From assembly GCA_027605045.1 (NCBI GenBank), contig JAQFWX010000008.1, positions 930,001 through 994,000 of the forward strand: a DNA stretch of 64,000 nucleotides, given 5' to 3'. A program made the translations under genes and the position numbers. How positions within the stretch are numbered: the first letter of the stretch is position 1; every line of letters starts with the position of its first letter. Positions 1 through 64,000 of the stretch are shown here, one piece after another. A model generated the notes under the pieces. The model did no database searches and was not told where the DNA came from. It saw only the letters and a program-made list of their open reading frames with translations. Origin of the DNA: Phallus indusiatus (lineage: Eukaryota; Basidiomycota; Agaricomycetes; Phallales; Phallaceae).

Positions 1-37
1 ACATTAGTGACAAATATTGTGAACTAATTATAAAGTA

Positions 38-992
38 ATGCGCAAGATTGCCATGTCGCGTGCGATCGCCGCTGCCGCAGGTTTGCACGTTCGTGGTTTG
101 ACCACTGCTACCACTGCCAACACACCCCAAATACCCCTCCACACTCCTTTGACACCCAACACTTTACGGAGAATCCAATCGTTGTTGAATGACTCGGTGA
201 AGGATGCATCTCCAAATTCTGTTTTGAGTAAAGCTCGCTATAATAAAGACCATGGAGCTATCGCTACCGCTGCCGTGCTTATACCCTTGTGCAATGTCAA
301 CGGTCAACCTGGCATTCTATTTCAAGTTCGAGGCAAGCTACGAACCCACAGTGGGCAAGTTAGGTATGCAGTATTATATACATGTTTGGTTTCACAGAGT
401 CTGACAATTATGGCCAGCTTTCCAGGAGGTAAGATAGACGAGGTCGGTGGACTGTTTAGTTAATTCAAATACTCTCTAAGCTTTTTTCTCAGTCGGACAG
501 GTCTCCTGAAGATGCGGCTACTCGAGAAACATGGGAGGAAATGGGTATTCATCCTAGAAATATTCATGTGCTGAATCGAATGGAGTCATGGCAAGAACGT
601 TCCCTCGTTGGTCTCCAGGTCCTTCCTATTATTGTAAGCATAGTGACACCGTCTAGTGTGTATAACGTCTAATCTCATATATGCAGGGTTATATATCTCC
701 ATCACAAAACAACCATAATCCATCAGATCCTATACCTTCTCTCGAAATCTCATCGTTAACGCTTTCAGCAACCGAAGTAGCTCACGTCTTCCATCTTTCC
801 TTCAGTGAGATAATGACATCGACGCGACTAAGACGAGACTTCTTCCGGGGATTGCAGCCTTATTACACTGTAGACGTTTCGGATAAAATACCTCTACCAG
901 CGGCGACAGGCGACGATGATAATCGGTTGGAGGTGTGGGGAATAACAGGCTGGTACTTGTCGTTGTTTATGCGTGCCATGGGCGTATGGTGA
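38..992 (+). CDS. Nudix hydrolase, coenzyme A diphosphatase-like (Pcd1/NUDT7-NUDT8 group)
   Basis: Predicted to hydrolyse CoA or CoA esters to phosphopantetheine and 3',5'-ADP in mitochondria or peroxisomes. Four exons join in frame: 38-363, 418-442, 493-633 and 687-992, giving 265 residues. Splicing restores the Nudix signature: HSGQVSFPGGK, then a short spacer ending SPEDAATRE, then TWEEMGI, with the REx2EExG catalytic core. The N-terminus (about 35 residues) is rich in Arg, Ala and Thr and lacks acidic residues, so an organelle-targeting peptide is plausible. An in-frame ATG at 53 is an alternative start. Introns are 54, 50 and 53 bases. The gene is convergent with the next one. Only its last ~135 bases recur, at 53356-53490, so this is the complete copy. 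Confidence 0.88.
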
Positions 993-1067
993 TTTTGCGA
1001 GTTAGTTAGATACTCTAGAGTAGAAACCATTAATAGATTCTAATCGTTGTACGAATAGTGGATGGCA

Positions 1068-1796
1068 TCAGTGGCCGGCTCGTCGTTTTCGCAATTTCGT
1101 GTCGTCGTCCTTTTCTTTCTTGACCGGCGCAGGGGTGATCTCAGTCTCCTCTGCATCTCCCGAAAGCTTCTCTTCTTTTTTCTTCTGATCAAACTGCAAG
1201 CGTGTGCCCTTCGGACGACGCGATTTGTCTTCACGCGACTGCCATATAATAAACAAGATACCCTCGGTCGCAGCGAGTATCAGTGCAACCAATAAAGCAA
1301 ATAAAGCTCGCTAGCATCTCATCAGTCAAAATCTCGCGTGCATTTTAATATAATATCATACCCATTCGTCTCGCCAGCCCACATGTTTACTAGCCCACCA
1401 GCTGGCAAACCCCGCTCCCCCGATGCTGAAAAGAGCGTTGACAAGCCCGATAATCGCTCTCCTATCACTCAGATTCTTGTGTGCTGTTTCCGCGGGATCC
1501 TCCGGAGGTTCGTACTTTGGAAATTTCGAAAGAGGGGATGTGATTGTTCCGGAGAGAAGAGAGATCATTGTATATTCATTTGCGTTCAGCTTCTTTCTGG
1601 CAAGTTGTTTACGAGCATCCTCCGTCCGAGCCCATTGGGAGATTTCCAGGAGGGTTGAATAGGGTATTTCTACTTGCTCTTTGAGTGGGATTGATAGCGC
1701 ATCCTTCAATTCGTCCGGTAAGAGATCAACTACGACCTCGAGTTTTTCAGCCAGATGCTGTGGAATAGAAACGGTCGTGGTGGTCAAATCTGACAT
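1068..1796 (-). CDS. V-ATPase assembly factor Vma12-like (TMEM199 family)
   Basis: An ER membrane protein needed to assemble the V0 sector of the vacuolar proton ATPase. Exon 1 is 1796-1362 and exon 2 is 1310-1068 (intron 51 bases, GTATGA...CTAG), 225 residues. The soluble N-terminus contains the family's ARTEDARKQLARKKLNANEY segment. Two hydrophobic helices follow: one around ALFSIGGAGFASWWASK and the second (RALFALLVALILAA...ILFIIW) made only after splicing. A charged cytosolic tail rich in Lys and Asp ends the protein. It is divergently transcribed from an Arp9 start relic at 2010. A damaged duplicate lies at 53560-54260, so this is the functional-looking copy. Confidence 0.85.
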
Positions 1797-2009
1797 AGTG
1801 AAAGAAAGACGGTAAGGAAGAAAAGGCGCTGAGTGTCTTTGTCGTTCAAGGTTGTTTTGGCTGGCGAATGGATCGTTGTCGGTAGCGCGAAGCGGCAGGC
1901 CGCGGTGAATTCAGCATTAGTGAGTAGCAGAGAAGTATGGTCAATGTGTGGGCGTATGTGTGCGTATGTGTGCGTACAAGCGCGAGTCTATTTGCTCTGT
2001 AAATCCCAA
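1797..2009. promoter_or_regulatory. Bidirectional Vma12/Arp9 promoter segment (repeated)
   Basis: Intergenic DNA between the Vma12 start (1796) and an ATG at 2010 that begins the Arp9 reading frame (MSAFREPS...). It contains the motif gcgcgaagcggcaggccgcg followed by 'gcattagtgagtagcagag' and a TG-rich stretch. The same block recurs at about 7340-7430, 46255-46417 and 54300-54471. The Arp9 frame here survives for only about 8 codons before unrelated sequence begins. Confidence 0.5.
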
Positions 2010-2089
2010 ATGTCTGCTTTTCGGGAGCCTTCCCATCGCGTGCAACCTTGCTTACCACCGTTTTTGTTTATCATTAGATGATTCTCCTC

Positions 2090-3130
2090 CTGTGTGAAGC
2101 ATCTTTCAAACCGCGCGAATATATCTATCGGTTCAAAGCGTCGTACAATTCCTTCATTGCTGAACCAGCATTGGCAAATAGACGCGCACCGTCGCAAGCC
2201 GTGTATTCATTGCTGGGCATGGCGACTCTTTTTGCAACATTTCATTCCAATCCCATGGGCCGATGCCTGGTCTCCACCCCATTGTCTGAAAGTCGTCATG
2301 AATTTCCCTTTCAGCGTCTCGTGGTGAGCCTACACTATCAACATTGCGCAGTACATTCCCTTCTATGAAGAACGAGGCATCAACATTTATGCCGTCACGG
2401 GAAAAGCTAGTAACGAACCCAACTCCAATGCTATCGGTTATGCATGTATACTTTCCGATGGCTTCGACCCCCTCGAGATTCTATGTCTTACAGTTACAGG
2501 CATGTCCCCGGACGGCTATGTGACCTGCTGCTATAAAACGGGATGAGACAAGGCAGAACTCTATTATCCAAGCTTCAAGAATGGCAAACCTCTTCAACAT
2601 TAATTACGTACCACAGTTGCCGATCCGATTCCGAGATGCCTTTCAATACCTCCAACAGAATTGGCAAAACAACTGAGTGGACCGACGATGATGGCGCTGG
2701 ACTCCTCAACTGGGACGTTGTTGGAGTCATAATTGAGCGCTACATATCCATAAAACCCTTTGTCTACGCCGGTGCAAGTGCATACTTGTATTGGCAATGC
2801 GTGCGGAATAACACGGGGAATAGTGAGCTGATCCAACTCGCAGGAGACTCTTATTATGTGTCTGCGCGGTTGTGGGCAACGGCCGGATATCTCAGGTTCG
2901 TTCAAACCAAGTGCGAGGCAAATTCGAGTGAACGTATGTATGCGTTTGAGAACATGAATAGGATCATTTCGATTCTGATTATCAATGAAGCACACGCATC
3001 TTAGATATCGGGTGGGCGTTAAGGCTAGGACAATGAACCCGTACTAACAATCTTAATGTGAGTCGATTCCCAGACTTTTCTGTACAGGTTACGTTAAAGG
3101 CTCACGGCGACGGTGGAACCATGGACTATG
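2090..3130 (+). pseudogene. GH30-type glycoside hydrolase relic 1
   Basis: Decayed gene of a family 30 (endo-beta-1,6-glucanase-like) secreted glycosidase. Conserved pieces occur in order but in different frames: WSPPHCLK (near 2270), FYEERGINIYAVT followed by NEPNSN (near 2360-2430), FVYAGASAYLYWQC (2760-2800), SYYVSARLWATAGYLRF (2848-2900), and AFENMN...INEAH near the end. Several stops and frameshifts interrupt it, so it cannot encode a full enzyme. It runs into the 3' end of family copy A in convergent orientation. Three other relics of this gene lie in the window, all with different lesions. The assignment rests on motif memory; a profile search would confirm the subfamily. Confidence 0.65.
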
Positions 3131-3300
3131 AAGATAATTTCCCCATAATAATTTGTTGTAGGATAAAACATACATGCCATGTGTTTAAACAAATTACATA
3201 ATGGAATATTGTGATGTACGAGGAAAACACCACCAAACTAGTCGCGAATGTAACTGCAGCGATTGTAAACACGCTATGGAATCCGATGTTCGTGAAAGCG

Positions 3301-6160
3301 TTACTCAGTCTCATGAGCGTCGACTGATCCACCCTCTGCTTCATCGCCCCCTCCGTCTTCTGCTTCATCCTCTGCTGTATAATAAAATTCGGAGCTATCG
3401 GAATCGTGATCAGAATCTTGCGAAAAGGTGAGAAATTGATGCAGTAATTACGACACAAGTAGGCTCACCGTCGGATACATCGCCTGATTCAGGTTGAATA
3501 GGACGTATTAAAGGAAGACCGCAAATACGAGCACCTTCATCGCTTTCTGGATCGATGCCCAACACAGTGTGAGTCTTTTGGATAATCTCAAAAACTGCAT
3601 AAGGAACGCTGAGCACACGGAGGGTTCGATGAATTTGAACTCTGAATGAATTTGAGCCGAAACCGAGGGTGTCCATATCAGAACAACATAGTCTCTTGGA
3701 CCCCGAACAATCAAGAGACCAGTATGTATCCAGCATTTCATCGCGCACCGCCGGTTTCGGAATGAAGAAGTATAACTCTTTATACCCAGAAGTTCCAATC
3801 GAACACCTGAGCCTGGAAGGAATCTGAATGTGCCACGAGAATCCAGTAACTACATTGACCGTATGTTTGGATTAAATTATCTATACAATGACACGATAGT
3901 AGTGAAATTGGCGTACCAACGCAAACATTACGAACGCAATCATAACAAGACTCGTGCATTCCATCGGTTCTTGCAAGTAAGCAGCCAATTTGACTGACAT
4001 ATCCACAACCCAATCGTTCCCAGGCAGCATAATCCGAATCTTGGACATCACATTCAACCACCACTGTCTGGAGATTGTCGATAGCCGAAATGCCTGCTGC
4101 ATCTACAGGAACGCGAATCCTGCAAACATTCAAGTGATATTCAGTACCGCAACATGATGGGAAACGTGATATACCTGATATGTTCACCACAATCTTCGAT
4201 GGTCACCTTTGTATGCAGTATTTTATTACGAACAAACCAATACAATGGTGATGGTTCTTTGTATGGAATAAACCCTAATATAGTTGCATCCGAAGCGTCG
4301 AGTGTATCGTTGTGTTGATCGGCTAATAAAATGTCACCGGTGTAGACAGAATATGTTGGTCCGGAGACGTCCTTCCATATATTGACACATATGACACGAT
4401 AGAGATCCCATAAGAAAGAGGGGACCAAGGGAACATTCGATCTTGAGGACAAATGCAGCATGTTTACTCTTTCCATAATCTTGGTCGACTCCTCTGGAGA
4501 TATATCGTTAATACGCACCGTCATCCGCTGAATATCAGGGACAACTTGTAGAATATTCGGCGACCATTCCTGAACTCACAATAATAATTTTTCATGCGTT
4601 TAGAAATGGGAAAAATGAACTAACAAATACGACAACCCCACGTCCGTCTAGAATGTTCACATAACAAGAGGCAAGATATCCATCCTCACGGTCTTTGAAA
4701 CCGATAAACGCGCGAGATAATCTCAGATCCCGCCAAGATATAATGGCATGGTGAGATATACCCTCTGCCACGTATTCACAGCCTTGCTGTAAGCAGAAGG
4801 CAAACGGTGAGATACAAACAATTGGCGGAATCGTGCTCGGTTCAAACTCACAAAACAAGACAAATCCTGAGATGTATTTGAAGAAGAAATTTCATCAAAT
4901 ATTATGGCGGCTCACTGCAAGGCGCAAATCTATGTACTGACCCCATGCATCGCTGAATCTTGGATTGTATTGTTCAAATGGAATACACCACGCTATATAC
5001 ATAAATAGTAAGTTTGGGTTTCATTTCGTGAGGTGACAAACGAACAGTTATGAAAGACAAGGCCAGGGCTTTCTTTTGACGTGATTATGCCAAATAGCTG
5101 CAACACATTTGGATGACTTGGAAGAAGAATGAGCTACTGTTGGTAGCTATCTCATAAGAGACGAGTGTATTACCGATATTGCGAGTGCAACTCCTTTTCT
5201 GCTTTGAATTTCTGTTGAAAGTATAAGATATAGCGAAAATGCGGCAGTATCTTTTTGTATCACGCACGGAATCAGCATCCCGGCCTTTGTAGACACGAAC
5301 CATCCGTGTCTGACTCTCTTGTTTCCATCGTACTTCCCAGTGTTCAACTTGTTCATTCGAGCTACTCTTGAGCAGGTTTAGATCACAAAGTCTAATTTTT
5401 TCGAGCTGGCTATTTTCAGAAGACTTCAGAACGTGAACGACTAACCCGACTTACATCAGAGTCCATCTCGTCTGTGTTACTGTTTATTTGTAGGCATATG
5501 ATTCCCCTAAACTAAATGTGGCACTGGAATGAGATTAAAGCTGCTTCAAATATTTGTGCGCACCATAAGGTTAATCCGAAACTTTTCTATCTCATTTTGA
5601 TATCGCATTAATGAACCTTTTTCGCGATCAGCTGTGAAATAACCACGAAGGAATTTTGGTTTATCCGATTTATTGAATGACTTGAGATCGTCGGATATGT
5701 GTTGCAAGTATCTATTCGAATGGTTTCAGGTCTTGATATTTATACGAGCAGAACTGCATACCGGTAAAACGTTTCGCAATCTTTCTCAAAATAATTCAAC
5801 GAGGACGTGGTTTCGGAAACCTTCTTAGTCTCTTCATGAAGTATCTGCAGGATTGTTGTGACAGTGATTGTTAGCTCCTTATAACTATCTTGGTTTTGTT
5901 GCATTTGCTGATTTCTCATCAGTTGAGTTCCATATATCCAATAGCTGACTCACTTGAATAGGCTTTAGCAGAGTCTTCACTAGCTCTGCTGCGCCCTTTA
6001 GATATGGGAATGGCAGAAGACCGCCAGCGGCACTAGCTAATTCAGCGACTTGGAAGGCATTAGACACCCAATCGGTTTCTTTTTGTAAAACTGATACTGT
6101 TGTTGAAGCTGAAGCCTCAGGCTCCTGAGTCCTAGGAGATTTCCTCTTTCGAAAACCCAT
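3301..6160 (-). CDS. Helical cell-death-like domain + pseudokinase protein, copy A
   Basis: Fourteen exons join without a stop to 717 residues: 6160-5954, 5907-5762, 5711-5564, 5511-5455, 5405-5268, 5211-5174, 5116-5046, 4992-4916, 4866-4852, 4786-4625, 4569-4175, 4119-3917, 3849-3469, 3416-3301. Residues 1-~185 are mostly helical (LPFPYLKGAAELVKTLLKPIQ; then RGYFTADREKGSLMRYQNEI) and resemble the MLKL_NTD/HeLo-like domain of basidiomycete proteins. Residues ~205-345 resemble a kinase: VRVYKGRDA at ~223, HPNVLQLFG at 246-254, a WRDL loop, no DFG. The C-terminal ~360 residues are conserved in all copies (TYWSLD, DMDTLGF, GIDPESDEGARICGLP). The tail is acidic (DSDHDSDSSEFYY...). Every intron is supported by conserved splice sites in the paralogues. 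Function is inferred; a role in regulated cell death or nonself recognition is plausible. Confidence 0.78.
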
Positions 6161-6200
6161 ACTTTGGAGACAGATTGTGTGGCGTGAAGTGATACACCGA

Positions 6201-6311
6201 CTATATCGATGGTTTAATATATGTCGAATGCGCGCTTTTCCTATGCCTCTCAGGAAGCTTCCTGTATAGCCTCTGGGAACAGCAGTCAATGTCGTCCAAT
6301 TGTAGCTGCAT
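6201..6311 (-). promoter_or_regulatory. Possible upstream ORF in the leader of copy A
   Basis: A 36-codon frame beginning MQLQLDDIDCCSQRLYRKLP lies 40-150 bases before the copy A start. The same opening peptide precedes copies B and F, where the frame is longer and runs into the main start in another frame. It may be a translated upstream ORF or simply conserved leader DNA. Confidence 0.25.
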
Positions 6312-6364
6312 CGTGTTAAGATGCGCGCTTGCCCTCAGGCTTAGTGACTTACATTTAACAGTCT

Positions 6365-6830
6365 CAAGCCTCTCAACCCTACTGGGCGCGTTGAGTGGAC
6401 GATCATTGTATTCTTGTGCGAAGAGCACGGCGTCATCCCTAGATTTGAACTTTGGGAAGACTATTGAGCGACTGGGTGACGAATCGCTAAAAGGACAAAA
6501 CAAATCATTAGTTCTCCGAAAGGCCCGGAAAATAAGAGCTGAATGAATCACCGAATCATCTCAAATGTGCCACGCTCTCCGAAGCAGAGCAATAAAAGTG
6601 ATAAAATAAACAGGCGTCATGTACAGCGGTACAGCAAGAACAGCAAGTGTCGTTTCATCGTTTGCTTCTCCACTTTGACAACGCCATCTAGGTTTTCAAA
6701 TTCATTTGTAGAAAAGTAGGTACTCTCATTTCCTCTTTTTCTTTCCGATCATGGTTGTTTACAAAAATCGCAATGTTTTGATTATACTTGGGGGTGTATC
6801 GATATGTACAACTTCTTTGGGTAAGAATGT
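6365..6830 (-). pseudogene. BRAP2/Etp1-like N-terminal fragment (relic at copy A)
   Basis: Minus-strand pieces of the N-terminal, RRM-like part of a BRCA1-associated protein 2 homologue: HSALIFRAFRRTND, FCPFSDSSPSRSIV, then FKSRDDAVLFAQEYNDRP, whose equivalent in the fuller copy at 52.8 kb reads into a RING finger. Here nothing of the RING, UBP zinc finger or coiled coil follows; family copy A's leader begins instead. Upstream (6660-6830) the expected start region (VVHI...) is full of stops. It is a fragment left by duplication. Confidence 0.6.
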
Positions 6831-6839
6831 GCTTCCCTG

Positions 6840-7430
6840 CGAGAGAATATGCGTTCTGGAGGGTTGGCGAGCTGGATTATCTGCGTTCCTTACAACAATT
6901 TTATTCCTATTTACGAGAAAGTAACGTTAGATCCTTTTTCAGGGAAAAATAAAAACCCGAGAATTTCAAAGCCTACGCTGAAGTTTAGAAACAGAATTCC
7001 TGTTCCATTCTCAAATATTAATCAGACTCCTCACTGCTAGGCTCAGGCTCTTCCGAATCCAGTCAATCAATAACAATATTACCAAACCTCCAAATTCTTC
7101 ATCTTTCCGTTGTTGTTAAGATCGGTATGATAATGAGTATAAGTCGCTAAATGGCGGTGTGAGGGTTTTCGAATAGATGTTTGGGCCAATAGAGACTCGG
7201 ACCTGGACTCGGAGAAGTAGTGTTATGGTGTACGTAGCCTTTGGTCAATCAGAATCGAAGGTTATAATCGTTCATGGCCTTTTAGAAAGAAAACACGGAT
7301 AAAAAAAGAAAGTCTTGCTTGTATTTCGTCCAATGCTCGTTTTGGTGGCGCTGGTGGATAGATCGGTAGCGCGAAGCGGTAGGCCGTGATGAATTCACTA
7401 TTAGTTAGTGAGCGAAGGTGCCCGGCACGG
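6840..7430. repeat. Relic: BRAP upstream DNA fused to the Vma12/Arp9 promoter
   Basis: 6840-7260 matches the DNA upstream of the other BRAP fragments (for example 44270-44600 and 46020-46190: 'tcggtatgataatgagtataagt...aaatggcgg'). It is followed at ~7340 by the Vma12/Arp9 promoter motif (gtagcgcgaagcggtaggcc). The same fusion occurs at 46020-46417. No coding function is seen. Confidence 0.5.
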
Positions 7431-8710
7431 CACCAACGTCCTGCGGAGCTCGCGGGCGCCAGAGTACATAGCGCGTTGTCACAATCATCACATCCACGGA
7501 CTAGGTGAAAAATCCTCACCATCGTTCTTTCGCTGTATCTCATCATGGTGGTCAACACCCCCACAAATCCAGCCCTTTCATTTCCTTCACCTCTAATCAG
7601 CGCACCCAAGGATAGGCACAGGATAGCAGCATTTCAACGTTCCAAGACTAAGTAAACATTCATTCGCCCAACAAAACACGCTAGCCGGTGGCGTAGGGAT
7701 GCGGTATCACCATCCGATGAAAGGACTCTGAAGTTTGAAATTTAAAGTGCCAAATGTAGCCTTGTCGCTCATCAACCGCGAGGAACATCGCACAATCCAC
7801 CAGCGGACCGAACACAGTTCCTCAGCCTCGAACCGAAACCAACCACAGCTTAATGGAACCAGGTGAGTATCTATCATCTACTTTCACCCCAGTGGGACAT
7901 CGTTTCAGATGCAGAGCACTAGATATCAAGCGCGGTGTGCTATGTATCAACAAGCGCAGTGCGCGATCTTCAAGTGCGGTGCACTCCTTTTTCATCATGC
8001 TAGAACTGAAAGCGCGCGTAGCGAAGAGTAAACAGCATCGCTTACAAACATCTAGTGTCAATTGAAACGATAGTGCATCCCGAGCCAGTCGTTTCCGTAT
8101 GAGTAGCACATCGAGAAGGCCGTCATGCGATTGGGACAGCATCCTCGTGACCGTTGGATCCCGGTACAGGGAGATGATATCTCATTAACCAGTTTGCGGT
8201 CGCCGTGGCCTGGCAGTTGGTTGGGTACATCAGCATAGGCGGGACAATCGTAGCAACACCCAGGACAGCCATCCGTCACCACCATCATTCAACGGGAACA
8301 AGGAGACGCGCCTTGCTTTGTGCTGTCTGCGTTCTGACGCGCAGAGCCGCACTTTCACCAGAACCAAGCCTCAGAGGAAAGCAGTGCCAGGTATCGCACC
8401 GATTCCCCCCTCCACCCGGATTTTGAGTGTAGGCAACTGCTTACAACATCGTCCCTATCGTGGCAGCATGGGCCCAAACCGAATTGAACCAAGCGACCAT
8501 GCAGAGGCGACCGACATACTAGGAGCGCGATGGAGTCTGCCGCAGCGACATCAAATGTCGAGGTCGCCTCACTCGATCACGAGTAAACCATCGCTTCAAT
8601 CGTCAAATCATCTGGAATGTGCATAGGCACACATCCATCCCCGCGCTCGTGGGCGACCCCGAATCCGTAGTATTCAGGAGCACTGCACCAACACAAGATC
8701 AGCAGTATAC
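7431..8710. other. Unassigned intergenic DNA
   Basis: No open frame here has a recognisable motif or codon pattern and there are no convincing splice-linked exons. GC content is moderate. It is probably decayed transposon or gene debris. Confidence 0.4.
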
Positions 8711-9014
8711 TGTAAGGGTCGGTACCCGTGTGCAGCGGAAGTAACGTCATCCGTTCGTTTGTCTTCCTCAAGGTATTTTTAGCTTCCTTTGTGCGCATTC
8801 GCACATTTCCATCTTCCTTTATGTATCCCTTTCCTTTGTGTTCCCCTCCCCCTATATGGTCATTTTCTTTGTTTCTTATTTCCTTATTCGTTGCTTTGTT
8901 CTACACTTCTTTTTATTATATAAAGCTTCATGTAGATACAAAGCTATCATCGTATTATCTATTATCTTTCACTCTCTTATCTACTTCCTCGCGCGACCTT
9001 CGCGCAGGTTTACA
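8711..9014 (+). mobile_element. Possible solo LTR
   Basis: A 304-bp segment beginning tgtaagggtcgg and ending ggtttaca (TG...CA), with a pyrimidine-rich middle and a TATA-like tattatataaagc. It is flanked on both sides by ATAC. It resembles a solo LTR of a Copia-like element, but no second copy is present in the window to confirm the ends. Confidence 0.35.
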
Positions 9015-10520
9015 ATACCCGCGTATAAAGCAAAGCTCGAGCATTTTTAGCTGGACCTTTCGGTCAACCTCACTGGCCTTTTCACATTCATGAGTTTCCC
9101 CATTTCTGACGGAGTCTCGTTCTCTTGGGGGAAGGAGTTAATGCAGTCATTCTGACCGATCCGGATCAATAGCTTTGGCCCATTTCCACTGCAGGGTACC
9201 AGACCCGCCTTTTCTTTCTTGATTCATAGGCCTATTTCTAAGCAGCGCCAATGGGGAGCTATATAACTGTAAATCCTAGATAACAGAGGACACTGAATAC
9301 ACAGGCGTAGCCGTTTTCCTGAGCACATGTCGGTTCCCGGCCAGTTCTTTCTGCGAATTGATCAGTCAGCAAATTGTGTGTTCTAGTCGTCGTTGAGAAG
9401 CCGACACCTGCAGGCATCACCGAGCGCAGCATCGGACCATGCTGTTATGAAAGGTGTATCCAATAAACACTACACTCTTGGAATAGAAGTCAGTCTGTAA
9501 AGCGACACAGTGATTTGTATTCTGACCTCGTCGTCTCAGGCTCGCATTGAGGACAATAAGCTGAGGAGTCGAATATCACAGAGAGAGACATCGTGAACAC
9601 ATCATCGAGCCGGCAGTGACAAGACGAAGGGGCTATATAGCTGTTGAATGTTGAAGGTTGACCGAGCAGCAGAACCTGCACCGTGTTCATACGTATATCA
9701 TGGTATTCACAACACAGCCATTAAAGGGGCTCAATCTTCTTGATATGCAAGCGGTGTTAAAGTCATTCAAAGAAAGAATCGCCGTCGCCGCGACATCGTC
9801 TTCCATCGCCGGTCTATCGTCCCTCCCCTTCCCCTTATTTCTCTCGGTAACTGGCATTCCCAGCAAGGTGTATACAATGGGCCTGATCTTAACATTCATG
9901 GATCTTTTGAAAGTCTAACCATTTATTCTCTTCCCGTACACGGACGGGTCTTGGAGATTTAGCCTCTGGTATGAATATGGGTTGGGTTCAACTAGTACTC
10001 AAATATCTATCAATGCATCTTCTCTGGAACCATGCCACTGAGGATTTTAGATAGCGAAGTTCAGTCTCTTTGACGCTGGCACGAGGGGATACACACCATG
10101 CATCAGATATCTAGCCCAACTTGGGGGACTCCTAGATCTATTTGATAGTAAAAGGAAAGGCCACATGGGATATCTGCTGAGCATAGGCAGCGTCTCAATG
10201 CTGCCGAAAGGTCACAGTTTCAGGAGAGCACTACTGGGTGAGTCCCATCCCTTGTAGGTCGTTTGGGCAGGCACGGCTTCATCTACATCCACAAGTGTGC
10301 GCCGTTGCACGAGAGATGCAGATAGGGTCGACTTAGTGAGGACTTCGGCTTAGGAGGGAGATATCTACCAGCAGACCCAGAGAGACAAAACAGTGGGGTA
10401 ACGCTTTCCGGGCACCAGTAGATCAATGGGATCACTGTGCCTGCTAGTCACACAATCAATGGAGTGGTTTACCATAGCCACCTTGAGCAGCGACCCAGTT
10501 GTACAGTTGGGTTGAGCCCA
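9015..10520. other. Unassigned intergenic DNA
   Basis: I see no supported gene. A short stretch around 9935-9975 translates as YTDGSW, which recalls RNase H of retroelements, but nothing nearby supports it. The block separates the relics at 7.4 kb from the Arp9 fragment at 10.6 kb. Confidence 0.4.
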
Positions 10521-11140
10521 AGTGACACAGTCATGTCATGTTATCGTTTCACAGCGTACATATAAGCAGAGATACAGCCGAGATGGCCATATGTGGGCGT
10601 GTGTTTTTGCTCGAATGTCTGCCTCTCGGGGGTCCAGCGTTATCGTCATCAAGTCCAATAGACGACATCCTCATGCAGGCATCGGTATCAGTGAATTTCT
10701 CCGCGTTCCACCAATCGTACGTATACAGTACTCTTCTTTTTCCCTTTCCAGCGCTTAAGACAGAGAGGTGCCAGGTGCCACAGGTTGGACTATGCAAAAC
10801 ACCTTCAACGTCCAGGGTGGAAAATCCTCTATGAGAACGGCTGTTCCCAGTTCTACTGTCATTCTCGTAAACCACGCAGTCCCGTGCCAAATGCGAAGGT
10901 GTCCAACAATTAGATGATGCACCTGCATCTGGTGGAAATATTGGAATATGTTAGCCGTTGATGAAGATGAAGTCCGTTGCCGGTCTTAGGTTGAAGCAGT
11001 ACTAGTATTGACTAGTAAATGCTAGCCTCTGATGGTTATATCTCTTCCAGGAAATACATCTTGTTCACGTGTCTGGATCTTCGCCGTAAACAAAACGAAT
11101 CACCTCTGGCTACAGTGTCCTACAGCGCCCAATATAATGG
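10521..11140 (+). pseudogene. Arp9-like N-terminal fragment
   Basis: Start of an actin-related protein 9 homologue (SWI/SNF and RSC chromatin remodelling subunit). ATG at 10615 opens MSASRGSSVIVIKSNRR, then GIGISEFLRVPPIV, the typical Arp9 N-terminus. Later blocks correspond to QLDDAPASGGN (near 10900) and KYILFTCLDLRRKQNESP (11054-11107). Between them are stops and frame changes. After about 11140 the sequence switches to a short 'cggcctacacggcctaca' repeat and then to the 3' flank of family copy B. A longer damaged copy is at 46418-48115. Confidence 0.6.
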
Positions 11141-11559
11141 CGTACATGGCAACGGGCCTACACGGCCTACACGGCCTACATCGGACAATATAGCCAGTTT
11201 TTGCCATGTCTTTTTTTCCTGATGGACGGCGGAATCATGGTCTATGAAGATAATCTCCCTACAATAATTTGTTTTGTAGGATAAAACATACATGCATGTG
11301 TTTAAACAAATTACATAAAGGAATATTGTGAAGTGCGAGAAAAACACCGTCAAACTAGTCGCGAATGTAACTGCAGCAATTGTAAACACCCTGTGAAATC
11401 CGATGTTCGTGAAAGCGTTACTCAGTCTCATGAGCGTCGACTGATCCACCCTTTGCTTCATCGCCCCCTCCGTCTTCTGCTTCAGCATCCTCTTCGTCAT
11501 CTGTTTCATCCTCTTCATCCTCCGCTTCATCCTCTGCTGTATAATAATATTCGGAGTTA

Positions 11560-14262
11560 TCAGGATACATCGACTGATTCAGGTTGAATAGGACAGATTG
11601 AAGGAAGACCGCAGATACGAGCACCTTCATCGCTTTTTGGATCGATGCCCAATATAGTGTGAGCCTTTTGGATAAACTCAAAATCTCCATAACCAATGCT
11701 GAGCACGCGGAGGGTTCGATGAATTCTGAATGAATTTGAATCGAAACCAAGGGTGTCCATATCAGAACAATATAGCCTCTCGGTCCCCGAACGATCAAGA
11801 GACCAGTATGTATCCAGCATTTCATCGCGCACCGCCGGTTTCGAAATAAAGAGGTATACCTCTTTATACTCAAAAGTTCCAACTGAACACCTGAGTCTGG
11901 AAGGAATCTGGATGTGCCACGAGAATCCAGTAACTACATTGATCGTATGTTTGGATTAAATTATCTATACAATGACACGATAGTAGTGGAATTAGCGTAC
12001 CAACACAAACATTACGAGCGCAATCATAACAAGACTCGTGCATTCCATCGGTTCTTGCAAGTAAGCAGCCAATTTGACTGGCATATGCACGAGCCAATCG
12101 TTCCCAGGCAGCATTATCCGAATCGTCAACATCACATTCAACCACCACTGCCTGGAGATTGTCGATAGTCGAAATGCCTGCTGTATCTACAGGAACGCAA
12201 ATCCTGAAAACATTCAAGTGATATTCAGTACCGCAACATGATGGGAAACGTGCTATACCTGAAATGTTCACCACAATCTTCGACCGTCAATTTTCTATGC
12301 AGTATTTTATTACGAACAAACCAATCCAATGGTAATGGTTCTTTGTATGGAATAAACCCTAATATAGTTGCATTCGAAGCGTCGAGTGTATCGTTGTGTT
12401 GATCGGCTAATAAAATGTCACCGGTGTAGACAGAATATGTTGGTCCGGAGACGTCCTTCCATATATTGACGCTTATGGCACGATAGAGATCCCATAAAAA
12501 AGAGGGGTCCAAGGGAACATTCGATCCTGAGGACGAATGCAGCATGTTTACTCTTTCCATAATCTTGGTCGACTCCTCTGGAGATATATCGTTAATACGC
12601 ACTGTCATCCGCTGAGTATCAGGGACAACTTGTAGAATATTCGGCGACCATTCCTGATATCGAAGAATGAATTAAAGATAATGATTTTTCATGCGTTTAG
12701 AGATGAAAAAAATGAACTAACAAATACGACAAGCCCGCGTCCGTCTAGAACGTTCACATAATTAGAGGCAAGATATCCATCCTCACGGTCTTTGAAAGCG
12801 ATAAAATTGCGAAAGAATTTCAGATCCCACCAAGATATAATGGCATGATGAGATATACCCTTTGCTACGTAGAGACAGCCATCCTGTAAGCAGAAGGCAA
12901 ACGGTGAGATACAAACAATTAGCGGAATCGTGGCCTGTTCAAGCTCACAGAATAAGACGAAGTCTGAGATGTATTTGAAGAAGAAATTTCATCAAATATT
13001 ATGGCGGCTCACTGTAAGGTGCAAATCTATGTACCGACCCAATGCATCGCTGAATCTTGGATTGTATTGTTCAATTGGAATACACCACGCTATATACATA
13101 AATAGTAAGTTTGGTTTTCATTTTGTGAGGTGAAAAACGAACAATTATGAAAGACAAGGCCAGGGCTTTCTTTTGACGTGATTATGCCGAATAGCTGCAA
13201 CACATTCTGATGACTTGCACGAAGAATGAGCCACTGTTGATGGCTATTTCATGAGAGACGAGTGTATTACCGATATTGCGAATACCACTCCTTTTCTGCC
13301 TTGAATTTCTGTTGAAAGTATAAGAATATAGCGAAAATGCGGCAGTATCTTCTTGTATCACGCACGGAATCAGCATCCCGACCTTTGTAGACACGGACCA
13401 TCCGTGTCTGACTCTCTTGTTTCCATCGGACCTCCCAGTGTTCAACTTGTCCATTCGAGCTATTCTTGAGCACGTTTAGATCATAAACGCTGATTCTTTT
13501 GGGCTGGCTATTTTCAGAAATTTTCAGAATGTGAACGACTAACCCGACTTACATCGGAGTCCATCTCGTTCGTGTTGCTGCTTATTAGACGTATGATTCC
13601 CCTAAACTAAATGTACTGGAATGAGATTAGAGCTGCTTCAAATATACTTGTGCATACCATAAGATTACTCCGAAACTTTTCTATCTCATTTTGATATCGC
13701 ATTAGTGAACCCTTTTCACGATCAGCTGTGAAATAACCGCGAAGGAATCTCGGTTTATCCGATTTATTGAATGACTTGAGATCGTCGGATATGTGTTGCA
13801 AGTATCTATTTGAACGGTTTCAGGTCTTGATATTTATAGGTGCATAATTGCATACCGGTAAAATGTTTCGCAATCTTTTTCAAAGTAATTCAACGAGGAC
13901 GCGGTTTCAGAATTCTTCTTAGTCTCTTCATGAAGTATCTGCAGGATTGTTGTGACTGTAATTGTTAGCTCCTTGTAACTATCTTGGTTTTGTCGCATTT
14001 GCTGAGAAAGATTTCTCATCAGTTGAGTTCCATATTCCATTAGCTGACTCACTTGAATAGGCCCTAGCAGAGTCTTGACTAGCTCTGCTGCACCCTTTAG
14101 ATATGGGAATGGCAGAAGACTGCCAGCGGCACTAGCTAATTCAGCAACTTGGAAGGCATTGGATACCCAGTCGGTTTCTTTTTGTGGAAATGATAGTGTG
14201 GTTGAAGCTGATACCTCAGGCTCTTTCTGGAGATTAGTAGATTTTTTCTTTCGAAAACCCAT
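11560..14262 (-). CDS. Helical cell-death-like domain + pseudokinase protein, copy B (tail lost)
   Basis: Same exon plan as copy A, starting MGFRKKKSTN (ATG at 14262). All internal introns and frames are intact through IPSRLRCSVGTF and GIDPKSDEGARICGLP. A deletion has removed the last intron and the junction of the final exon: after GDVS-equivalent codons the reading frame meets TGA (11560-11562). The acidic tail sequence is still present in the DNA (11418-11560) but is no longer in frame. The protein is about 675 residues. Kinase-like motifs VRVYKGRDADS and HQNVLQLFG are present. It is convergent with an Arp9/GH30 3' relic at 11140-11240. Confidence 0.72.
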
Positions 14263-14439
14263 ACTTTGGAGGCAGATTGTGTGGCGTAAAGTGCTGCATG
14301 ATATATCGATCTACTTCGATATTTTATATCCCGAGTGCGTGCTTTTCCCGTGCCTGTCAGGAAGCTTCTGTATTGCCTCTGGGAACAGCAGTCAATGTCG
14401 TCCAATTGAAGCTGCATTGTGTTAACATGCGCGCCTGTC

Positions 14440-14860
14440 CTCAGGCTTAGTAGTGACTTACATTTAACAGTCTCAACCTCTCCTACGTCAAAGCTCTCAA
14501 CCCTACTGGACGCGTTGTCGCAGGTAATGAGGGTGTCTGCATATGGCCACAGTTTGCAGTAACCGGAAGAGTACGCAACAAACCATATGTCACGGCAATA
14601 GCAAGGTCAGCGGTCGAGATTATGGGCGATGTCGGAGTCAACTGCTTCATTAAGTATGTGGAAGAGATAAGCAAACATTGCGCAACATAACAAGACCGCT
14701 CGAGTACTTTTACTTAAAGAAGGTAGTTTGATTTGTTCCCTGTGGTTTGCATACCGGCGGTCTTCATGTTCAAGTCTTTCCTTCCTGTGGTTAAATTCGT
14801 CGGCATGGGCCTATAATCATAGCACCGTGTTCAATGCATCTACATCGTTAGCTTCATCAT
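14440..14860. other. Breakpoint region upstream of copy B
   Basis: 14460-14515 matches BRAP-fragment DNA found beside copies A and D ('acagtctcaa...ctactgg.cgcgtt'). The match stops abruptly at about 14515 and unrelated sequence follows. A GH30 relic starts near 14860. It marks a duplication junction. Confidence 0.45.
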
Positions 14861-15710
14861 CCTTGACTTTATCACCGCTTCATACCAGATTGAAATTGTA
14901 GGCAAGGAACCAGATACTCGATTGGTATGATTGTGGTTGTCTAAAGACCAGGGCCTGAACGTTGAACGACCGAAGATGTGGCGAGTAATTTGGAATGAAG
15001 TAGAGCAACCAGAACCGATCACGGTGTTACATCACCCGGGACTCGATGAACTCGATTCTTCTAATTTATCTCGCTACACCTGCAGGACCTTTCAATTACA
15101 TGTTCGATAGTGACGATAATGAACAGCCCGCTCTTCCAATTGCCGCATTGAGTTGCACTTCACAGATCTATCTGGCGACCTCTTCTTCATTCCTTCATAC
15201 TGCAGCTACCAATCAAATACCAGGATTCCTTCCAATGCTCCTAAACGGAATTATTGGAGAACTGGATGGACCGACAGTACTGGCGCTTGGTGCTTGGACA
15301 CATAGCGGACTCGGAAGGTTAGAATTGGATGTTATATGTGCATAACGCCTTCGTCAACACTGGTACAAGTGTATACTTGTGCTGCCAATGTGCGCAGGAT
15401 AACGGGAGGAAAATAGGCTGATTCAACTCGCGGGTGTCTCTAGTTCTGCATGGCTGTGGGCAATGCTAGTAGTAGATATCTCAGATTCATGCAACCAGGT
15501 GCGAAGCGAATTCAGGCATCCAGCTCGATGAGAGAGAGAGAGGCATCTGTGTCTGTCTTCGTGCAAGGATGCGAATGGAGTTCAATTCAGTTGATCATCT
15601 TGAATATCTGGCGTCAGTCGATCTCGAAGTCATTGAGGCTAGGGTGATGTCCTGCCGGGTTCAAGGTTCATGTCGGCAGTGAAACCACGGGCTTTTAAAA
15701 CTACTCTTCT
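14860..15710 (+). pseudogene. GH30-type glycoside hydrolase relic 2
   Basis: C-terminal half of the GH30 gene, more diverged than the other relics. Recognisable pieces are TSVYLCCQCAQ (near 15370), RYLRFMQPGAKRIQASSS (15470-15525), ASVSVF and LIILNI (15540-15605). The preceding DNA (14950-15345) reads IWNEVEQPEP and long open stretches in mixed frames. Stops and frameshifts interrupt it. It faces copy C in convergent orientation, the same arrangement as at copies A, D and F. Confidence 0.5.
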
Positions 15711-15925
15711 TACAATGACTTGGTTGATAAGAGAGATAAAACATACATGTATTTAGACAAAATCAAAGGGAGAAATATGTTCAGATGCAAGGAAAACAAC
15801 AACTTATAGAGAGTACTCGAACTGGTCGCGAAACGGTGACTCCATCTGTCGGATACATCACCACACAGTATACACGTCTCAAACTGTGACCGCCGTGCGT
15901 AGACTAATAAGATGAAATATACATA

Positions 15926-16026
15926 TGATTGATAAGAAGAGAGAAAATTATATGGTTGATAAGAAGAGTAAAAATTATATGATTGATAAGAAGAGAAAAA
16001 GTATATGGTTAATAAGAGAGAAAAGA
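15926..16026. repeat. Short tandem repeat, ~27-bp unit, four copies
   Basis: Units of the form tgRttgataagaagagNNaaaNttata repeat four times with small changes. The array overlaps the stop codon region (16009-16011) of pseudogene C and is absent beside the other family members. Confidence 0.7.
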
Positions 16027-18892
16027 TATTGACAATTCTCCGGCTATCGTAATTATACCTTCAGTTTGAGTGTCAGGTGAAACGTTCTCAGGAACATCGG
16101 CCGACTCTGCTTCATCCTCTGGAATAAGCGCGATATCTTCGAAAACTTTCAAGAGGGAAAATCAATTGATGTATCGGATACGACTGGACTGAACTCACTG
16201 TCTAAATCATCGTAGGAATTAAGCTGAATCAAAGGAAGACCCAACATACGAGCTGCTTTATTGCTTTCTGGATCGATATTTGACATTACGTGGGCATTCA
16301 AAAGTAAATCAAAGTCGGGTTTATAAACATAGAATACACGAAGGGTTTGATGAATTTGAATGCTGAACGACTTGGGATCGAAACCGAGGGTGTCGGTATT
16401 GGAACGATTCAACCGTCCCTCCGATCCTGAAGGATCAAGTGACCAGTACGTATCCAGCGTTTCATCATGTACCGACGGTTTGGAGATATAGAAGTATAAC
16501 TCCTTATGCTCGAAAGCTTCAGTCGGACATTCGAGCCTCTTAGGAATCTGGAGGTGCCACGAGAACCCAGTAACTAATGAGATCATTTACTGAGATTCTT
16601 TTACGATGACCACAGCCTGGGTAAAATTGACACACCGGTACAAGCTCTATTGAAGGTCTTCACTACATCCATTCTTGCATATAGGTAGCCAACTTGACTA
16701 ACATATGCACGAGTCAATCGTTCCCAAGCCGCACGATCCGAATATAGAATATCATATTCAATCACCACCGTTTGGAGACCTTTGGTAGTCGAGACACCCG
16801 CTCTATCCACAGGAACGCGAATCCTGAAGGCATTACAATAAAATTAATGTTCTGTGCTGCTACATAATGGGAGAATACTAGGCAATACCTGAAACATTCA
16901 CCGCAATCTTCGACCGCCAACCTATTCGCTGTTTTGAAGTACGTATGCAACTGTTCATCGCGAGCGATCCAGTCCCATGATGATAGTTTTTGGCATGGGA
17001 CAAACCCTAACAACTTTGCATTTGAAGCTCCAAGTCGACCGCCGTGTTTATCAGCTCATAAAATGTCACCGATATCGACAGGATCTGCTGGTGCGGAGAC
17101 GTCCCACCAAACATTAATACGCATTGCACCATACAAATCCCATAAGGACTATGGATCCAGAAGAGCGCTGGAATTTTCTGGCGAATCCAGTGTTTTGATA
17201 AAATTTGTGAGCTCGTGAGGTTTGTTGTCAATAGCCGTATGCTGCCACTGATAAGTAGGGACATCTTGTAGAATCTTCGGCGACCATTCGTAATATTGAA
17301 ATACAAGGTAAATTTTTGCATGTGTCTCGAAACGAGAGAATTGAACCAACAAATGCAATCACCCCACACCCGTCTGAAAGGTTCACATAATAGCGACCAA
17401 GATATCCATCCTCACGATCTTTGAAACCGACAAACGCAAAAGAGAACGACGGATTTTGCCATGATAAATAGGCGTGATGTATGTTGATTGCCAAGTAACG
17501 CAAGCCTTCCTTTCAGCATACGGTAGATGGTGAGATACAAGTAACGAATGAGACTATGATTGATTTTGGCTCACAGAATAGGACGCTCCCTGGCATGTGT
17601 TTTAGAAAAAGTCGCTGTCAATAGCATGACAATTCACTAAACAGTAATCATCTATACATAGACGCGATAAATAACTGAATTTGTGACGGTATTCTTCACT
17701 CGAAATACACCACGCTATATACATATGATAGTAAGTTTTGATTTTGATCTCGTCAAGTGACATGAACGAACGATTATGAAAAACAAGGCCAAGTCTTTCT
17801 TTCGACGTGATTATACCGAACAGTTGCATCAGATTAGGATGGCTTGGGTTATGATTGAGCGATCGTGTGTAACTACTTCACGAGAGACGAGTGTATTACC
17901 GATATTGCGAATACCACTCCTTTTATTTTTTGAATTTCTGCCGAAAGTATGTATAAGACTATAACGAAGAAGTTGCAGCATTCTTGTGTCACGCACAGAA
18001 TCAGCATTTCGACTTTTATAGACACGGACCATCCGTGTCTGACTCTCTTGTTTCCATTGGCCGACTTCCCAATGTTCTACTCGTCCATCCGAGATAATGG
18101 TGAGCGTCTTCATATCGCCCAGTCTGATTTTTTGGAACTGGCTATTTTTCAGAAGACTTCAGAATGCGAACGAGCAATCCGACTTACATTTGAGTCATCT
18201 GCGACGTTTTGACGTATGACGCCTCTAAGCTAGATATGGGACTGGAATGAAACAAAGATCTGTGTCAAATATATTCATGCGCACCATAAGATTGTCCCGA
18301 AACTCGTCTATCTGACTATGATAACGTGCCAATAAATCCTTTTCACGTTCAGCTGCGAAATATCTCCGAAGGAGTTTTAATTTATATGATTTATTGAATG
18401 ACTCGAGATTGTTTGATATGTCTCGTAAGCATCTGTTCAAGTGGATTCAGACTCGTAAGTATCTGATATGAGCAGAATTACATACTTGTAAAATTCTTCA
18501 CAACTTTTCTCAAAGCTGTCAAACGAGTCTGACGCGGCTTCATAATCCTTTTTGGTTTCCTCATGAAGTATTTGGAGAATAGTCGTGACTTTCATTGTCA
18601 GAGTCTTATAATTGTCTCGGTTTTGTTTCATTTGCTTGTTTTCTATCGGCACTCATGAGTCGAGATCAAATGGCCGACTCACTTGGATAGGCTTTAGCAG
18701 AACCTTAAATATCTCCGCTGCACTCTTTAGATATGGGAATGGTGTAAAACCCCCCACCGCACTAATCAATTCAACAACCTGGACGGCAGTAGATATCCAG
18801 TCAGTTTCGCTCTGTTTAACAGAGACTGCAGTTGAAGCTGATGCCTCATGTTCTTTCTGGGGGATAGAGGACCTCTTCTTCTGAAAAATCAT
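16009..18892 (-). pseudogene. Cell-death-like domain + pseudokinase family, copy C (pseudogene)
   Basis: Homologous to copy A over its whole length (start MIFQKKRSS at 18892) but damaged. The kinase-like exon reads AAA TTC AAA AAA TAA (near 17930) where copies have a Glu codon. The acceptor before the EWSPN exon is lost (CAGG became TACG, near 17290). In-frame TAG (near 17155) and TGA (near 17060) follow in the C-terminal region. The acidic tail is replaced by a different Glu/Asp-rich end (PEDEAESADVPENVSPD). Shared upstream DNA shows that C and E are sister copies. The exon containing LRGVIRQ and the rest of the N-terminal domain remain open. Confidence 0.75.
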
Positions 18893-19684
18893 GCCTGGAG
18901 ATGAATCGTGCGTATGGGGTAAATCGATTCGTGTCGTTATTACTTGTGGCAGATGTGCGCTTGTTCTGCGCCTGTACATGTCAAGGAGAAACTGCCTCTG
19001 GGAACCGCAGTGAAATGAGCAAAAGTGACTCCACCGCTCTGCACCACCGCATCAAATGCACGTGTTCCCGCGAACTCAGGTGTTCAATGTTACTAGCTTT
19101 CTAACCAAATGGTCAAAGGCTTCTTTGATACTGTATATATGGCTGTGAACACGCAAGTAGGAAGCAAACGGCGACGTGCGATGAGAGCGGTCCAGTTGTT
19201 TAACGTTTAGAGACATCGAGTATTGTATCCTTCTCAGATAGCTGCATATCCATTAGCAGAAAGCTCATACTTCCAGACCAAACGTACCAGTATATTGTTC
19301 CGAGTTCGTGCAAAGCTCGGAGAGGGCGCCGGAACAGCACCTAACAGCACAGCAACAAGTTTACGGGCGCCAGAATCCACTCGAGTACTGTTCGTCATTC
19401 GAGCCCTCGACACCATATCGCTCAAGCATGAGCCACACTAAATCCGCTAGTCCTCAACCTTTTCATCATTCAAACTTCCTGACCCTCACAATCAACCTGA
19501 CGCGTCAACTTCACCATCGCTCGCATTATCCTTGAATTGACCGTAGACGCAATCGGCATACTCGAGTCAAGTTGACGATTTCCTGCTGAGGCAGTGTTGA
19601 TGTTGCTCTAGATAAGGAGATAGCATATGATTTAGGAGGGCACAGCAACAACCGCTGATCATTCCATTCCGGTAGCAGAACCGC
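18893..19684. other. Upstream region of copy C
   Basis: 18893-19300 matches the upstream DNA of copy E (for example 'catatccattagcagaaagc...gaccRaacgtaccagtatatt' at 19250 and 51565). No gene is recognised in the remainder. Confidence 0.5.
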
Positions 19685-20010
19685 TTGCACAGGTTTCAGG
19701 AGAGTCCCAACCATCTCTGCTACACATGGGAGTCGCCGCGTTAGCCAATTTAGCGACCCTCAAGAAATGGGATACCCAATCAATTCATTTTGTATTGTGG
19801 TATGGCACTATGTTCCTGGGAGTTACGAGATCTTTCAGAAAGGTTACTCTGTGTGCGAAGTGCTACATACACCGATTATAGGACCAATTGATTTATTCAT
19901 ATCGACATTTTGCTGTGAAAGCATCAAGCACGCGCCTCTCCATTGCCTCTGAGAATGTGGAACGACAGATGGCGCTGCACAGACTCAGTGGCTGCATTGC
20001 GCGAGAATGT
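19685..20010 (-). pseudogene. Remnant of a seventh family member (exon 1 and leader)
   Basis: 19685-19815 reads on the minus strand NELIGYP...LNWL...VAEMVGTLLKPVQ, matching the exon 1 segment TDWVSNAF...ELA...AAELVKTLLKPIQ of the intact copies. The next ~200 bases (19815-20010) match their leader ('gcctctgRgaa...' and 'gcagctgcat'-like motifs). Everything downstream of exon 1 is gone. Confidence 0.55.
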
Positions 20011-20549
20011 CCGCTTGCGTAGTCTTCCAGCCGCTTTCCAGGCCAGTGCAAGATCCTCACATTATGCAGCTTCTTGAGTCAAAACAACCTTCGGGCAATT
20101 ATTTGTGGTGAGGTTTGTGCTCACGACCTTCGTTTGTTCTGGCAAATACTGAAAGGCTTGTCGGACAGTGCGAATGGATTAATCAATCGGCAGTACTGTC
20201 GTTCCCAATCACACGATGACTGAACTGCCGATTTACTATGTCTAAGTGTGTTTTCAACGCAGCTGCTCTCACTACTTTCCCTACATCCTCAGTACATAGA
20301 CATCCCTTCTTGCCCTCCATTCACAAACCCGCGCATATAATCGTCTCTAACAACGTGTTCGATACTTGGCCATTTTAGGGCTTTGGCCGGCCCGTTAATT
20401 CCACCGGATCCTGTTCTTTTCGCCTAGTCTTCCTACGCCGTTCCCGTTTTATTTCAGCTGGTTTCGTTGGTCTTGTCGTTAATCTTCCATTGGCCTCCGT
20501 TGGCCTTTGTTCGGAATTTTTGGTCGGTCTCTGTAGTATTATGGCCCTT
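20011..20549. other. Unassigned intergenic DNA
   Basis: No supported gene, RNA or repeat was recognised. It separates the exon 1 remnant from a GH30 relic. Confidence 0.4.
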
Positions 20550-21204
20550 CCAGCGACTGGTGGCATAGCCTACTATCTACACTGCATAGTACATTCCCTT
20601 CTATATGAAGAACAAGTAACGAACCCGACTCCAACGCTATCGCCTATGGATGTATACTTTCCGATGGCTTCGGCCTCCCTCAAGTTGCCGTGCCCTACAG
20701 TGAAAACTACATCCTCAGACGTCTTGATGTCGCCCGGCACGAGACAAGACAGAGCAAGCGGTGAACGTTGAACCACTGCAACATTCATGCGTACCTACCA
20801 ATCCGATCCCTTGATGCCTTTCAATACCTCAAACAGAATTGGCAAACAGTGGGCTGACAATGATAGCGCTGGGACTCTCAGTTGGGACGTCGTTCGGGTC
20901 ATAATTGGGTGCTGCATATCCATCAACCCCTTTGCCAACGCCGACATAAGTGCATTCTTGTATCCTTGTATTGGCAATGTGCGCGGAATAACACGGGGGA
21001 TAATGAACTGTTTCAACACGGGGGATTTCTGTGTTTGCGCAGCTGCGGGCAATGGTCGGATATTTCAAGTTCGTCAAATCAGGTGCGAGGCGCATTCAGG
21101 TACCTAAGTCGGTAATCGTTTCGATTCGATTATAAATGAAGCGCACGCACCTTAGGTACTGGGTGCCGGTCGATCTGAAGGGCGTTAAAGCTAGGACAGT
21201 GAAC
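20550..21204 (+). pseudogene. GH30-type glycoside hydrolase relic 3, left part
   Basis: C-terminal GH30 sequence with FNTSNRIGK, then 'INPFANADISAFLYPCIGN' (near 20920-20970) and NGRIFQVRQIRCEAHSG (near 21050), matching relic 1. It ends at the target duplication CAGTGAAC (21197-21204). Its continuation resumes at 40393 ('ccgtccttcactag...gctcacggcgacggtggaaccac') and runs into copy D. The relic was therefore split by a 19-kb transposon nest. Confidence 0.6.
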
Positions 21205-21753
21205 AGTGTAAGGCTCTCAACGGGTTAGAGGTCGCACAGGTTTAACCCGCAGGTACCTGTATCCGTACCCGCAGGTCACGGGTACCCGTCACACAGGTAC
21301 CCGGCGCCTAATTGACCCGGGTCGGGTACAGGTAGCCATTTTCGAAACCACGGGTACCCGTGCTAACCCGCCCTATAAGACATAGTGACAGGTGGGTGAT
21401 TTTCGAGTGGTGTTTGTCGTGATTTTTTTTTTATTTTGGCTCTAGAGAGCTCAAATCTTACTTAAAATGGAAATAAAAAAAATATGCCAACAATATTTTT
21501 TAATTCTCTACAAGATAAGTTGGGCGCTTAAATAAGCGCCCATATCGCTTAATAACTTAATCTAGTAACATCTAGTCACACGTGACATTACCTGCAGGTA
21601 ACACACAGGTACCCGCAGATTACCTGTTGTCACAGGTTGACCTGCCTACCCGCAGGTTGTCACGTGACCCGCGGGTTGAAACCCGGGTCAGGTCGAGGAT
21701 ACCCAAATTTTTGACACTGACCCGCGGGTACGGGTACCCGTACCCGCGGATCC

Positions 21754-22011
21754 TGTCACGCCCGCGTAACACCTCGCTTAAGTGGAGCTCCGCTCATTCC
21801 TTTTCCGTACCTCGCTTATATTCTTTTGTTTCCCCGTTCCGATCCATTTCCTTTTCCGTCCTTGTTATCTTGTTGTAACCCGTTTCAGGTCTCTATTTAG
21901 TTTCATAGCTATTTAAAGATCGAGCTTCCTGTAACTACTTCTCCAGTTCTGATATAGATCTTATTCCGCCCATTCTCCCACACGTTTCACATCTCGATCC
22001 AATCTCATCTA
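21754..22011 (+). mobile_element. Gypsy-1-family LTR, first 258 bp (older copy)
   Basis: Starts tgtcacgcccgcgtaac and matches positions 1-258 of the LTRs at 31927 and 39727, with several substitutions and a 1-bp gap while those two look identical. Left flank GATCC (21749-21753) equals the right flank of the LTR at 40353. It is cut at 22011 by the Gypsy-3 LTR. Confidence 0.8.
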
Positions 22012-22407
22012 TGTTAGGGCTACTCAGCTCACACTAGAGGGAGGGGATCCTAAGAGAATATATTGGAAGGGAAACTAACTACTCACCTAGAGGGAGGGGA
22101 TCCTAAGAGAACAAGCTTAGGGACCCTCACTCTAGGTACAGCTACTATATACATAAAACGACGACGCGGCGTGCGGCCCTGACACAACTAAGTGCCAGGC
22201 GCCCAAGCTGAACCTAAGCGACGTGATGTCACGGACATCACGCCGGGTACGAGCGCGCGACGCGCGCGAGTAGAGAAAGTGAAATAGAGACAGAACAAGG
22301 AATCGGAGAGTGAAAGTAAAATATGGAAAGGATAAATAAAATAGAAAAGAAACAATGCCGATGATAATAAATAAGAAAATGAGAGACGGCGGTAGCGTAC
22401 CCTGACA
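22012..22407 (-). repeat. Gypsy-3 3' LTR
   Basis: 396 bp bounded by tgttagggct and accctgaca (TG...CA). A second copy of the same LTR lies alone at 23165-23557. It contains two direct 'cctagagggaggggatcctaag'-type repeats. Confidence 0.8.
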
Positions 22408-22412
22408 CCATC

Positions 22413-23029
22413 TGTCACGCGCCGTGTTCCGGGCGTCTAGGCGGAAGTCCGGGGAGTCCGGACTACGGGACAGAAGGGACTTGGCTTCAGCTTATGTGCT
22501 GCGCCGACTCAGACGACCCTGGATATCCCTTAATTTCGGACTAGAAGTCCAAGACAGCCCGGACGTAGTCCGGCAGGTCCGGACAAGTACTGGGAGCGGA
22601 CTTTAAACGAGATAGATAAGAGAAGATTTGATTATAAAGAGTTTAACTGGGCTAGACTTAAAATAGACTTGAATACGACTTGATATTCAGACTGGGGAGC
22701 CCCAGACGAAGTCTGGGGCTTTAAATACAAAAAGCTAGACTACTAGAACTAAAGGAGATATAACTAAAAGGAGACTAGTTGCACAGCACCAGAAACATAT
22801 CTGGCACTTGCTTTCTAATGCTCCGGACAGAATGTCCCCATAAGGAAATGTCCTAGTCCGGACTTCGTCCGGACCTTGGACTTACCGGACGTGGACAGAA
22901 TAACGGACTACGCACTGTTGGACAAGTACTGACGCTCGGACATGGTGGATATACTAAATATGGACGGGGATTGGGCGCCGGACCTCGGAGAGGTCCGGAT
23001 TAGGATCGGGTGGCACGAGGGTCGTGACA
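22413..23029 (-). repeat. Gypsy-2 3' LTR
   Basis: 617 bp, tgtcacgcgcc to gtcgtgaca. Dense in the self-complementary octamer gtccggac. Pairs with 26159-26776. Confidence 0.88.
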
Positions 23030-23164
23030 GTATTCCCCCTCTAAGGTCGAGTCCCACGAGACCGTCAGTATACAGGAGACAGGGGTGCTGGTAGTAGATG
23101 AAAAAATAAAAAAGAAAGGGGACAGAGAACGGGAGACGGGGAAAGAATGGAAATGAGCGGAGAT

Positions 23165-23557
23165 TGTTAGGGCTACTCAGCTCACACTAGAGGGAGGGGA
23201 TCCTAAGTAATATATTGGAGGATAACTACACTACTCACCTAGAGGGAGGGGATCCTAAGAGAACAAGCTTAGGGACCCTCACTCTAGGTACAGCTACTAT
23301 ATACATAAAACGACGACGCGGCGTGCGGCCCTGACACAGCTAAGTGCCAGGCGCCCAAGCCGAGCCTAAGCGACGTGATGTCACGGGCATCACGCCGTGT
23401 ACGAGCGCAACGCGCGAGTAGAGAAGGTGAAATATGGACGGAGAGAATAAACGGAAGGTAGAGGTAATGCACGGGAAATATAAATAAGGTAGAAATAGAT
23501 ATATACCGATGATAATAAATAAGGAAAAATGAGGGGACGCGGTAGCGTACCCTGACA
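23165..23557 (-). mobile_element. Solo LTR of the Gypsy-3 family inside Gypsy-2
   Basis: 393 bp matching the Gypsy-3 LTR at 22012, flanked by the 5-bp duplication GAGAT (23160-23164 and 23558-23562). It has no internal region, so it is the product of LTR-LTR recombination after insertion. Confidence 0.85.
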
Positions 23558-24644
23558 GAGATGAGTCGGAAAATAAAAATGTACAGGGCCCGGGTGCACA
23601 AGTCAGTAGCGGGGCGTCTATATGTACTGTAGTTAGTACTCCTGAGGGACGACACCAGCGTTCTTGGCGGACTTGGACGGGAAAACGCGGACTTGGACAG
23701 GGAAGTGCGGACTTGTGCGGGCGTTGGACGGAAAGAAAGACGGACGAAAATAGACAAAGATAAGAAAAAGGAACGGACAGGACATACAAAAATGGACAAG
23801 GACGGACGAAAATATAGACATGGACAGAAGAAAAAGGACAGGCAGGATGGACAGAAACAGACATGGACGAGAAAAAGAAAAAGAAAAAATGGTGTGGGGG
23901 GGGGCAGACAAGTCCGAGGGTTTTCGCGCTGGTGGAGTACCTACTCCCCCTTCTAGGACGGACCGGAGTGGACGTCGGACGGGCGGACTACGCGGACCCA
24001 GAGTCGGACTTGGGTGGAATCACTTACAATGGACTCCAAAGGGTTACTTCATGACGAGTTTTCAAAGGCCAGAGCCGGAAAATACCGGAGTTGGCGTGCG
24101 CGCGCGGACTTCTTCAGAACCGAAGTACTGCAAAGTACGGACAAAGTCCGAAGCAGGTACTGGACGGAGTGGGTGCCTTTGTTGTCAGATGGTGGACATC
24201 TCTAGAAAAACGTCAGGGGAAGTCGGGAAATGTTCGGACTTGCCCGGGAAAGTGCGGACTTGTCCAAACGCAGGGGGTTCTGAAGACATGAACGGGAGAT
24301 ACACAGGGTGGTTGCGGGGTCCTGGAAAAGGGTACTGCTTGTTCCATATCGACCAACGGGTCACAGCGGGTTAGCGAGTGGTATCCATGGACTAACAACC
24401 GACCTATGATCTATCAGAGTTGCAGGGGACCTGCCGGAGGAGTGTGCGGACTGCACGGATGGGTGCCCGGACCTTGCGGACTACATTCCGGACGAAGTCC
24501 GAGACGTGTGATCCCTGAAGGTCAGATGGGCAGAGCCAGACATAAATAGATAAAAAAAAAGAAAAAAGGAACCAGAAGTCGCTGTGGACGAAGCAAAGTC
24601 CGGTCGGGCGCGACGAGGTCCGACGCGGACAGGACACTCGGACT

Positions 24645-26117
24645 TCAGTACTCATCACTCTCACTGTCCACTGAGGCATCACCCTCAGAAGTGGGAGGTT
24701 CAGAGTCGGAGTTGGTGTCCTCAGGGTTGGACGAAGACGAGGGTGCAGGGGAGTGTGGACGAGAGGAGTCCTCATCTTCGGAAACAGGGGCGGAGTCGGA
24801 CGGAGCAGGATCGGACTGGACGGAGTCAGAGTACGCAGCGTCGGACTGGACGGGGGATGGAGAACGGACGGAACGGGAGGAGTTGGACGAGGGTGAGACA
24901 GGTCGAGATGATGTGGACGGACAACGGAGTTCGGACTCGGACTCAGGTTCGGACTCGGGATCGGACTCAGACTGCGAGGCCGGACAACCTCGGACTTGAA
25001 GTCCGCGCCTACGTTCGACGCGTTCCCAGTGGATGGCGTCAAACTGGAGGACCATGTCTCGGAGTTGGGCAAGGGTGTCGGGGAAATGTCGGGAGTCGTC
25101 AATCTGGTCCCGGAGACGGTCCGGAAGTTGACTCAGGGCAAGGGAGAACAAGGCACGATCGTTCCAGGGGACCTGAACAGCATGCCTGGTGAACTGGGTG
25201 AAAAAGTCCGAAGCTCGTCCGGAGTCCGGGAAACGCAGGGTCCGGAGAGCGTACTCTGCGTCCTGGACAGGGCGTGTGGACCCGAAGCTGGTCCGCAGGA
25301 ACTGGGCAAAGAGGTCCCAGTTGTTGAGCCAGGGAAAGTCCCTACCAGACTCAATATAAGGGGTGACGAGCATGAGGGGAGAGTCGGACAGATGTGTCAG
25401 GGCGAAGGTGACCTTGTCTGTGTCAGTGGCATACACCTGGGGTTTGGCGCGAAAGACCAACTGGCACTGGGTGAGGAAGGTGCGGAGTTTGTCCAGGGAC
25501 GTCCCATCGAACAAGTCTGGGGATCGGACTTTGATGCTGGATGAGAGGTTGGACGGGGCGATGGACGGGACGGCCGGACTTGGTCGGACCTGACGGGGAG
25601 CGGGCGAGATGGACGGAGAGGCTGAGAGAGTTTGAGGAGTGGGGGCTGGGGTGAGTCGGAGTTGCTGGTCCATGAAGTCCCGCATGCGGTCCAGAGCGAA
25701 CTGCAATTCGTCCATGGCAGAGACTGGACGACTTGGACTGGAGACGTGGACAACAGCAGGGGAGGAGAAACGGAGGTGCAGAGTGTCGTCCGAAGGAAGT
25801 CCAGGAATGTCCGGTGGTCCAGAGGAGCGAGATGGACCAGGTACTGTGGACGACGAAGTACGGACCTCGGGCGAGAAGGTGGACAGAGAGGGGACGGATG
25901 GATGGGCAGAGGGATGGACGGATGGACGGATGGGTGGACGATGAGGTGTCCGGAAGGGTGTCTGCAACACTGTGGACGGAGTACGAGAAGGTGGTCGCAG
26001 CAGAGGTTGGGATGGACCCACGGACGGAAGTGCGGACAGAGTACGGACAGGAGTACGGGGCGGGGAATGGACAGAATGAGAGGATTGGGTCGGACGAGGA
26101 GTGTTGGGGTCGGACAT
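24645..26117 (-). CDS. Gypsy-2 Gag-like protein
   Basis: 490 residues starting MSDPNTPRPTQSS, 42 bases inside the 5' LTR. The first ~180 residues are Pro/Ser/Arg-rich. Residues ~195-350 form a retrotransposon gag domain (FDGTSLDKLRTFLTQCQL, WDLFAQFLRTSFG, DRALFSLALSQLPDRLRDQI). The end is Ser/Asp/Glu-rich. No CCHC zinc knuckle is visible and no pol follows, so the element must be mobilised in trans. It packages RNA in virus-like particles by family analogy. Confidence 0.8.
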   Translation of the reverse strand: MSDPNTPRPTQSSHSVHSPPRTPVRTLSALPSVGPSQPLLRPPSRTPSTVLQTPFRTPHRPPIRPSVHPSAHPSVPSLSTFSPEVRTSSSTVPGPSRSSGPPDIPGLPSDDTLHLRFSSPAVVHVSSPSRPVSAMDELQFALDRMRDFMDQQLRLTPAPTPQTLSASPSISPAPRQVRPSPAVPSIAPSNLSSSIKVRSPDLFDGTSLDKLRTFLTQCQLVFRAKPQVYATDTDKVTFALTHLSDSPLMLVTPYIESGRDFPWLNNWDLFAQFLRTSFGSTRPVQDAEYALRTLRFPDSGRASDFFTQFTRHAVQVPWNDRALFSLALSQLPDRLRDQIDDSRHFPDTLAQLRDMVLQFDAIHWERVERRRGLQVRGCPASQSESDPESEPESESELRCPSTSSRPVSPSSNSSRSVRSPSPVQSDAAYSDSVQSDPAPSDSAPVSEDEDSSRPHSPAPSSSSNPEDTNSDSEPPTSEGDASVDSESDEY

Positions 26118-26158
26118 GATAAAGAAAAGGGCCGGCGAGTGGGCTAGTCTGAATATAC

Positions 26159-26776
26159 TGTCACGCGCCGTGTTCCGGGCGTCTAGGCGGAAGTCCGGGG
26201 AGTCCGGACTACGGGACAGAAGGGACTTGGCTTCAGCTTATGTGCTGCGCCGACTCAGACGACCCTGGATATCCCTTAATTTCGGACTAGAAGTCCAAGA
26301 CAGCCCGGACGTAGTCCGGGCAGGTCCGGACAAGTACTGGGAGCGGACTTTAAACGAGATAGATAAGAGAAGATTTGATTATAAAGAGTTTAACTGGGCT
26401 AGACTTAAAATAGACTTGAATACGACTTGATATTCAGACTGGGGAGCCCCAGACGAAGTCTGGGGCTTTAAATACAAAAAGCTAGACTACTAGAACTAAA
26501 GGAGATATAACTAAAAGGAGACTAGTTGCACAGCACCAGAAACATATCTGGCACTTGCTTTCTAATGCTCCGGACAGAATGTCCCCATAAGGAAATGTCC
26601 TAGTCCGGACGAAGTCCGGACCTTGGACTTACCGGACGTGGACAGAATAACGGACTACGCACTGTTGGACAAGTACTGACGCTCGGACATGGTGGATATA
26701 CTAAATATGGACGGGGATTGGGCGCCGGACCTCGGAGAGGTCTGGATTAGGATCGGGTGGCACGAGGGTCGTGACA
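26159..26776 (-). repeat. Gypsy-2 5' LTR
   Basis: 618 bp. Differs from its partner by a few bases, including one small inverted core (see findings). Followed on the minus strand by gtatattcag and the gag start. Confidence 0.88.
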
Positions 26777-26787
26777 CCATCCCCCCT

Positions 26788-29700
26788 TCAACGAGGCGGC
26801 GTCCCGACGCCTGTAGCTTCGACTAATGACGCCTGTAACCTTGAGAAATCGAACCGAGGGCGACGATGGAAAAGAAGGCCATTTATCGAGCGTGGCGCAC
26901 TCGGATGTTCGCGGTGGAATTCCTTAATGAGATCTGGGGCTGCAATATTTGACTCGGGTTCCCACTGATCGTGCTCGGGACCATAGCCTTCCCAACGCAC
27001 CTTATACTCGAGTCGTCTCCGGAAGACACGACTGTCTAAGATCCGTTCCACGACATAGTGTTCACCATCGTCTCTGACCTCAGGAGGGGGGGGGGCCTTA
27101 ACGCGACGACCCGGGATTGTATCTTCAACCTTTGGACGCAACTTCCCGACGTGGAACACTGGATGAAGCCTTGACATCGACAGTGGTAAACGCAGCTTAT
27201 ATGCGTGTGATCCAACCTTGCTGACTATCGGAAAAGGCCCCAAGTACCGATGCGATAACTTGACGGAGGGCCTGGTGGTACGGATATCGCTCGAATCAAG
27301 GTATACCTTGTCGCCAACCTTGTATTCAGGTGCTGGGATGTGTTTCTGATCATAGTACTTGGCCATCTCGTCTTTCGACCTGGCTATAGCGGCCTTGGCT
27401 TCCTCTATTGTCGACTCCATACGCGTCTTGAACTCGTTGACAGATTCGATCTTTGAGTCGGCAACCAGCGGTTCGAATCCCATACGAGGATGTCGTCCAG
27501 TGTCGAGTTCAAAGGGTGTTGAACGCGTGGCTGAGTGTACGTGGTTGTTATATGCGAACTCAGCCAAGGGCAGTATCTGGTCCCAGTCGTCCTGTCGCTC
27601 AGAGGTGAAAAGTCGAAGGTACTGTTCGACTTCTGCGTTGACACGCTCTGTCTGACCATCGGTTTGAGGATGATATGCCGTAGAGGGTGCAAGCCGTATG
27701 CCAAGGAGCCTAGAAAGCTCCTGTGTGAAGCGGGACGCGAACTGGGGGCCCCTGTCAGAGATCACCTTCATGGGGAGACCATGGAGCTTCCAGACATGTT
27801 GAAGGTACAGACGGGCTAGACCTGTCGCGTCAAGTGTCGTAAATGTCGGCACGAAATGAACCCGCTTGGTGAGAGAGTCGACGACAGAGAGGATAGCGTC
27901 GAAACCGTTGGATTCTGGTAGCTCCACGATGAAGTCGACTGAGATGTGTTCCCAAGGTCGACTTGGCACTTCTGTGGGCCGGAGAAGGCCATAGGGAGCA
28001 TGACGAGACGGTTTCGTACGTAAACACATGTCGCAGGCCTCGACATAGCGTTGGACATACCTAGAGACACCCGGCCACCAGAAGGTGCGCGAAACGAGCT
28101 CGAGAGTCTTGAAACGACCCGGGTGACCACCGAGTTTGGTGTCGTGATGTCTGGAAAGGATTTTCCGACGCAACTCGTCGACGTTTGGCACGTAGACCTT
28201 GCCGCGATAATAGAGGAGGTCCTGGTCTTCAAACCATTCCGACGAGTGAGCTGAACGACCACCCAGTGCACGAAGTGTTGCAACGGCTTTAGACACACTA
28301 TCCTCGACCTTGCCTTCCCGATTGGCCTTGCGAATCTGGCGTAAAAGGTCCTCCTCCTCCCCCTTAAGACGGAATGTTTGCAGAGCATTGATTGCAAACA
28401 TTTCGGGTCGGATTAGAGTGACGCCACGATTATCGTCCTTTCCCGAGCCATGATCTGGGCGACGGGATAGGCCATCAGGTTTACCCATCGACTTACCCGG
28501 TATATGCTGTAGGGTGAAGTCGAATCGTGAGAGATATACTGACCATCTAGCTTGACGACGATTGAGGTTACGCGCGGACATGAAATACTCGAGATTCTTG
28601 TGATCAGTCCGTATGTCGATAGGGTGAGATGCGCCTTCGAGAAAGTGTCGCCATTCCTCCAAAGATCGTATGATAGCGAGCATCTCCTTGTCGTGAATCT
28701 CGTAGTTGCGTTCGACAGGGCTAAGGGCCTTCGAGAAGAACGCAACTGGGTGCCATTTACCGTCCTCGTTCGACAACTGTGAAAGAACCGCGCCTGTTGC
28801 GAAGTCGGAACTGTCTGCTTCGACTCTGTAAGGATTAGCAGGGTTGGGAATGAGGAGAATGGGAGCGGAGGTGATTGACGACTTCAGAGTATCGAAAGCA
28901 TGCTGACAAGTGTCAGACCAGACGAAGGGAATGTCCTTCTTGGTTAACCCGAACATGGGATTGGCGATATGCGCGAAGTCCTTGATAAACCGACGATAGA
29001 AGTTGGCGAAACCTAAGAAGGACTGGACCTCCGTGACATTCTTCGGGACAGGCCAGTCTCTGACACCCGAGACTTTTGCGGGATCCATCTCTACGGTGTT
29101 CTCGGAAATGACGACACCTAGGTACTCGATTTTAGTCCGACAGAACTCGCACTTCTCCGCCTTGAGATACAGCTTGTGCTCGCGGAGACGTTCGAGAACG
29201 CGTCGTGTCACCCTGTCGTGCTGTTCCCGATCCCGAGTGTAAATGAGAATGTCGTCGATATAGACGGCAACGACACCTTCCGAGATCATGTCTTCAAAGA
29301 TCTCGTTCATCATCGTCTGGAAGGTGGCAGGACTGTTAGTGAGACCAAAGAACATCACCAAGGGCTCGAAGAGGCCACGATTGGTGCGGAAAGCAGCCTT
29401 CCACTCATCTCCTTCCTTTATCCGTACGTTGTTGTAACCCCAGCGCACATCCAGCTTGGTAAAGTACCGGGCACCTTGCAGTTTGTTGATGAGTTCCGAG
29501 ATCAGAGGCAGCGGGTAACGATTCTTGATTGTCATGGCGTTCAACGCGCGATAGTCCTGAATAAGGCGAAGAGAGCCATCTTTCTTCTTAATGAAGAACA
29601 CCGGGGACGCCATGGGCGACTTGGAGGGCCGGATTCATCCAGACGCAAGGTTCTCTTCCAGAAACGCATCTAACTCGGCCTGTTCGTTAGGTGACAGCGG

Positions 29701-30732
29701 GTAGATCTTGCAAGACTTGGGCTCAGAACCTGGTACAAGTTCTATCGGGTGATCCCACTTCTTCGACTGCGGCAACGAATCGAATGACTCCTTCGAGAAA
29801 ATGTCGGCAAAGTCGTGGAACCTTTCTGGCACGATATCCCGAAAGCCCTTGGGAGCTGGTGCGTCTGCGTTGTTGGCGTGGGCCTGAGCCAGTCGCTGGG
29901 AGATGGTCTCGGTGGCATATATGCGGTGAGTGTCGGGCTTGTCGGGTAGCATTGATATCGCGAACAGTCGATCACCCTCTTCAATCTCAGACTCGACATC
30001 GACGAGGTCTGGTATGTCAGGATCATCGGCCTCAGTGTTGTCGAGCTCTGGTAGAGGTGCGCGTCGGATCTGTTGGAACGCGCGCTTAGAGAGCTTACCC
30101 GCTGGCCAGCGTGGAGCACAAGACCGACAACTGGGGCTGCAGCGCATGAACTCTACTTGACCAGTTGTGTAGTCTATGATGGGATTGTGAGCCTTGAACC
30201 ACGGCAGCCCAAATAGGACGGGATACTTGAGCGAGGTAACGGCGAACAAGGTGCGTTCAGAGTGATCCCGAAACCGAACAACCAGGTCGACGACGTGGGT
30301 GATAGAGCCAGCATGGTTGGGCGTACCATCGACATTAAACACGGGAATTGGTTTAGCAAGACGTACGGAGGGAAGCCGATGCTTCTCGACAAAGTCGCGG
30401 TCGAGGAACATACCGCTAGCTCCAGTGTCCAGCATGGCCTTGCTGTGCAGCAGGGCTCCAGTGTCAACACTCTGTAGTTCCACCGGGATCTCTAGCTTCT
30501 GCGTGCCAGCAGTAGCTGCGAGTCGGTATTCCTTTGGCAATGCGCGACGTTGAGAAGGCGACAGCATACATGGAGTTGAAACAGAGCGTGTAGCAGGTGG
30601 AGACGATTCTTTGGGTTTATCAGGGGATGCAGCAGGGGTAGTTAGATTCGAATCAGAAGTGTCATTTTGTTCGCGATCTATGTACAAAATGTCGAATCTA
30701 TTAGATGTCGGCAACGAGGGTGCATCTATCAC
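26788..30732 (-). pseudogene. Gypsy-3 Pol polyprotein, one in-frame stop
   Basis: Protease, reverse transcriptase, RNase H, integrase and chromodomain in one frame of ~1315 codons. Motifs: DTGASGMFLD (protease), FFIKKKDGSLRLIQDYRALN and YIDDILIYT (RT), EADSSDFATGAVLS (RNase H), the HHCC zinc finger with CDMCLRTK, VDFIVELP and SDRGPQFAS (integrase), and RILDSRVFRRRLEYKVRWEG (chromodomain). A single TGA at 29635-29637, after ENLASG and before IRPSKSP, splits it into 365 and 941 residues. The expected codon there is probably CGA, so one C-to-T change suffices. Pol overlaps the end of gag in the -1 frame at GAGTGATAG. Confidence 0.85.
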
Positions 30733-31913
30733 TCGTCGCCGTTTTGAAAATCCTCTACCTCTGCTGCAGCTACAGTCTCTCCCTCTGTCAGAGTAGAGTC
30801 ACCACGTGTCTGGGCTTCTATCGCGTCTTTCTGGGCCAGCAGATGCGCGATATTGTCGTCTAACTCCTCGGGCTGGAGATACCGGATGTCATATGCACGA
30901 GGGCATTCGCGAGCCCAATGGCCTGCTGCCCCACAGCGACGACACCTGGTTGATTCTAGGCCAGCACGTCGACGGGCAGCGTCAACGTCCATCGGATCAT
31001 GCCTAACCTGGGGTGCAGGAGCAGGAGCCGTAGGTCTTGGAGGCAACGTGGGCACGATTTGAGATGCTGGCCTGGGAGGTGGATAGGGAGGAGCCTGATA
31101 GGAAGGGGCAGGGGGCCTCCTCTGGATCTGGAGGGTCTGATACGACGGAAAAGGGTTGGGACGAGGTCGATTAATGGGAACAGCTGCGGGATTTGTCTGA
31201 GCCGTTCCAGAGCCCACGAGTCGACGGCGAGCAGCGGTGAAGGCCTCGTTGGCACGCCTGTCCATGTCAAACATGCGTGCTTGCCTGATCCAGCCTTCGT
31301 AGTCGTGGAGTGCGGGTCGGTCTTTCATCGTCGCTACCAGAGATGCAATTGCCGGGTCTAGACTGTTACGAAAGTACGTGTTAATGGCGAGCCCTTCCGT
31401 AAAGCCAGCGTGCTCAATGAGTACGCGGAAGGCGTCTACATACTCTTCCACAGTCCTGTTGCCTTGGACATAGCGGTTGGAGTAGAGGGCGTTGATGGCA
31501 TCTTCTTGCTCGGATTGTGGAAAGAAATCTGCCTTGAATCTTTCCCGGAAGGCATCCCAGTCAGCGAAGGGCTTCTCTCCCCTTTGATACCTTTTCAGCA
31601 TAGATTCGCTGAAGGTAAGGGCACGACCTTCATTCATGTACGACATCGCCCAGCCGATCTTGAGTTCATCAGTCTCGAAGTCGCGACTGCATATACTCAT
31701 GTAGAACTCGACAGTGTTCCAAAAGGCGCGACCCTTGGAGCGATCTCCGTCGAACGAAGGAGGTACAGCAGGTCGGGTATTTCGGGAAGAGCGTGAACTG
31801 GCTTGATGCTCAGGAGCCGGTGGTTGTCCAGACGAGGACGCGTCGCCCACAGGGGGGTTTTGGGTTGGAGCAGCTCTAGCCGCGTCTCGGATGCTCTGCA
31901 GCACCTCAATCAT
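30729..31913 (-). CDS. Gypsy-3 Gag
   Basis: 394 residues beginning MIEVLQSIRD. It has a gag domain (FWNTVEFYMSICSRDF, ADWDAFRERFKADFFPQSEQ, YVDAFRVLIEHAGFTEG), a Pro-rich linker and a CCHC zinc knuckle CRRCGAAGHWAREC near residue 345. The stop TGA overlaps the start of the pol frame. It binds and packages element RNA by family analogy. It is intact. Confidence 0.85.
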   Translation of the reverse strand: MIEVLQSIRDAARAAPTQNPPVGDASSSGQPPAPEHQASSRSSRNTRPAVPPSFDGDRSKGRAFWNTVEFYMSICSRDFETDELKIGWAMSYMNEGRALTFSESMLKRYQRGEKPFADWDAFRERFKADFFPQSEQEDAINALYSNRYVQGNRTVEEYVDAFRVLIEHAGFTEGLAINTYFRNSLDPAIASLVATMKDRPALHDYEGWIRQARMFDMDRRANEAFTAARRRLVGSGTAQTNPAAVPINRPRPNPFPSYQTLQIQRRPPAPSYQAPPYPPPRPASQIVPTLPPRPTAPAPAPQVRHDPMDVDAARRRAGLESTRCRRCGAAGHWARECPRAYDIRYLQPEELDDNIAHLLAQKDAIEAQTRGDSTLTEGETVAAAEVEDFQNGDE

Positions 31914-31926
31914 CTGTGAGGCCTGG

Positions 31927-32553
31927 TGTCACGCCCGCGTAACACCTCGCTTAAGCGGAGCTCCGCTCATTCCTTTTACGTACCTCGCTTATATTCTTTT
32001 TGTTTCCCCGTTCCGAACCATTTCCTTTTCCGTCCTTGTTATCTTGTTGTAACCCGTTTCAGGTCTCTATTTAGTTTCATAGCTATTTAAAGATCGAGCT
32101 TCCTGTAACTACTTCTCCAGTTCTGATATAGATCTTATTCCGCCCAATCTCTCACACGTTTCATATCTCGATCCAATCTCATCTCAGATCCCTTGTCGTC
32201 GTTGACGGCGTCCTCGAACGTCGTCGGCGACGTTGCGTCTATCTTCTTCAACAACTACCTCTGACCAACTTCTCCGACCCCATTCCTAACTCCAAGACTC
32301 CGACGTCCTCCGACTCAGTCTCTACCCAGAACCTCCGACGTTGTTAAAGCCTCGGAGAACTCACCCTAGACCCCTGTACGTGGCCCGACCTAGTACTAAC
32401 CTAGGAAAGCCTCGTAGCCCTGCCCCGACCCGAAATTGTTGGTGACGCACCGTGAGGGCGCAACTCAAGAGTAAGTTGAAGCCGACCAACATCCGACCCA
32501 CGTCCGATCCTGTCCCGAGCCTCGCTTAGTCATCCCGACCCCGGCGCGTAACA
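31927..32553 (+). repeat. Gypsy-1 5' LTR
   Basis: tgtcacgcccgc to cgcgtaaca, 627 bp. By eye identical to 39727-40353. Confidence 0.88.
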
Positions 32554-32604
32554 GTATATCAGAACTGACACTCACGTGCGTTTTCACTCCCGTTCCTGCC
32601 CACC

Positions 32605-34434
32605 ATGACCCGAACCGTTACTATCTCTCGGGTGGGTCAACCTTTTCCCATCCGAACTGATCCCGTATCACCTGCCCCTATTCCCACCACCTCCGCGGAC
32701 GAACGAGCAATCCGACGTTTGAATCGCGAAGCAAAGAAGGACCAGATCAATGGTATCACCAATGACACCACTGAAACCATCTCGACGAGGTTCTTCGATG
32801 CTCAAGAACAACGTCGTCATCGTGAGTCCATGATCGCATCTGCCCGACCCCTTCCCTCTGGCGATGAGATCATTCCCGCGACTCCACAATCTTCCGAGGC
32901 AGCGTCGACCCCACGTCCTTCTCGAAAGAAGAAAAGCAAAGGCAAGGCCCGCGCTAGAACCCCCTCCGAAGACCCGTACGATTCCGAGTCTTCCGAGGAT
33001 TCTTACAACGGCATTGGTCGTCGTCGCCACCATCACCACCAACACAGATCCGAGCCTGGTGCATCCGGGCAAGCCCCAGACCCACCTCCTAACCCATCTC
33101 CGAACCCACCTCCCAGCAGTCACACCCCAGTCGACTCTCCAGGTCGTGGTCCTAGACGAAACCCGACTCCTCCCGCTTCCGAACCTCCTCCGCCACCTCC
33201 CAGACAACCCCGTTTCCAACCACCCCGTGGACCTCCCAGCGACCCTGGTGATGATGATGATGATCCTGATGATGAGTCTAGCGACTCTGAGTCACGACGT
33301 CGTCGTCGCCGACGTGGTCACCGCTCGCGACGCTCAAGACGCTCTCGTTCCCGTTCCCGATCCCCTTCTGGTGGCTACATCAGAACAAAAGATCTCTCGG
33401 CGCTGATTAAGGCTATCACCGAGAGCACTGGGGAACACGGCGGGGACAAGTCCGGTGTCAAAGCTCGCGAACCCGACACCTACGATGGTTCTAGTGACGA
33501 GAAGCTTCGCATTTTCGTCTACCAGTGCGACCTTTATTTCATGGCCCAGCCCAAGAAGTTCAAAGAAGACACTGCCAAGGTGGCTTTCGCCATCTCCTTC
33601 CTCCGAGGCAGTGCCATGTCCTACTTCCGAACCTTCGGTGCATCCCACGATGTCATCGTTGCCCACGACTTCCTGCACAACTGGAAGGCCTTCATCACCA
33701 AACTCAACAACCTCTTCGGTTCCTTCAACCCCGAAGATGAGGATGAAGACGCCATCCATCGCATCGCCTTCCCCAATGATGGTAAGGCTACCGAGTACTT
33801 TATCAAGTTCGCCGAGTACCAGAACCGCGTCTCCTTCGACGATCGGTCCCTCCGTTACATTGTCCGCCGAGCCATTCCCGAACGCATCCGAGCGGCCATC
33901 ACCAATCAAGGCCTCCGAGACGACACTTTCGAACAGCTCCGTCAAGCCGTTCTCAAGGTCGATAGCCAATATTGGTCCAAGAAGAGCCGCGAAGAGAACG
34001 AGCGCAAGGAATATCAAGCCTTGCAAGCCAAGTTCAGTAAGTACGACAAGAAGAACAACTCGTCCTCTAGTTCGGCGAAGCCATCTGCGACGTCGAACGA
34101 CTCTGCATCTAAGTCCAACAGCAACAGCAGCAACAACAGCAACAGCAACAACAGCAACAACGGCAACAACAAAAACAAGCCGAAGACTTCGACAACCCCG
34201 GGACCCAAGCCTGAACACCTAGGACCTGATGGTAAGCTTACAGCTACCGAGAAGGACCGTCGAGTCAAGGAAGGCTTGTGCCTCATCTGTGCAACCAAGG
34301 GACACATGGCCCGAGATTGCCCCGATCCCGCAACAACAACAGCAGCAGCAGCAACAACAAACCTGCTAAAGCTCGTGCCGCAACTGCTACCGAACCTTTG
34401 TCGTCCATTCCCGAGGCGACAATCGAAGAGGTAA
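32605..34434 (+). CDS. Gypsy-1 Gag (C-terminus altered by a 1-nt change)
   Basis: 609 residues from ATG 32605. A Pro/Ser/Arg-rich N-terminal third is followed by a gag domain (YDGSSDEKLRIFVYQCDLYF, RGSAMSYFRTFGASHD, NRVSFDDRSLRYIVRRAIPE), an Asn/Ser repeat tract and a CCHC knuckle CLICATKGHMARDC near residue 570. After the knuckle the frame reads an unlikely TTTAAAATT peptide. The neighbouring frame reads Asn/Ser-rich then ATIEEVKN before TAG 34440. A single missing base around 34325-34332 (cgatcccgc) most likely displaced the natural end. Confidence 0.8.
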   Translation: MTRTVTISRVGQPFPIRTDPVSPAPIPTTSADERAIRRLNREAKKDQINGITNDTTETISTRFFDAQEQRRHRESMIASARPLPSGDEIIPATPQSSEAASTPRPSRKKKSKGKARARTPSEDPYDSESSEDSYNGIGRRRHHHHQHRSEPGASGQAPDPPPNPSPNPPPSSHTPVDSPGRGPRRNPTPPASEPPPPPPRQPRFQPPRGPPSDPGDDDDDPDDESSDSESRRRRRRRGHRSRRSRRSRSRSRSPSGGYIRTKDLSALIKAITESTGEHGGDKSGVKAREPDTYDGSSDEKLRIFVYQCDLYFMAQPKKFKEDTAKVAFAISFLRGSAMSYFRTFGASHDVIVAHDFLHNWKAFITKLNNLFGSFNPEDEDEDAIHRIAFPNDGKATEYFIKFAEYQNRVSFDDRSLRYIVRRAIPERIRAAITNQGLRDDTFEQLRQAVLKVDSQYWSKKSREENERKEYQALQAKFSKYDKKNNSSSSSAKPSATSNDSASKSNSNSSNNSNSNNSNNGNNKNKPKTSTTPGPKPEHLGPDGKLTATEKDRRVKEGLCLICATKGHMARDCPDPATTTAAAATTNLLKLVPQLLPNLCRPFPRRQSKR

Positions 34435-34442
34435 AAAACTAG
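34433..34442 (+). promoter_or_regulatory. Slippery heptamer A-AAA-AAC before the ancestral gag stop
   Basis: In the inferred ancestral gag frame the codons are GTA AAA AAC TAG, so the last base of GTA plus AAA AAC forms a canonical -1 frameshift heptamer (34433-34439) directly before the stop. After a -1 slip the next codons are CTA GTC TGC GAC, in frame with pol at 34469. Confidence 0.65.
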
Positions 34443-34468
34443 TCTGCGACCCACCAGAAACTCGTCCT

Positions 34469-37400
34469 GTGGGTCGTAAAGACCTCACAGAACGAGTCCC
34501 CGTTTCTCCTGTCTCTGTTTCTTTTGATTCCGATTCTCTTGATTATAAAACATTAAAAGCAGTTAAATTTCTTCGTTTCAATTCCGTAGCTCTTTCCGAT
34601 CCCAAATCTTGTATATTGAACTTAACGTCCGAAATCCTTCCCGATCCGTTCCGAGGTCTTGTAGACTCCGGTTCCTCTAATTGTTTCATAGATAGTGACT
34701 TTGTTAAGAAAAACGACTTAGTTACCGAACCCATTGACCCGATCCCCATTATGCTTATCGATGGTACTGTTAATAATCATGTATCTAGTGTAGCTTCCCT
34801 TCCCATCCGCTTCCCCTCTGGAGAAGTACTCCCGATCCCTTTCTACGTGACACCCCTGGAATCAACCTGCGCTGTAGTACTTGGGCATGACTGGCTCCTC
34901 CGCTACAATCCTTTGATTGACTGGAGATTGAGCAGTGTAACCTTCCGAGACTCAGTAAAGGGCGAAACCTCCCCGAAGTCGACCTATGTGCGCGCAGCCT
35001 CGCTCACGCACACCGTGGACCCTGTCGTCCAACCCTCCCTAGAACTGTCACGTCCCGAACATCCCGTACAACCGATTGACATTGGTTTCCTGACTGCGAC
35101 CTCCTTTATGCGCGCTTGCAAAGTTAAAGGTTCGTCGGCATTCAAACTCAATTTCCCTAGGTCCCAGCCTGCTGAGCTTCACGCTCGCGCTGCATCTTTG
35201 GAATCTCCCGACCTTTCCACCATTCCCTCCGAGTACCATGACTATGCCGATGTTTTCTCCAAGCAACAGGCTAACTCATTACCTCCCCATCGACAATTCG
35301 ACCTTCAGATCGTTTTGGAAGAAGGCACCTCACCCCCTCTAGGACCCATCTATTCGTTGTCCCCTAGAGAGCTCGAGGCCCTTCGCGAATTCCTGGATGA
35401 AAACCTCGCAAGTGGTTTCATCCAACCCTCAACGTCGCCTCACGGCGCACCCGTCCTCTTTGTCAAGAAAAAGGATGGTTCCCTCCGCCTTTGTGTGGAT
35501 TTCCGTGGTCTCAACAAGATCACGAAGAAGGACCGTTACCCCCTTCCATTAATCTCCGATCTCTTAGACTCGCCTCGCAAGGCTCGCATCTACTCCAAGA
35601 TCGACTTGCAACACGCGTTCCATCTTGTTCGCGTTGCAGAAGGTGATGAATGGAAAACGGCCTTTAGGACTCGCTATGGCTCGTTTGAGTGGCTAGTAAT
35701 GCCTTTTGGATTGTCTAACGCCCCCTCTGTTTTCCAACGATTTGTCAACGAGGTCTTCGCCGACCTCTTAGATACTTCTGTTGTAGCTTACATTGACGAT
35801 CTATTAGTCTACTCTGACAGCCCAGAAGAGCACGTCCAACATGTGCGCGAAGTCTTGCGAAGACTCCGCCACCATAAGCTTTATGCTTCCGCCAAGAAGT
35901 GTGTTTGGCACACTGACAAGGTCGAATTCCTCGGCTTTGTCCTCGGCACAGAAGGGCTCTCGATGGACCCTTCCAAGGTCGAAGTAATCCAGAAGTGGCC
36001 TCCCCCTCGAAGGACCAAGGATATTCAGTCCTTCCTCGGGTTTGCCAATTTCTATCGTCGTTTCATCCATGACTACTCCAAAATAACAGTGCCACTAACA
36101 CGTTTAACACGTAAAGGTACTGACTGGGACTGGACAGATGAGTGTCAGCGAGCTTTCGATGCTCTCAAGGCCGCCTTTACCACGGCACCCGTCCTCACCC
36201 ATTGGATCCCCGATGCACCCCTTGTCATCGAAACCGACGCCTCGGACTACGCCCTCGCCGCGATCCTTTCCATCTATGTGAATGGTGACCTCCACCCTAT
36301 CGCCTTTCACTCTAGGACTTTTACTAGTCCCGAACTCAACTACGACGTCCACGATAAAGAATTATTGGCCATTTTCGAGGCCTTTAAACGCTGGCGTCAC
36401 TACCTCGAGGGATCTGCGACCCCTATCGATGTCATCACCGACCATAAGAATCTCGTCTATTTCTCCTCTACCAAAATGCTAACCCGCCGTCAAGCCCGTT
36501 GGTCTGAGTATCTCTCTCAGTTTAACCTCGTTATTCGATTCCGACCTGGCCGCCAAGGCGCCAAGCCCGATGCTCTAACTCGACGGTGGGACGTCTACGC
36601 AAAAGAGGGGAGTAGCGACTATGCCACTGTCAATCCTCACAACTTCCGACCTATGTTTTCCCAAGACCAGTTGGCATCGTCCCTTAGAGCAACATACTTA
36701 CTACCTCTAGCACTCCGAGGAGCCAAGATTATGGACATCGCCCAGCTCCATGAAGACATTCGCGCAGCCCTCCCTCATGATCCCCTATCCGCTCCCAACC
36801 TCGCATCCCCCTCCAACCCTTGGTCTTTGACCGATGGGTTACTCCGTTTCAAAGGCAAGATTTTCGTTCCCGACCAAAAAGACCTTCGCCTACGTGTTCT
36901 GCAAGACAAACACGACCATATCCTTGCCGGCCACTTCGGCCAGAACAAGACGCTCGAGCTAGTACAACGTGAATACTACTGGCCCGACCTCCGCGACTTC
37001 GTTCAAAACTTCGCCAAGACCTGCGACACATGCCTCCGAAACAAGTCCCAACGTCATAAGCCTTACGGGTTCCTAAAGCAACTCCCCATTCCCGACAAGC
37101 CATGGAACTCGATAAGCATGGACTTCATCGAGAAATTACCTGAGTCTGACGGTTTCACTGACATCCTCGTCATTGTAGATCGCCTAACCAAACAGGTCAT
37201 CTTTATCCCCACAGTCGACACCATCACTGCCCCCGAACTCGCCAAGCTCTTCGTGATGCACGTCTTCTCGAAACATGGCGTTCCGAGCCATGTTACTTCC
37301 GACCGTGGTTCTGAGTTCGTATCGAGGTTCTTCCGCTCCCTAGGCACAGCCCTCAACATGAAGCTTCACTTCACCTCGGGATATCATCCCGAGGGCGATG

Positions 37401-38224
37401 GCCAAACGGAACGAATGAACCAGACCTTGGAACAGTACCTCCGCGTGTACTGTAACTACCAGCAGGACAATTGGTCCGAACTCTTACCACTCGCAGAGTT
37501 CGCATACAACAACTCCGTCTCTGCCACCACCGGAATCACCCCGTTCTTTGCCAACAAAGGCTATCACCCCAATCTCGAAGTCCACCTAGACCGTACCCTA
37601 TCTTCCGAACCAGCCCGAACCTTCGTCACTGACCTCGGAGAACTCCATGAAGAGCTCAAACAGCACATCGCCGATGCACAACGACGCTATCAGCATAGTG
37701 CTGACCAACGACGTTCCGAACCACCAGCATTCAAGATCGGCGACAAAGCCTACGTCAAATCCAAGTTCATCTCGACAACCCGACCCTCCAAGAAGCTCGC
37801 CGAAAGGTTCTTAGGACCTTACAAGATCATTGCCCAACCAGGCTCCCTGTCGTACACCCTCAAGCTCCCTCCTCACATGCGAGCCATTCACCCCATGTTC
37901 CACGTATCCATGCTCGAACCTCACGTCCCGAACACCATTCCGAACCGAGTGCAACCTCCCCCACCACCAGTCGAAGTCGACAGTGTGATGGAGTACGAGG
38001 TCGCCGAGGTTTTAGACTCTAAGTTGGACCGACGTTGCCGTATACAGCTCCACTACTACGTGCGATGGCTAGGCTATGAAGGCACCGATGAAGAGTTTTC
38101 CTGGATCAACGCCTCCGACATAGCCAACGCTCCCGATGTCGTAGCAGCGTTCCACGAAGCTTACCCCGATAAACCTGGCCCAGACCCAAGATTCTTTAGC
38201 CCCATTTCCGAAGTAGATACTTAA
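34469..38224 (+). CDS. Gypsy-1 Pol polyprotein
   Basis: 1251 residues from a GTG codon. The frame is open upstream to the slippery site, so translation probably enters by -1 frameshifting rather than its own start. Domains in order: aspartic protease (GLVDSGSSNCFID), reverse transcriptase (FVKKKDGSLRLCVDFRGLN, VVAYIDDLLVYS), RNase H (IETDASDYALAAILS), integrase with zinc finger (HFGQNKTLEL...CDTCLRNK) and DDE core (MDFIEKLP, TSDRGSEFVSRFF, ERMNQTLEQYLR), and a C-terminal chromodomain (EVLDSKLDRR, YYVRWLGYEG). No internal stop. The protein should be catalytically complete. Confidence 0.9.
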   Translation: MGRKDLTERVPVSPVSVSFDSDSLDYKTLKAVKFLRFNSVALSDPKSCILNLTSEILPDPFRGLVDSGSSNCFIDSDFVKKNDLVTEPIDPIPIMLIDGTVNNHVSSVASLPIRFPSGEVLPIPFYVTPLESTCAVVLGHDWLLRYNPLIDWRLSSVTFRDSVKGETSPKSTYVRAASLTHTVDPVVQPSLELSRPEHPVQPIDIGFLTATSFMRACKVKGSSAFKLNFPRSQPAELHARAASLESPDLSTIPSEYHDYADVFSKQQANSLPPHRQFDLQIVLEEGTSPPLGPIYSLSPRELEALREFLDENLASGFIQPSTSPHGAPVLFVKKKDGSLRLCVDFRGLNKITKKDRYPLPLISDLLDSPRKARIYSKIDLQHAFHLVRVAEGDEWKTAFRTRYGSFEWLVMPFGLSNAPSVFQRFVNEVFADLLDTSVVAYIDDLLVYSDSPEEHVQHVREVLRRLRHHKLYASAKKCVWHTDKVEFLGFVLGTEGLSMDPSKVEVIQKWPPPRRTKDIQSFLGFANFYRRFIHDYSKITVPLTRLTRKGTDWDWTDECQRAFDALKAAFTTAPVLTHWIPDAPLVIETDASDYALAAILSIYVNGDLHPIAFHSRTFTSPELNYDVHDKELLAIFEAFKRWRHYLEGSATPIDVITDHKNLVYFSSTKMLTRRQARWSEYLSQFNLVIRFRPGRQGAKPDALTRRWDVYAKEGSSDYATVNPHNFRPMFSQDQLASSLRATYLLPLALRGAKIMDIAQLHEDIRAALPHDPLSAPNLASPSNPWSLTDGLLRFKGKIFVPDQKDLRLRVLQDKHDHILAGHFGQNKTLELVQREYYWPDLRDFVQNFAKTCDTCLRNKSQRHKPYGFLKQLPIPDKPWNSISMDFIEKLPESDGFTDILVIVDRLTKQVIFIPTVDTITAPELAKLFVMHVFSKHGVPSHVTSDRGSEFVSRFFRSLGTALNMKLHFTSGYHPEGDGQTERMNQTLEQYLRVYCNYQQDNWSELLPLAEFAYNNSVSATTGITPFFANKGYHPNLEVHLDRTLSSEPARTFVTDLGELHEELKQHIADAQRRYQHSADQRRSEPPAFKIGDKAYVKSKFISTTRPSKKLAERFLGPYKIIAQPGSLSYTLKLPPHMRAIHPMFHVSMLEPHVPNTIPNRVQPPPPPVEVDSVMEYEVAEVLDSKLDRRCRIQLHYYVRWLGYEGTDEEFSWINASDIANAPDVVAAFHEAYPDKPGPDPRFFSPISEVDT

Positions 38225-38329
38225 AACGTCCCTTTTCTTTTCTTTCCTTTCCCTTTCCCGAACCTTATCACACCTCGATCATAGGTAGAATAAGAAACAA
38301 AAGAAAATTAAAATTATTAGTACAAGTAA

Positions 38330-39578
38330 TTACTCTACGTCCATAGTATCTTGGGTCTCAACGACCTCTTTTTCTCCTTCCTTCCCCTTTCCTTTTCCCG
38401 TCCCGACCTCCGTTCCACCCTTCTCCCGATCTTCCTCCTCTCCTTCGTCATCCGAGCCTTCTCCGCTATCCTCGATCGGCTCCTTCCCGACCTTACTAGA
38501 GCCCTCACCCCGATCCTCCTCGAAGTCTTCGATCGGCGATGTGAAGCGGTGCCTATTTCGCCTCTCCTCCAACTCCTTCGCATCCTCCTCTGTCGCGAGC
38601 CTTAAATCTTGTTCGGCCGACTTCAACCAATTGTCTGGGTCTGGCACGTCCAACCAACCCGCCAGCCTCGCTGCTTTCGCGACCTCGCCAATGATCCTAG
38701 TCTGATGAAGTTGGGCCGAGAAGAGGCTCCCCAAAACCTCGTTTAGCTTTCTCAGCTCTACCACCTGGTCCTCCGAAGCCTTCACCTTCCTTTTTTCGAG
38801 TCGCAAAGCCACCGACTCTGCCGAAGTATCGACCTTGCGACGCTTCTTTGGGGGTTCGCCTGGGACCTCTGTTTCCGGCGACTCCCACGGCCACTTGCAC
38901 CCTATCCGACGTGCCGAACACGTCAAACACGTCCCTTTCGGGCCCTCCACACTTTTCACCTTACAAGGCCACCCTTTCTTCTGGGGACCTCCGACGCGGC
39001 AATTTGCACATCGCTCCTCTTCAGGGAGCTCGAATCCGCCGATCTTCGAGACGTCGGTAGTAACTTTGCCAGTTCTTTTCTTCACTGGCTTGTCAACGAT
39101 TCCCTGAAAAGCCCGAGTCAGTAACTGATCGAAATAACCCCAACGAACCCACCATAGAGTGGGCCGCCAGACCAACTGCAGCAAGGTTCACCGCCTCCCA
39201 CCCAGTAGGAGCAAGCGCTTCGCCAAGGCTACAGATTTCACGCACCTCCTCCCTACTGAGGGGCGACTTCTCTATGGTCTCTCGCATCCGCTTCGCCGAC
39301 GCCTGCTTGGCCTTCAAGACCTCCGCCTCCCGTTCCCGCCTCTCCTTCTCTTCCCGCTCCTTCCGAGCCTTCTCCAGAGCCTCTCGCTCCTCCCTCTCCC
39401 GACGTTCCCGCTCTAATCTCTCAGCCTCTTCCCTCCGCTGCTCCTCGACCTCTTCGCAACGACTTCGGTAGATTTGGCGCTGCAATTCGCGCTCCTTTTC
39501 CCGAACAATTTTAGGAACCTCGACATCGGGGTAGCTTGGGTCGGGGGTGAGTTGTCGGATGGTTGGGGGGACAGACAT
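38330..39578 (-). CDS. Antisense, spliced gene inside Gypsy-1 (coiled coil + Cys-rich finger)
   Basis: It lies between pol and the 3' LTR on the opposite strand. Exon 1 (39578-39153) begins MSVPPTIRQLTPDPSYPDVE and encodes a long Arg/Glu coiled coil (residues ~25-105). A 49-base intron (39152-39104, GTGGGTT...TTTTCAG) joins it in phase to exon 2 (39103-38330). Exon 2 has six cysteines arranged C-x2-C-x11-C-x11-C-x2-C-x6-C (CANC...CLTC...CKW), a basic KKRRK motif, and an acidic end. About 399 residues. An in-frame ATG at 39626 is an alternative start. The finger resembles DNA-binding-type clusters in mushroom proteins, but I do not recognise the family. Function is unknown; a nuclear role for the element is a guess. 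Confidence 0.65.
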
Positions 39579-39726
39579 TGAGCGTAGAATTAAGGGTAAA
39601 GACAGGACTTTGGAAAATTTATCCAAAGTCCACGCCTTTTATCCAACCAGCCCGAAGTTTTTCAAACCCAGATGAAACACTAACCTCGCGAACGGCCGCG
39701 CGGTCGCGGCCTTAAGGGGGAGATAC

Positions 39727-40353
39727 TGTCACGCCCGCGTAACACCTCGCTTAAGCGGAGCTCCGCTCATTCCTTTTACGTACCTCGCTTATATTCTTTT
39801 TGTTTCCCCGTTCCGAACCATTTCCTTTTCCGTCCTTGTTATCTTGTTGTAACCCGTTTCAGGTCTCTATTTAGTTTCATAGCTATTTAAAGATCGAGCT
39901 TCCTGTAACTACTTCTCCAGTTCTGATATAGATCTTATTCCGCCCAATCTCTCACACGTTTCATATCTCGATCCAATCTCATCTCAGATCCCTTGTCGTC
40001 GTTGACGGCGTCCTCGAACGTCGTCGGCGACGTTGCGTCTATCTTCTTCAACAACTACCTCTGACCAACTTCTCCGACCCCATTCCTAACTCCAAGACTC
40101 CGACGTCCTCCGACTCAGTCTCTACCCAGAACCTCCGACGTTGTTAAAGCCTCGGAGAACTCACCCTAGACCCCTGTACGTGGCCCGACCTAGTACTAAC
40201 CTAGGAAAGCCTCGTAGCCCTGCCCCGACCCGAAATTGTTGGTGACGCACCGTGAGGGCGCAACTCAAGAGTAAGTTGAAGCCGACCAACATCCGACCCA
40301 CGTCCGATCCTGTCCCGAGCCTCGCTTAGTCATCCCGACCCCGGCGCGTAACA
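39727..40353 (+). repeat. Gypsy-1 3' LTR
   Basis: 627 bp, preceded by the polypurine tract cttaagggggagatac, followed by GATCC and the right end of the hAT-like element. Confidence 0.88.
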
Positions 40354-40392
40354 GATCCAACCCGTTGAGAGCCTTACTGTTGAACAGTGAAC

Positions 40393-40520
40393 CCGTCCTT
40401 CACTAGCTTCACTAATAACAATCATAATGTGAGCTAATTGGCAGACTTTTCTGTACAGGGTTCAGGCTAAGGCTCACGGCGACGGTGGAACCACGATCTA
40501 TGAAGATAATCTTCCTATAA
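40393..40520 (+). pseudogene. GH30-type relic 3, right part
   Basis: Continuation of the relic interrupted at 21204. It includes 'actttt ctgtacagggttcaggctaaggctcacggcgacggtgga', which also ends the relics at 3070-3120 and 55490-55540. Convergent with copy D. Confidence 0.55.
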
Positions 40521-40676
40521 TAATTTGTTTCGTAGGATAAAACATACATGCATGTGTTTAAACAAATAACATAGAGAGGGAGATATTGTGAGGTGCGAGG
40601 AAACACCACCAAACTAGTCGCGAATGTAACTGCAGCGATTGTGAACACCCTGTGAAATCCGATGTTCGTGAAAGCG

Positions 40677-43561
40677 TTACTCAGTCTTATGAGCGTCGAC
40701 TGATCCACCCTCTGCTTCATTGCTCCCTCCATCTTCTGCTTCAGCATCCTCTTCGTCATCTGCTTCATCCTCTTCATCCTCTGCTGTATGATAAATTTCG
40801 GAGCTATCAGAATCCTGATCAGAATCTTGTGAAAAAGTGAGAAATTGATGCAGCAATTACGACTCAATTTAGGCTCACCGTCGGATACATCGCCTGATTC
40901 AGGTTGAATAGGACATATTAAAGGAAGACCGCAAATACGAGCACCTTCATCGCTTTTTGGATCGATTCCCAACACAGTGTGAGTCTTTTGGATAAACTCA
41001 AAAACTTCATGAGAAACGCTGAGCACACGGAGGGTTCGATGAATTTGAACTCTGGATGAATTTGGGTCGAAACCGAGGGTGTCCATATCAGAACAGCATA
41101 GTCTCTTGGACCCCAAACGATCAAGAGACCAATATGTATCCAGCATTTCATCGCGCACTGCTGGTTTCGAAATGAAGTAGTATAACTCTCTATACCCAGA
41201 AGTTCCAACCGAACACCTGAGCCTGGAAGGAATCTGGATGTGCCACGAGAATCCAGTAACTACATTGACCGTATGTTTGGATAAATCATCTGTACAATGA
41301 CATGACAATAGTGGAATTGGCGTACCAACGCAAATTTCCCAAGGCACGAACATTCCATCGGTTCTTGCAAGTAAGAAGCCAATTTGACTGACATATCCAC
41401 AAGCCAATCGTTGCCAGGCAGCATAATCCGAATCTTCGACATCACATTCAACCACCACTGTCTGGATATCGTCGATAGCCGAAATGCCTGCTGCATCTAC
41501 AGGAACGCGAATCCTGGAAACATTCAAGTGATATTCAATACCGCTACATGATGGGAAACGTGATATACCTGAAATGTTCACCACAATCTTCGATGGTCAC
41601 CTTTGTATGCAGTATTTCATTATGAACAGACCAATCTAATGATGATGGTTCTTTGCATGGAATAAACCCTAATACAGTTGCGTCCGAAGCGTCGAGTGAA
41701 TCGTTGTGTTGATCGGCTGATAAAATGTAACCAGTGTAGACAGAATATGTTGGTCCGGAGACGTCCTTCCATCTATCGACATATATGACACCATAGAGAT
41801 CCCATAAGAAAGAGGAGACCAAGGGAACATTCGATCTTGGGGACAAACGCAGCATGTTTACTCTTTCCATAATCTTGTTTGACTCCCCTGGATATAGATC
41901 TTTAATATGCACCGTCATCCGCTGAGTAGCAGGGACAACTTGTAGAATATTCGGCGACCATTCCTGAACTCACAATAATAATTTTTCATGCGTTTTAGAA
42001 ATGAGAAAAATGAACTAACAAATACGACAACCCCGCGTCCATCTATAACGTTCACATAACAAGAGGCAAGATATCCATCCTCACGGCCTTTGAAACCGAT
42101 AAACTCGCCAGAGAATTCCAGATCCCGCCAAGATATAATGGCATGGTGAGATATACCCCCTGCCACATAGAGACAGCCTTCCTGTAAGCAAAAAAAAAGC
42201 AAACGGTGAGATACAAACAATCGGCGGAATCGTGGTCGGTTCAAGCTCACACGATAAGACCAACTCTGAGATGTATTGAAGAAGAAATTTCATCAAATAT
42301 TATGGCGACTCACTGCAAACTGCAAATCTATGTACTGACCCAATACATCGCTGAATCTTAAATTGAATTGATCAAATGGGATGCACCACGCTATATACAT
42401 AAATCGTAAGTTTTGATTTTCATTTTGTGAAGCAACATAGACGAACGGTTGTGGAAAACAAGACCAGGGCTTTCTTTTGACGTGATTATGCCAAAAAGCT
42501 GCAACACATTTGGATGACTTGCACGAAGAATGAGTTACCGTTGATAGCTATTTCCCGAGAGGAGAGCGTATTACCGATATCGTGAATACCACTCCTTTTC
42601 TTTTTTGAACCTCTGTTGAAAGTATAAGAATATAGCGTTAACGCGGCAGTACCTTCTTGTATCACGCACGAAATCAGCATCCCGACCTTTGTAGACACGA
42701 ACCATCCGTGTCTGACTCTCTTGTTTCCATCGGACCTCCCAGTGTTCAACTTGTCCATTCGAGCTATTCTTGAGCACGTTTAGATCATAAACGCTGATTC
42801 TTTCGGGCTGGTTATTTTCAGAAGATTTCAGAACGTGAACGACTAACCCGACCTACATCAGAGTCCATCGTGTTGCTGCTTATTTGTAGACGTATGATTC
42901 CTCTAAACTAGATGTGGCACTGAAATGAGATCAGAGCTGCTTCAAATATATTCGTGCACACCATAAGATTATTCCGGAACTTTTCTATTTGATTTTGATA
43001 TCGCACTAACGAATCTTTTTCACGATCAGCTGTGAAATAACCACGAAGGAATTTCGGTTTATCCGATTTATTGAATGTCTTGAGATCGTCGGATATATGT
43101 TGCAAGTATCTATTCCAACGGATTCAGGTCTTGATATTTATAGGTGCAGAATTGCATACCGGTAAAACGTTTCGCAATCTTTTTCAAAGTGATTCAACGA
43201 GGACGTGGTTTCGGAATTCTTCTTAGTCTCTTCATGAAGTATCTGCAGGATTGTTGTGACAGTAATTGTTAGCTCCCTATAACTATCTTGGTTTTGTTGC
43301 ATTTGCTGATTTCTCATCAGTTGAGTTCCATATATCCATTATCTGACTCACTTGAATAGGCTTTAGCAGAGTCTTAACTAACTCTGCTGCGCCCTTTAGA
43401 TATGGGAATGGCAGAAGACCGCCAGCGGCACTAGCTAATTCAGCAACTTGGAAAGCATTAGATACCCAGTCGGTTTCTTTTCGTAAAACTGATACTGTTG
43501 TTGAAGCTGATGCCTCAGGCTCTTTCTGGGGACCAGTAGACCTTTTCTTTAGAAAACCCAT
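40677..43561 (-). CDS. Helical cell-death-like domain + pseudokinase protein, copy D
   Basis: Start MGFLKKRSTGPQKEPEASAS at 43561, stop TAA at 40677-40679, same 14-exon plan as copy A. All splice sites and frames inspected are intact. Kinase-like segment: VRVYKGRDADF, then RFKKEKEWYSRYRHPNVLQL. C-terminal core: DTYWSLDRLGS and GIDPKSDEGARICGLP. The tail DQDSDSSEIYHTAEDEEDEA is longer than that of copy A by repeats of a gaagaggatgaagcagatga-like unit. It lacks ~6 residues around the NVCVG segment. It sits between the transposon nest and a BRAP fragment. Confidence 0.78.
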
Positions 43562-43739
43562 ACTTTGGAGAGTGATTGTGTGGCGTAAAGTGCTGCATGA
43601 TATATCAATCTACTTCGATATTTTATATTTCGATTGCGCGCTTTTCCTGTGCCTGTCAGGAAGCTTCAATGTCATCTAATCGGAGCTGCATTGTGTTAAG
43701 ATGCGCGCTTGCCCTCAAACTTAATGACTTACATTTTAG

Positions 43740-44330
43740 TAACAGTCTCATACGTCAAAACTCTCAACTCTACTGGGCGCGTTGAGTGGACGATCATTGT
43801 ATTCTTGTGCGAAGAGCACGGCGTCGTCCTTAGATTTTAACTTTAGAAACACTATTGAGCGATTGGGTGACGAATCGCTAAAAGGACAAAACAAATCATT
43901 AGTTCTCCGAAAGACCCGTAAAACAAGAGCTGAATGGATCACCGAATCATCTCAAATGCGCCACACTCTCCGAAGCAGGTGCAATAAAAGTGATAAAATC
44001 AACAGGCGTCATGTACGATGGCACAGCAAGAACAGCAAGAACAGCAAGAGTCGTTCCATCGTTTGAATCTTCCACTTTGACGACGACATCTAATTCCAAT
44101 GGGGTTTCTAACATTTGTAGAAGAAGAGTAGGTGCTCTTATTTTTCCTCCTCCTCTTCTCTCCGGTCATGATTGTTGACAAACGTCGCAATGTTTGATTA
44201 TAATTGAGCGTGTCGATCATGATATATGTGTACAACGCCTTTGGGTAAGAATCGGCGTGCTTCCTTATGAGGGGATATGCGTTTTGGAGGGTTGGTGCCC
44301 GGATTTATCTGAGCTCTTTACAACAGATTT
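43740..44330 (-). pseudogene. BRAP2/Etp1-like N-terminal fragment (relic at copy D)
   Basis: Minus-strand segments HSALVLRVFRRTNDLFCPF and LKSKDDAVLFAQEYNDRPLN match the relic at copy A. The first exon (around 44020-44235, TYNYNQT..., acidic/basic low complexity, DDGTTLAV-like) carries frameshifts. The RING, UBP finger and coiled coil are missing downstream, where copy D's leader follows. The C-terminal half of a BRAP gene lies upstream instead (44880-45960), in the wrong order for one gene. Confidence 0.55.
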
Positions 44331-44879
44331 ATTCTTTTCTACGAGAAATTAGCGTTAGATTCTTAGGGAGAAGTAAAGTTTAAAAACCTACGATGAAGTT
44401 TAGAAACAGAAGTCCGAGTGTTCTCCTGTCCAATCACTGGTAACAATCCTCCCGAACCTCCAATCGTTCGTCGTCTTTCCGTTGTTGTTGAAATCGGTAT
44501 GATAATGAATATCAATCGCTTTGAAATGGCGGCGCGAGAGTAGTTTTCAAATGGTTTTTTGGACCAAGGGGAATTCGGGAAAGTATGGTGGTAGCATTTG
44601 GTTAATCGGAATGGAAGGCTATAATTGTTCATGACATCTAAGTTAGGTACGGCACAACGGATGTTCAAACGTTCAATATTTATTAACTCTGGGAAGATGT
44701 CCTCAGTTCCCCGGCGCCAGCCTTTACTTCGATAGCCCATCCGTCTCTTTCTTCTGCCTTGTCACCTTCGTGTTTATAACTGACAAGGTCTCCTAGCCGT
44801 TTGTAAAGAGAGGTGACGCGTGTAATGCGATAGAAAGTATGTATTTTAATAGAAATAACGATATAATAGTGTTTGTCAT
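44331..44879. other. Intergenic, BRAP-upstream repeat
   Basis: 44400-44600 repeats the 'tttccgttgttgttgaaatcggtatgataatgaatat' block also found at 7094 and 46055. No gene is recognised in the remainder. Confidence 0.4.
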
Positions 44880-45960
44880 ATGATACACGCTTTATTGTTG
44901 AAAATACAATATATATTAGTCTTCTTCTTACCCTTCGCAATATTCTCGCTCTCGCGAACCTCTAACGGTCCACCAGCCGCCTCCTGCAACACACTACCAC
45001 CACGACCATTTTTGTCACTCTTATCTCTAGCAGCAGTAGCAGCAGTCGAAGCCTTCTCTTTCATATCCAAATAAATCATCAATCCCGCACCTGTTCCTCC
45101 AGTTCACCAACTCTCATAGTAGTCTTCTCTCTCTCCACCTCAGCCATCTCCGCTTTCTGCTTCACCTTCTCCAAATTCTTCATCACCCCCTGACTAACAG
45201 CTCTCTTCTCTTTCAACTCCCTCTCCAACGTTCTCGCAACCTCCACAAACTTCTCGCATTGCTTCTCGATCCTCGTTTTCTCGCGCTGCTATCCTACAAC
45301 CTGCTCTTCCTCTCTCTCTTTCAGCCGATTAATCTCATCCCTGTCAGACTCCTTTTGAGCCATCAACTCTTTCTCAAGCACATTAATCTGATCCTGCGCG
45401 AATGTACGCGTATTCTCCAAATGGCTTCTCTGCTGCTCATAATAATCCCGCTGCTCATCCAACTGCGATGTAAGCAGATCGAATACTCGATCCCAATAGC
45501 TTCCATCTTTTCCGCACGCATCTAATCAACAGACGTAGGACCCATCTGCATCACTCCCGATCGTAGTCGTGGCGGCAGCGTTCGCCATAGCAGAAGCAGA
45601 AGGCAGCTCGACAGGTTTCCTATCCGTCTTATTCTGAACCGATGTACATACACCATCGCCCGCGTAATCCCAAAATCGCTGTGTTTCGAGCTTGAGAGAG
45701 TACAAGTGCATGTCAACTCGTAGTGCGCGTGTGCGTGGGCTCGACCGCATCATCCACAGCCCACGTTCCCACAAATAAGACAAATCTAGGGATTAGACGT
45801 CGAAGAAAAGTCAAAGCAAACGGATAGAGAAGGTCTATTTTGCGAGTCAAGACTCAACGGCGAATTGACTGTGACGCTGTACTGTTGTTGTACCATGCGC
45901 TGGAAGACATGTTTGAGAATGCCGGCATACTGGACATCTGTAAATCAACTAAAAATTGAG
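44880..45960 (-). pseudogene. BRAP2/Etp1-like C-terminal half
   Basis: On the minus strand this reads the end of the RING (CPVC-like VQYAGILKHV), the UBP-type zinc finger (SLSVCFDFSSTSNP, ICLICGNVGCGRYGRAHAHA), WDYAGDGV, a long coiled coil (EKQCEKFVEVARTLERELKE, VKQKAEMAEVEREKTTMR) and the tail MIYLDMKEKASTAATAARD. BRAP2 proteins are cytoplasmic RING ubiquitin ligases that read Ras or ethanol-response signals. Lesions include an in-frame stop before ICLICG, frameshifts in the finger, and a missing base at GTGCGGGATTGATG that ends the coiled coil early. The N-terminal exons are absent here. Confidence 0.65.
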
Positions 45961-46417
45961 TGAGCAAACCGGCGAAAGGGAGAGTGTAATAAAATAGTTC
46001 TTCTGAATCTAACCAATCAATAACAGACTTCCAAATCTCCAATGAATCAATCGTTCGTCGTCTTTCCTTCGTTGTTGTAATCGGTATAATAATGAGTATA
46101 AGTTGCTAAATGGCGGCGCGTGAGGTAGTTTTTTATATAGATGTTTGGGCCAATAAAAACTTGGACCCAGACTCGGAGAAGTAGTACTACGTGTGGTTTA
46201 GGAAGAAAAAACGGATAACAGAGAAAGTCCTGCTAGCGTTTGTCGTTCGAAGCTCGTTTGGTGGTGCTGGTGAATAGATCGGTGGCACGAAGCAGCAGCC
46301 CACGGTGAATTTAGCATTAGTGAGTAGCAGAGAAACAGCCGATATGATCAATGCGTGGGCGTGTGTGGACGTGTGCCTGTCTATACGAGCGCGTCTATTT
46401 GCCCTGTGAAATCCCAA
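45961..46417. promoter_or_regulatory. Relic: BRAP-upstream repeat fused to the Vma12/Arp9 promoter
   Basis: 46040-46190 repeats the 'tcggtataataatgagtataagttgctaaatggcgg' block. 46255-46417 is the Vma12/Arp9 promoter (ggtggcacgaagcagcagcccac, gcattagtgagtagcagag). The Vma12 gene itself is missing. The same arrangement occurs at 7094-7430. Confidence 0.5.
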
Positions 46418-48115
46418 ACGTCTGCTTTTCGGGAGCCCAGTGTTATCGTCATCGAGTCCAGCAAATGATATATTCGCGTAGGTATCGGTGTCATCAATCA
46501 CATGCACGATACTCGGATACAATCCCTATCTCTGTAACCCAACAATTTTTGGAACTTCAACGCGCAAACGATGCTCAGTGACTTTTCTCTGCGTTCCACC
46601 AATTGTACATATACCGTACCCTTTTTTCCTTTTCCCTTGCACTTTGGACAGAGAGGTAACAGGAGGTGCCAGCACGTGTTGGACTATGCAAAAGACCCTC
46701 AACGTCCAAAGTGGAAAGTCTTTTACGAAGACGGCTGTTCCCAGTTCCGCTAAACACATCAATCGTTCTCGTAAACCACGCAGTCCTGTGCCGAGTGCGG
46801 AGGTTTCCAACAATTAGATGATGCACCTGCATCTGGTGAAAATGTTAGCCGTTGGATGAAGATGATATCAGTTGCTGGTCTCAGGCTGAAGCACTGGTGA
46901 GCATTGACGTTGACAATCTGTAAAAGCTAGCGTTTGATGTTTATATTTCTTCCAGGAAATACATCTTGTTCACGTGTCTGGGTCTTCGCCGTAAACAGAA
47001 CGAGTCGCCTATAACACTATGTTCCATGTTATTCACCAACACAAGAATTACTGGTCCAGCTGTTCTTCGAACGGTTCAATGTAGCGGCGCTTATGCTCGT
47101 AGACCGTCCTCTGATGCAGATATATTTGATGATTGTTCCGAGTGGCGTTGTGATGGGCGTACTCTGGAACAACGATTGCCCCCGTCGTGGAGTCTCTGGT
47201 TCAATATCACCATACGACGCGTCTCAACCTCAATATGAAAGAATGCGAGATCTATTTGACCTATATTCTTCAATCGCACCACAGCCTATCTGCAAGCCCG
47301 AAGGAGAGACACACACAGAAGAACAATGACATACCCAACTATTAGAGCTAACTTGTCAAATCTGGCGGGACGGTCTTATCAAAGTTTCATCGGACGGTGA
47401 AACCGCGCAACCGGAACGAGAAATAGCTCAACTCGATCTTATACAAGTGTATACACGTGGAATTCAAAGGAAAGACTCTCACATTGGGACGAAAGCATCA
47501 TCGATTTCAAGTTTGCGAGCCTTTGTTTGACCCGGGTTTGCTCAATTCGTTGGACACTGTTAAAAAAAATCCAATTGCGGATCGAGTTATGACTTTATAG
47601 GAAGGAGTAAACGTGATTGTTAATAGTCTTCTACGCCCCTATCGCTATCCTGTTTGGAGCGGGGTGTTTGTTACAGGAGAAATGGGAGTGAAAGGTACGA
47701 AGGAACCCACTTGTCTTTTTTTCTTCCATATTTGCATCTCCCATATTGATCTTGTGCTTTCAGTCCCACTCTTCAATCAAGACTGTTTCCTTACCTTTTA
47801 CTAGAACAAAGCGGTCATCGACAGACACACCAGAATGCTCAACGTACCTGAATATTTTTGGCGACTATCGTGACAAAAGTGAATATCTCGCTGCGTATTT
47901 GGGAACAAGCATTACCGCAAAAGTATGTAATTTTAATGCTAACGCTAGCTGTATTCTTAAATTCCTCATGTCCTTAATCTATAGGTTGCATTCAATGAAC
48001 CAGCTAGTAGAGATTTTCTCTCTAAAGCCGACTATAATTCGATGGGACCTCATACCGTCTTTGAATTTTCTCCTGCTGTATATTCATACGATAAGAAGTA
48101 ATGTATTTTATCAAG
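46418..48115 (+). pseudogene. Arp9-like actin-related protein, nearly full length but broken
   Basis: The most complete Arp9 sequence in the window. The start codon is ACG (46418-46420) where three other copies have ATG, then SAFREPSVIVIESSK and a stop. Later blocks occur in order: KYILFTCLGLRRKQNESP (46953-47010), LFFERFNVAALMLVDRPL (47060-47110), FKGKTLTLGRKHHRF and CEPLFDPGLL (47465-47545), SGVFVTGEMGVKG (47660-47695), YLNIFGDYRDKSEYLAAYLG (47845-47905) and FLSKADYNSMGPHTVFEFSP (48010-48070). Frames change between blocks and several stops occur, although two late introns look normal. Arp9 is a nuclear SWI/SNF-RSC subunit. This copy should be non-functional. Confidence 0.7.
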
Positions 48116-48395
48116 TGGTGGTAGCTTATAGCAATAAATGGTATGCCGATGATACAGGCACAGGCCTTGGTGAACCTACACGACACTTGCACTGGATTTT
48201 CCAGAACCTAGCCCGGTGTCGATGGAGACATCAGACCAGGTATGGACCTATCTCGTCGGATGCAGCAAGCCTACTTCACGCGCTTTTCCTCAGGGTGTAA
48301 CTTGTCAAGCTCCTTGCATTGCCTTAAGAAGCCTGAATGCAAGTTGGAACGACATCAAGAGCGCCGACTGATCCACCTTCTGCTTCATCGCCCCC

Positions 48396-51249
48396 TCAGT
48401 CTTCTGCCTCAACATCCTCTTCATCATCTGCTTCATCATCTGCTTCATCCTCTGCTGTATGATTAAATTCGGAGCTATCAGAATCATGATCAGAATCTTG
48501 CGAAAAAAGTGAGAAACTGATGCAGCAGTTACAGCTCAAGCAGGCTTACCGTCAGATACATCACCCGATTCAGATTGAATGGGACATATCAAAGGAAGAC
48601 CTAAAATACGAGCACCTTCATTGCTTTTTGGATCGATGCCCAGCACTGCGTGAGTCTCCTGGATATACTCAAAGGTTGTATAACCAATTTTGAACACACG
48701 AAGCGTTCGACGAGTTTGAACCTTGAATGAATTTGAGTCAAAGCCGAGGGTGTCCATATCAGAACAATATAGTCTCTCGGACCCCGAAGAATCAAGAGAC
48801 CAGTATGTCTCAAGTGTTTCATTGTGCACCGCCGGTTTCAAAATAAAGAAGTATAACTCTTCATACCCAGAAGTTCCGGCTGAACATCTGAGCCTGGAAG
48901 GAATCTGAATGTGCCACGAGAATCCAGTAACTACAGCGACCGTATGTTTAGTAAAATCATCTATACAATGACACAATAGTAGTGGAATTAGCGTACCAAC
49001 GCAAACATTACAAGACTTGTGCATTCCATTAGTCCCTGCAAGTAAGCAGCCAATTTGACTGACGTATGCACAAGCCAATCGTTCCCAGACAATATGGTTC
49101 GAATATACAATATCACTTTCAACTACCACTGTCTGGAGATCGTCGGTAGCCGAAATGCCGGCTGTATCCACAGGAACACGAGTACTGAAAACATTCAAGT
49201 GATATTCAGCGCCGCTACATGATGGGAGACGTGCTATACCTGATATGTTCACCACAATCTTCGACAGTCAATTTTGTGTGCAGTACTTTATCACGAACAA
49301 ACCAGTCCGATGATGATGGTTCTTCGCATGGAAAAAACCCTAATAAAGCTGCATTCGAAGCATGAAGTGCATTGTTGTGTACATCAGCTAATAGAATGTC
49401 ACCAGTGTAGACTGGATATGCTGGTGCAGAGACGTCCTTCCATATAATGACATGTATAGCATCATAGAGATCCCACAAGAGAGAAGGGTCCGAAGGATCG
49501 TCCGGCTTTTGGGATAAACGCAGCAAGTCTACTCTCTCCATAATCTTCAACGTTGACTCTCGAGACATAGCGCTAATACGCATCGTCATCCACTGAGAAA
49601 CAGGGACGATTTGTAGAATATTCGGTGACCATTCCTGATATTGAAGAATGAATTCACAATGATAATTTTTCATGCGTTTAGTGATGAGAAAATTGAACTA
49701 ACAAATACGACAAGCCCGCGTCCATCTAGAACGTTCACATAACAAGAGGCAAGGTATCCGTCCTCGCGGCCTTTGAAACCGATAAAGATGCGAGAGAATT
49801 GCAGATCCCGCCGGGATAAAATGGCATGATGAGATATATCCTTTTCCACGTAGAGACAGCCTTCCTGTAAGTGTAAGGTAAATGGTGAGATACAAACAAT
49901 TAGCGGAACCGTGGTCGGTTCAAGCTCACAGAATAAGACGAAATCTGAGATGTATTTGAAGAAGAAATTTCATCAAATATTGTGGCGGCTCACTGTATGG
50001 CAGGAGTTTATGTACCGACCCAATGCATCCCTGAATTTTGAATTGAATTGAGAAAATGGGATACACCATGCTATATACGTAAATAGTAAGTCTTGATTTT
50101 CATTTTGTGAAGTGATATGAACGAACGGTTGTGAAAGACAAGGCCAGGGGTTTCTTTTGACGTGATTATGCCGAATAGCTGCATCACATTTGGATGACTT
50201 GCACGAAGAATAAGCTGCCGTTTATAACTATTCCGCAAGAGAAGAGTGTACTACCGAAATTGCGAATACCACTCCTTTTCGTTTTTGAATTTCTGTTGAA
50301 AGTATAAGAATATAGCGAAGAAGGAGCAGTATTTTTTTGTGTCACGTACGGAAATAGCATCCCGGCCTTTATGGACACGAACCATCCGTGTTTGACTCTC
50401 TTGTTTCCATCGGACCTCCCAGTGTTCAACTTGTCCATTCGAGATATTCTTGAGCACGTTTAGGTCGCCCGGTCTGATTCTTTCGAACTGTCCACTTTCA
50501 GAGCACTTCAAAACGCGAACAAGCAATCCGACTTACCTCAGAGTCCATGTTGCCTTGGAGACGTATCACACCCCTGAGCTAGATGTAGGACTGGAATGAA
50601 ACCAAGATCTGTGTCAAATATATTCGTGCCCACCATAAGATTGATCCGACACTCGTCTATCTGACTATGATAACGTGCCAATGAATCTTTTTCACGATCA
50701 GCTGCGAAATATTTCCGAAGGAGTTTTGATCTATATGGTTTATTGGAAGACTCGAGATTATCCGAGATGTCTCGCAAGCATCTGTTTAGATGGATTCAGA
50801 CTGCTAAGCATCTTATATGAGCAGAATTGCATACCTATAAAATTCTTTACAGCCTTTCTTAAAGTTGTTGAACGAGTCTGACGCGGCTTCATAATCACTT
50901 TTGGTTTCCTCGTGAAGCATTTGGAGAATATTTGTGACTTTAACCGCGAGCGTCTTATAACCATCTTGGTTTTGTTTCATTTGCTTATTTTCGTTTTCTA
51001 TCAGCGCTCACAAGTTGAGATCTAATGACTCACTTGGATAGGCTTTAGCAGAACCTTGACTACTTCCGCTGCACCCTTTAGATATGGGAATGGTAGGAGT
51101 CCCCCCACCGCACTAGCCAATTCAGCAGCCTGGAAGGCGTTAGATACCCAGTCGATTTCGCTCTGCATAACAGATACTGCGATTGAAGCTGATGCCTCAT
51201 GCACATGTTCATTCTGGGCGATAGGGGACCTCTTCTTCTGAAAACCCAT
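48396..51249 (-). CDS. Helical cell-death-like domain + pseudokinase protein, copy E
   Basis: Start MGFQKKRSPIAQNEHVHEAS at 51249 (3 residues longer near the start). All exons of the family plan are open. Kinase-like motifs: VRVHKGRDAIS and HPNVMQLFG. C-terminal motifs: TYWSLDSSGS and GIDPKSNEGARILGLP. The final exon ends early at TGA (48396-48398), so the acidic tail stops at ...DEEDVEAED and lacks the GGSVDAHxTE ending of A, D and F. Closest to pseudogene C, with which it shares N-terminal residues (KQNxD, DxASDSF) and upstream DNA. It abuts the Arp9 pseudogene at ~48300 with no GH30 relic between them. Confidence 0.77.
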
Positions 51250-51627
51250 GGCTGGAGATCGTGTGTATGGGATAGACCGGTTTGCGTCAATATTATCTAT
51301 CCGTGTCAAACATGCGCTTGTCTTATACCTGTCCAGGAGAAACTGCCTCTGGGAACCGCAGTAAACGCTGACGAAAAGCAACTGCGCCGTCGCATCAACT
51401 AGGCGTGTGCCCTCGAACTCGATCGCATGACCTTTCCAATCAAATGATCAAAGGCTTCTTCAACACTTGATTTGTGGCTGTGAACAACGTAAATACCAAG
51501 GAGGGACGTGCAATGAAAGTCAAGTTGGTAGAGACTTCGAGAGCTGTGTCATTCTATAGCATATCCATTAGCAAACAGCCTACACTCTCAGACCGAACGT
51601 ACCAGTATATTCGCTTTCTGTTTCACT

Positions 51628-53262
51628 CTCCAAATTCTTCATCAACCCGTGACTAACAGCTCTCTCCTCCTTCAACACCCATTCCAACGTTCTCGCAACC
51701 TCCACAAACTTCTCACACCGCTTCTCGACCCTGGTTTTCTCGCGCTGCCATCTTACAATCTGCTCTTCCTCTCCCTCTTTCGGCCGATTAATCTCAACCC
51801 TGTCAAACTCCTTTTGAACAATCAACTCCTTCTCAAGCATGTTAATCTGATCCTGCGCAGATATAAGCATATTCCCCAAATGGCTGTTCTGCTGCTCATA
51901 ATAATCCCGCTGCGAATCCAACTGCGACGTAAGCAGATACGAATATTCAATTCCAATCGCTTCTATCTTCTCCGCATCCATCGAATCAATAGACGTAGGA
52001 CCTAACCTTGATCCATCCGCATCACTCCCGATCCTAGTCGTGGCATCTGTCATAGCAGAAGCAGAAGGCAATTCGACAAATTTCCCATCCGTCTTATTCT
52101 GAATCAACCGATGCACATACCCATCGCCTGTGTAATCTCAAACTTGCTGTGCCTCGAGCTCGAGGGTACAGATGCATCGTCAGCTCGTAATGCGCGTGGG
52201 CATGGGCTCGGCCGTATCGTCCACAGCTCACGTTCCCACAAATAAGACAAATCCAAGGATTAGACGTCGAGGAACAGTCGGAGCAGACGGATAAAGAAGG
52301 TCCATTTTGCGAGTCTACGGCAGCGGTAGATGCGGTTTGACTGTGACATTGTGCTATGTGCTGCAAGACGTGTTTGAGAATACTGGCACACTGGACGCCT
52401 GTAAATCGACATAGATATTGAGTTAGTAAATCGAATAAAGAGATAGAGCCATAAAATGTGTCACCTGCTGGCTCCCCACTTGGTTAAACACATACAATGA
52501 AAAGTATGCGAACACGGCAAGTTACAAGTCCCGTAACGGACGTGTCCATTCGTTCGAGACAAACTGGACAACTGGGGAGCTCGTGTAAATTACTCTGAGC
52601 AGTAGCCAGGCGAGATATAGCCAGAGATGTGGCATCGTGTGATTCAATTTCGATGGATTTCACATTAACTACGTGACATATTTCACTGGGATTTGGAAGT
52701 GAATATAAGTAGTTTGTACTCAGTGAACCAAATTGTTGATGTATGGACACGTACCTCTAAGACATTAAATGGACGACCATTGTATTCTTGTGAAAAGAGC
52801 ACGGCGTCGTCCCGAGATCTAAACTTTAGCAACACTAGAGAATAATTGGCGAAGAATCGCTAAAAACATTAGTTCCCAAAAGACACAAAAAAAAACGGAG
52901 ATTAGTCACCGAATCATCCTCAGATGCGCCACACTCTCCGAAGCAGGAGCAATAAAAGTCATAAAATATCAAGATTCAACAGGCGTCATATACGACGGCA
53001 CAACAAGAACAGCAACGACAGCAAGGGTCGTTCCATCGTTGGAATCTTCCACTTTGACGACGGTATCTAATTTCAATGGATTTTCAAATTCATTTGTAGA
53101 AGAAAGGTAGGTGTTCTCATTTTCCTCCTCCTCCTCCTCCTCCTCTCTCCGGTCACGATCGTTGACTAAATTCGCAATGTTTTGATTATAATTGTAAGTG
53201 TGTCCATATATGTGTACAACGCCTTCGGGTAAGAATGTGCTTCTTTGTGAGAGGATATGCAT
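51628..53262 (-). pseudogene. BRAP2/Etp1-like gene, longest copy, frameshifted and 3'-truncated
   Basis: In minus-strand order: VVHIYGHTYNYNQNIANLV, an acidic run, TLAVVAVLVVPSYMTPVES; FIAPASESVAHLR; LLKFRSRDDAVLF; the RING start LPSCPVCLERMDTSVTGLVT; the UBP zinc finger (SVCSDCSSTSNPWICLICGN); EYSYLLTSQLDSQRDYYEQQ; and a coiled coil. A base is missing just after GLVT, which throws the rest of the RING out of frame (the other frame reads PCSHTFHCMCLTKWG). The finger-to-coil linker also shifts frame. The gene is cut in the coiled coil at about 51628 (LMKNLE), where copy E's upstream DNA begins. A ubiquitin ligase by family, not functional here. Confidence 0.68.
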
Positions 53263-53355
53263 TTTGGAGGGCTGGTGGCCTGGATTATCTGCGTTCCTTA
53301 CAACAGATTTATTTTTCTCTGCGAGAAAGTAGAATTAGATCCTTCAAAGAATATA

Positions 53356-53490
53356 CTTATTACACCGTAGACGATGTCGGATAAAATACCCTCACCACTG
53401 GCGACAGACAACGATGATAATCGGCTGGAGATGTGGGGAATAACAGGCTGGTGCTTGTCGTTGTTTATGCGTGCCATGGGTGCATGGTAG
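53356..53490 (+). pseudogene. 3' fragment of the Nudix gene
   Basis: Matches 869-992 of the Nudix gene (YYTVDDVG..., then WGITGWCLSLFMRAMG) with several substitutions and a stop at the equivalent place. The Nudix box and earlier exons are absent; BRAP upstream DNA abuts at ~53350. Confidence 0.75.
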
Positions 53491-53559
53491 CTTTCCTAGT
53501 TATTTAGATACCCTAGAGCAGAGATTATCAATGGATCTTTATTATTGTGTGAATGATAT

Positions 53560-54260
53560 CAGTGGCCGGTTCGTCTTTTCGCAGCTTCGTGTCGTCGTCC
53601 TTTTCTTTCTTGACTAGCGCAGGGATGATCTCAGTCTCCTCTGCATCTCCGTGTGCTCTTCGGACGACGCGATCTGTCTTCACGCGATTGCCATATAATA
53701 AACAAGATACCCTCAGTTGCAGCGAGTATCAGTGCAACCGATAGAGCAAATAAAGTTCGCTAGCATATCATGAGTCAAATTTTTGCATATGCGCTTTCAA
53801 TATATCGCATACTTATTCGTCTCGCCAGCCAACATGTTTACTAGCCCACCAGCTGGCAAAGCCCGCTCGCAAAGTCCGCTCCTCCGATGCTGAAAAGAGC
53901 GTTGACAAGCCCGATAATCGCTCTCCTATCACTCAGATTCTTGTGTGCTGTTTCCGCGGGATCCTCCGGAGGTTCGTATTTTGGAAATTTGGAAAGAGGG
54001 GATGTGATTGTTTCGGAGAGAGGTGAAATCATGGTATAGTCATTTGCGTTCAGCTGCTTTCTGGCAAGTTGTTTACGAGCATCTTCCGTCCGAGCCCATT
54101 GCGAGATTTTTAGAAGGATTGGATAGGATATTTCTACTTGTTTTTTGAGCGGAACTAATAGAGCATCCTTTAATTGGTCCGGTAGGAGATCAACTACGAC
54201 GTCGAGTTTTTCAGCCAGATGCCGTGGAATAGAAACGGTCGTGATGATCAAATCTGACAT
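53560..54260 (-). pseudogene. Vma12-like duplicate, broken
   Basis: Starts MSDLIITTVSIPRHLAEKLD at 54260 and is collinear with the intact gene at 1068-1796. A 13-bp insertion near 53870 (a partial repeat of gcggactttgc) shifts the frame in the first membrane helix, giving GGADFASGLCQLVG and a stop. The donor context has TAA where the intact gene has TGG. Exon 2 has lost ~40 bp of the Lys-rich tail. It cannot make the second helix in frame. Confidence 0.75.
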
Positions 54261-54519
54261 AGTGAAAGAAAGACGGTAAGAAAGAAAAAGGAGTGTCTTT
54301 GTCCTTCAAGGTTGTTTTGGTGATGCTGGCGAATGGATCGTTGTCGGCGGCGCGAAGCGGCAGGCCGCGGTGAATTTAGCATTAGTGAGTAGCAAAGAAA
54401 CAGCCGATATGTTCAATGTGTGGGCGTGTGTGTGCGTACGAGCGCGAGTCTATTTGCCCTGTAAATCCCAAATGTCTGCTTCCTTACTAACCACCGTTTT
54501 TGTTTTATCATTAGATGGG
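54261..54519. promoter_or_regulatory. Vma12/Arp9 promoter relic
   Basis: Carries gcgcgaagcggcaggccgcg and the 'gtgtgtgcgtacgagcgcgagtc' stretch. The Arp9 start ATG lies at 54472 and its frame ends within a few codons, followed by GH30 relic DNA, as at 2010. Confidence 0.5.
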
Positions 54520-55540
54520 TCTCCTATATATCTATCGTTTCAAAGCGTCTTACAATTCCTTCATTGCTGAACCAGCATTGCAAATGGACGCGCACCGTCA
54601 TAAGTCCCTGTATTCATTACTGAGCATGGCAACTCTTTGCAACATTTCGTTCCAATCCCATGGGCCGATGCTTGGTCTCCACCCCATTGTCTGAAGGCTA
54701 TCAGTGTACGAGGGACGAATTTACCTTCCAGCGAGTGGTAGCGAGCCTACACTATCAACATTGCGCAGTACATTCCCTCCTATGAAGAACAAGGCATCAA
54801 CATTTATGCCGTCACGGGAAAAGCTAGTAACGAACCCGACTCTAATGCTATCTCTTATGCATGTATACTTTCCGATGATTCGACCCCCTCGAGATTTTGT
54901 GCCATACAGTTACAGCCGCATCCTCGGACGTCTATGTGGCCTGCTGCTATAAAACAGGTTGAGACAAGGCAGAACTCTATTATCCAAGCTTCAAGAATAG
55001 CGAACATCTTCAACATTTATTACGTACCACAGCTGCCAATCCGATTCCGAGATGCCCTTTCAATACCTCAAACAGAATTAGCAAAACAACTGAGCGGGCC
55101 GACGACGATTGCGCTGGACTCCTCAATTGAGATGTCTTTGCATTCATAATTGAGCGCTACATATGCATAAAACCCTTTGTCTACGCCGATACAAGTGCAT
55201 ACTTGTATTGTCAATGCGTGCGGAATAACACGAGGAATAGTGTGCTGATCCAACTCGCAGGGGATTCTTATTATGTGTCTGCGCGGTTGTGGGCAGCGGC
55301 CGGATATTTCGGGTTCGTCAAATCAGGTGCGAACGAATTCGAGTGAACGTATGCATGCGTTTGAGAAGGTGAATAGGACCGTTTCGATTCTGATTAGCAA
55401 TGAAGCGCACGCATCTTAGATATCGGGTGAGCGTTAAGGCTAGGACAATGAACCTGTACTAACAATCTTAATGTGAGCCGATTCCCAGATGTTTCTGTAC
55501 AGGGTTACGTTCAAGGCTCATGGCGACGGTGGAACCACGG
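54520..55540 (+). pseudogene. GH30-type glycoside hydrolase relic 4
   Basis: Closely parallels relic 1 (2090-3130): EPALQ, WSPPHCLK, 'GINIYAVTGKASNEPDSN', then YADTSAYLYCQCV and SYYVSARLWAAAGYF, with its own indels and stops. Convergent with copy F. Confidence 0.6.
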
Positions 55541-55718
55541 TCTATGAAGATAATCTCCCTACAATAATTTGATTTGTAGGATAAAATGTACATGGATGTG
55601 TTTAAACAAATTACATAGAGAGATGTTGTGAGGTCCGGGGAAAACACCACCAAAACTAGTCACGAATGTAACTGCAGTGATTGTAAACACCCTGTGAAAT
55701 CCGATATTCGTGAAAGCG

Positions 55719-58621
55719 TTACTCAGTCTTATGAGCGTCGACTGATCCACCCTCTGCTTCATCGCCCTTTCTGTCTTCTGCTTCAACATCCTCTTCATCC
55801 TCTGCTTCATCATCTGCTTCATCCTCTGCTCCATCATCTGCTGTATAATAAAATTCGGAGCTATCAGAATCGTGATCAGAATCTTGCGAAAAAGTGAGAA
55901 ATTGATGCAGCAATTACGGCTCAAGTAGGCTTACCGTCAGATACATCACCTGATTCAGGTTGAATAGGACATATTAAAGGAAGACCTAAGATACGAGCAC
56001 CTTCATCGCTTTTCGGATCGATGCCCAACGCAGCGTGAGTCTTTTGGATAAACTCAAAATCTTCATAACCAATGCTGAGCACACGGAGAGCTCGATGAAT
56101 TTGAACTCTGAATGAATTCGGGTCAAAACCGAGGGTGTCCATATCAGAACAATATAGCCTCTCGGACCCCGAACGATCAAGAGACCAGTATGTATCTAGC
56201 ATTTCATCGCGCACTGCCGGTTTCGAAATAAACAAGTATAACTCTTTATACCCAGAAGTTCCAACCGAACACCTTAGCCTGGAAGGAATCTGGATGTGCC
56301 ACGAGAATCCAATAACTACATTGACCGTATGTTTGGATAAATCATCTATATAATGACATGATAGTGGAATTGGCATACCAACGCAAACATTACAACACTC
56401 GTGTATCCCATCGGTTCTTGCAAGTAAGCAACCAATTTGACTGACATATGCACAAGCCAATCGTTCCCAGGCAGCACCATCCGAATCTTCGACATCACAT
56501 TCAACCACCACTGCCTGGAGATCGTCGATAGCCGAAATGCCTGCTGTATCTACAGGAACGCGAATCCTGCAAACATTCAAGTGATATTCAGTACCGCTAC
56601 ATGATGGGAAACGTGCTATACCTGAAATGTTCACCACAATCTTCGATGGTCACCTTTGTATGCAGTATTTTATTACGAACAAACCAGTCTAATGATGATG
56701 GTTCTTTGCATGGAATAAACCCTAATATAGTTGCGTCCGAAGCATCGAGTGTATCGTTGTGTCGATCGGCTAATAAAATGTAACCAGTGTAGACAGAATA
56801 TGTTGGTCCGGAGACGTCCTTCCATATATCGACATATATGACACGATAGAGATCCCATAAGAAAGAGGGGACCAAGGGAACATTCGATCTTGGGGACAAA
56901 CGCAGCATGTTCACTCTTTCTATAATCTTGTTCGACTCCTCTGGATATATATCGTTAATACGCACTGGCGTCCGCTGAGTATCAGGGACAACTTGTAGAA
57001 TATTCGGCGACCACTCCTGATAATGACGAATTAACTCACAATAATAATTTTTCATGCATTTAGAGATGAGAAAAATGAACTAACAAATACGACGACCCTG
57101 CGCCCGTCTAGAACATTCACATAACAAGAGGCAAGATATCCATCCTCACGGTCTTTGAAACCGATAAAATTGCAAGAGAACCCCAGATCCCGCCAAGATA
57201 TAATGGCATGGTGAGATATACCCTTTGCTACGTAGAGACAGCCTTCCTGTAAGCAGAAGGCAAACGGTGAGATACAAACAATTAGCGGAATCGTGGTCGG
57301 TTCAACCTCACAAAATAAGACAAATCCTGAGATGTATTTGAAGAAGAAATTTCATCAAATATTATGGCGGCTCACTGCAAGGCGCAAATCTATGTACCGA
57401 CCCAATCTATCGCTGAATCTTGGATTGAATTGAGAAAATGGAATACACCACGCTATATACATAAATCGTAAGTTTTGATTTTCATTTAGGTGACAAACGA
57501 ACAATTATGAAAGACAAGGCCAGGGCTTTCTTTTGACATAGTTATGCCAAATAGCTGCAACACATCTGGATGACTTGCACGAAGGATGAGCTATCGTTTA
57601 TAACTATTTCATAAGAGACGAATGTATTACCGATATCGCGAGTGCAACTCCTTTTCTGCTTTGAATTTCTGTTGAAATTATAAGAATATAGCGAAAATAC
57701 GGCAGTATCTTTTTGTATCACGCACGGAATCAGCATCCCGGCCTTTGTAGACACGGACCATCCGTGTCTGACTCTCTTGTTTCCATCGGACCTCCCAGTG
57801 TTCAACTTGTCCATTTGAGCTGCTCTTGAGCAGGTTTAGATCACAAAGTCTGATTTTTTCGAGCTGGCTATTTTCAGAAGACTTTTAGAACGTGAACGAC
57901 TAACCCGACTTACAGAGTCCATCTCGTCTGTGTTGCTGCTTATCTGTAGACGTATCATTCCCCTAAACTAAATGTGGCACTGGAATGAGCTTAGAGCTGC
58001 TTCAAATATATTTGTGCGCACCATAAGATTACTCCGAAACTTTTCTATCTCATTTTGATATCGTGCTAATGAATCTTTTTCTCGATCAGCTGTGAAATAA
58101 CCACGAAGGAATCTCGGTTTATCCGATTTATCGAATGACTTGAGATCTTCGGATATGTGTTGCAAGTATCTATTCGAACGGATTCAGGCCTTGATATTTA
58201 TAGGAGCAGAATTGCATACCGGTAAAACATTTCGCAATCTTTTTCAAAGTAATTCAACGTGGACGTGGTTTCGGAATTCTTCTTAGTCTCTTCATGGAGT
58301 ATCTGCAGGATTGTTGTGACAGTGATTGTTAGCTCCTTATAACTATCTTGGTTTTGTCGCATTTGCTGATTTCTCATCAGTTGAGTTCCATGTATCTATT
58401 AGCTGACTCACTTGAATAGGCTTTAGCAGAGTCTTAAATAGCTCTGCTGCGCCCTTTAGATATGGGAATGGCAGAAGACCGCCAGCGGCACTAGCTAATT
58501 CAGCAACTTGGAAGGCATAAGACACCCAGTCGATTTCTTTTTGTAGAATTGATACTGTGGTTGAAGCTGATGCCTCAGGCTCCTTCTGGGTACTAGGAGA
58601 TTTTTTCTTTCGAAAACCCAT
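55719..58621 (-). CDS. Helical cell-death-like domain + pseudokinase protein, copy F
   Basis: Start MGFRKKKSPSTQKEPEASAS at 58621, stop at 55719-55721, the full 14-exon plan open. Kinase-like part: VRVYKGRDADS, KFKAEKELHSRYRHPDVLQL (Asp for Asn), and a WRDL loop without DFG. C-terminal core: TYWSLDRSGSERLY and GIDPKSDEGARILGLP. It has the longest acidic tail, with repeated DEADDEAEDEED units, ending GGSVDAHKTE. The exon FRGMIRLQ lacks one codon before its donor. This copy ends the array: its leader runs directly into a truncated RanBP3-like gene at ~58770. Confidence 0.78.
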
Positions 58622-58767
58622 ACTTTGGAGACAGATTGTGTGGCGTAAAGTGGTACATCAACTGTTTAATATATATCGAATGCGCGCTTTTCCTATGCCT
58701 GTCAGGAAGCTTCCTGTATAGCCTCTGGGAACAGCATTCAATGTCGTCCAATTGTAGCTGCATTGCG

Positions 58768-60381
58768 TGGCTTGTTAAAAGAAACTGATAGATTGCCTTC
58801 TTGCTCTTTGAAGACTGTTTTCGCACCACTGCTCTCAGCCACTGGTTGAGCATCGTCTTTCGCGGTAAGCATTTCATCAAAACTCTTCAATTGCTCTGCA
58901 CCGTCTCCGTCTTCGTCCCCGCTAGCATTTGAACTTCCTTCACCACTGTCAGGTGCTGGGCTGTCTTCCGATTTTTTCTGCTTTTTGGACGGCCGTGAAG
59001 TTGCCGCCATGAATTTACCGGAACGATTGCTGTACGATTCAAATGCATTTGTGTGGCGAGCTGGGGATTTAGAACGAGAGGGAGATCTTGAACCTGTGTT
59101 TGAGGCTGTGGTGGAAGAGCCAAAGGCGGATGGTTTGGCTGAAGCGAACGGCAAACTACTAGACACATATTTGCCAAACCCTGATGATCCAAATAAAGCT
59201 GACGGGATAGGTTTAGTGCTAGTATCGCTTTGAGGTTGTACTGATGGCTGAGGTGTGGATGTGCTTCCAAACGTATGCTTGCTAGTTGATCCAAAGACAT
59301 TGGCGGTGTTGGCGGTGGCGAAAGGAGAACTGGCACCGGCATAACGAGCGAATCCGGACTGAAAATGTAGTGCGTTATTAATAAAATCAAAAAGATTCAA
59401 AGGAGACCAGAACTCATAAGCGGTGCGGCGGCTGTTGTGGGTTTGTCTGTTCCGTTACCTGTAGTTTCAACTTTCTCCTTATCAGGTGGGGGGGTAATCC
59501 GTGTCTTCTCTCGGGGTTTGACATCTTCATCATCCCTTCGACGTTTGCCCGAACAGGCTTCCGCGTCAGTCTTTGATGAAGCATCCACAATATCTACGTC
59601 CGTGCGTGAATCTGATTCTGGGACTTCTTCTGCCGAATTGTTTTCCACTTCAGCAGATTTCTTCACAGCGCAAGGAACATCTTCTTTATCGCTATCACTT
59701 TAGCGTTGACACTTTTCGAAGTGTCATCATCACCGCCTTTACCGTCAGAGCCGGGATCAACAGGTTCAGGACCCTCATCCTGTGCGTCAACGTCGTCGGT
59801 TGCTGAACCTTGCAACTTGCGTTGGGCATCTTTCCAGCTCAGATTTTTAACGCATTTGCGTATCTGATGTACTTTGGTATCATGTGCGGGTGATTTGATA
59901 ACGGCGGGTAACTCCGTGGCAGGGGAAGTTTTGGGCGAGGTATATGCTCTGCCACTGCACCGTTCTCGTCGGACAGCCCAGTAGACTTGACCCTGTTCTT
60001 CTTTGAGGGAAGATCGGATTCCGATTTGTTCAAAGCGGAAACGCTTTCTTCGTCCTGTAAAGCAGAAGAGAGGAAAAACCAAGTTGGGTAAGCTGGAAGC
60101 TGGGCGATAAGGGAGTTTAAAACATTGAACTCATACCTTTGGAGTGCTGGGTTCTGTAGAGACTTCCCGAAGTCGCTTCTTGCTCTTTTGAGGGTTTGCT
60201 GTAATAAAGCATCATGTTAATAAACCAATGCAGTAATGTTCGAAAAGTTGTTTCTCATTAAACCTTCAGGCAAAGGCGTGCACGCATCTTCATCCTGCAC
60301 AACCATGTCCGACTTCTCATCCGGAGATGCGCTTGATTCGTCGACGGGAACGTCGTCTGGATTTAACTCCTTATCAAACAT
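58768..60381 (-). pseudogene. RanBP3/Yrb2(Hba1)-like gene, 3'-truncated
   Basis: Start MFDKELNPDDVPVDESSASP at 60381. Later exons contain KKRLREVSTEPSTPK, HDTKVHQIRKCVKNLSWKDA, KRRRDDEDVKPREKTR, FG-type repeats (VFGSTS, ALFGSSGFGKY, SAFGSS) and LKSFDEMLTAKDD, then KEQE. In family members a RanBP1-type Ran-binding domain follows this point and supports Crm1-dependent nuclear export. Here the sequence changes at ~58768 into the leader of copy F, so the Ran-binding domain is gone. Two frame changes near 59930 and 59700 could be lesions or unrecognised introns. Confidence 0.62.
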
Positions 60382-60723
60382 GCTGAAGAGAAAACAACTG
60401 TCCAACAAAAGTGTAAAAGGGAGGCAGAAAGGAACAAGGCTCAAACAACACAATGAGAATTCCTGCTTACTTAATAATTCAAGGGGCCGCTTCGGCTTGG
60501 ACAAAAAGGCCAAAAAATTTCACAACAACGGACGTATCACGGACAATACGTATTACTCTAGCCTTTGTACCATTGTTCTTCTCAGTCTTAGTAAGAGTTT
60601 CAATTTCTAATATAATACTAATGCTAGGATCAATAGACTCGAGACAAAGATCAGACAGCACGGATATGCAAAACTTTAAATTATTTGAACACGCCAAAAC
60701 CACCCCGTTCCCTAACACCTGTA

Positions 60724-62531
60724 TTAGCTAGTCGTTGATGCTTTCCATTCCCCTGCGTTCGAAGAAGCATCGTCTTCACCACTCGCCGCTTTCGGCACGT
60801 TCGTTTTCGTCTGGTCCGCCTCCTGGGCCGTATGGACGTGCTGTGTAATGTCAAAAGTGAGTGATCTTCGATGTGACGGATTATTGAAGGCCGGTCGTGT
60901 GGTGGCCAGTAGACTGTTATTCGTTGTTGGAATATGAGATAGACCTAACCCGACCTGCAGCAAAAAACATTTTAATCAGATTATATCGTGATATAACTTG
61001 TAGGCGATCAAAGGTACCCGGACGATGATAAGATTAAATGTAATTCCCTATCAAAGACTAAAATTAGTTTCCATTTGAAAAATATCAGAAGAAAAGTTAA
61101 ATTACAATGATAGGAACAAGCATATCAATCCCTGAAGAGGCCATATTAGCTCAGTTGAGGCAGGAAAAAAAGTACCATGGATTTATACCTATATACTGGG
61201 CATACGTTCCGGACACATAAGTGATCAATGACATCAACAAAGTGCTCGAATATATAGCGCCACTTTCGAGAAGAATAGTCACCACCGGCCATAAGGAATT
61301 ACCTTTCAAACCAGCAATGCCGTTGCTAGCCCACCAGATGCGGAGACTACGTAATGAATGCAGAAACGAGCGGTGATCAGTGAAAAGTGATGGATAAATT
61401 ATGAGTTATATACGGACATAATCAAAAAAGTTGTTGAAACATTCTGAGCGATGGTGAGCGAGAAAAAGGCTCTTGCCCACTTTGTCAAAGTCGGAGCGAA
61501 GAGCTATATACCGAGTGTGAGTAAAAGTAGAAGTAAAGGAAAATAAAAGATTTACACGTGAGGACGACAAAGCGATGAGGGTGGTGCTTGCTATGGCCGT
61601 GGCTGCGTACGAATGAGGCGCAAGCTTTGAAGCAGAAGGAAATTCAAGCATACTAATAGCAGCAAAAAGCATCAAAATGGGGAAAATGACGATATACCGA
61701 TTACGACCTAAAAGAAATCGTGTCAGATTTGAGCGTGGCAGAGATAGAAGTATTGTTTACCCCAAACGACGTATAATCTGTATATCTGTTTCTATGTTTC
61801 AGTTTTTTCTTCAAATAAAGCAAATTCTTATTTCTCGCTCACAAATAGCGAATCGGCAATGATTGTCAAAACCTGATAAAGTGCAGTACGAGAGACCTGC
61901 CAAAAAAATTGGACAATTTAGAGTTGAAATTTTATAGAAAGGAAGTCATTACCTCTTTCCTAATAACAATTTCAGCGTTCTTTTCAAGCGAAGTGTACAT
62001 TTTACTTACCACTCAGACAGATCCTCAAAATACTCAGAGATGGCATTCGGGTTTTCCCCAAGCGAGGACTGTAGACCGATAAAGGCGTCTACCAGGGGCA
62101 CAGAATATTCTCAGAAAAGACCTAGAAAATGCAACAAGAAAGTCATACCCATGATCCTACTCCAACTTAAGCCAAAATTTGTGCCTATAAGAATCCACTA
62201 CAGGAAGATGTAAGCTTTGCAAGGAACAAAAAAGCATAGTCATTTTTACCATAGCAACAGCTGTAGTAAGAAAGGGCCAATTGATATTTCCGCTTCTCCT
62301 GTTAAGTATATCAAAGTCAGAATATACCCGGGTAGTACGAATGTGAATGTGATTTAACTTGTGGAGCAAGACATAAATGCATGCAAAAAATAAAACCTAG
62401 AGAAATGAGTAGTAATACGTCTTTCATGAATGGTTGAAAGAATTTTGTTTACATACTTGATAAATTCCAAAGAGAATAGCTTGTGTGATAATTGCAGCAA
62501 GGACGGATACGTCTAATCTGATACCAGGCAT
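60724..62531 (-). CDS. Seven-transmembrane protein of an Agaricomycete-expanded family
   Basis: About a dozen small exons, start MPGIRLDVSVLAAIITQAIL at 62531 (helix 1). Then VLFFACIYVLLHKLNH (helix 2), NINWPFLTTAVAM (helix 3), VPLVDAFIGLQSSLGENPN (extracellular loop), EYFEDLSEW, ALYQVLTIIADSLFV (helix 4), IYRLYVVWG then RNRYIVIFPILMLFAAISM (helix 5), TKWARAFFSLTIAQN (helix 6), LRIWW, VTILLESGAIYSSTLLMSLI (helix 7), LVPIIG...NLIIVR, and a cytosolic tail ending WKASTTS, TAA at 60724. The motif order matches an abundant mushroom membrane-protein family of unknown function, with receptor-like topology. I did not fix every exon edge; no disabling lesion was seen. Confidence 0.68.
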
Positions 62532-62539
62532 ATCGAATT

Positions 62540-64000
62540 AAAGAGGGAATGTCAATGTCAATGTGTCGTTCTAGCAATAATATGACGCGATGAGCATAAA
62601 GACAGACGGTCTGCGTTTAGAAATTGGTATCCTGTTTTTTTTTTTCAACGTCCTATATAGCCATAGCTTGATATATCCTCCGAGTCCAGCTCTTAAGCGA
62701 GAAGAATTCTATTCGCCTTTCGGCTGATATGGAATAAGATTTGAAATAATCGTTCATGAAATTGACCGCCATTCAATACTTCGAATTGGATGGATTGACG
62801 TTTGAACTTGGGACTTGTTCGTGACGCTGACCATCATTTTATGGTTCAAATAATGTTCCACTGGCAGGCACCGGAAATTTAACGAGCTATTTAGACGTCC
62901 CTTTCCGTCCTAAGACTCCGTCGGTGAAGCTAGTGCCATAGATTTTTGCAGTTTTGAGTGCGTTGTTGGGGCCTGGGGCTATTACTACCAAATCCCATTG
63001 TAAGTGAGTGAAAGTGAATCCGAACCAAAAACTTGGACGGAACCAAACCTTAAACGTACTCTCAACAGAGACGGCGATATCGGTTGGCTGGCAAATTCCG
63101 TCAAAATAGCAACTTTCCGAGCTTTCAACCCGACAAGACAATTAAAGAATGCCCAACGGACGACAATCACCGCCGATCAGCAACGAATATTGATTTCAAA
63201 ACCGTCACTAGCTCATTGGCAAAGCCTGAAGCAGGTCAAAGCCAAGCCTGAGATCGCGGTTGCCGCTTTCACTGCGGTGGTGCTTTCTCCCCTGAAGGCA
63301 TAATTTTGGCAAGTGATTTTACTTACGCTCAGATGATAGAAATACCGCACCGCGCGGTTAAGAAAGAAAAAGGCACGCTGGCGGATGTCGGACATGCACA
63401 CACGTACTATGTTCACGAACACCGCCGCTCGATCCCGGCGATATCCTCCTAAAGCTGTCAATCGTGGCGAGCTAAGACAAAGACCAAGGCGGTGGCAGAA
63501 CATTAAAACACGTTTTAATGGATAAACAATCGTCAGCTATGGCATTCCGAAACTCCAGGGAGTTTAGCTGGCGGCTTATTGGCGAAACTTGGCCCCCTTG
63601 GCGTGAAGAATTCGACTCGGATATTCAATACTCAGTTCCGAGCTGCTTGATGCGTCGTAACCATGCATCGTTCTAAAAAGCCATGAATGTTCTCCCATCA
63701 GTCAAATCATCTTCCTCTTCTTGACGACGTAGACACGTCTTTTTCATTTTATCAGGTTCGACGGAAGCACACCCCCGTCCAAATCTCGGAGCAGTCCATT
63801 AATACTAATCAGTAGTGAGTGCAATAACATGTAATTATTCTCACCTACAGTCTTTCACAGAAGCATTTGTTTACTACAAAAAGACCAAGTACATTGATAT
63901 AGACATGCGCAATGCACATTTGAATACTCTCCTTCAACAAGGGGCCGGATAAACCCGAGGCTTCAAAGCATACCATGCCAGTTTAACCAAACCAGGTAAT
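62540..64000. other. Right-end region, no firm gene
   Basis: Nothing recognisable apart from the weak candidate at 63208-63503 and an open frame at 63004-63303 (+) without motifs. A T-run at 62636-62645 is simple sequence. Confidence 0.4.
63208..63503 (-). CDS. Hypothetical small protein (weak candidate)
   Basis: ATG at 63503 opens MFCHRLGLCLSSPRLTALGG, rich in Arg and aromatic residues. A possible 36-base intron (GTAAGTAAAA...CTTCAG) is followed by a basic His/Arg segment ending LLQALPMS. No family is recognised and the intron is short for this genome. It may be chance. Confidence 0.2.

Follow-up and report, generated by a model that had tools for sequence, protein, structure and literature searches.

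A haplotype-variable array of truncated pseudokinase genes with a predicted helical N-terminal domain in Phallus indusiatus: candidate MLKL-like modules

The window, that is, the whole 64,000-nucleotide stretch of the Phallus indusiatus genome that was analysed, harbors six paralogous genes on the minus strand, designated A to F (Table 1). All six paralogues recognized in a preliminary description of this DNA are present, but C is a pseudogene with in-frame stops at codons 235, 397, and 428 and two acceptors without AG, leaving five open genes with products of 676–728 amino acids. The 14-exon plan that had been ascribed to all of them is common to A, D, E, and F; B has 13 exons, a deletion having joined exons 13 and 14 and removed the acidic tail. 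Each of the five genes A, B, D, E, and F retains an open frame, and their 64 introns are without exception bounded by GT-AG; intron positions 1–3 and 9–13 (8 of 13) are backed by public spliced ORFs of a sister gene. A longer exon 9 was rejected in favor of the 15-nt microexon, since it would interrupt B, C, E, and F with a stop codon. The length of the copy A product agrees with the earlier gene model, and the 2-bp deletion near position 5555 indeed lies inside an intron of this copy, intron 3. A separate exon 1 remnant was not recovered, since tblastn searches with D and E as queries (E ≤ 1e-3) gave no match outside the six genes.

Table 1. Positions of genes, gene segments, and transposon features in the window.
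Feature	Positions	Strand	Details
Copy A	3301..6160	-	14 exons, 717 aa; frame open, introns GT-AG 13/13
Copy A, terminal exons	exon 1 6160-5954; last exon 3416-3301	-	
Copy A exons 1-4, predicted helical N-terminal domain	5455..6160	-	residues 1-186; N-terminal model of relative P0002
Copy A exons 5-10, kinase-like segment	4625..5405	-	residues 187-353; profile matches, hhalign
Copy A exon 9, 15-nt microexon	4852..4866	-	exon 9-10 junction spliced in sister gene
Copy A exons 11-13, C-terminal region (no known fold)	3469..4569	-	residues 354-679; model of P0001 unusable
Copy B	11560..14262	-	13 exons, 676 aa
Copy C, pseudogene	16085..18892	-	3' end approximate (~16085)
Ty3/gypsy-like retrotransposon block, C-D interval	21749..40354	.	
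LTR pair of the Ty3/gypsy-like block	31927-32554 / 39727-40354		100% identical
Copy D	40677..43561	-	14 exons, 722 aa
Copy E	48396..51249	-	14 exons, 706 aa
Copy F	55719..58621	-	14 exons, 728 aa

The copies are subject to purifying selection, with a median dN/dS of 0.46. All 91 pairs of copies give values below 1, no whole-gene dN/dS above 1 was found, and the ratio is graded along the protein rather than close to 1 everywhere. Constraint is strongest in the helical N-terminus (dN/dS 0.24), where residues 31–60 form the most constrained window (pN/pS 0.15); residues 354–551 are near neutral, and C-terminal pN/pS is near 1 at residues 361–390, 511–540, and 631–660 (copy A numbering). The notion that exons are conserved while introns drift does not hold, as identity among the five open copies is 87.3% in exons and 88.0% in introns, and the constraint is modest because introns are as well conserved as exons. 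Among the same five copies, indels occur in multiples of three in 36 of 42 cases in exons versus 19 of 87 in introns, figures that are pairwise counts rather than independent events. Reading frame, rather than nucleotide identity, is what the exons of these copies preserve. Comparisons against pseudogene C give 44 of 47 in exons versus 15 of 82 in introns; therefore, either C died recently or the indel test is weak.

The array extends far beyond the window: the assembly contains 70 or more loci, of which at least 35 lie on the contig of the window and 27 on the contig with the other haplotype. Haplotypes differ in both copy number and sequence. The other haplotype has seven copies between the same flanks, compared with six in the window; among these, a5 is identical to copy E across exons 8–14, and a6 shares 96.6–100% identity with copy F depending on the exon. 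The counterpart of C on that haplotype, L058, is likewise broken. Array copies recombine, as exemplified by the chimera a1, which has different partners in its two halves (an E-type N-terminal and an A-type C-terminal half). The frame is kept through 13–14 exons in 15 of 20 modelled loci and broken in the other five, and the diverged sister L057 is intact with the same exon plan. Judged by the spacing of match positions, the retrotransposon block would not fit into the other haplotype (contig C136). A conserved partner gene of the array was sought by repeat and Pfam scans; array units also carry copied pieces of Vma12-like and zf-UBP/BRAP2-like genes.

The kinase-like segment shows homology to the kinase fold, with profile matches mostly to TKL and TK kinases and an hhalign score that twice exceeded all 60 shuffles. 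An alignment reading of copy A places the putative motifs at Lys226 (beta-3) and Glu237 (alpha-C), followed by HPN and a degenerate WRDL at residues 317–320. The catalytic-loop tripeptide varies by copy (WRD, RRD, WWD, WRG, or WGH), and no DFG follows the catalytic-loop position in the aligned copies. With the conserved HRD Asp/Asn and DFG lost, the segment classifies as a pseudokinase, as had been suggested. Alignments to kinases of the same genome and to MLKL stop near the catalytic loop, and a weak MLT/ZAK alignment extends to about residue 370 without DFG; a complete bilobal pseudokinase domain was not recovered, as most of the C-lobe is unrecognizable. Residues ~187–350 are a TKL-like kinase relic that lacks both DFG and a conserved catalytic loop. 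The family PF05394 (AvrB_AvrC) also matches two of seven kinase-like segments (best E 0.019), and a third search for proteins related to the kinase-like part returned nothing among 1344 candidates.

The N-terminal domain was modelled on the relative P0002 with the alignment rows of exons 1 and 2 only, because exon-fragment alignments misplaced exon 3. This low-confidence model has an extra N-terminal helix (residues 32–48, before h1) ahead of a four-helix bundle, and a short helix (135–144) between h3 and h4. Against it, designed bundles, c-Cbl, and CAMP factors reach scores that are at least as high, and Foldseek with the model gave no match at E ≤ 0.001. The proposed likeness to MLKL or HeLo domains is one of a tentatively modelled bundle, without a sequence match to MLKL_N: Pfam MLKL_N (PF22215) was listed for none of eight N-terminal domains, and an exon-by-exon search of the same genome in six frames matched it only at C1 and C60, none of the matches lying in the array. 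A PDB search with the N-terminal profile returned no MLKL. In hhalign, the alignment of the N-terminal profile to human MLKL was equalled by 61 of 100 shuffles, and the weak alignment to the MLKL_N protein of the same genome by 5 of 100 and by 7 of 60; neither gave a usable signal. Human MLKL aligned to this fungal protein served as the positive control and failed as well, so that the MLKL comparison has little power. PF17111, a family with a HeLo-like link, appears in one N-terminal domain only (E 0.0086). The remaining Pfam matches of the eight domains are spread over helical or coil families, including Med11 in six of eight and GAS in one (E 0.00058).

Outside the kinase-like part, a Pfam scan of A and D detected no family in the rest of the protein; over the whole proteins, it gave sub-threshold matches only (Med11, DHR-2_Lobe_A, PK_Tyr_Ser-Thr), and NACHT and NB-ARC domains were absent at E ≤ 1. 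A PDB sequence search with the whole of D gave weak matches only, many to ABL and ILK kinases. The P0001 model was set aside (mean pLDDT 39.5), and an internal repeat (LxxSxxxxLGF, exons 11 and 13) was dropped, as 14 of 60 shuffles were as good.

For the array proteins, we infer membrane killing, gating, recognition, and a defence or non-self role. Residues ~1–172 would act as a helical effector that binds and permeabilizes the membrane once released; the catalytically dead, truncated TKL-like kinase at residues ~187–350 would restrain the bundle as a conformational switch; and residues ~354–680 may form a variable region for recognition or regulation. New effector–reader combinations, different in the two haplotypes, could arise through tandem duplication, loss, and recombination between halves. 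That the array consists of such single-protein, cis-gated, MLKL-like modules for membrane death or immunity is a tentative reading, whose chances we judge to be just short of even. The more specific proposal, a superarray acting as a basidiomycete somatic-incompatibility or immune locus of self-contained killers, in which constrained effector and variable reader halves are reshuffled by recombination as a one-protein analogue of NLR-plus-executor systems, is distinctly improbable as it stands.

The likeliest alternative, though itself unlikely, is that the array encodes pseudokinase scaffolds of ordinary (e.g., developmental) signaling, with the N-terminus as an oligomerization or adaptor coil rather than a killer, arising from a lineage-specific TKL-like expansion in mushrooms. 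Of all parts of the protein, the kinase homology has the best support, whereas the N-terminal fold amounts at this model confidence to no more than a generic helical bundle with scattered Pfam matches; in addition, Laccaria bicolor has an exceptional number of TKLs (PMC2838846), and an Agaricomycetes-expanded TK-related lineage has been proposed to serve mushroom development (PMC3937382). However, the conserved catalytic motifs and most of a recognizable C-lobe are gone, constraint peaks in the helical domain (residues 31–60) and not in the kinase part, and a haplotype-variable mosaic array would presumably be unusual for a developmental scaffold.

Mainly passive amplification in a repeat- and transposon-rich tract, with most copies being weakly constrained passengers, would account for the co-copied gene pieces, the LTR elements inside the array, the broken quarter of modelled loci (5/20), and the equal divergence of introns and exons. 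This explanation is improbable in view of the frames kept in the remaining 15 loci, the predominance of exon indels in multiples of three, the dN/dS below 1 in every pair, and the intact sister L057. The least probable of these readings is that NLR partners encoded elsewhere in the genome trigger the copies, which would then be effectors or decoys instead of self-contained sensors. NLRs are able to trigger HeLo-type executors in fungi (PMC12881547, PMC10197012) and the genome has at least 91 NACHT matches, yet among the 91 listed none falls inside C184:641-1389k. The NACHT count, together with 150 matches to the agaricomycete family DUF6533, marks the genome as that of a mushroom-type fungus.

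How somatic incompatibility works in basidiomycetes is little understood, and a dense, haplotype-variable array of intact genes for MLKL-like pseudokinases offers a concrete candidate. Three to five loci for this incompatibility, some perhaps highly polymorphic, are cited in PMC8229728; that paper argues from ascomycete models and, in the parts covered, names no basidiomycete gene. If the array proteins kill, they would represent a gene-array form of a necroptosis-like executioner outside the NLR system.

Several known systems resemble the array in part. Like human MLKL and plant AtMLKL2 (6lba), the array proteins combine a possible four-helix bundle with a following pseudokinase; they differ in that the bundle lacks a sequence match, and in the extra N-terminal helix, the degenerate C-lobe, and the extra C-terminal region. 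BaMLKL, described as NLR N-termini or as free-standing proteins no longer than 400 aa, also comes from mushroom fungi and shares the extra N-terminal helix and the short h3–h4 helix that the weak array model predicts (PMC9815663); the CDD profile MLKL_NTD is the one used in that paper. The array domain, in contrast, precedes a kinase relic and a C-terminal region of ~330 aa and has no Pfam MLKL_N match. Podospora het-V PaMt2, an MLKL domain with a TUDOR reader, joins executor and reader in one haplotype-specific polypeptide, as is proposed for the array, whereas its reader domain is different and its locus is a two-gene presence/absence locus rather than a large array; the incompatibility function is established for PaMt2 (PMC8229728) and hypothetical for the array. 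FslK and the Laccaria TKL proteins are likewise TK/TKL-like relatives expanded in Agaricomycetes (PMC3937382, PMC2838846); FslK is predicted to be active (PMC3937382), whereas its type of intact catalytic motifs is absent from the array copies, which carry a putative helical bundle. The overall plan is that of fungal HELL proteins with a kinase or pseudokinase domain, a helical effector joined to a (pseudo)kinase that is termed reminiscent of MLKL in a review (PMC12881547). The array differs in its truncated kinase part, the variable C-terminal region that follows, and its haplotype-variable arrangement in dozens of copies. The combination of a HeLo-like domain with a (pseudo)kinase is already known in fungi, and the array is a variant of that plan.

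Self-comparison of the window and alignment of its copies reveal six paralogues (A-F), all on the minus strand. Exon models built from splice signals and the phase common to the copies give a single 14-exon plan in A, D, E and F, with products of 717, 722, 706 and 728 aa; the length of A is that originally proposed. The preliminary description of six 14-exon paralogues thus stands for four copies but not for B, in which a deletion joined the last two exons (13 exons, 676 aa) and shifted the frame of the acidic tail, nor for C, a pseudogene whose frame is interrupted by stops at codons 235, 397 and 428 and in which two acceptors lack AG. The introns of A, B, D, E and F, 64 in all, measure 46-69 nt, and every one is GT-AG. 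For exon 9 only a 15-nt microexon fits, since a longer form, which was rejected, would place a stop in B, C, E and F.

The middle of the protein, described earlier as a pseudokinase, indeed shows kinase homology over shuffles. A profile of this part (residues ~168-385, seven copies) matched 165 PDB sequences at E <= 10, and the best 60 of the 165 are all kinases except one thioredoxin, led by MLT/ZAK (E 0.0014), then A-Raf and KSR2. PF07714 was matched by four of the seven segments (best E 0.0062), the member given in full falling below the cut-off (14.9 vs 23.1 bits), and PF05394 (AvrB_AvrC) by two (best E 0.019). In hhalign against four kinases of the same genome and human MLKL, the score of 43 exceeded all 60 shuffles (maximum 21); a repeat against kinases gave 41.9 against 22.5, and the kinase alignment begins at the alpha-C helix and ends at the catalytic loop. 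Human MLKL alone gave 30 against 24, over only 27 columns. Candidates for the beta-3 lysine and the alpha-C glutamate are Lys226 and Glu237 of A; a4, a copy on the other haplotype, has glutamine at the position of Lys226. The catalytic loop varies by copy (WRD, RRD, WWD, WRG or WGH) and DFG is absent from the aligned kinase-like segments; judged from sequence, this part is a truncated pseudokinase.

Residues 354-679 have no Pfam match and no usable structure model; the variability of the region suggests a sensor. An apparent internal repeat, LxxSxxxxLGF (copy A residues 440-455 in exon 11 and 603-618 in exon 13), was discarded as its match was not above shuffles.

Values of dN/dS are not near 1 in all copies, in keeping with the selection first proposed: in 91 pairwise comparisons among 14 intact copies (NG86, descriptive and not site tests because the copies recombine), the whole-gene median is 0.46 and the maximum 0.61, with medians of 0.24 for residues 1-172, 0.45 for 188-300, 0.70 for 301-353, 0.72 for 354-484, 0.91 for 485-551 and 0.49 for 552-678. 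Codon bootstrap of pN/pS, equally descriptive, gives 0.31 (0.24-0.39) for residues 25-172, 0.49 for 188-300, 0.76 (0.57-1.07) for 354-484, 0.87 (0.59-1.35) for 485-551 and 0.53 for 552-678; the minimum 30-codon window is residues 31-60 (0.15), and windows at ~1 or above are 271-330, 361-390, 511-540 and 631-660. Conserved exons beside drifting introns, as first stated, are not borne out by substitutions (identity 87.3% in exons, 88.0% in introns) but are by indel phase: counted pairwise, multiples of three make up 36 of 42 indels in exons and 19 of 87 in introns. Pseudogene C has the same pattern (44/47 and 15/82), so indel phase alone is no proof that a copy is alive.

Evidence of splicing applies to an intact sister gene in the same genome, L057 (C184:700135-703016), not to the window copies. 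Two database proteins of source 'lgn', which we take to be assembled public reads, match its model without gaps: P0001 (424 aa; 99.3% identity over 415 aa) across junctions 9-13 and P0002 (200 aa; 95.7% over 188 aa) across junctions 1-3. Eight of 13 introns are therefore seen spliced out, introns 5-7 lying outside both. P0001 starts with the end of intron 8 and P0002 runs into intron 4, as would be expected of partly spliced transcripts; an intron-free copy is the alternative.

The assembly (67.2 Mb, 206 contigs) apparently holds two haplotypes. Among the matches listed are at least 70 exon-13 loci, a few of them partial: 35 on the window's contig (C184, 641-1389 kb), 27 on that of the other haplotype (C136) and 8 elsewhere. 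Among 20 modelled loci, 15 proved intact: A, B, D, E, F, a1-a6 on C136, C184x, b2, L057 and, to the extent that its last exon is covered, C76. The five broken ones are C, L058, C124, b1 and C18, which appears to be without its start.

The right flank of the window is 99% identical to C136:163641-165635 and the left 94% to C136:117842-119139. Between them C136 has seven copies (a1-a6 and L058, the counterpart of C) vs six in the window. By match positions, the genes bordering the site of the retrotransposon block (in the window, C and D) lie ~2.4 kb apart on C136 vs 21.8 kb in the window, which would leave the block no room on C136. Compared by exon, F is 96.6-100% identical to a6, and the pair of first copies, A and a1, is 72-96% alike; E matches a5 completely in exons 6 and 8-14 and at 88-96% in the rest of exons 1-7. 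The right-flank region also has an inverted second copy (94%) on both haplotypes (C184:1169516-1171545 and C136:352800-354830), which suggests a large inverted duplication within the array tract.

Copy a1 joins an E-type N-terminal half to an A-type C-terminal half, clustering with a5 and E over exons 1-7 (support 0.98 and 1.00) and with A over exons 10-13 (0.91). This split, together with a pS that in the N-terminal domain (0.37) is roughly double that beyond residue 300 (0.15-0.19), indicates recombination or conversion, the breakpoints falling near exons 7-10.

Other elements were noted in the window and elsewhere in the genome. One retrotransposon insertion looks recent because its LTRs are identical. 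The Vma12-like gene lies downstream of A and F and was copied together with them. The zf-UBP fragments, which are BRAP2-like, are apparently frame-broken and have relatives at many C184 and C136 places. The MLKL_N protein, separate from the array family, occupies long open frames (924 and 946 aa), one copy per contig.

Features in the window and MLKL_N loci on other contigs
Feature	Position	Strand	Remark
Retrotransposon block	21749-40354		two Ty3/gypsy-like elements, between C and D
Long ORF in block	26788-29634	minus	judged by eye
Long ORF in block	34370-38224	plus	judged by eye
LTR pair	31927-32554 / 39727-40354		100% identical
Vma12-like V-ATPase assembly gene	1356-1910; 53841-54305	minus	PF11712 E 0.004 for first, below cut-off
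zf-UBP fragments	51580-52483; 44700-46000		PF02148 E 2e-14 for 52094-52483
0.6-kb block, three copies	2401-3038; 20607-21204; 54818-55429		~70% identity
MLKL_N locus L053	C1:1659752-1660078		Pfam MLKL_N over cut-off
MLKL_N locus L054	C60:55181-55507		Pfam MLKL_N over cut-off

An economical reading is a cis-gated executor, in which a helical effector, a dead kinase switch and a variable reader would be combined. Gene structure, kinase-part homology, the constraint pattern and variation in copy number and mosaicism are in the data; an action on membranes, the gating and a recognition role are inferred. As an alternative, a scaffold that serves normal signalling is possible but doubtful, and mere passive amplification of the copies is improbable. 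Slightly less probable still is an effector under NLR control, as among at least 91 NACHT matches in the genome none of those listed lies within the array stretch.

Among the papers listed from open-licence PubMed Central, none was seen to describe a basidiomycete array of this sort. The kind of protein behind the proposed cis-gated executor, a HeLo/MLKL-type domain with a kinase or reader, is already known, since published work describes HELL domains belonging in some cases to proteins with a kinase/pseudokinase domain (PMC12881547), a count of 600 BaMLKL sequences (PMC9815663) and the het-V protein PaMt2 as MLKL plus TUDOR (PMC8229728).
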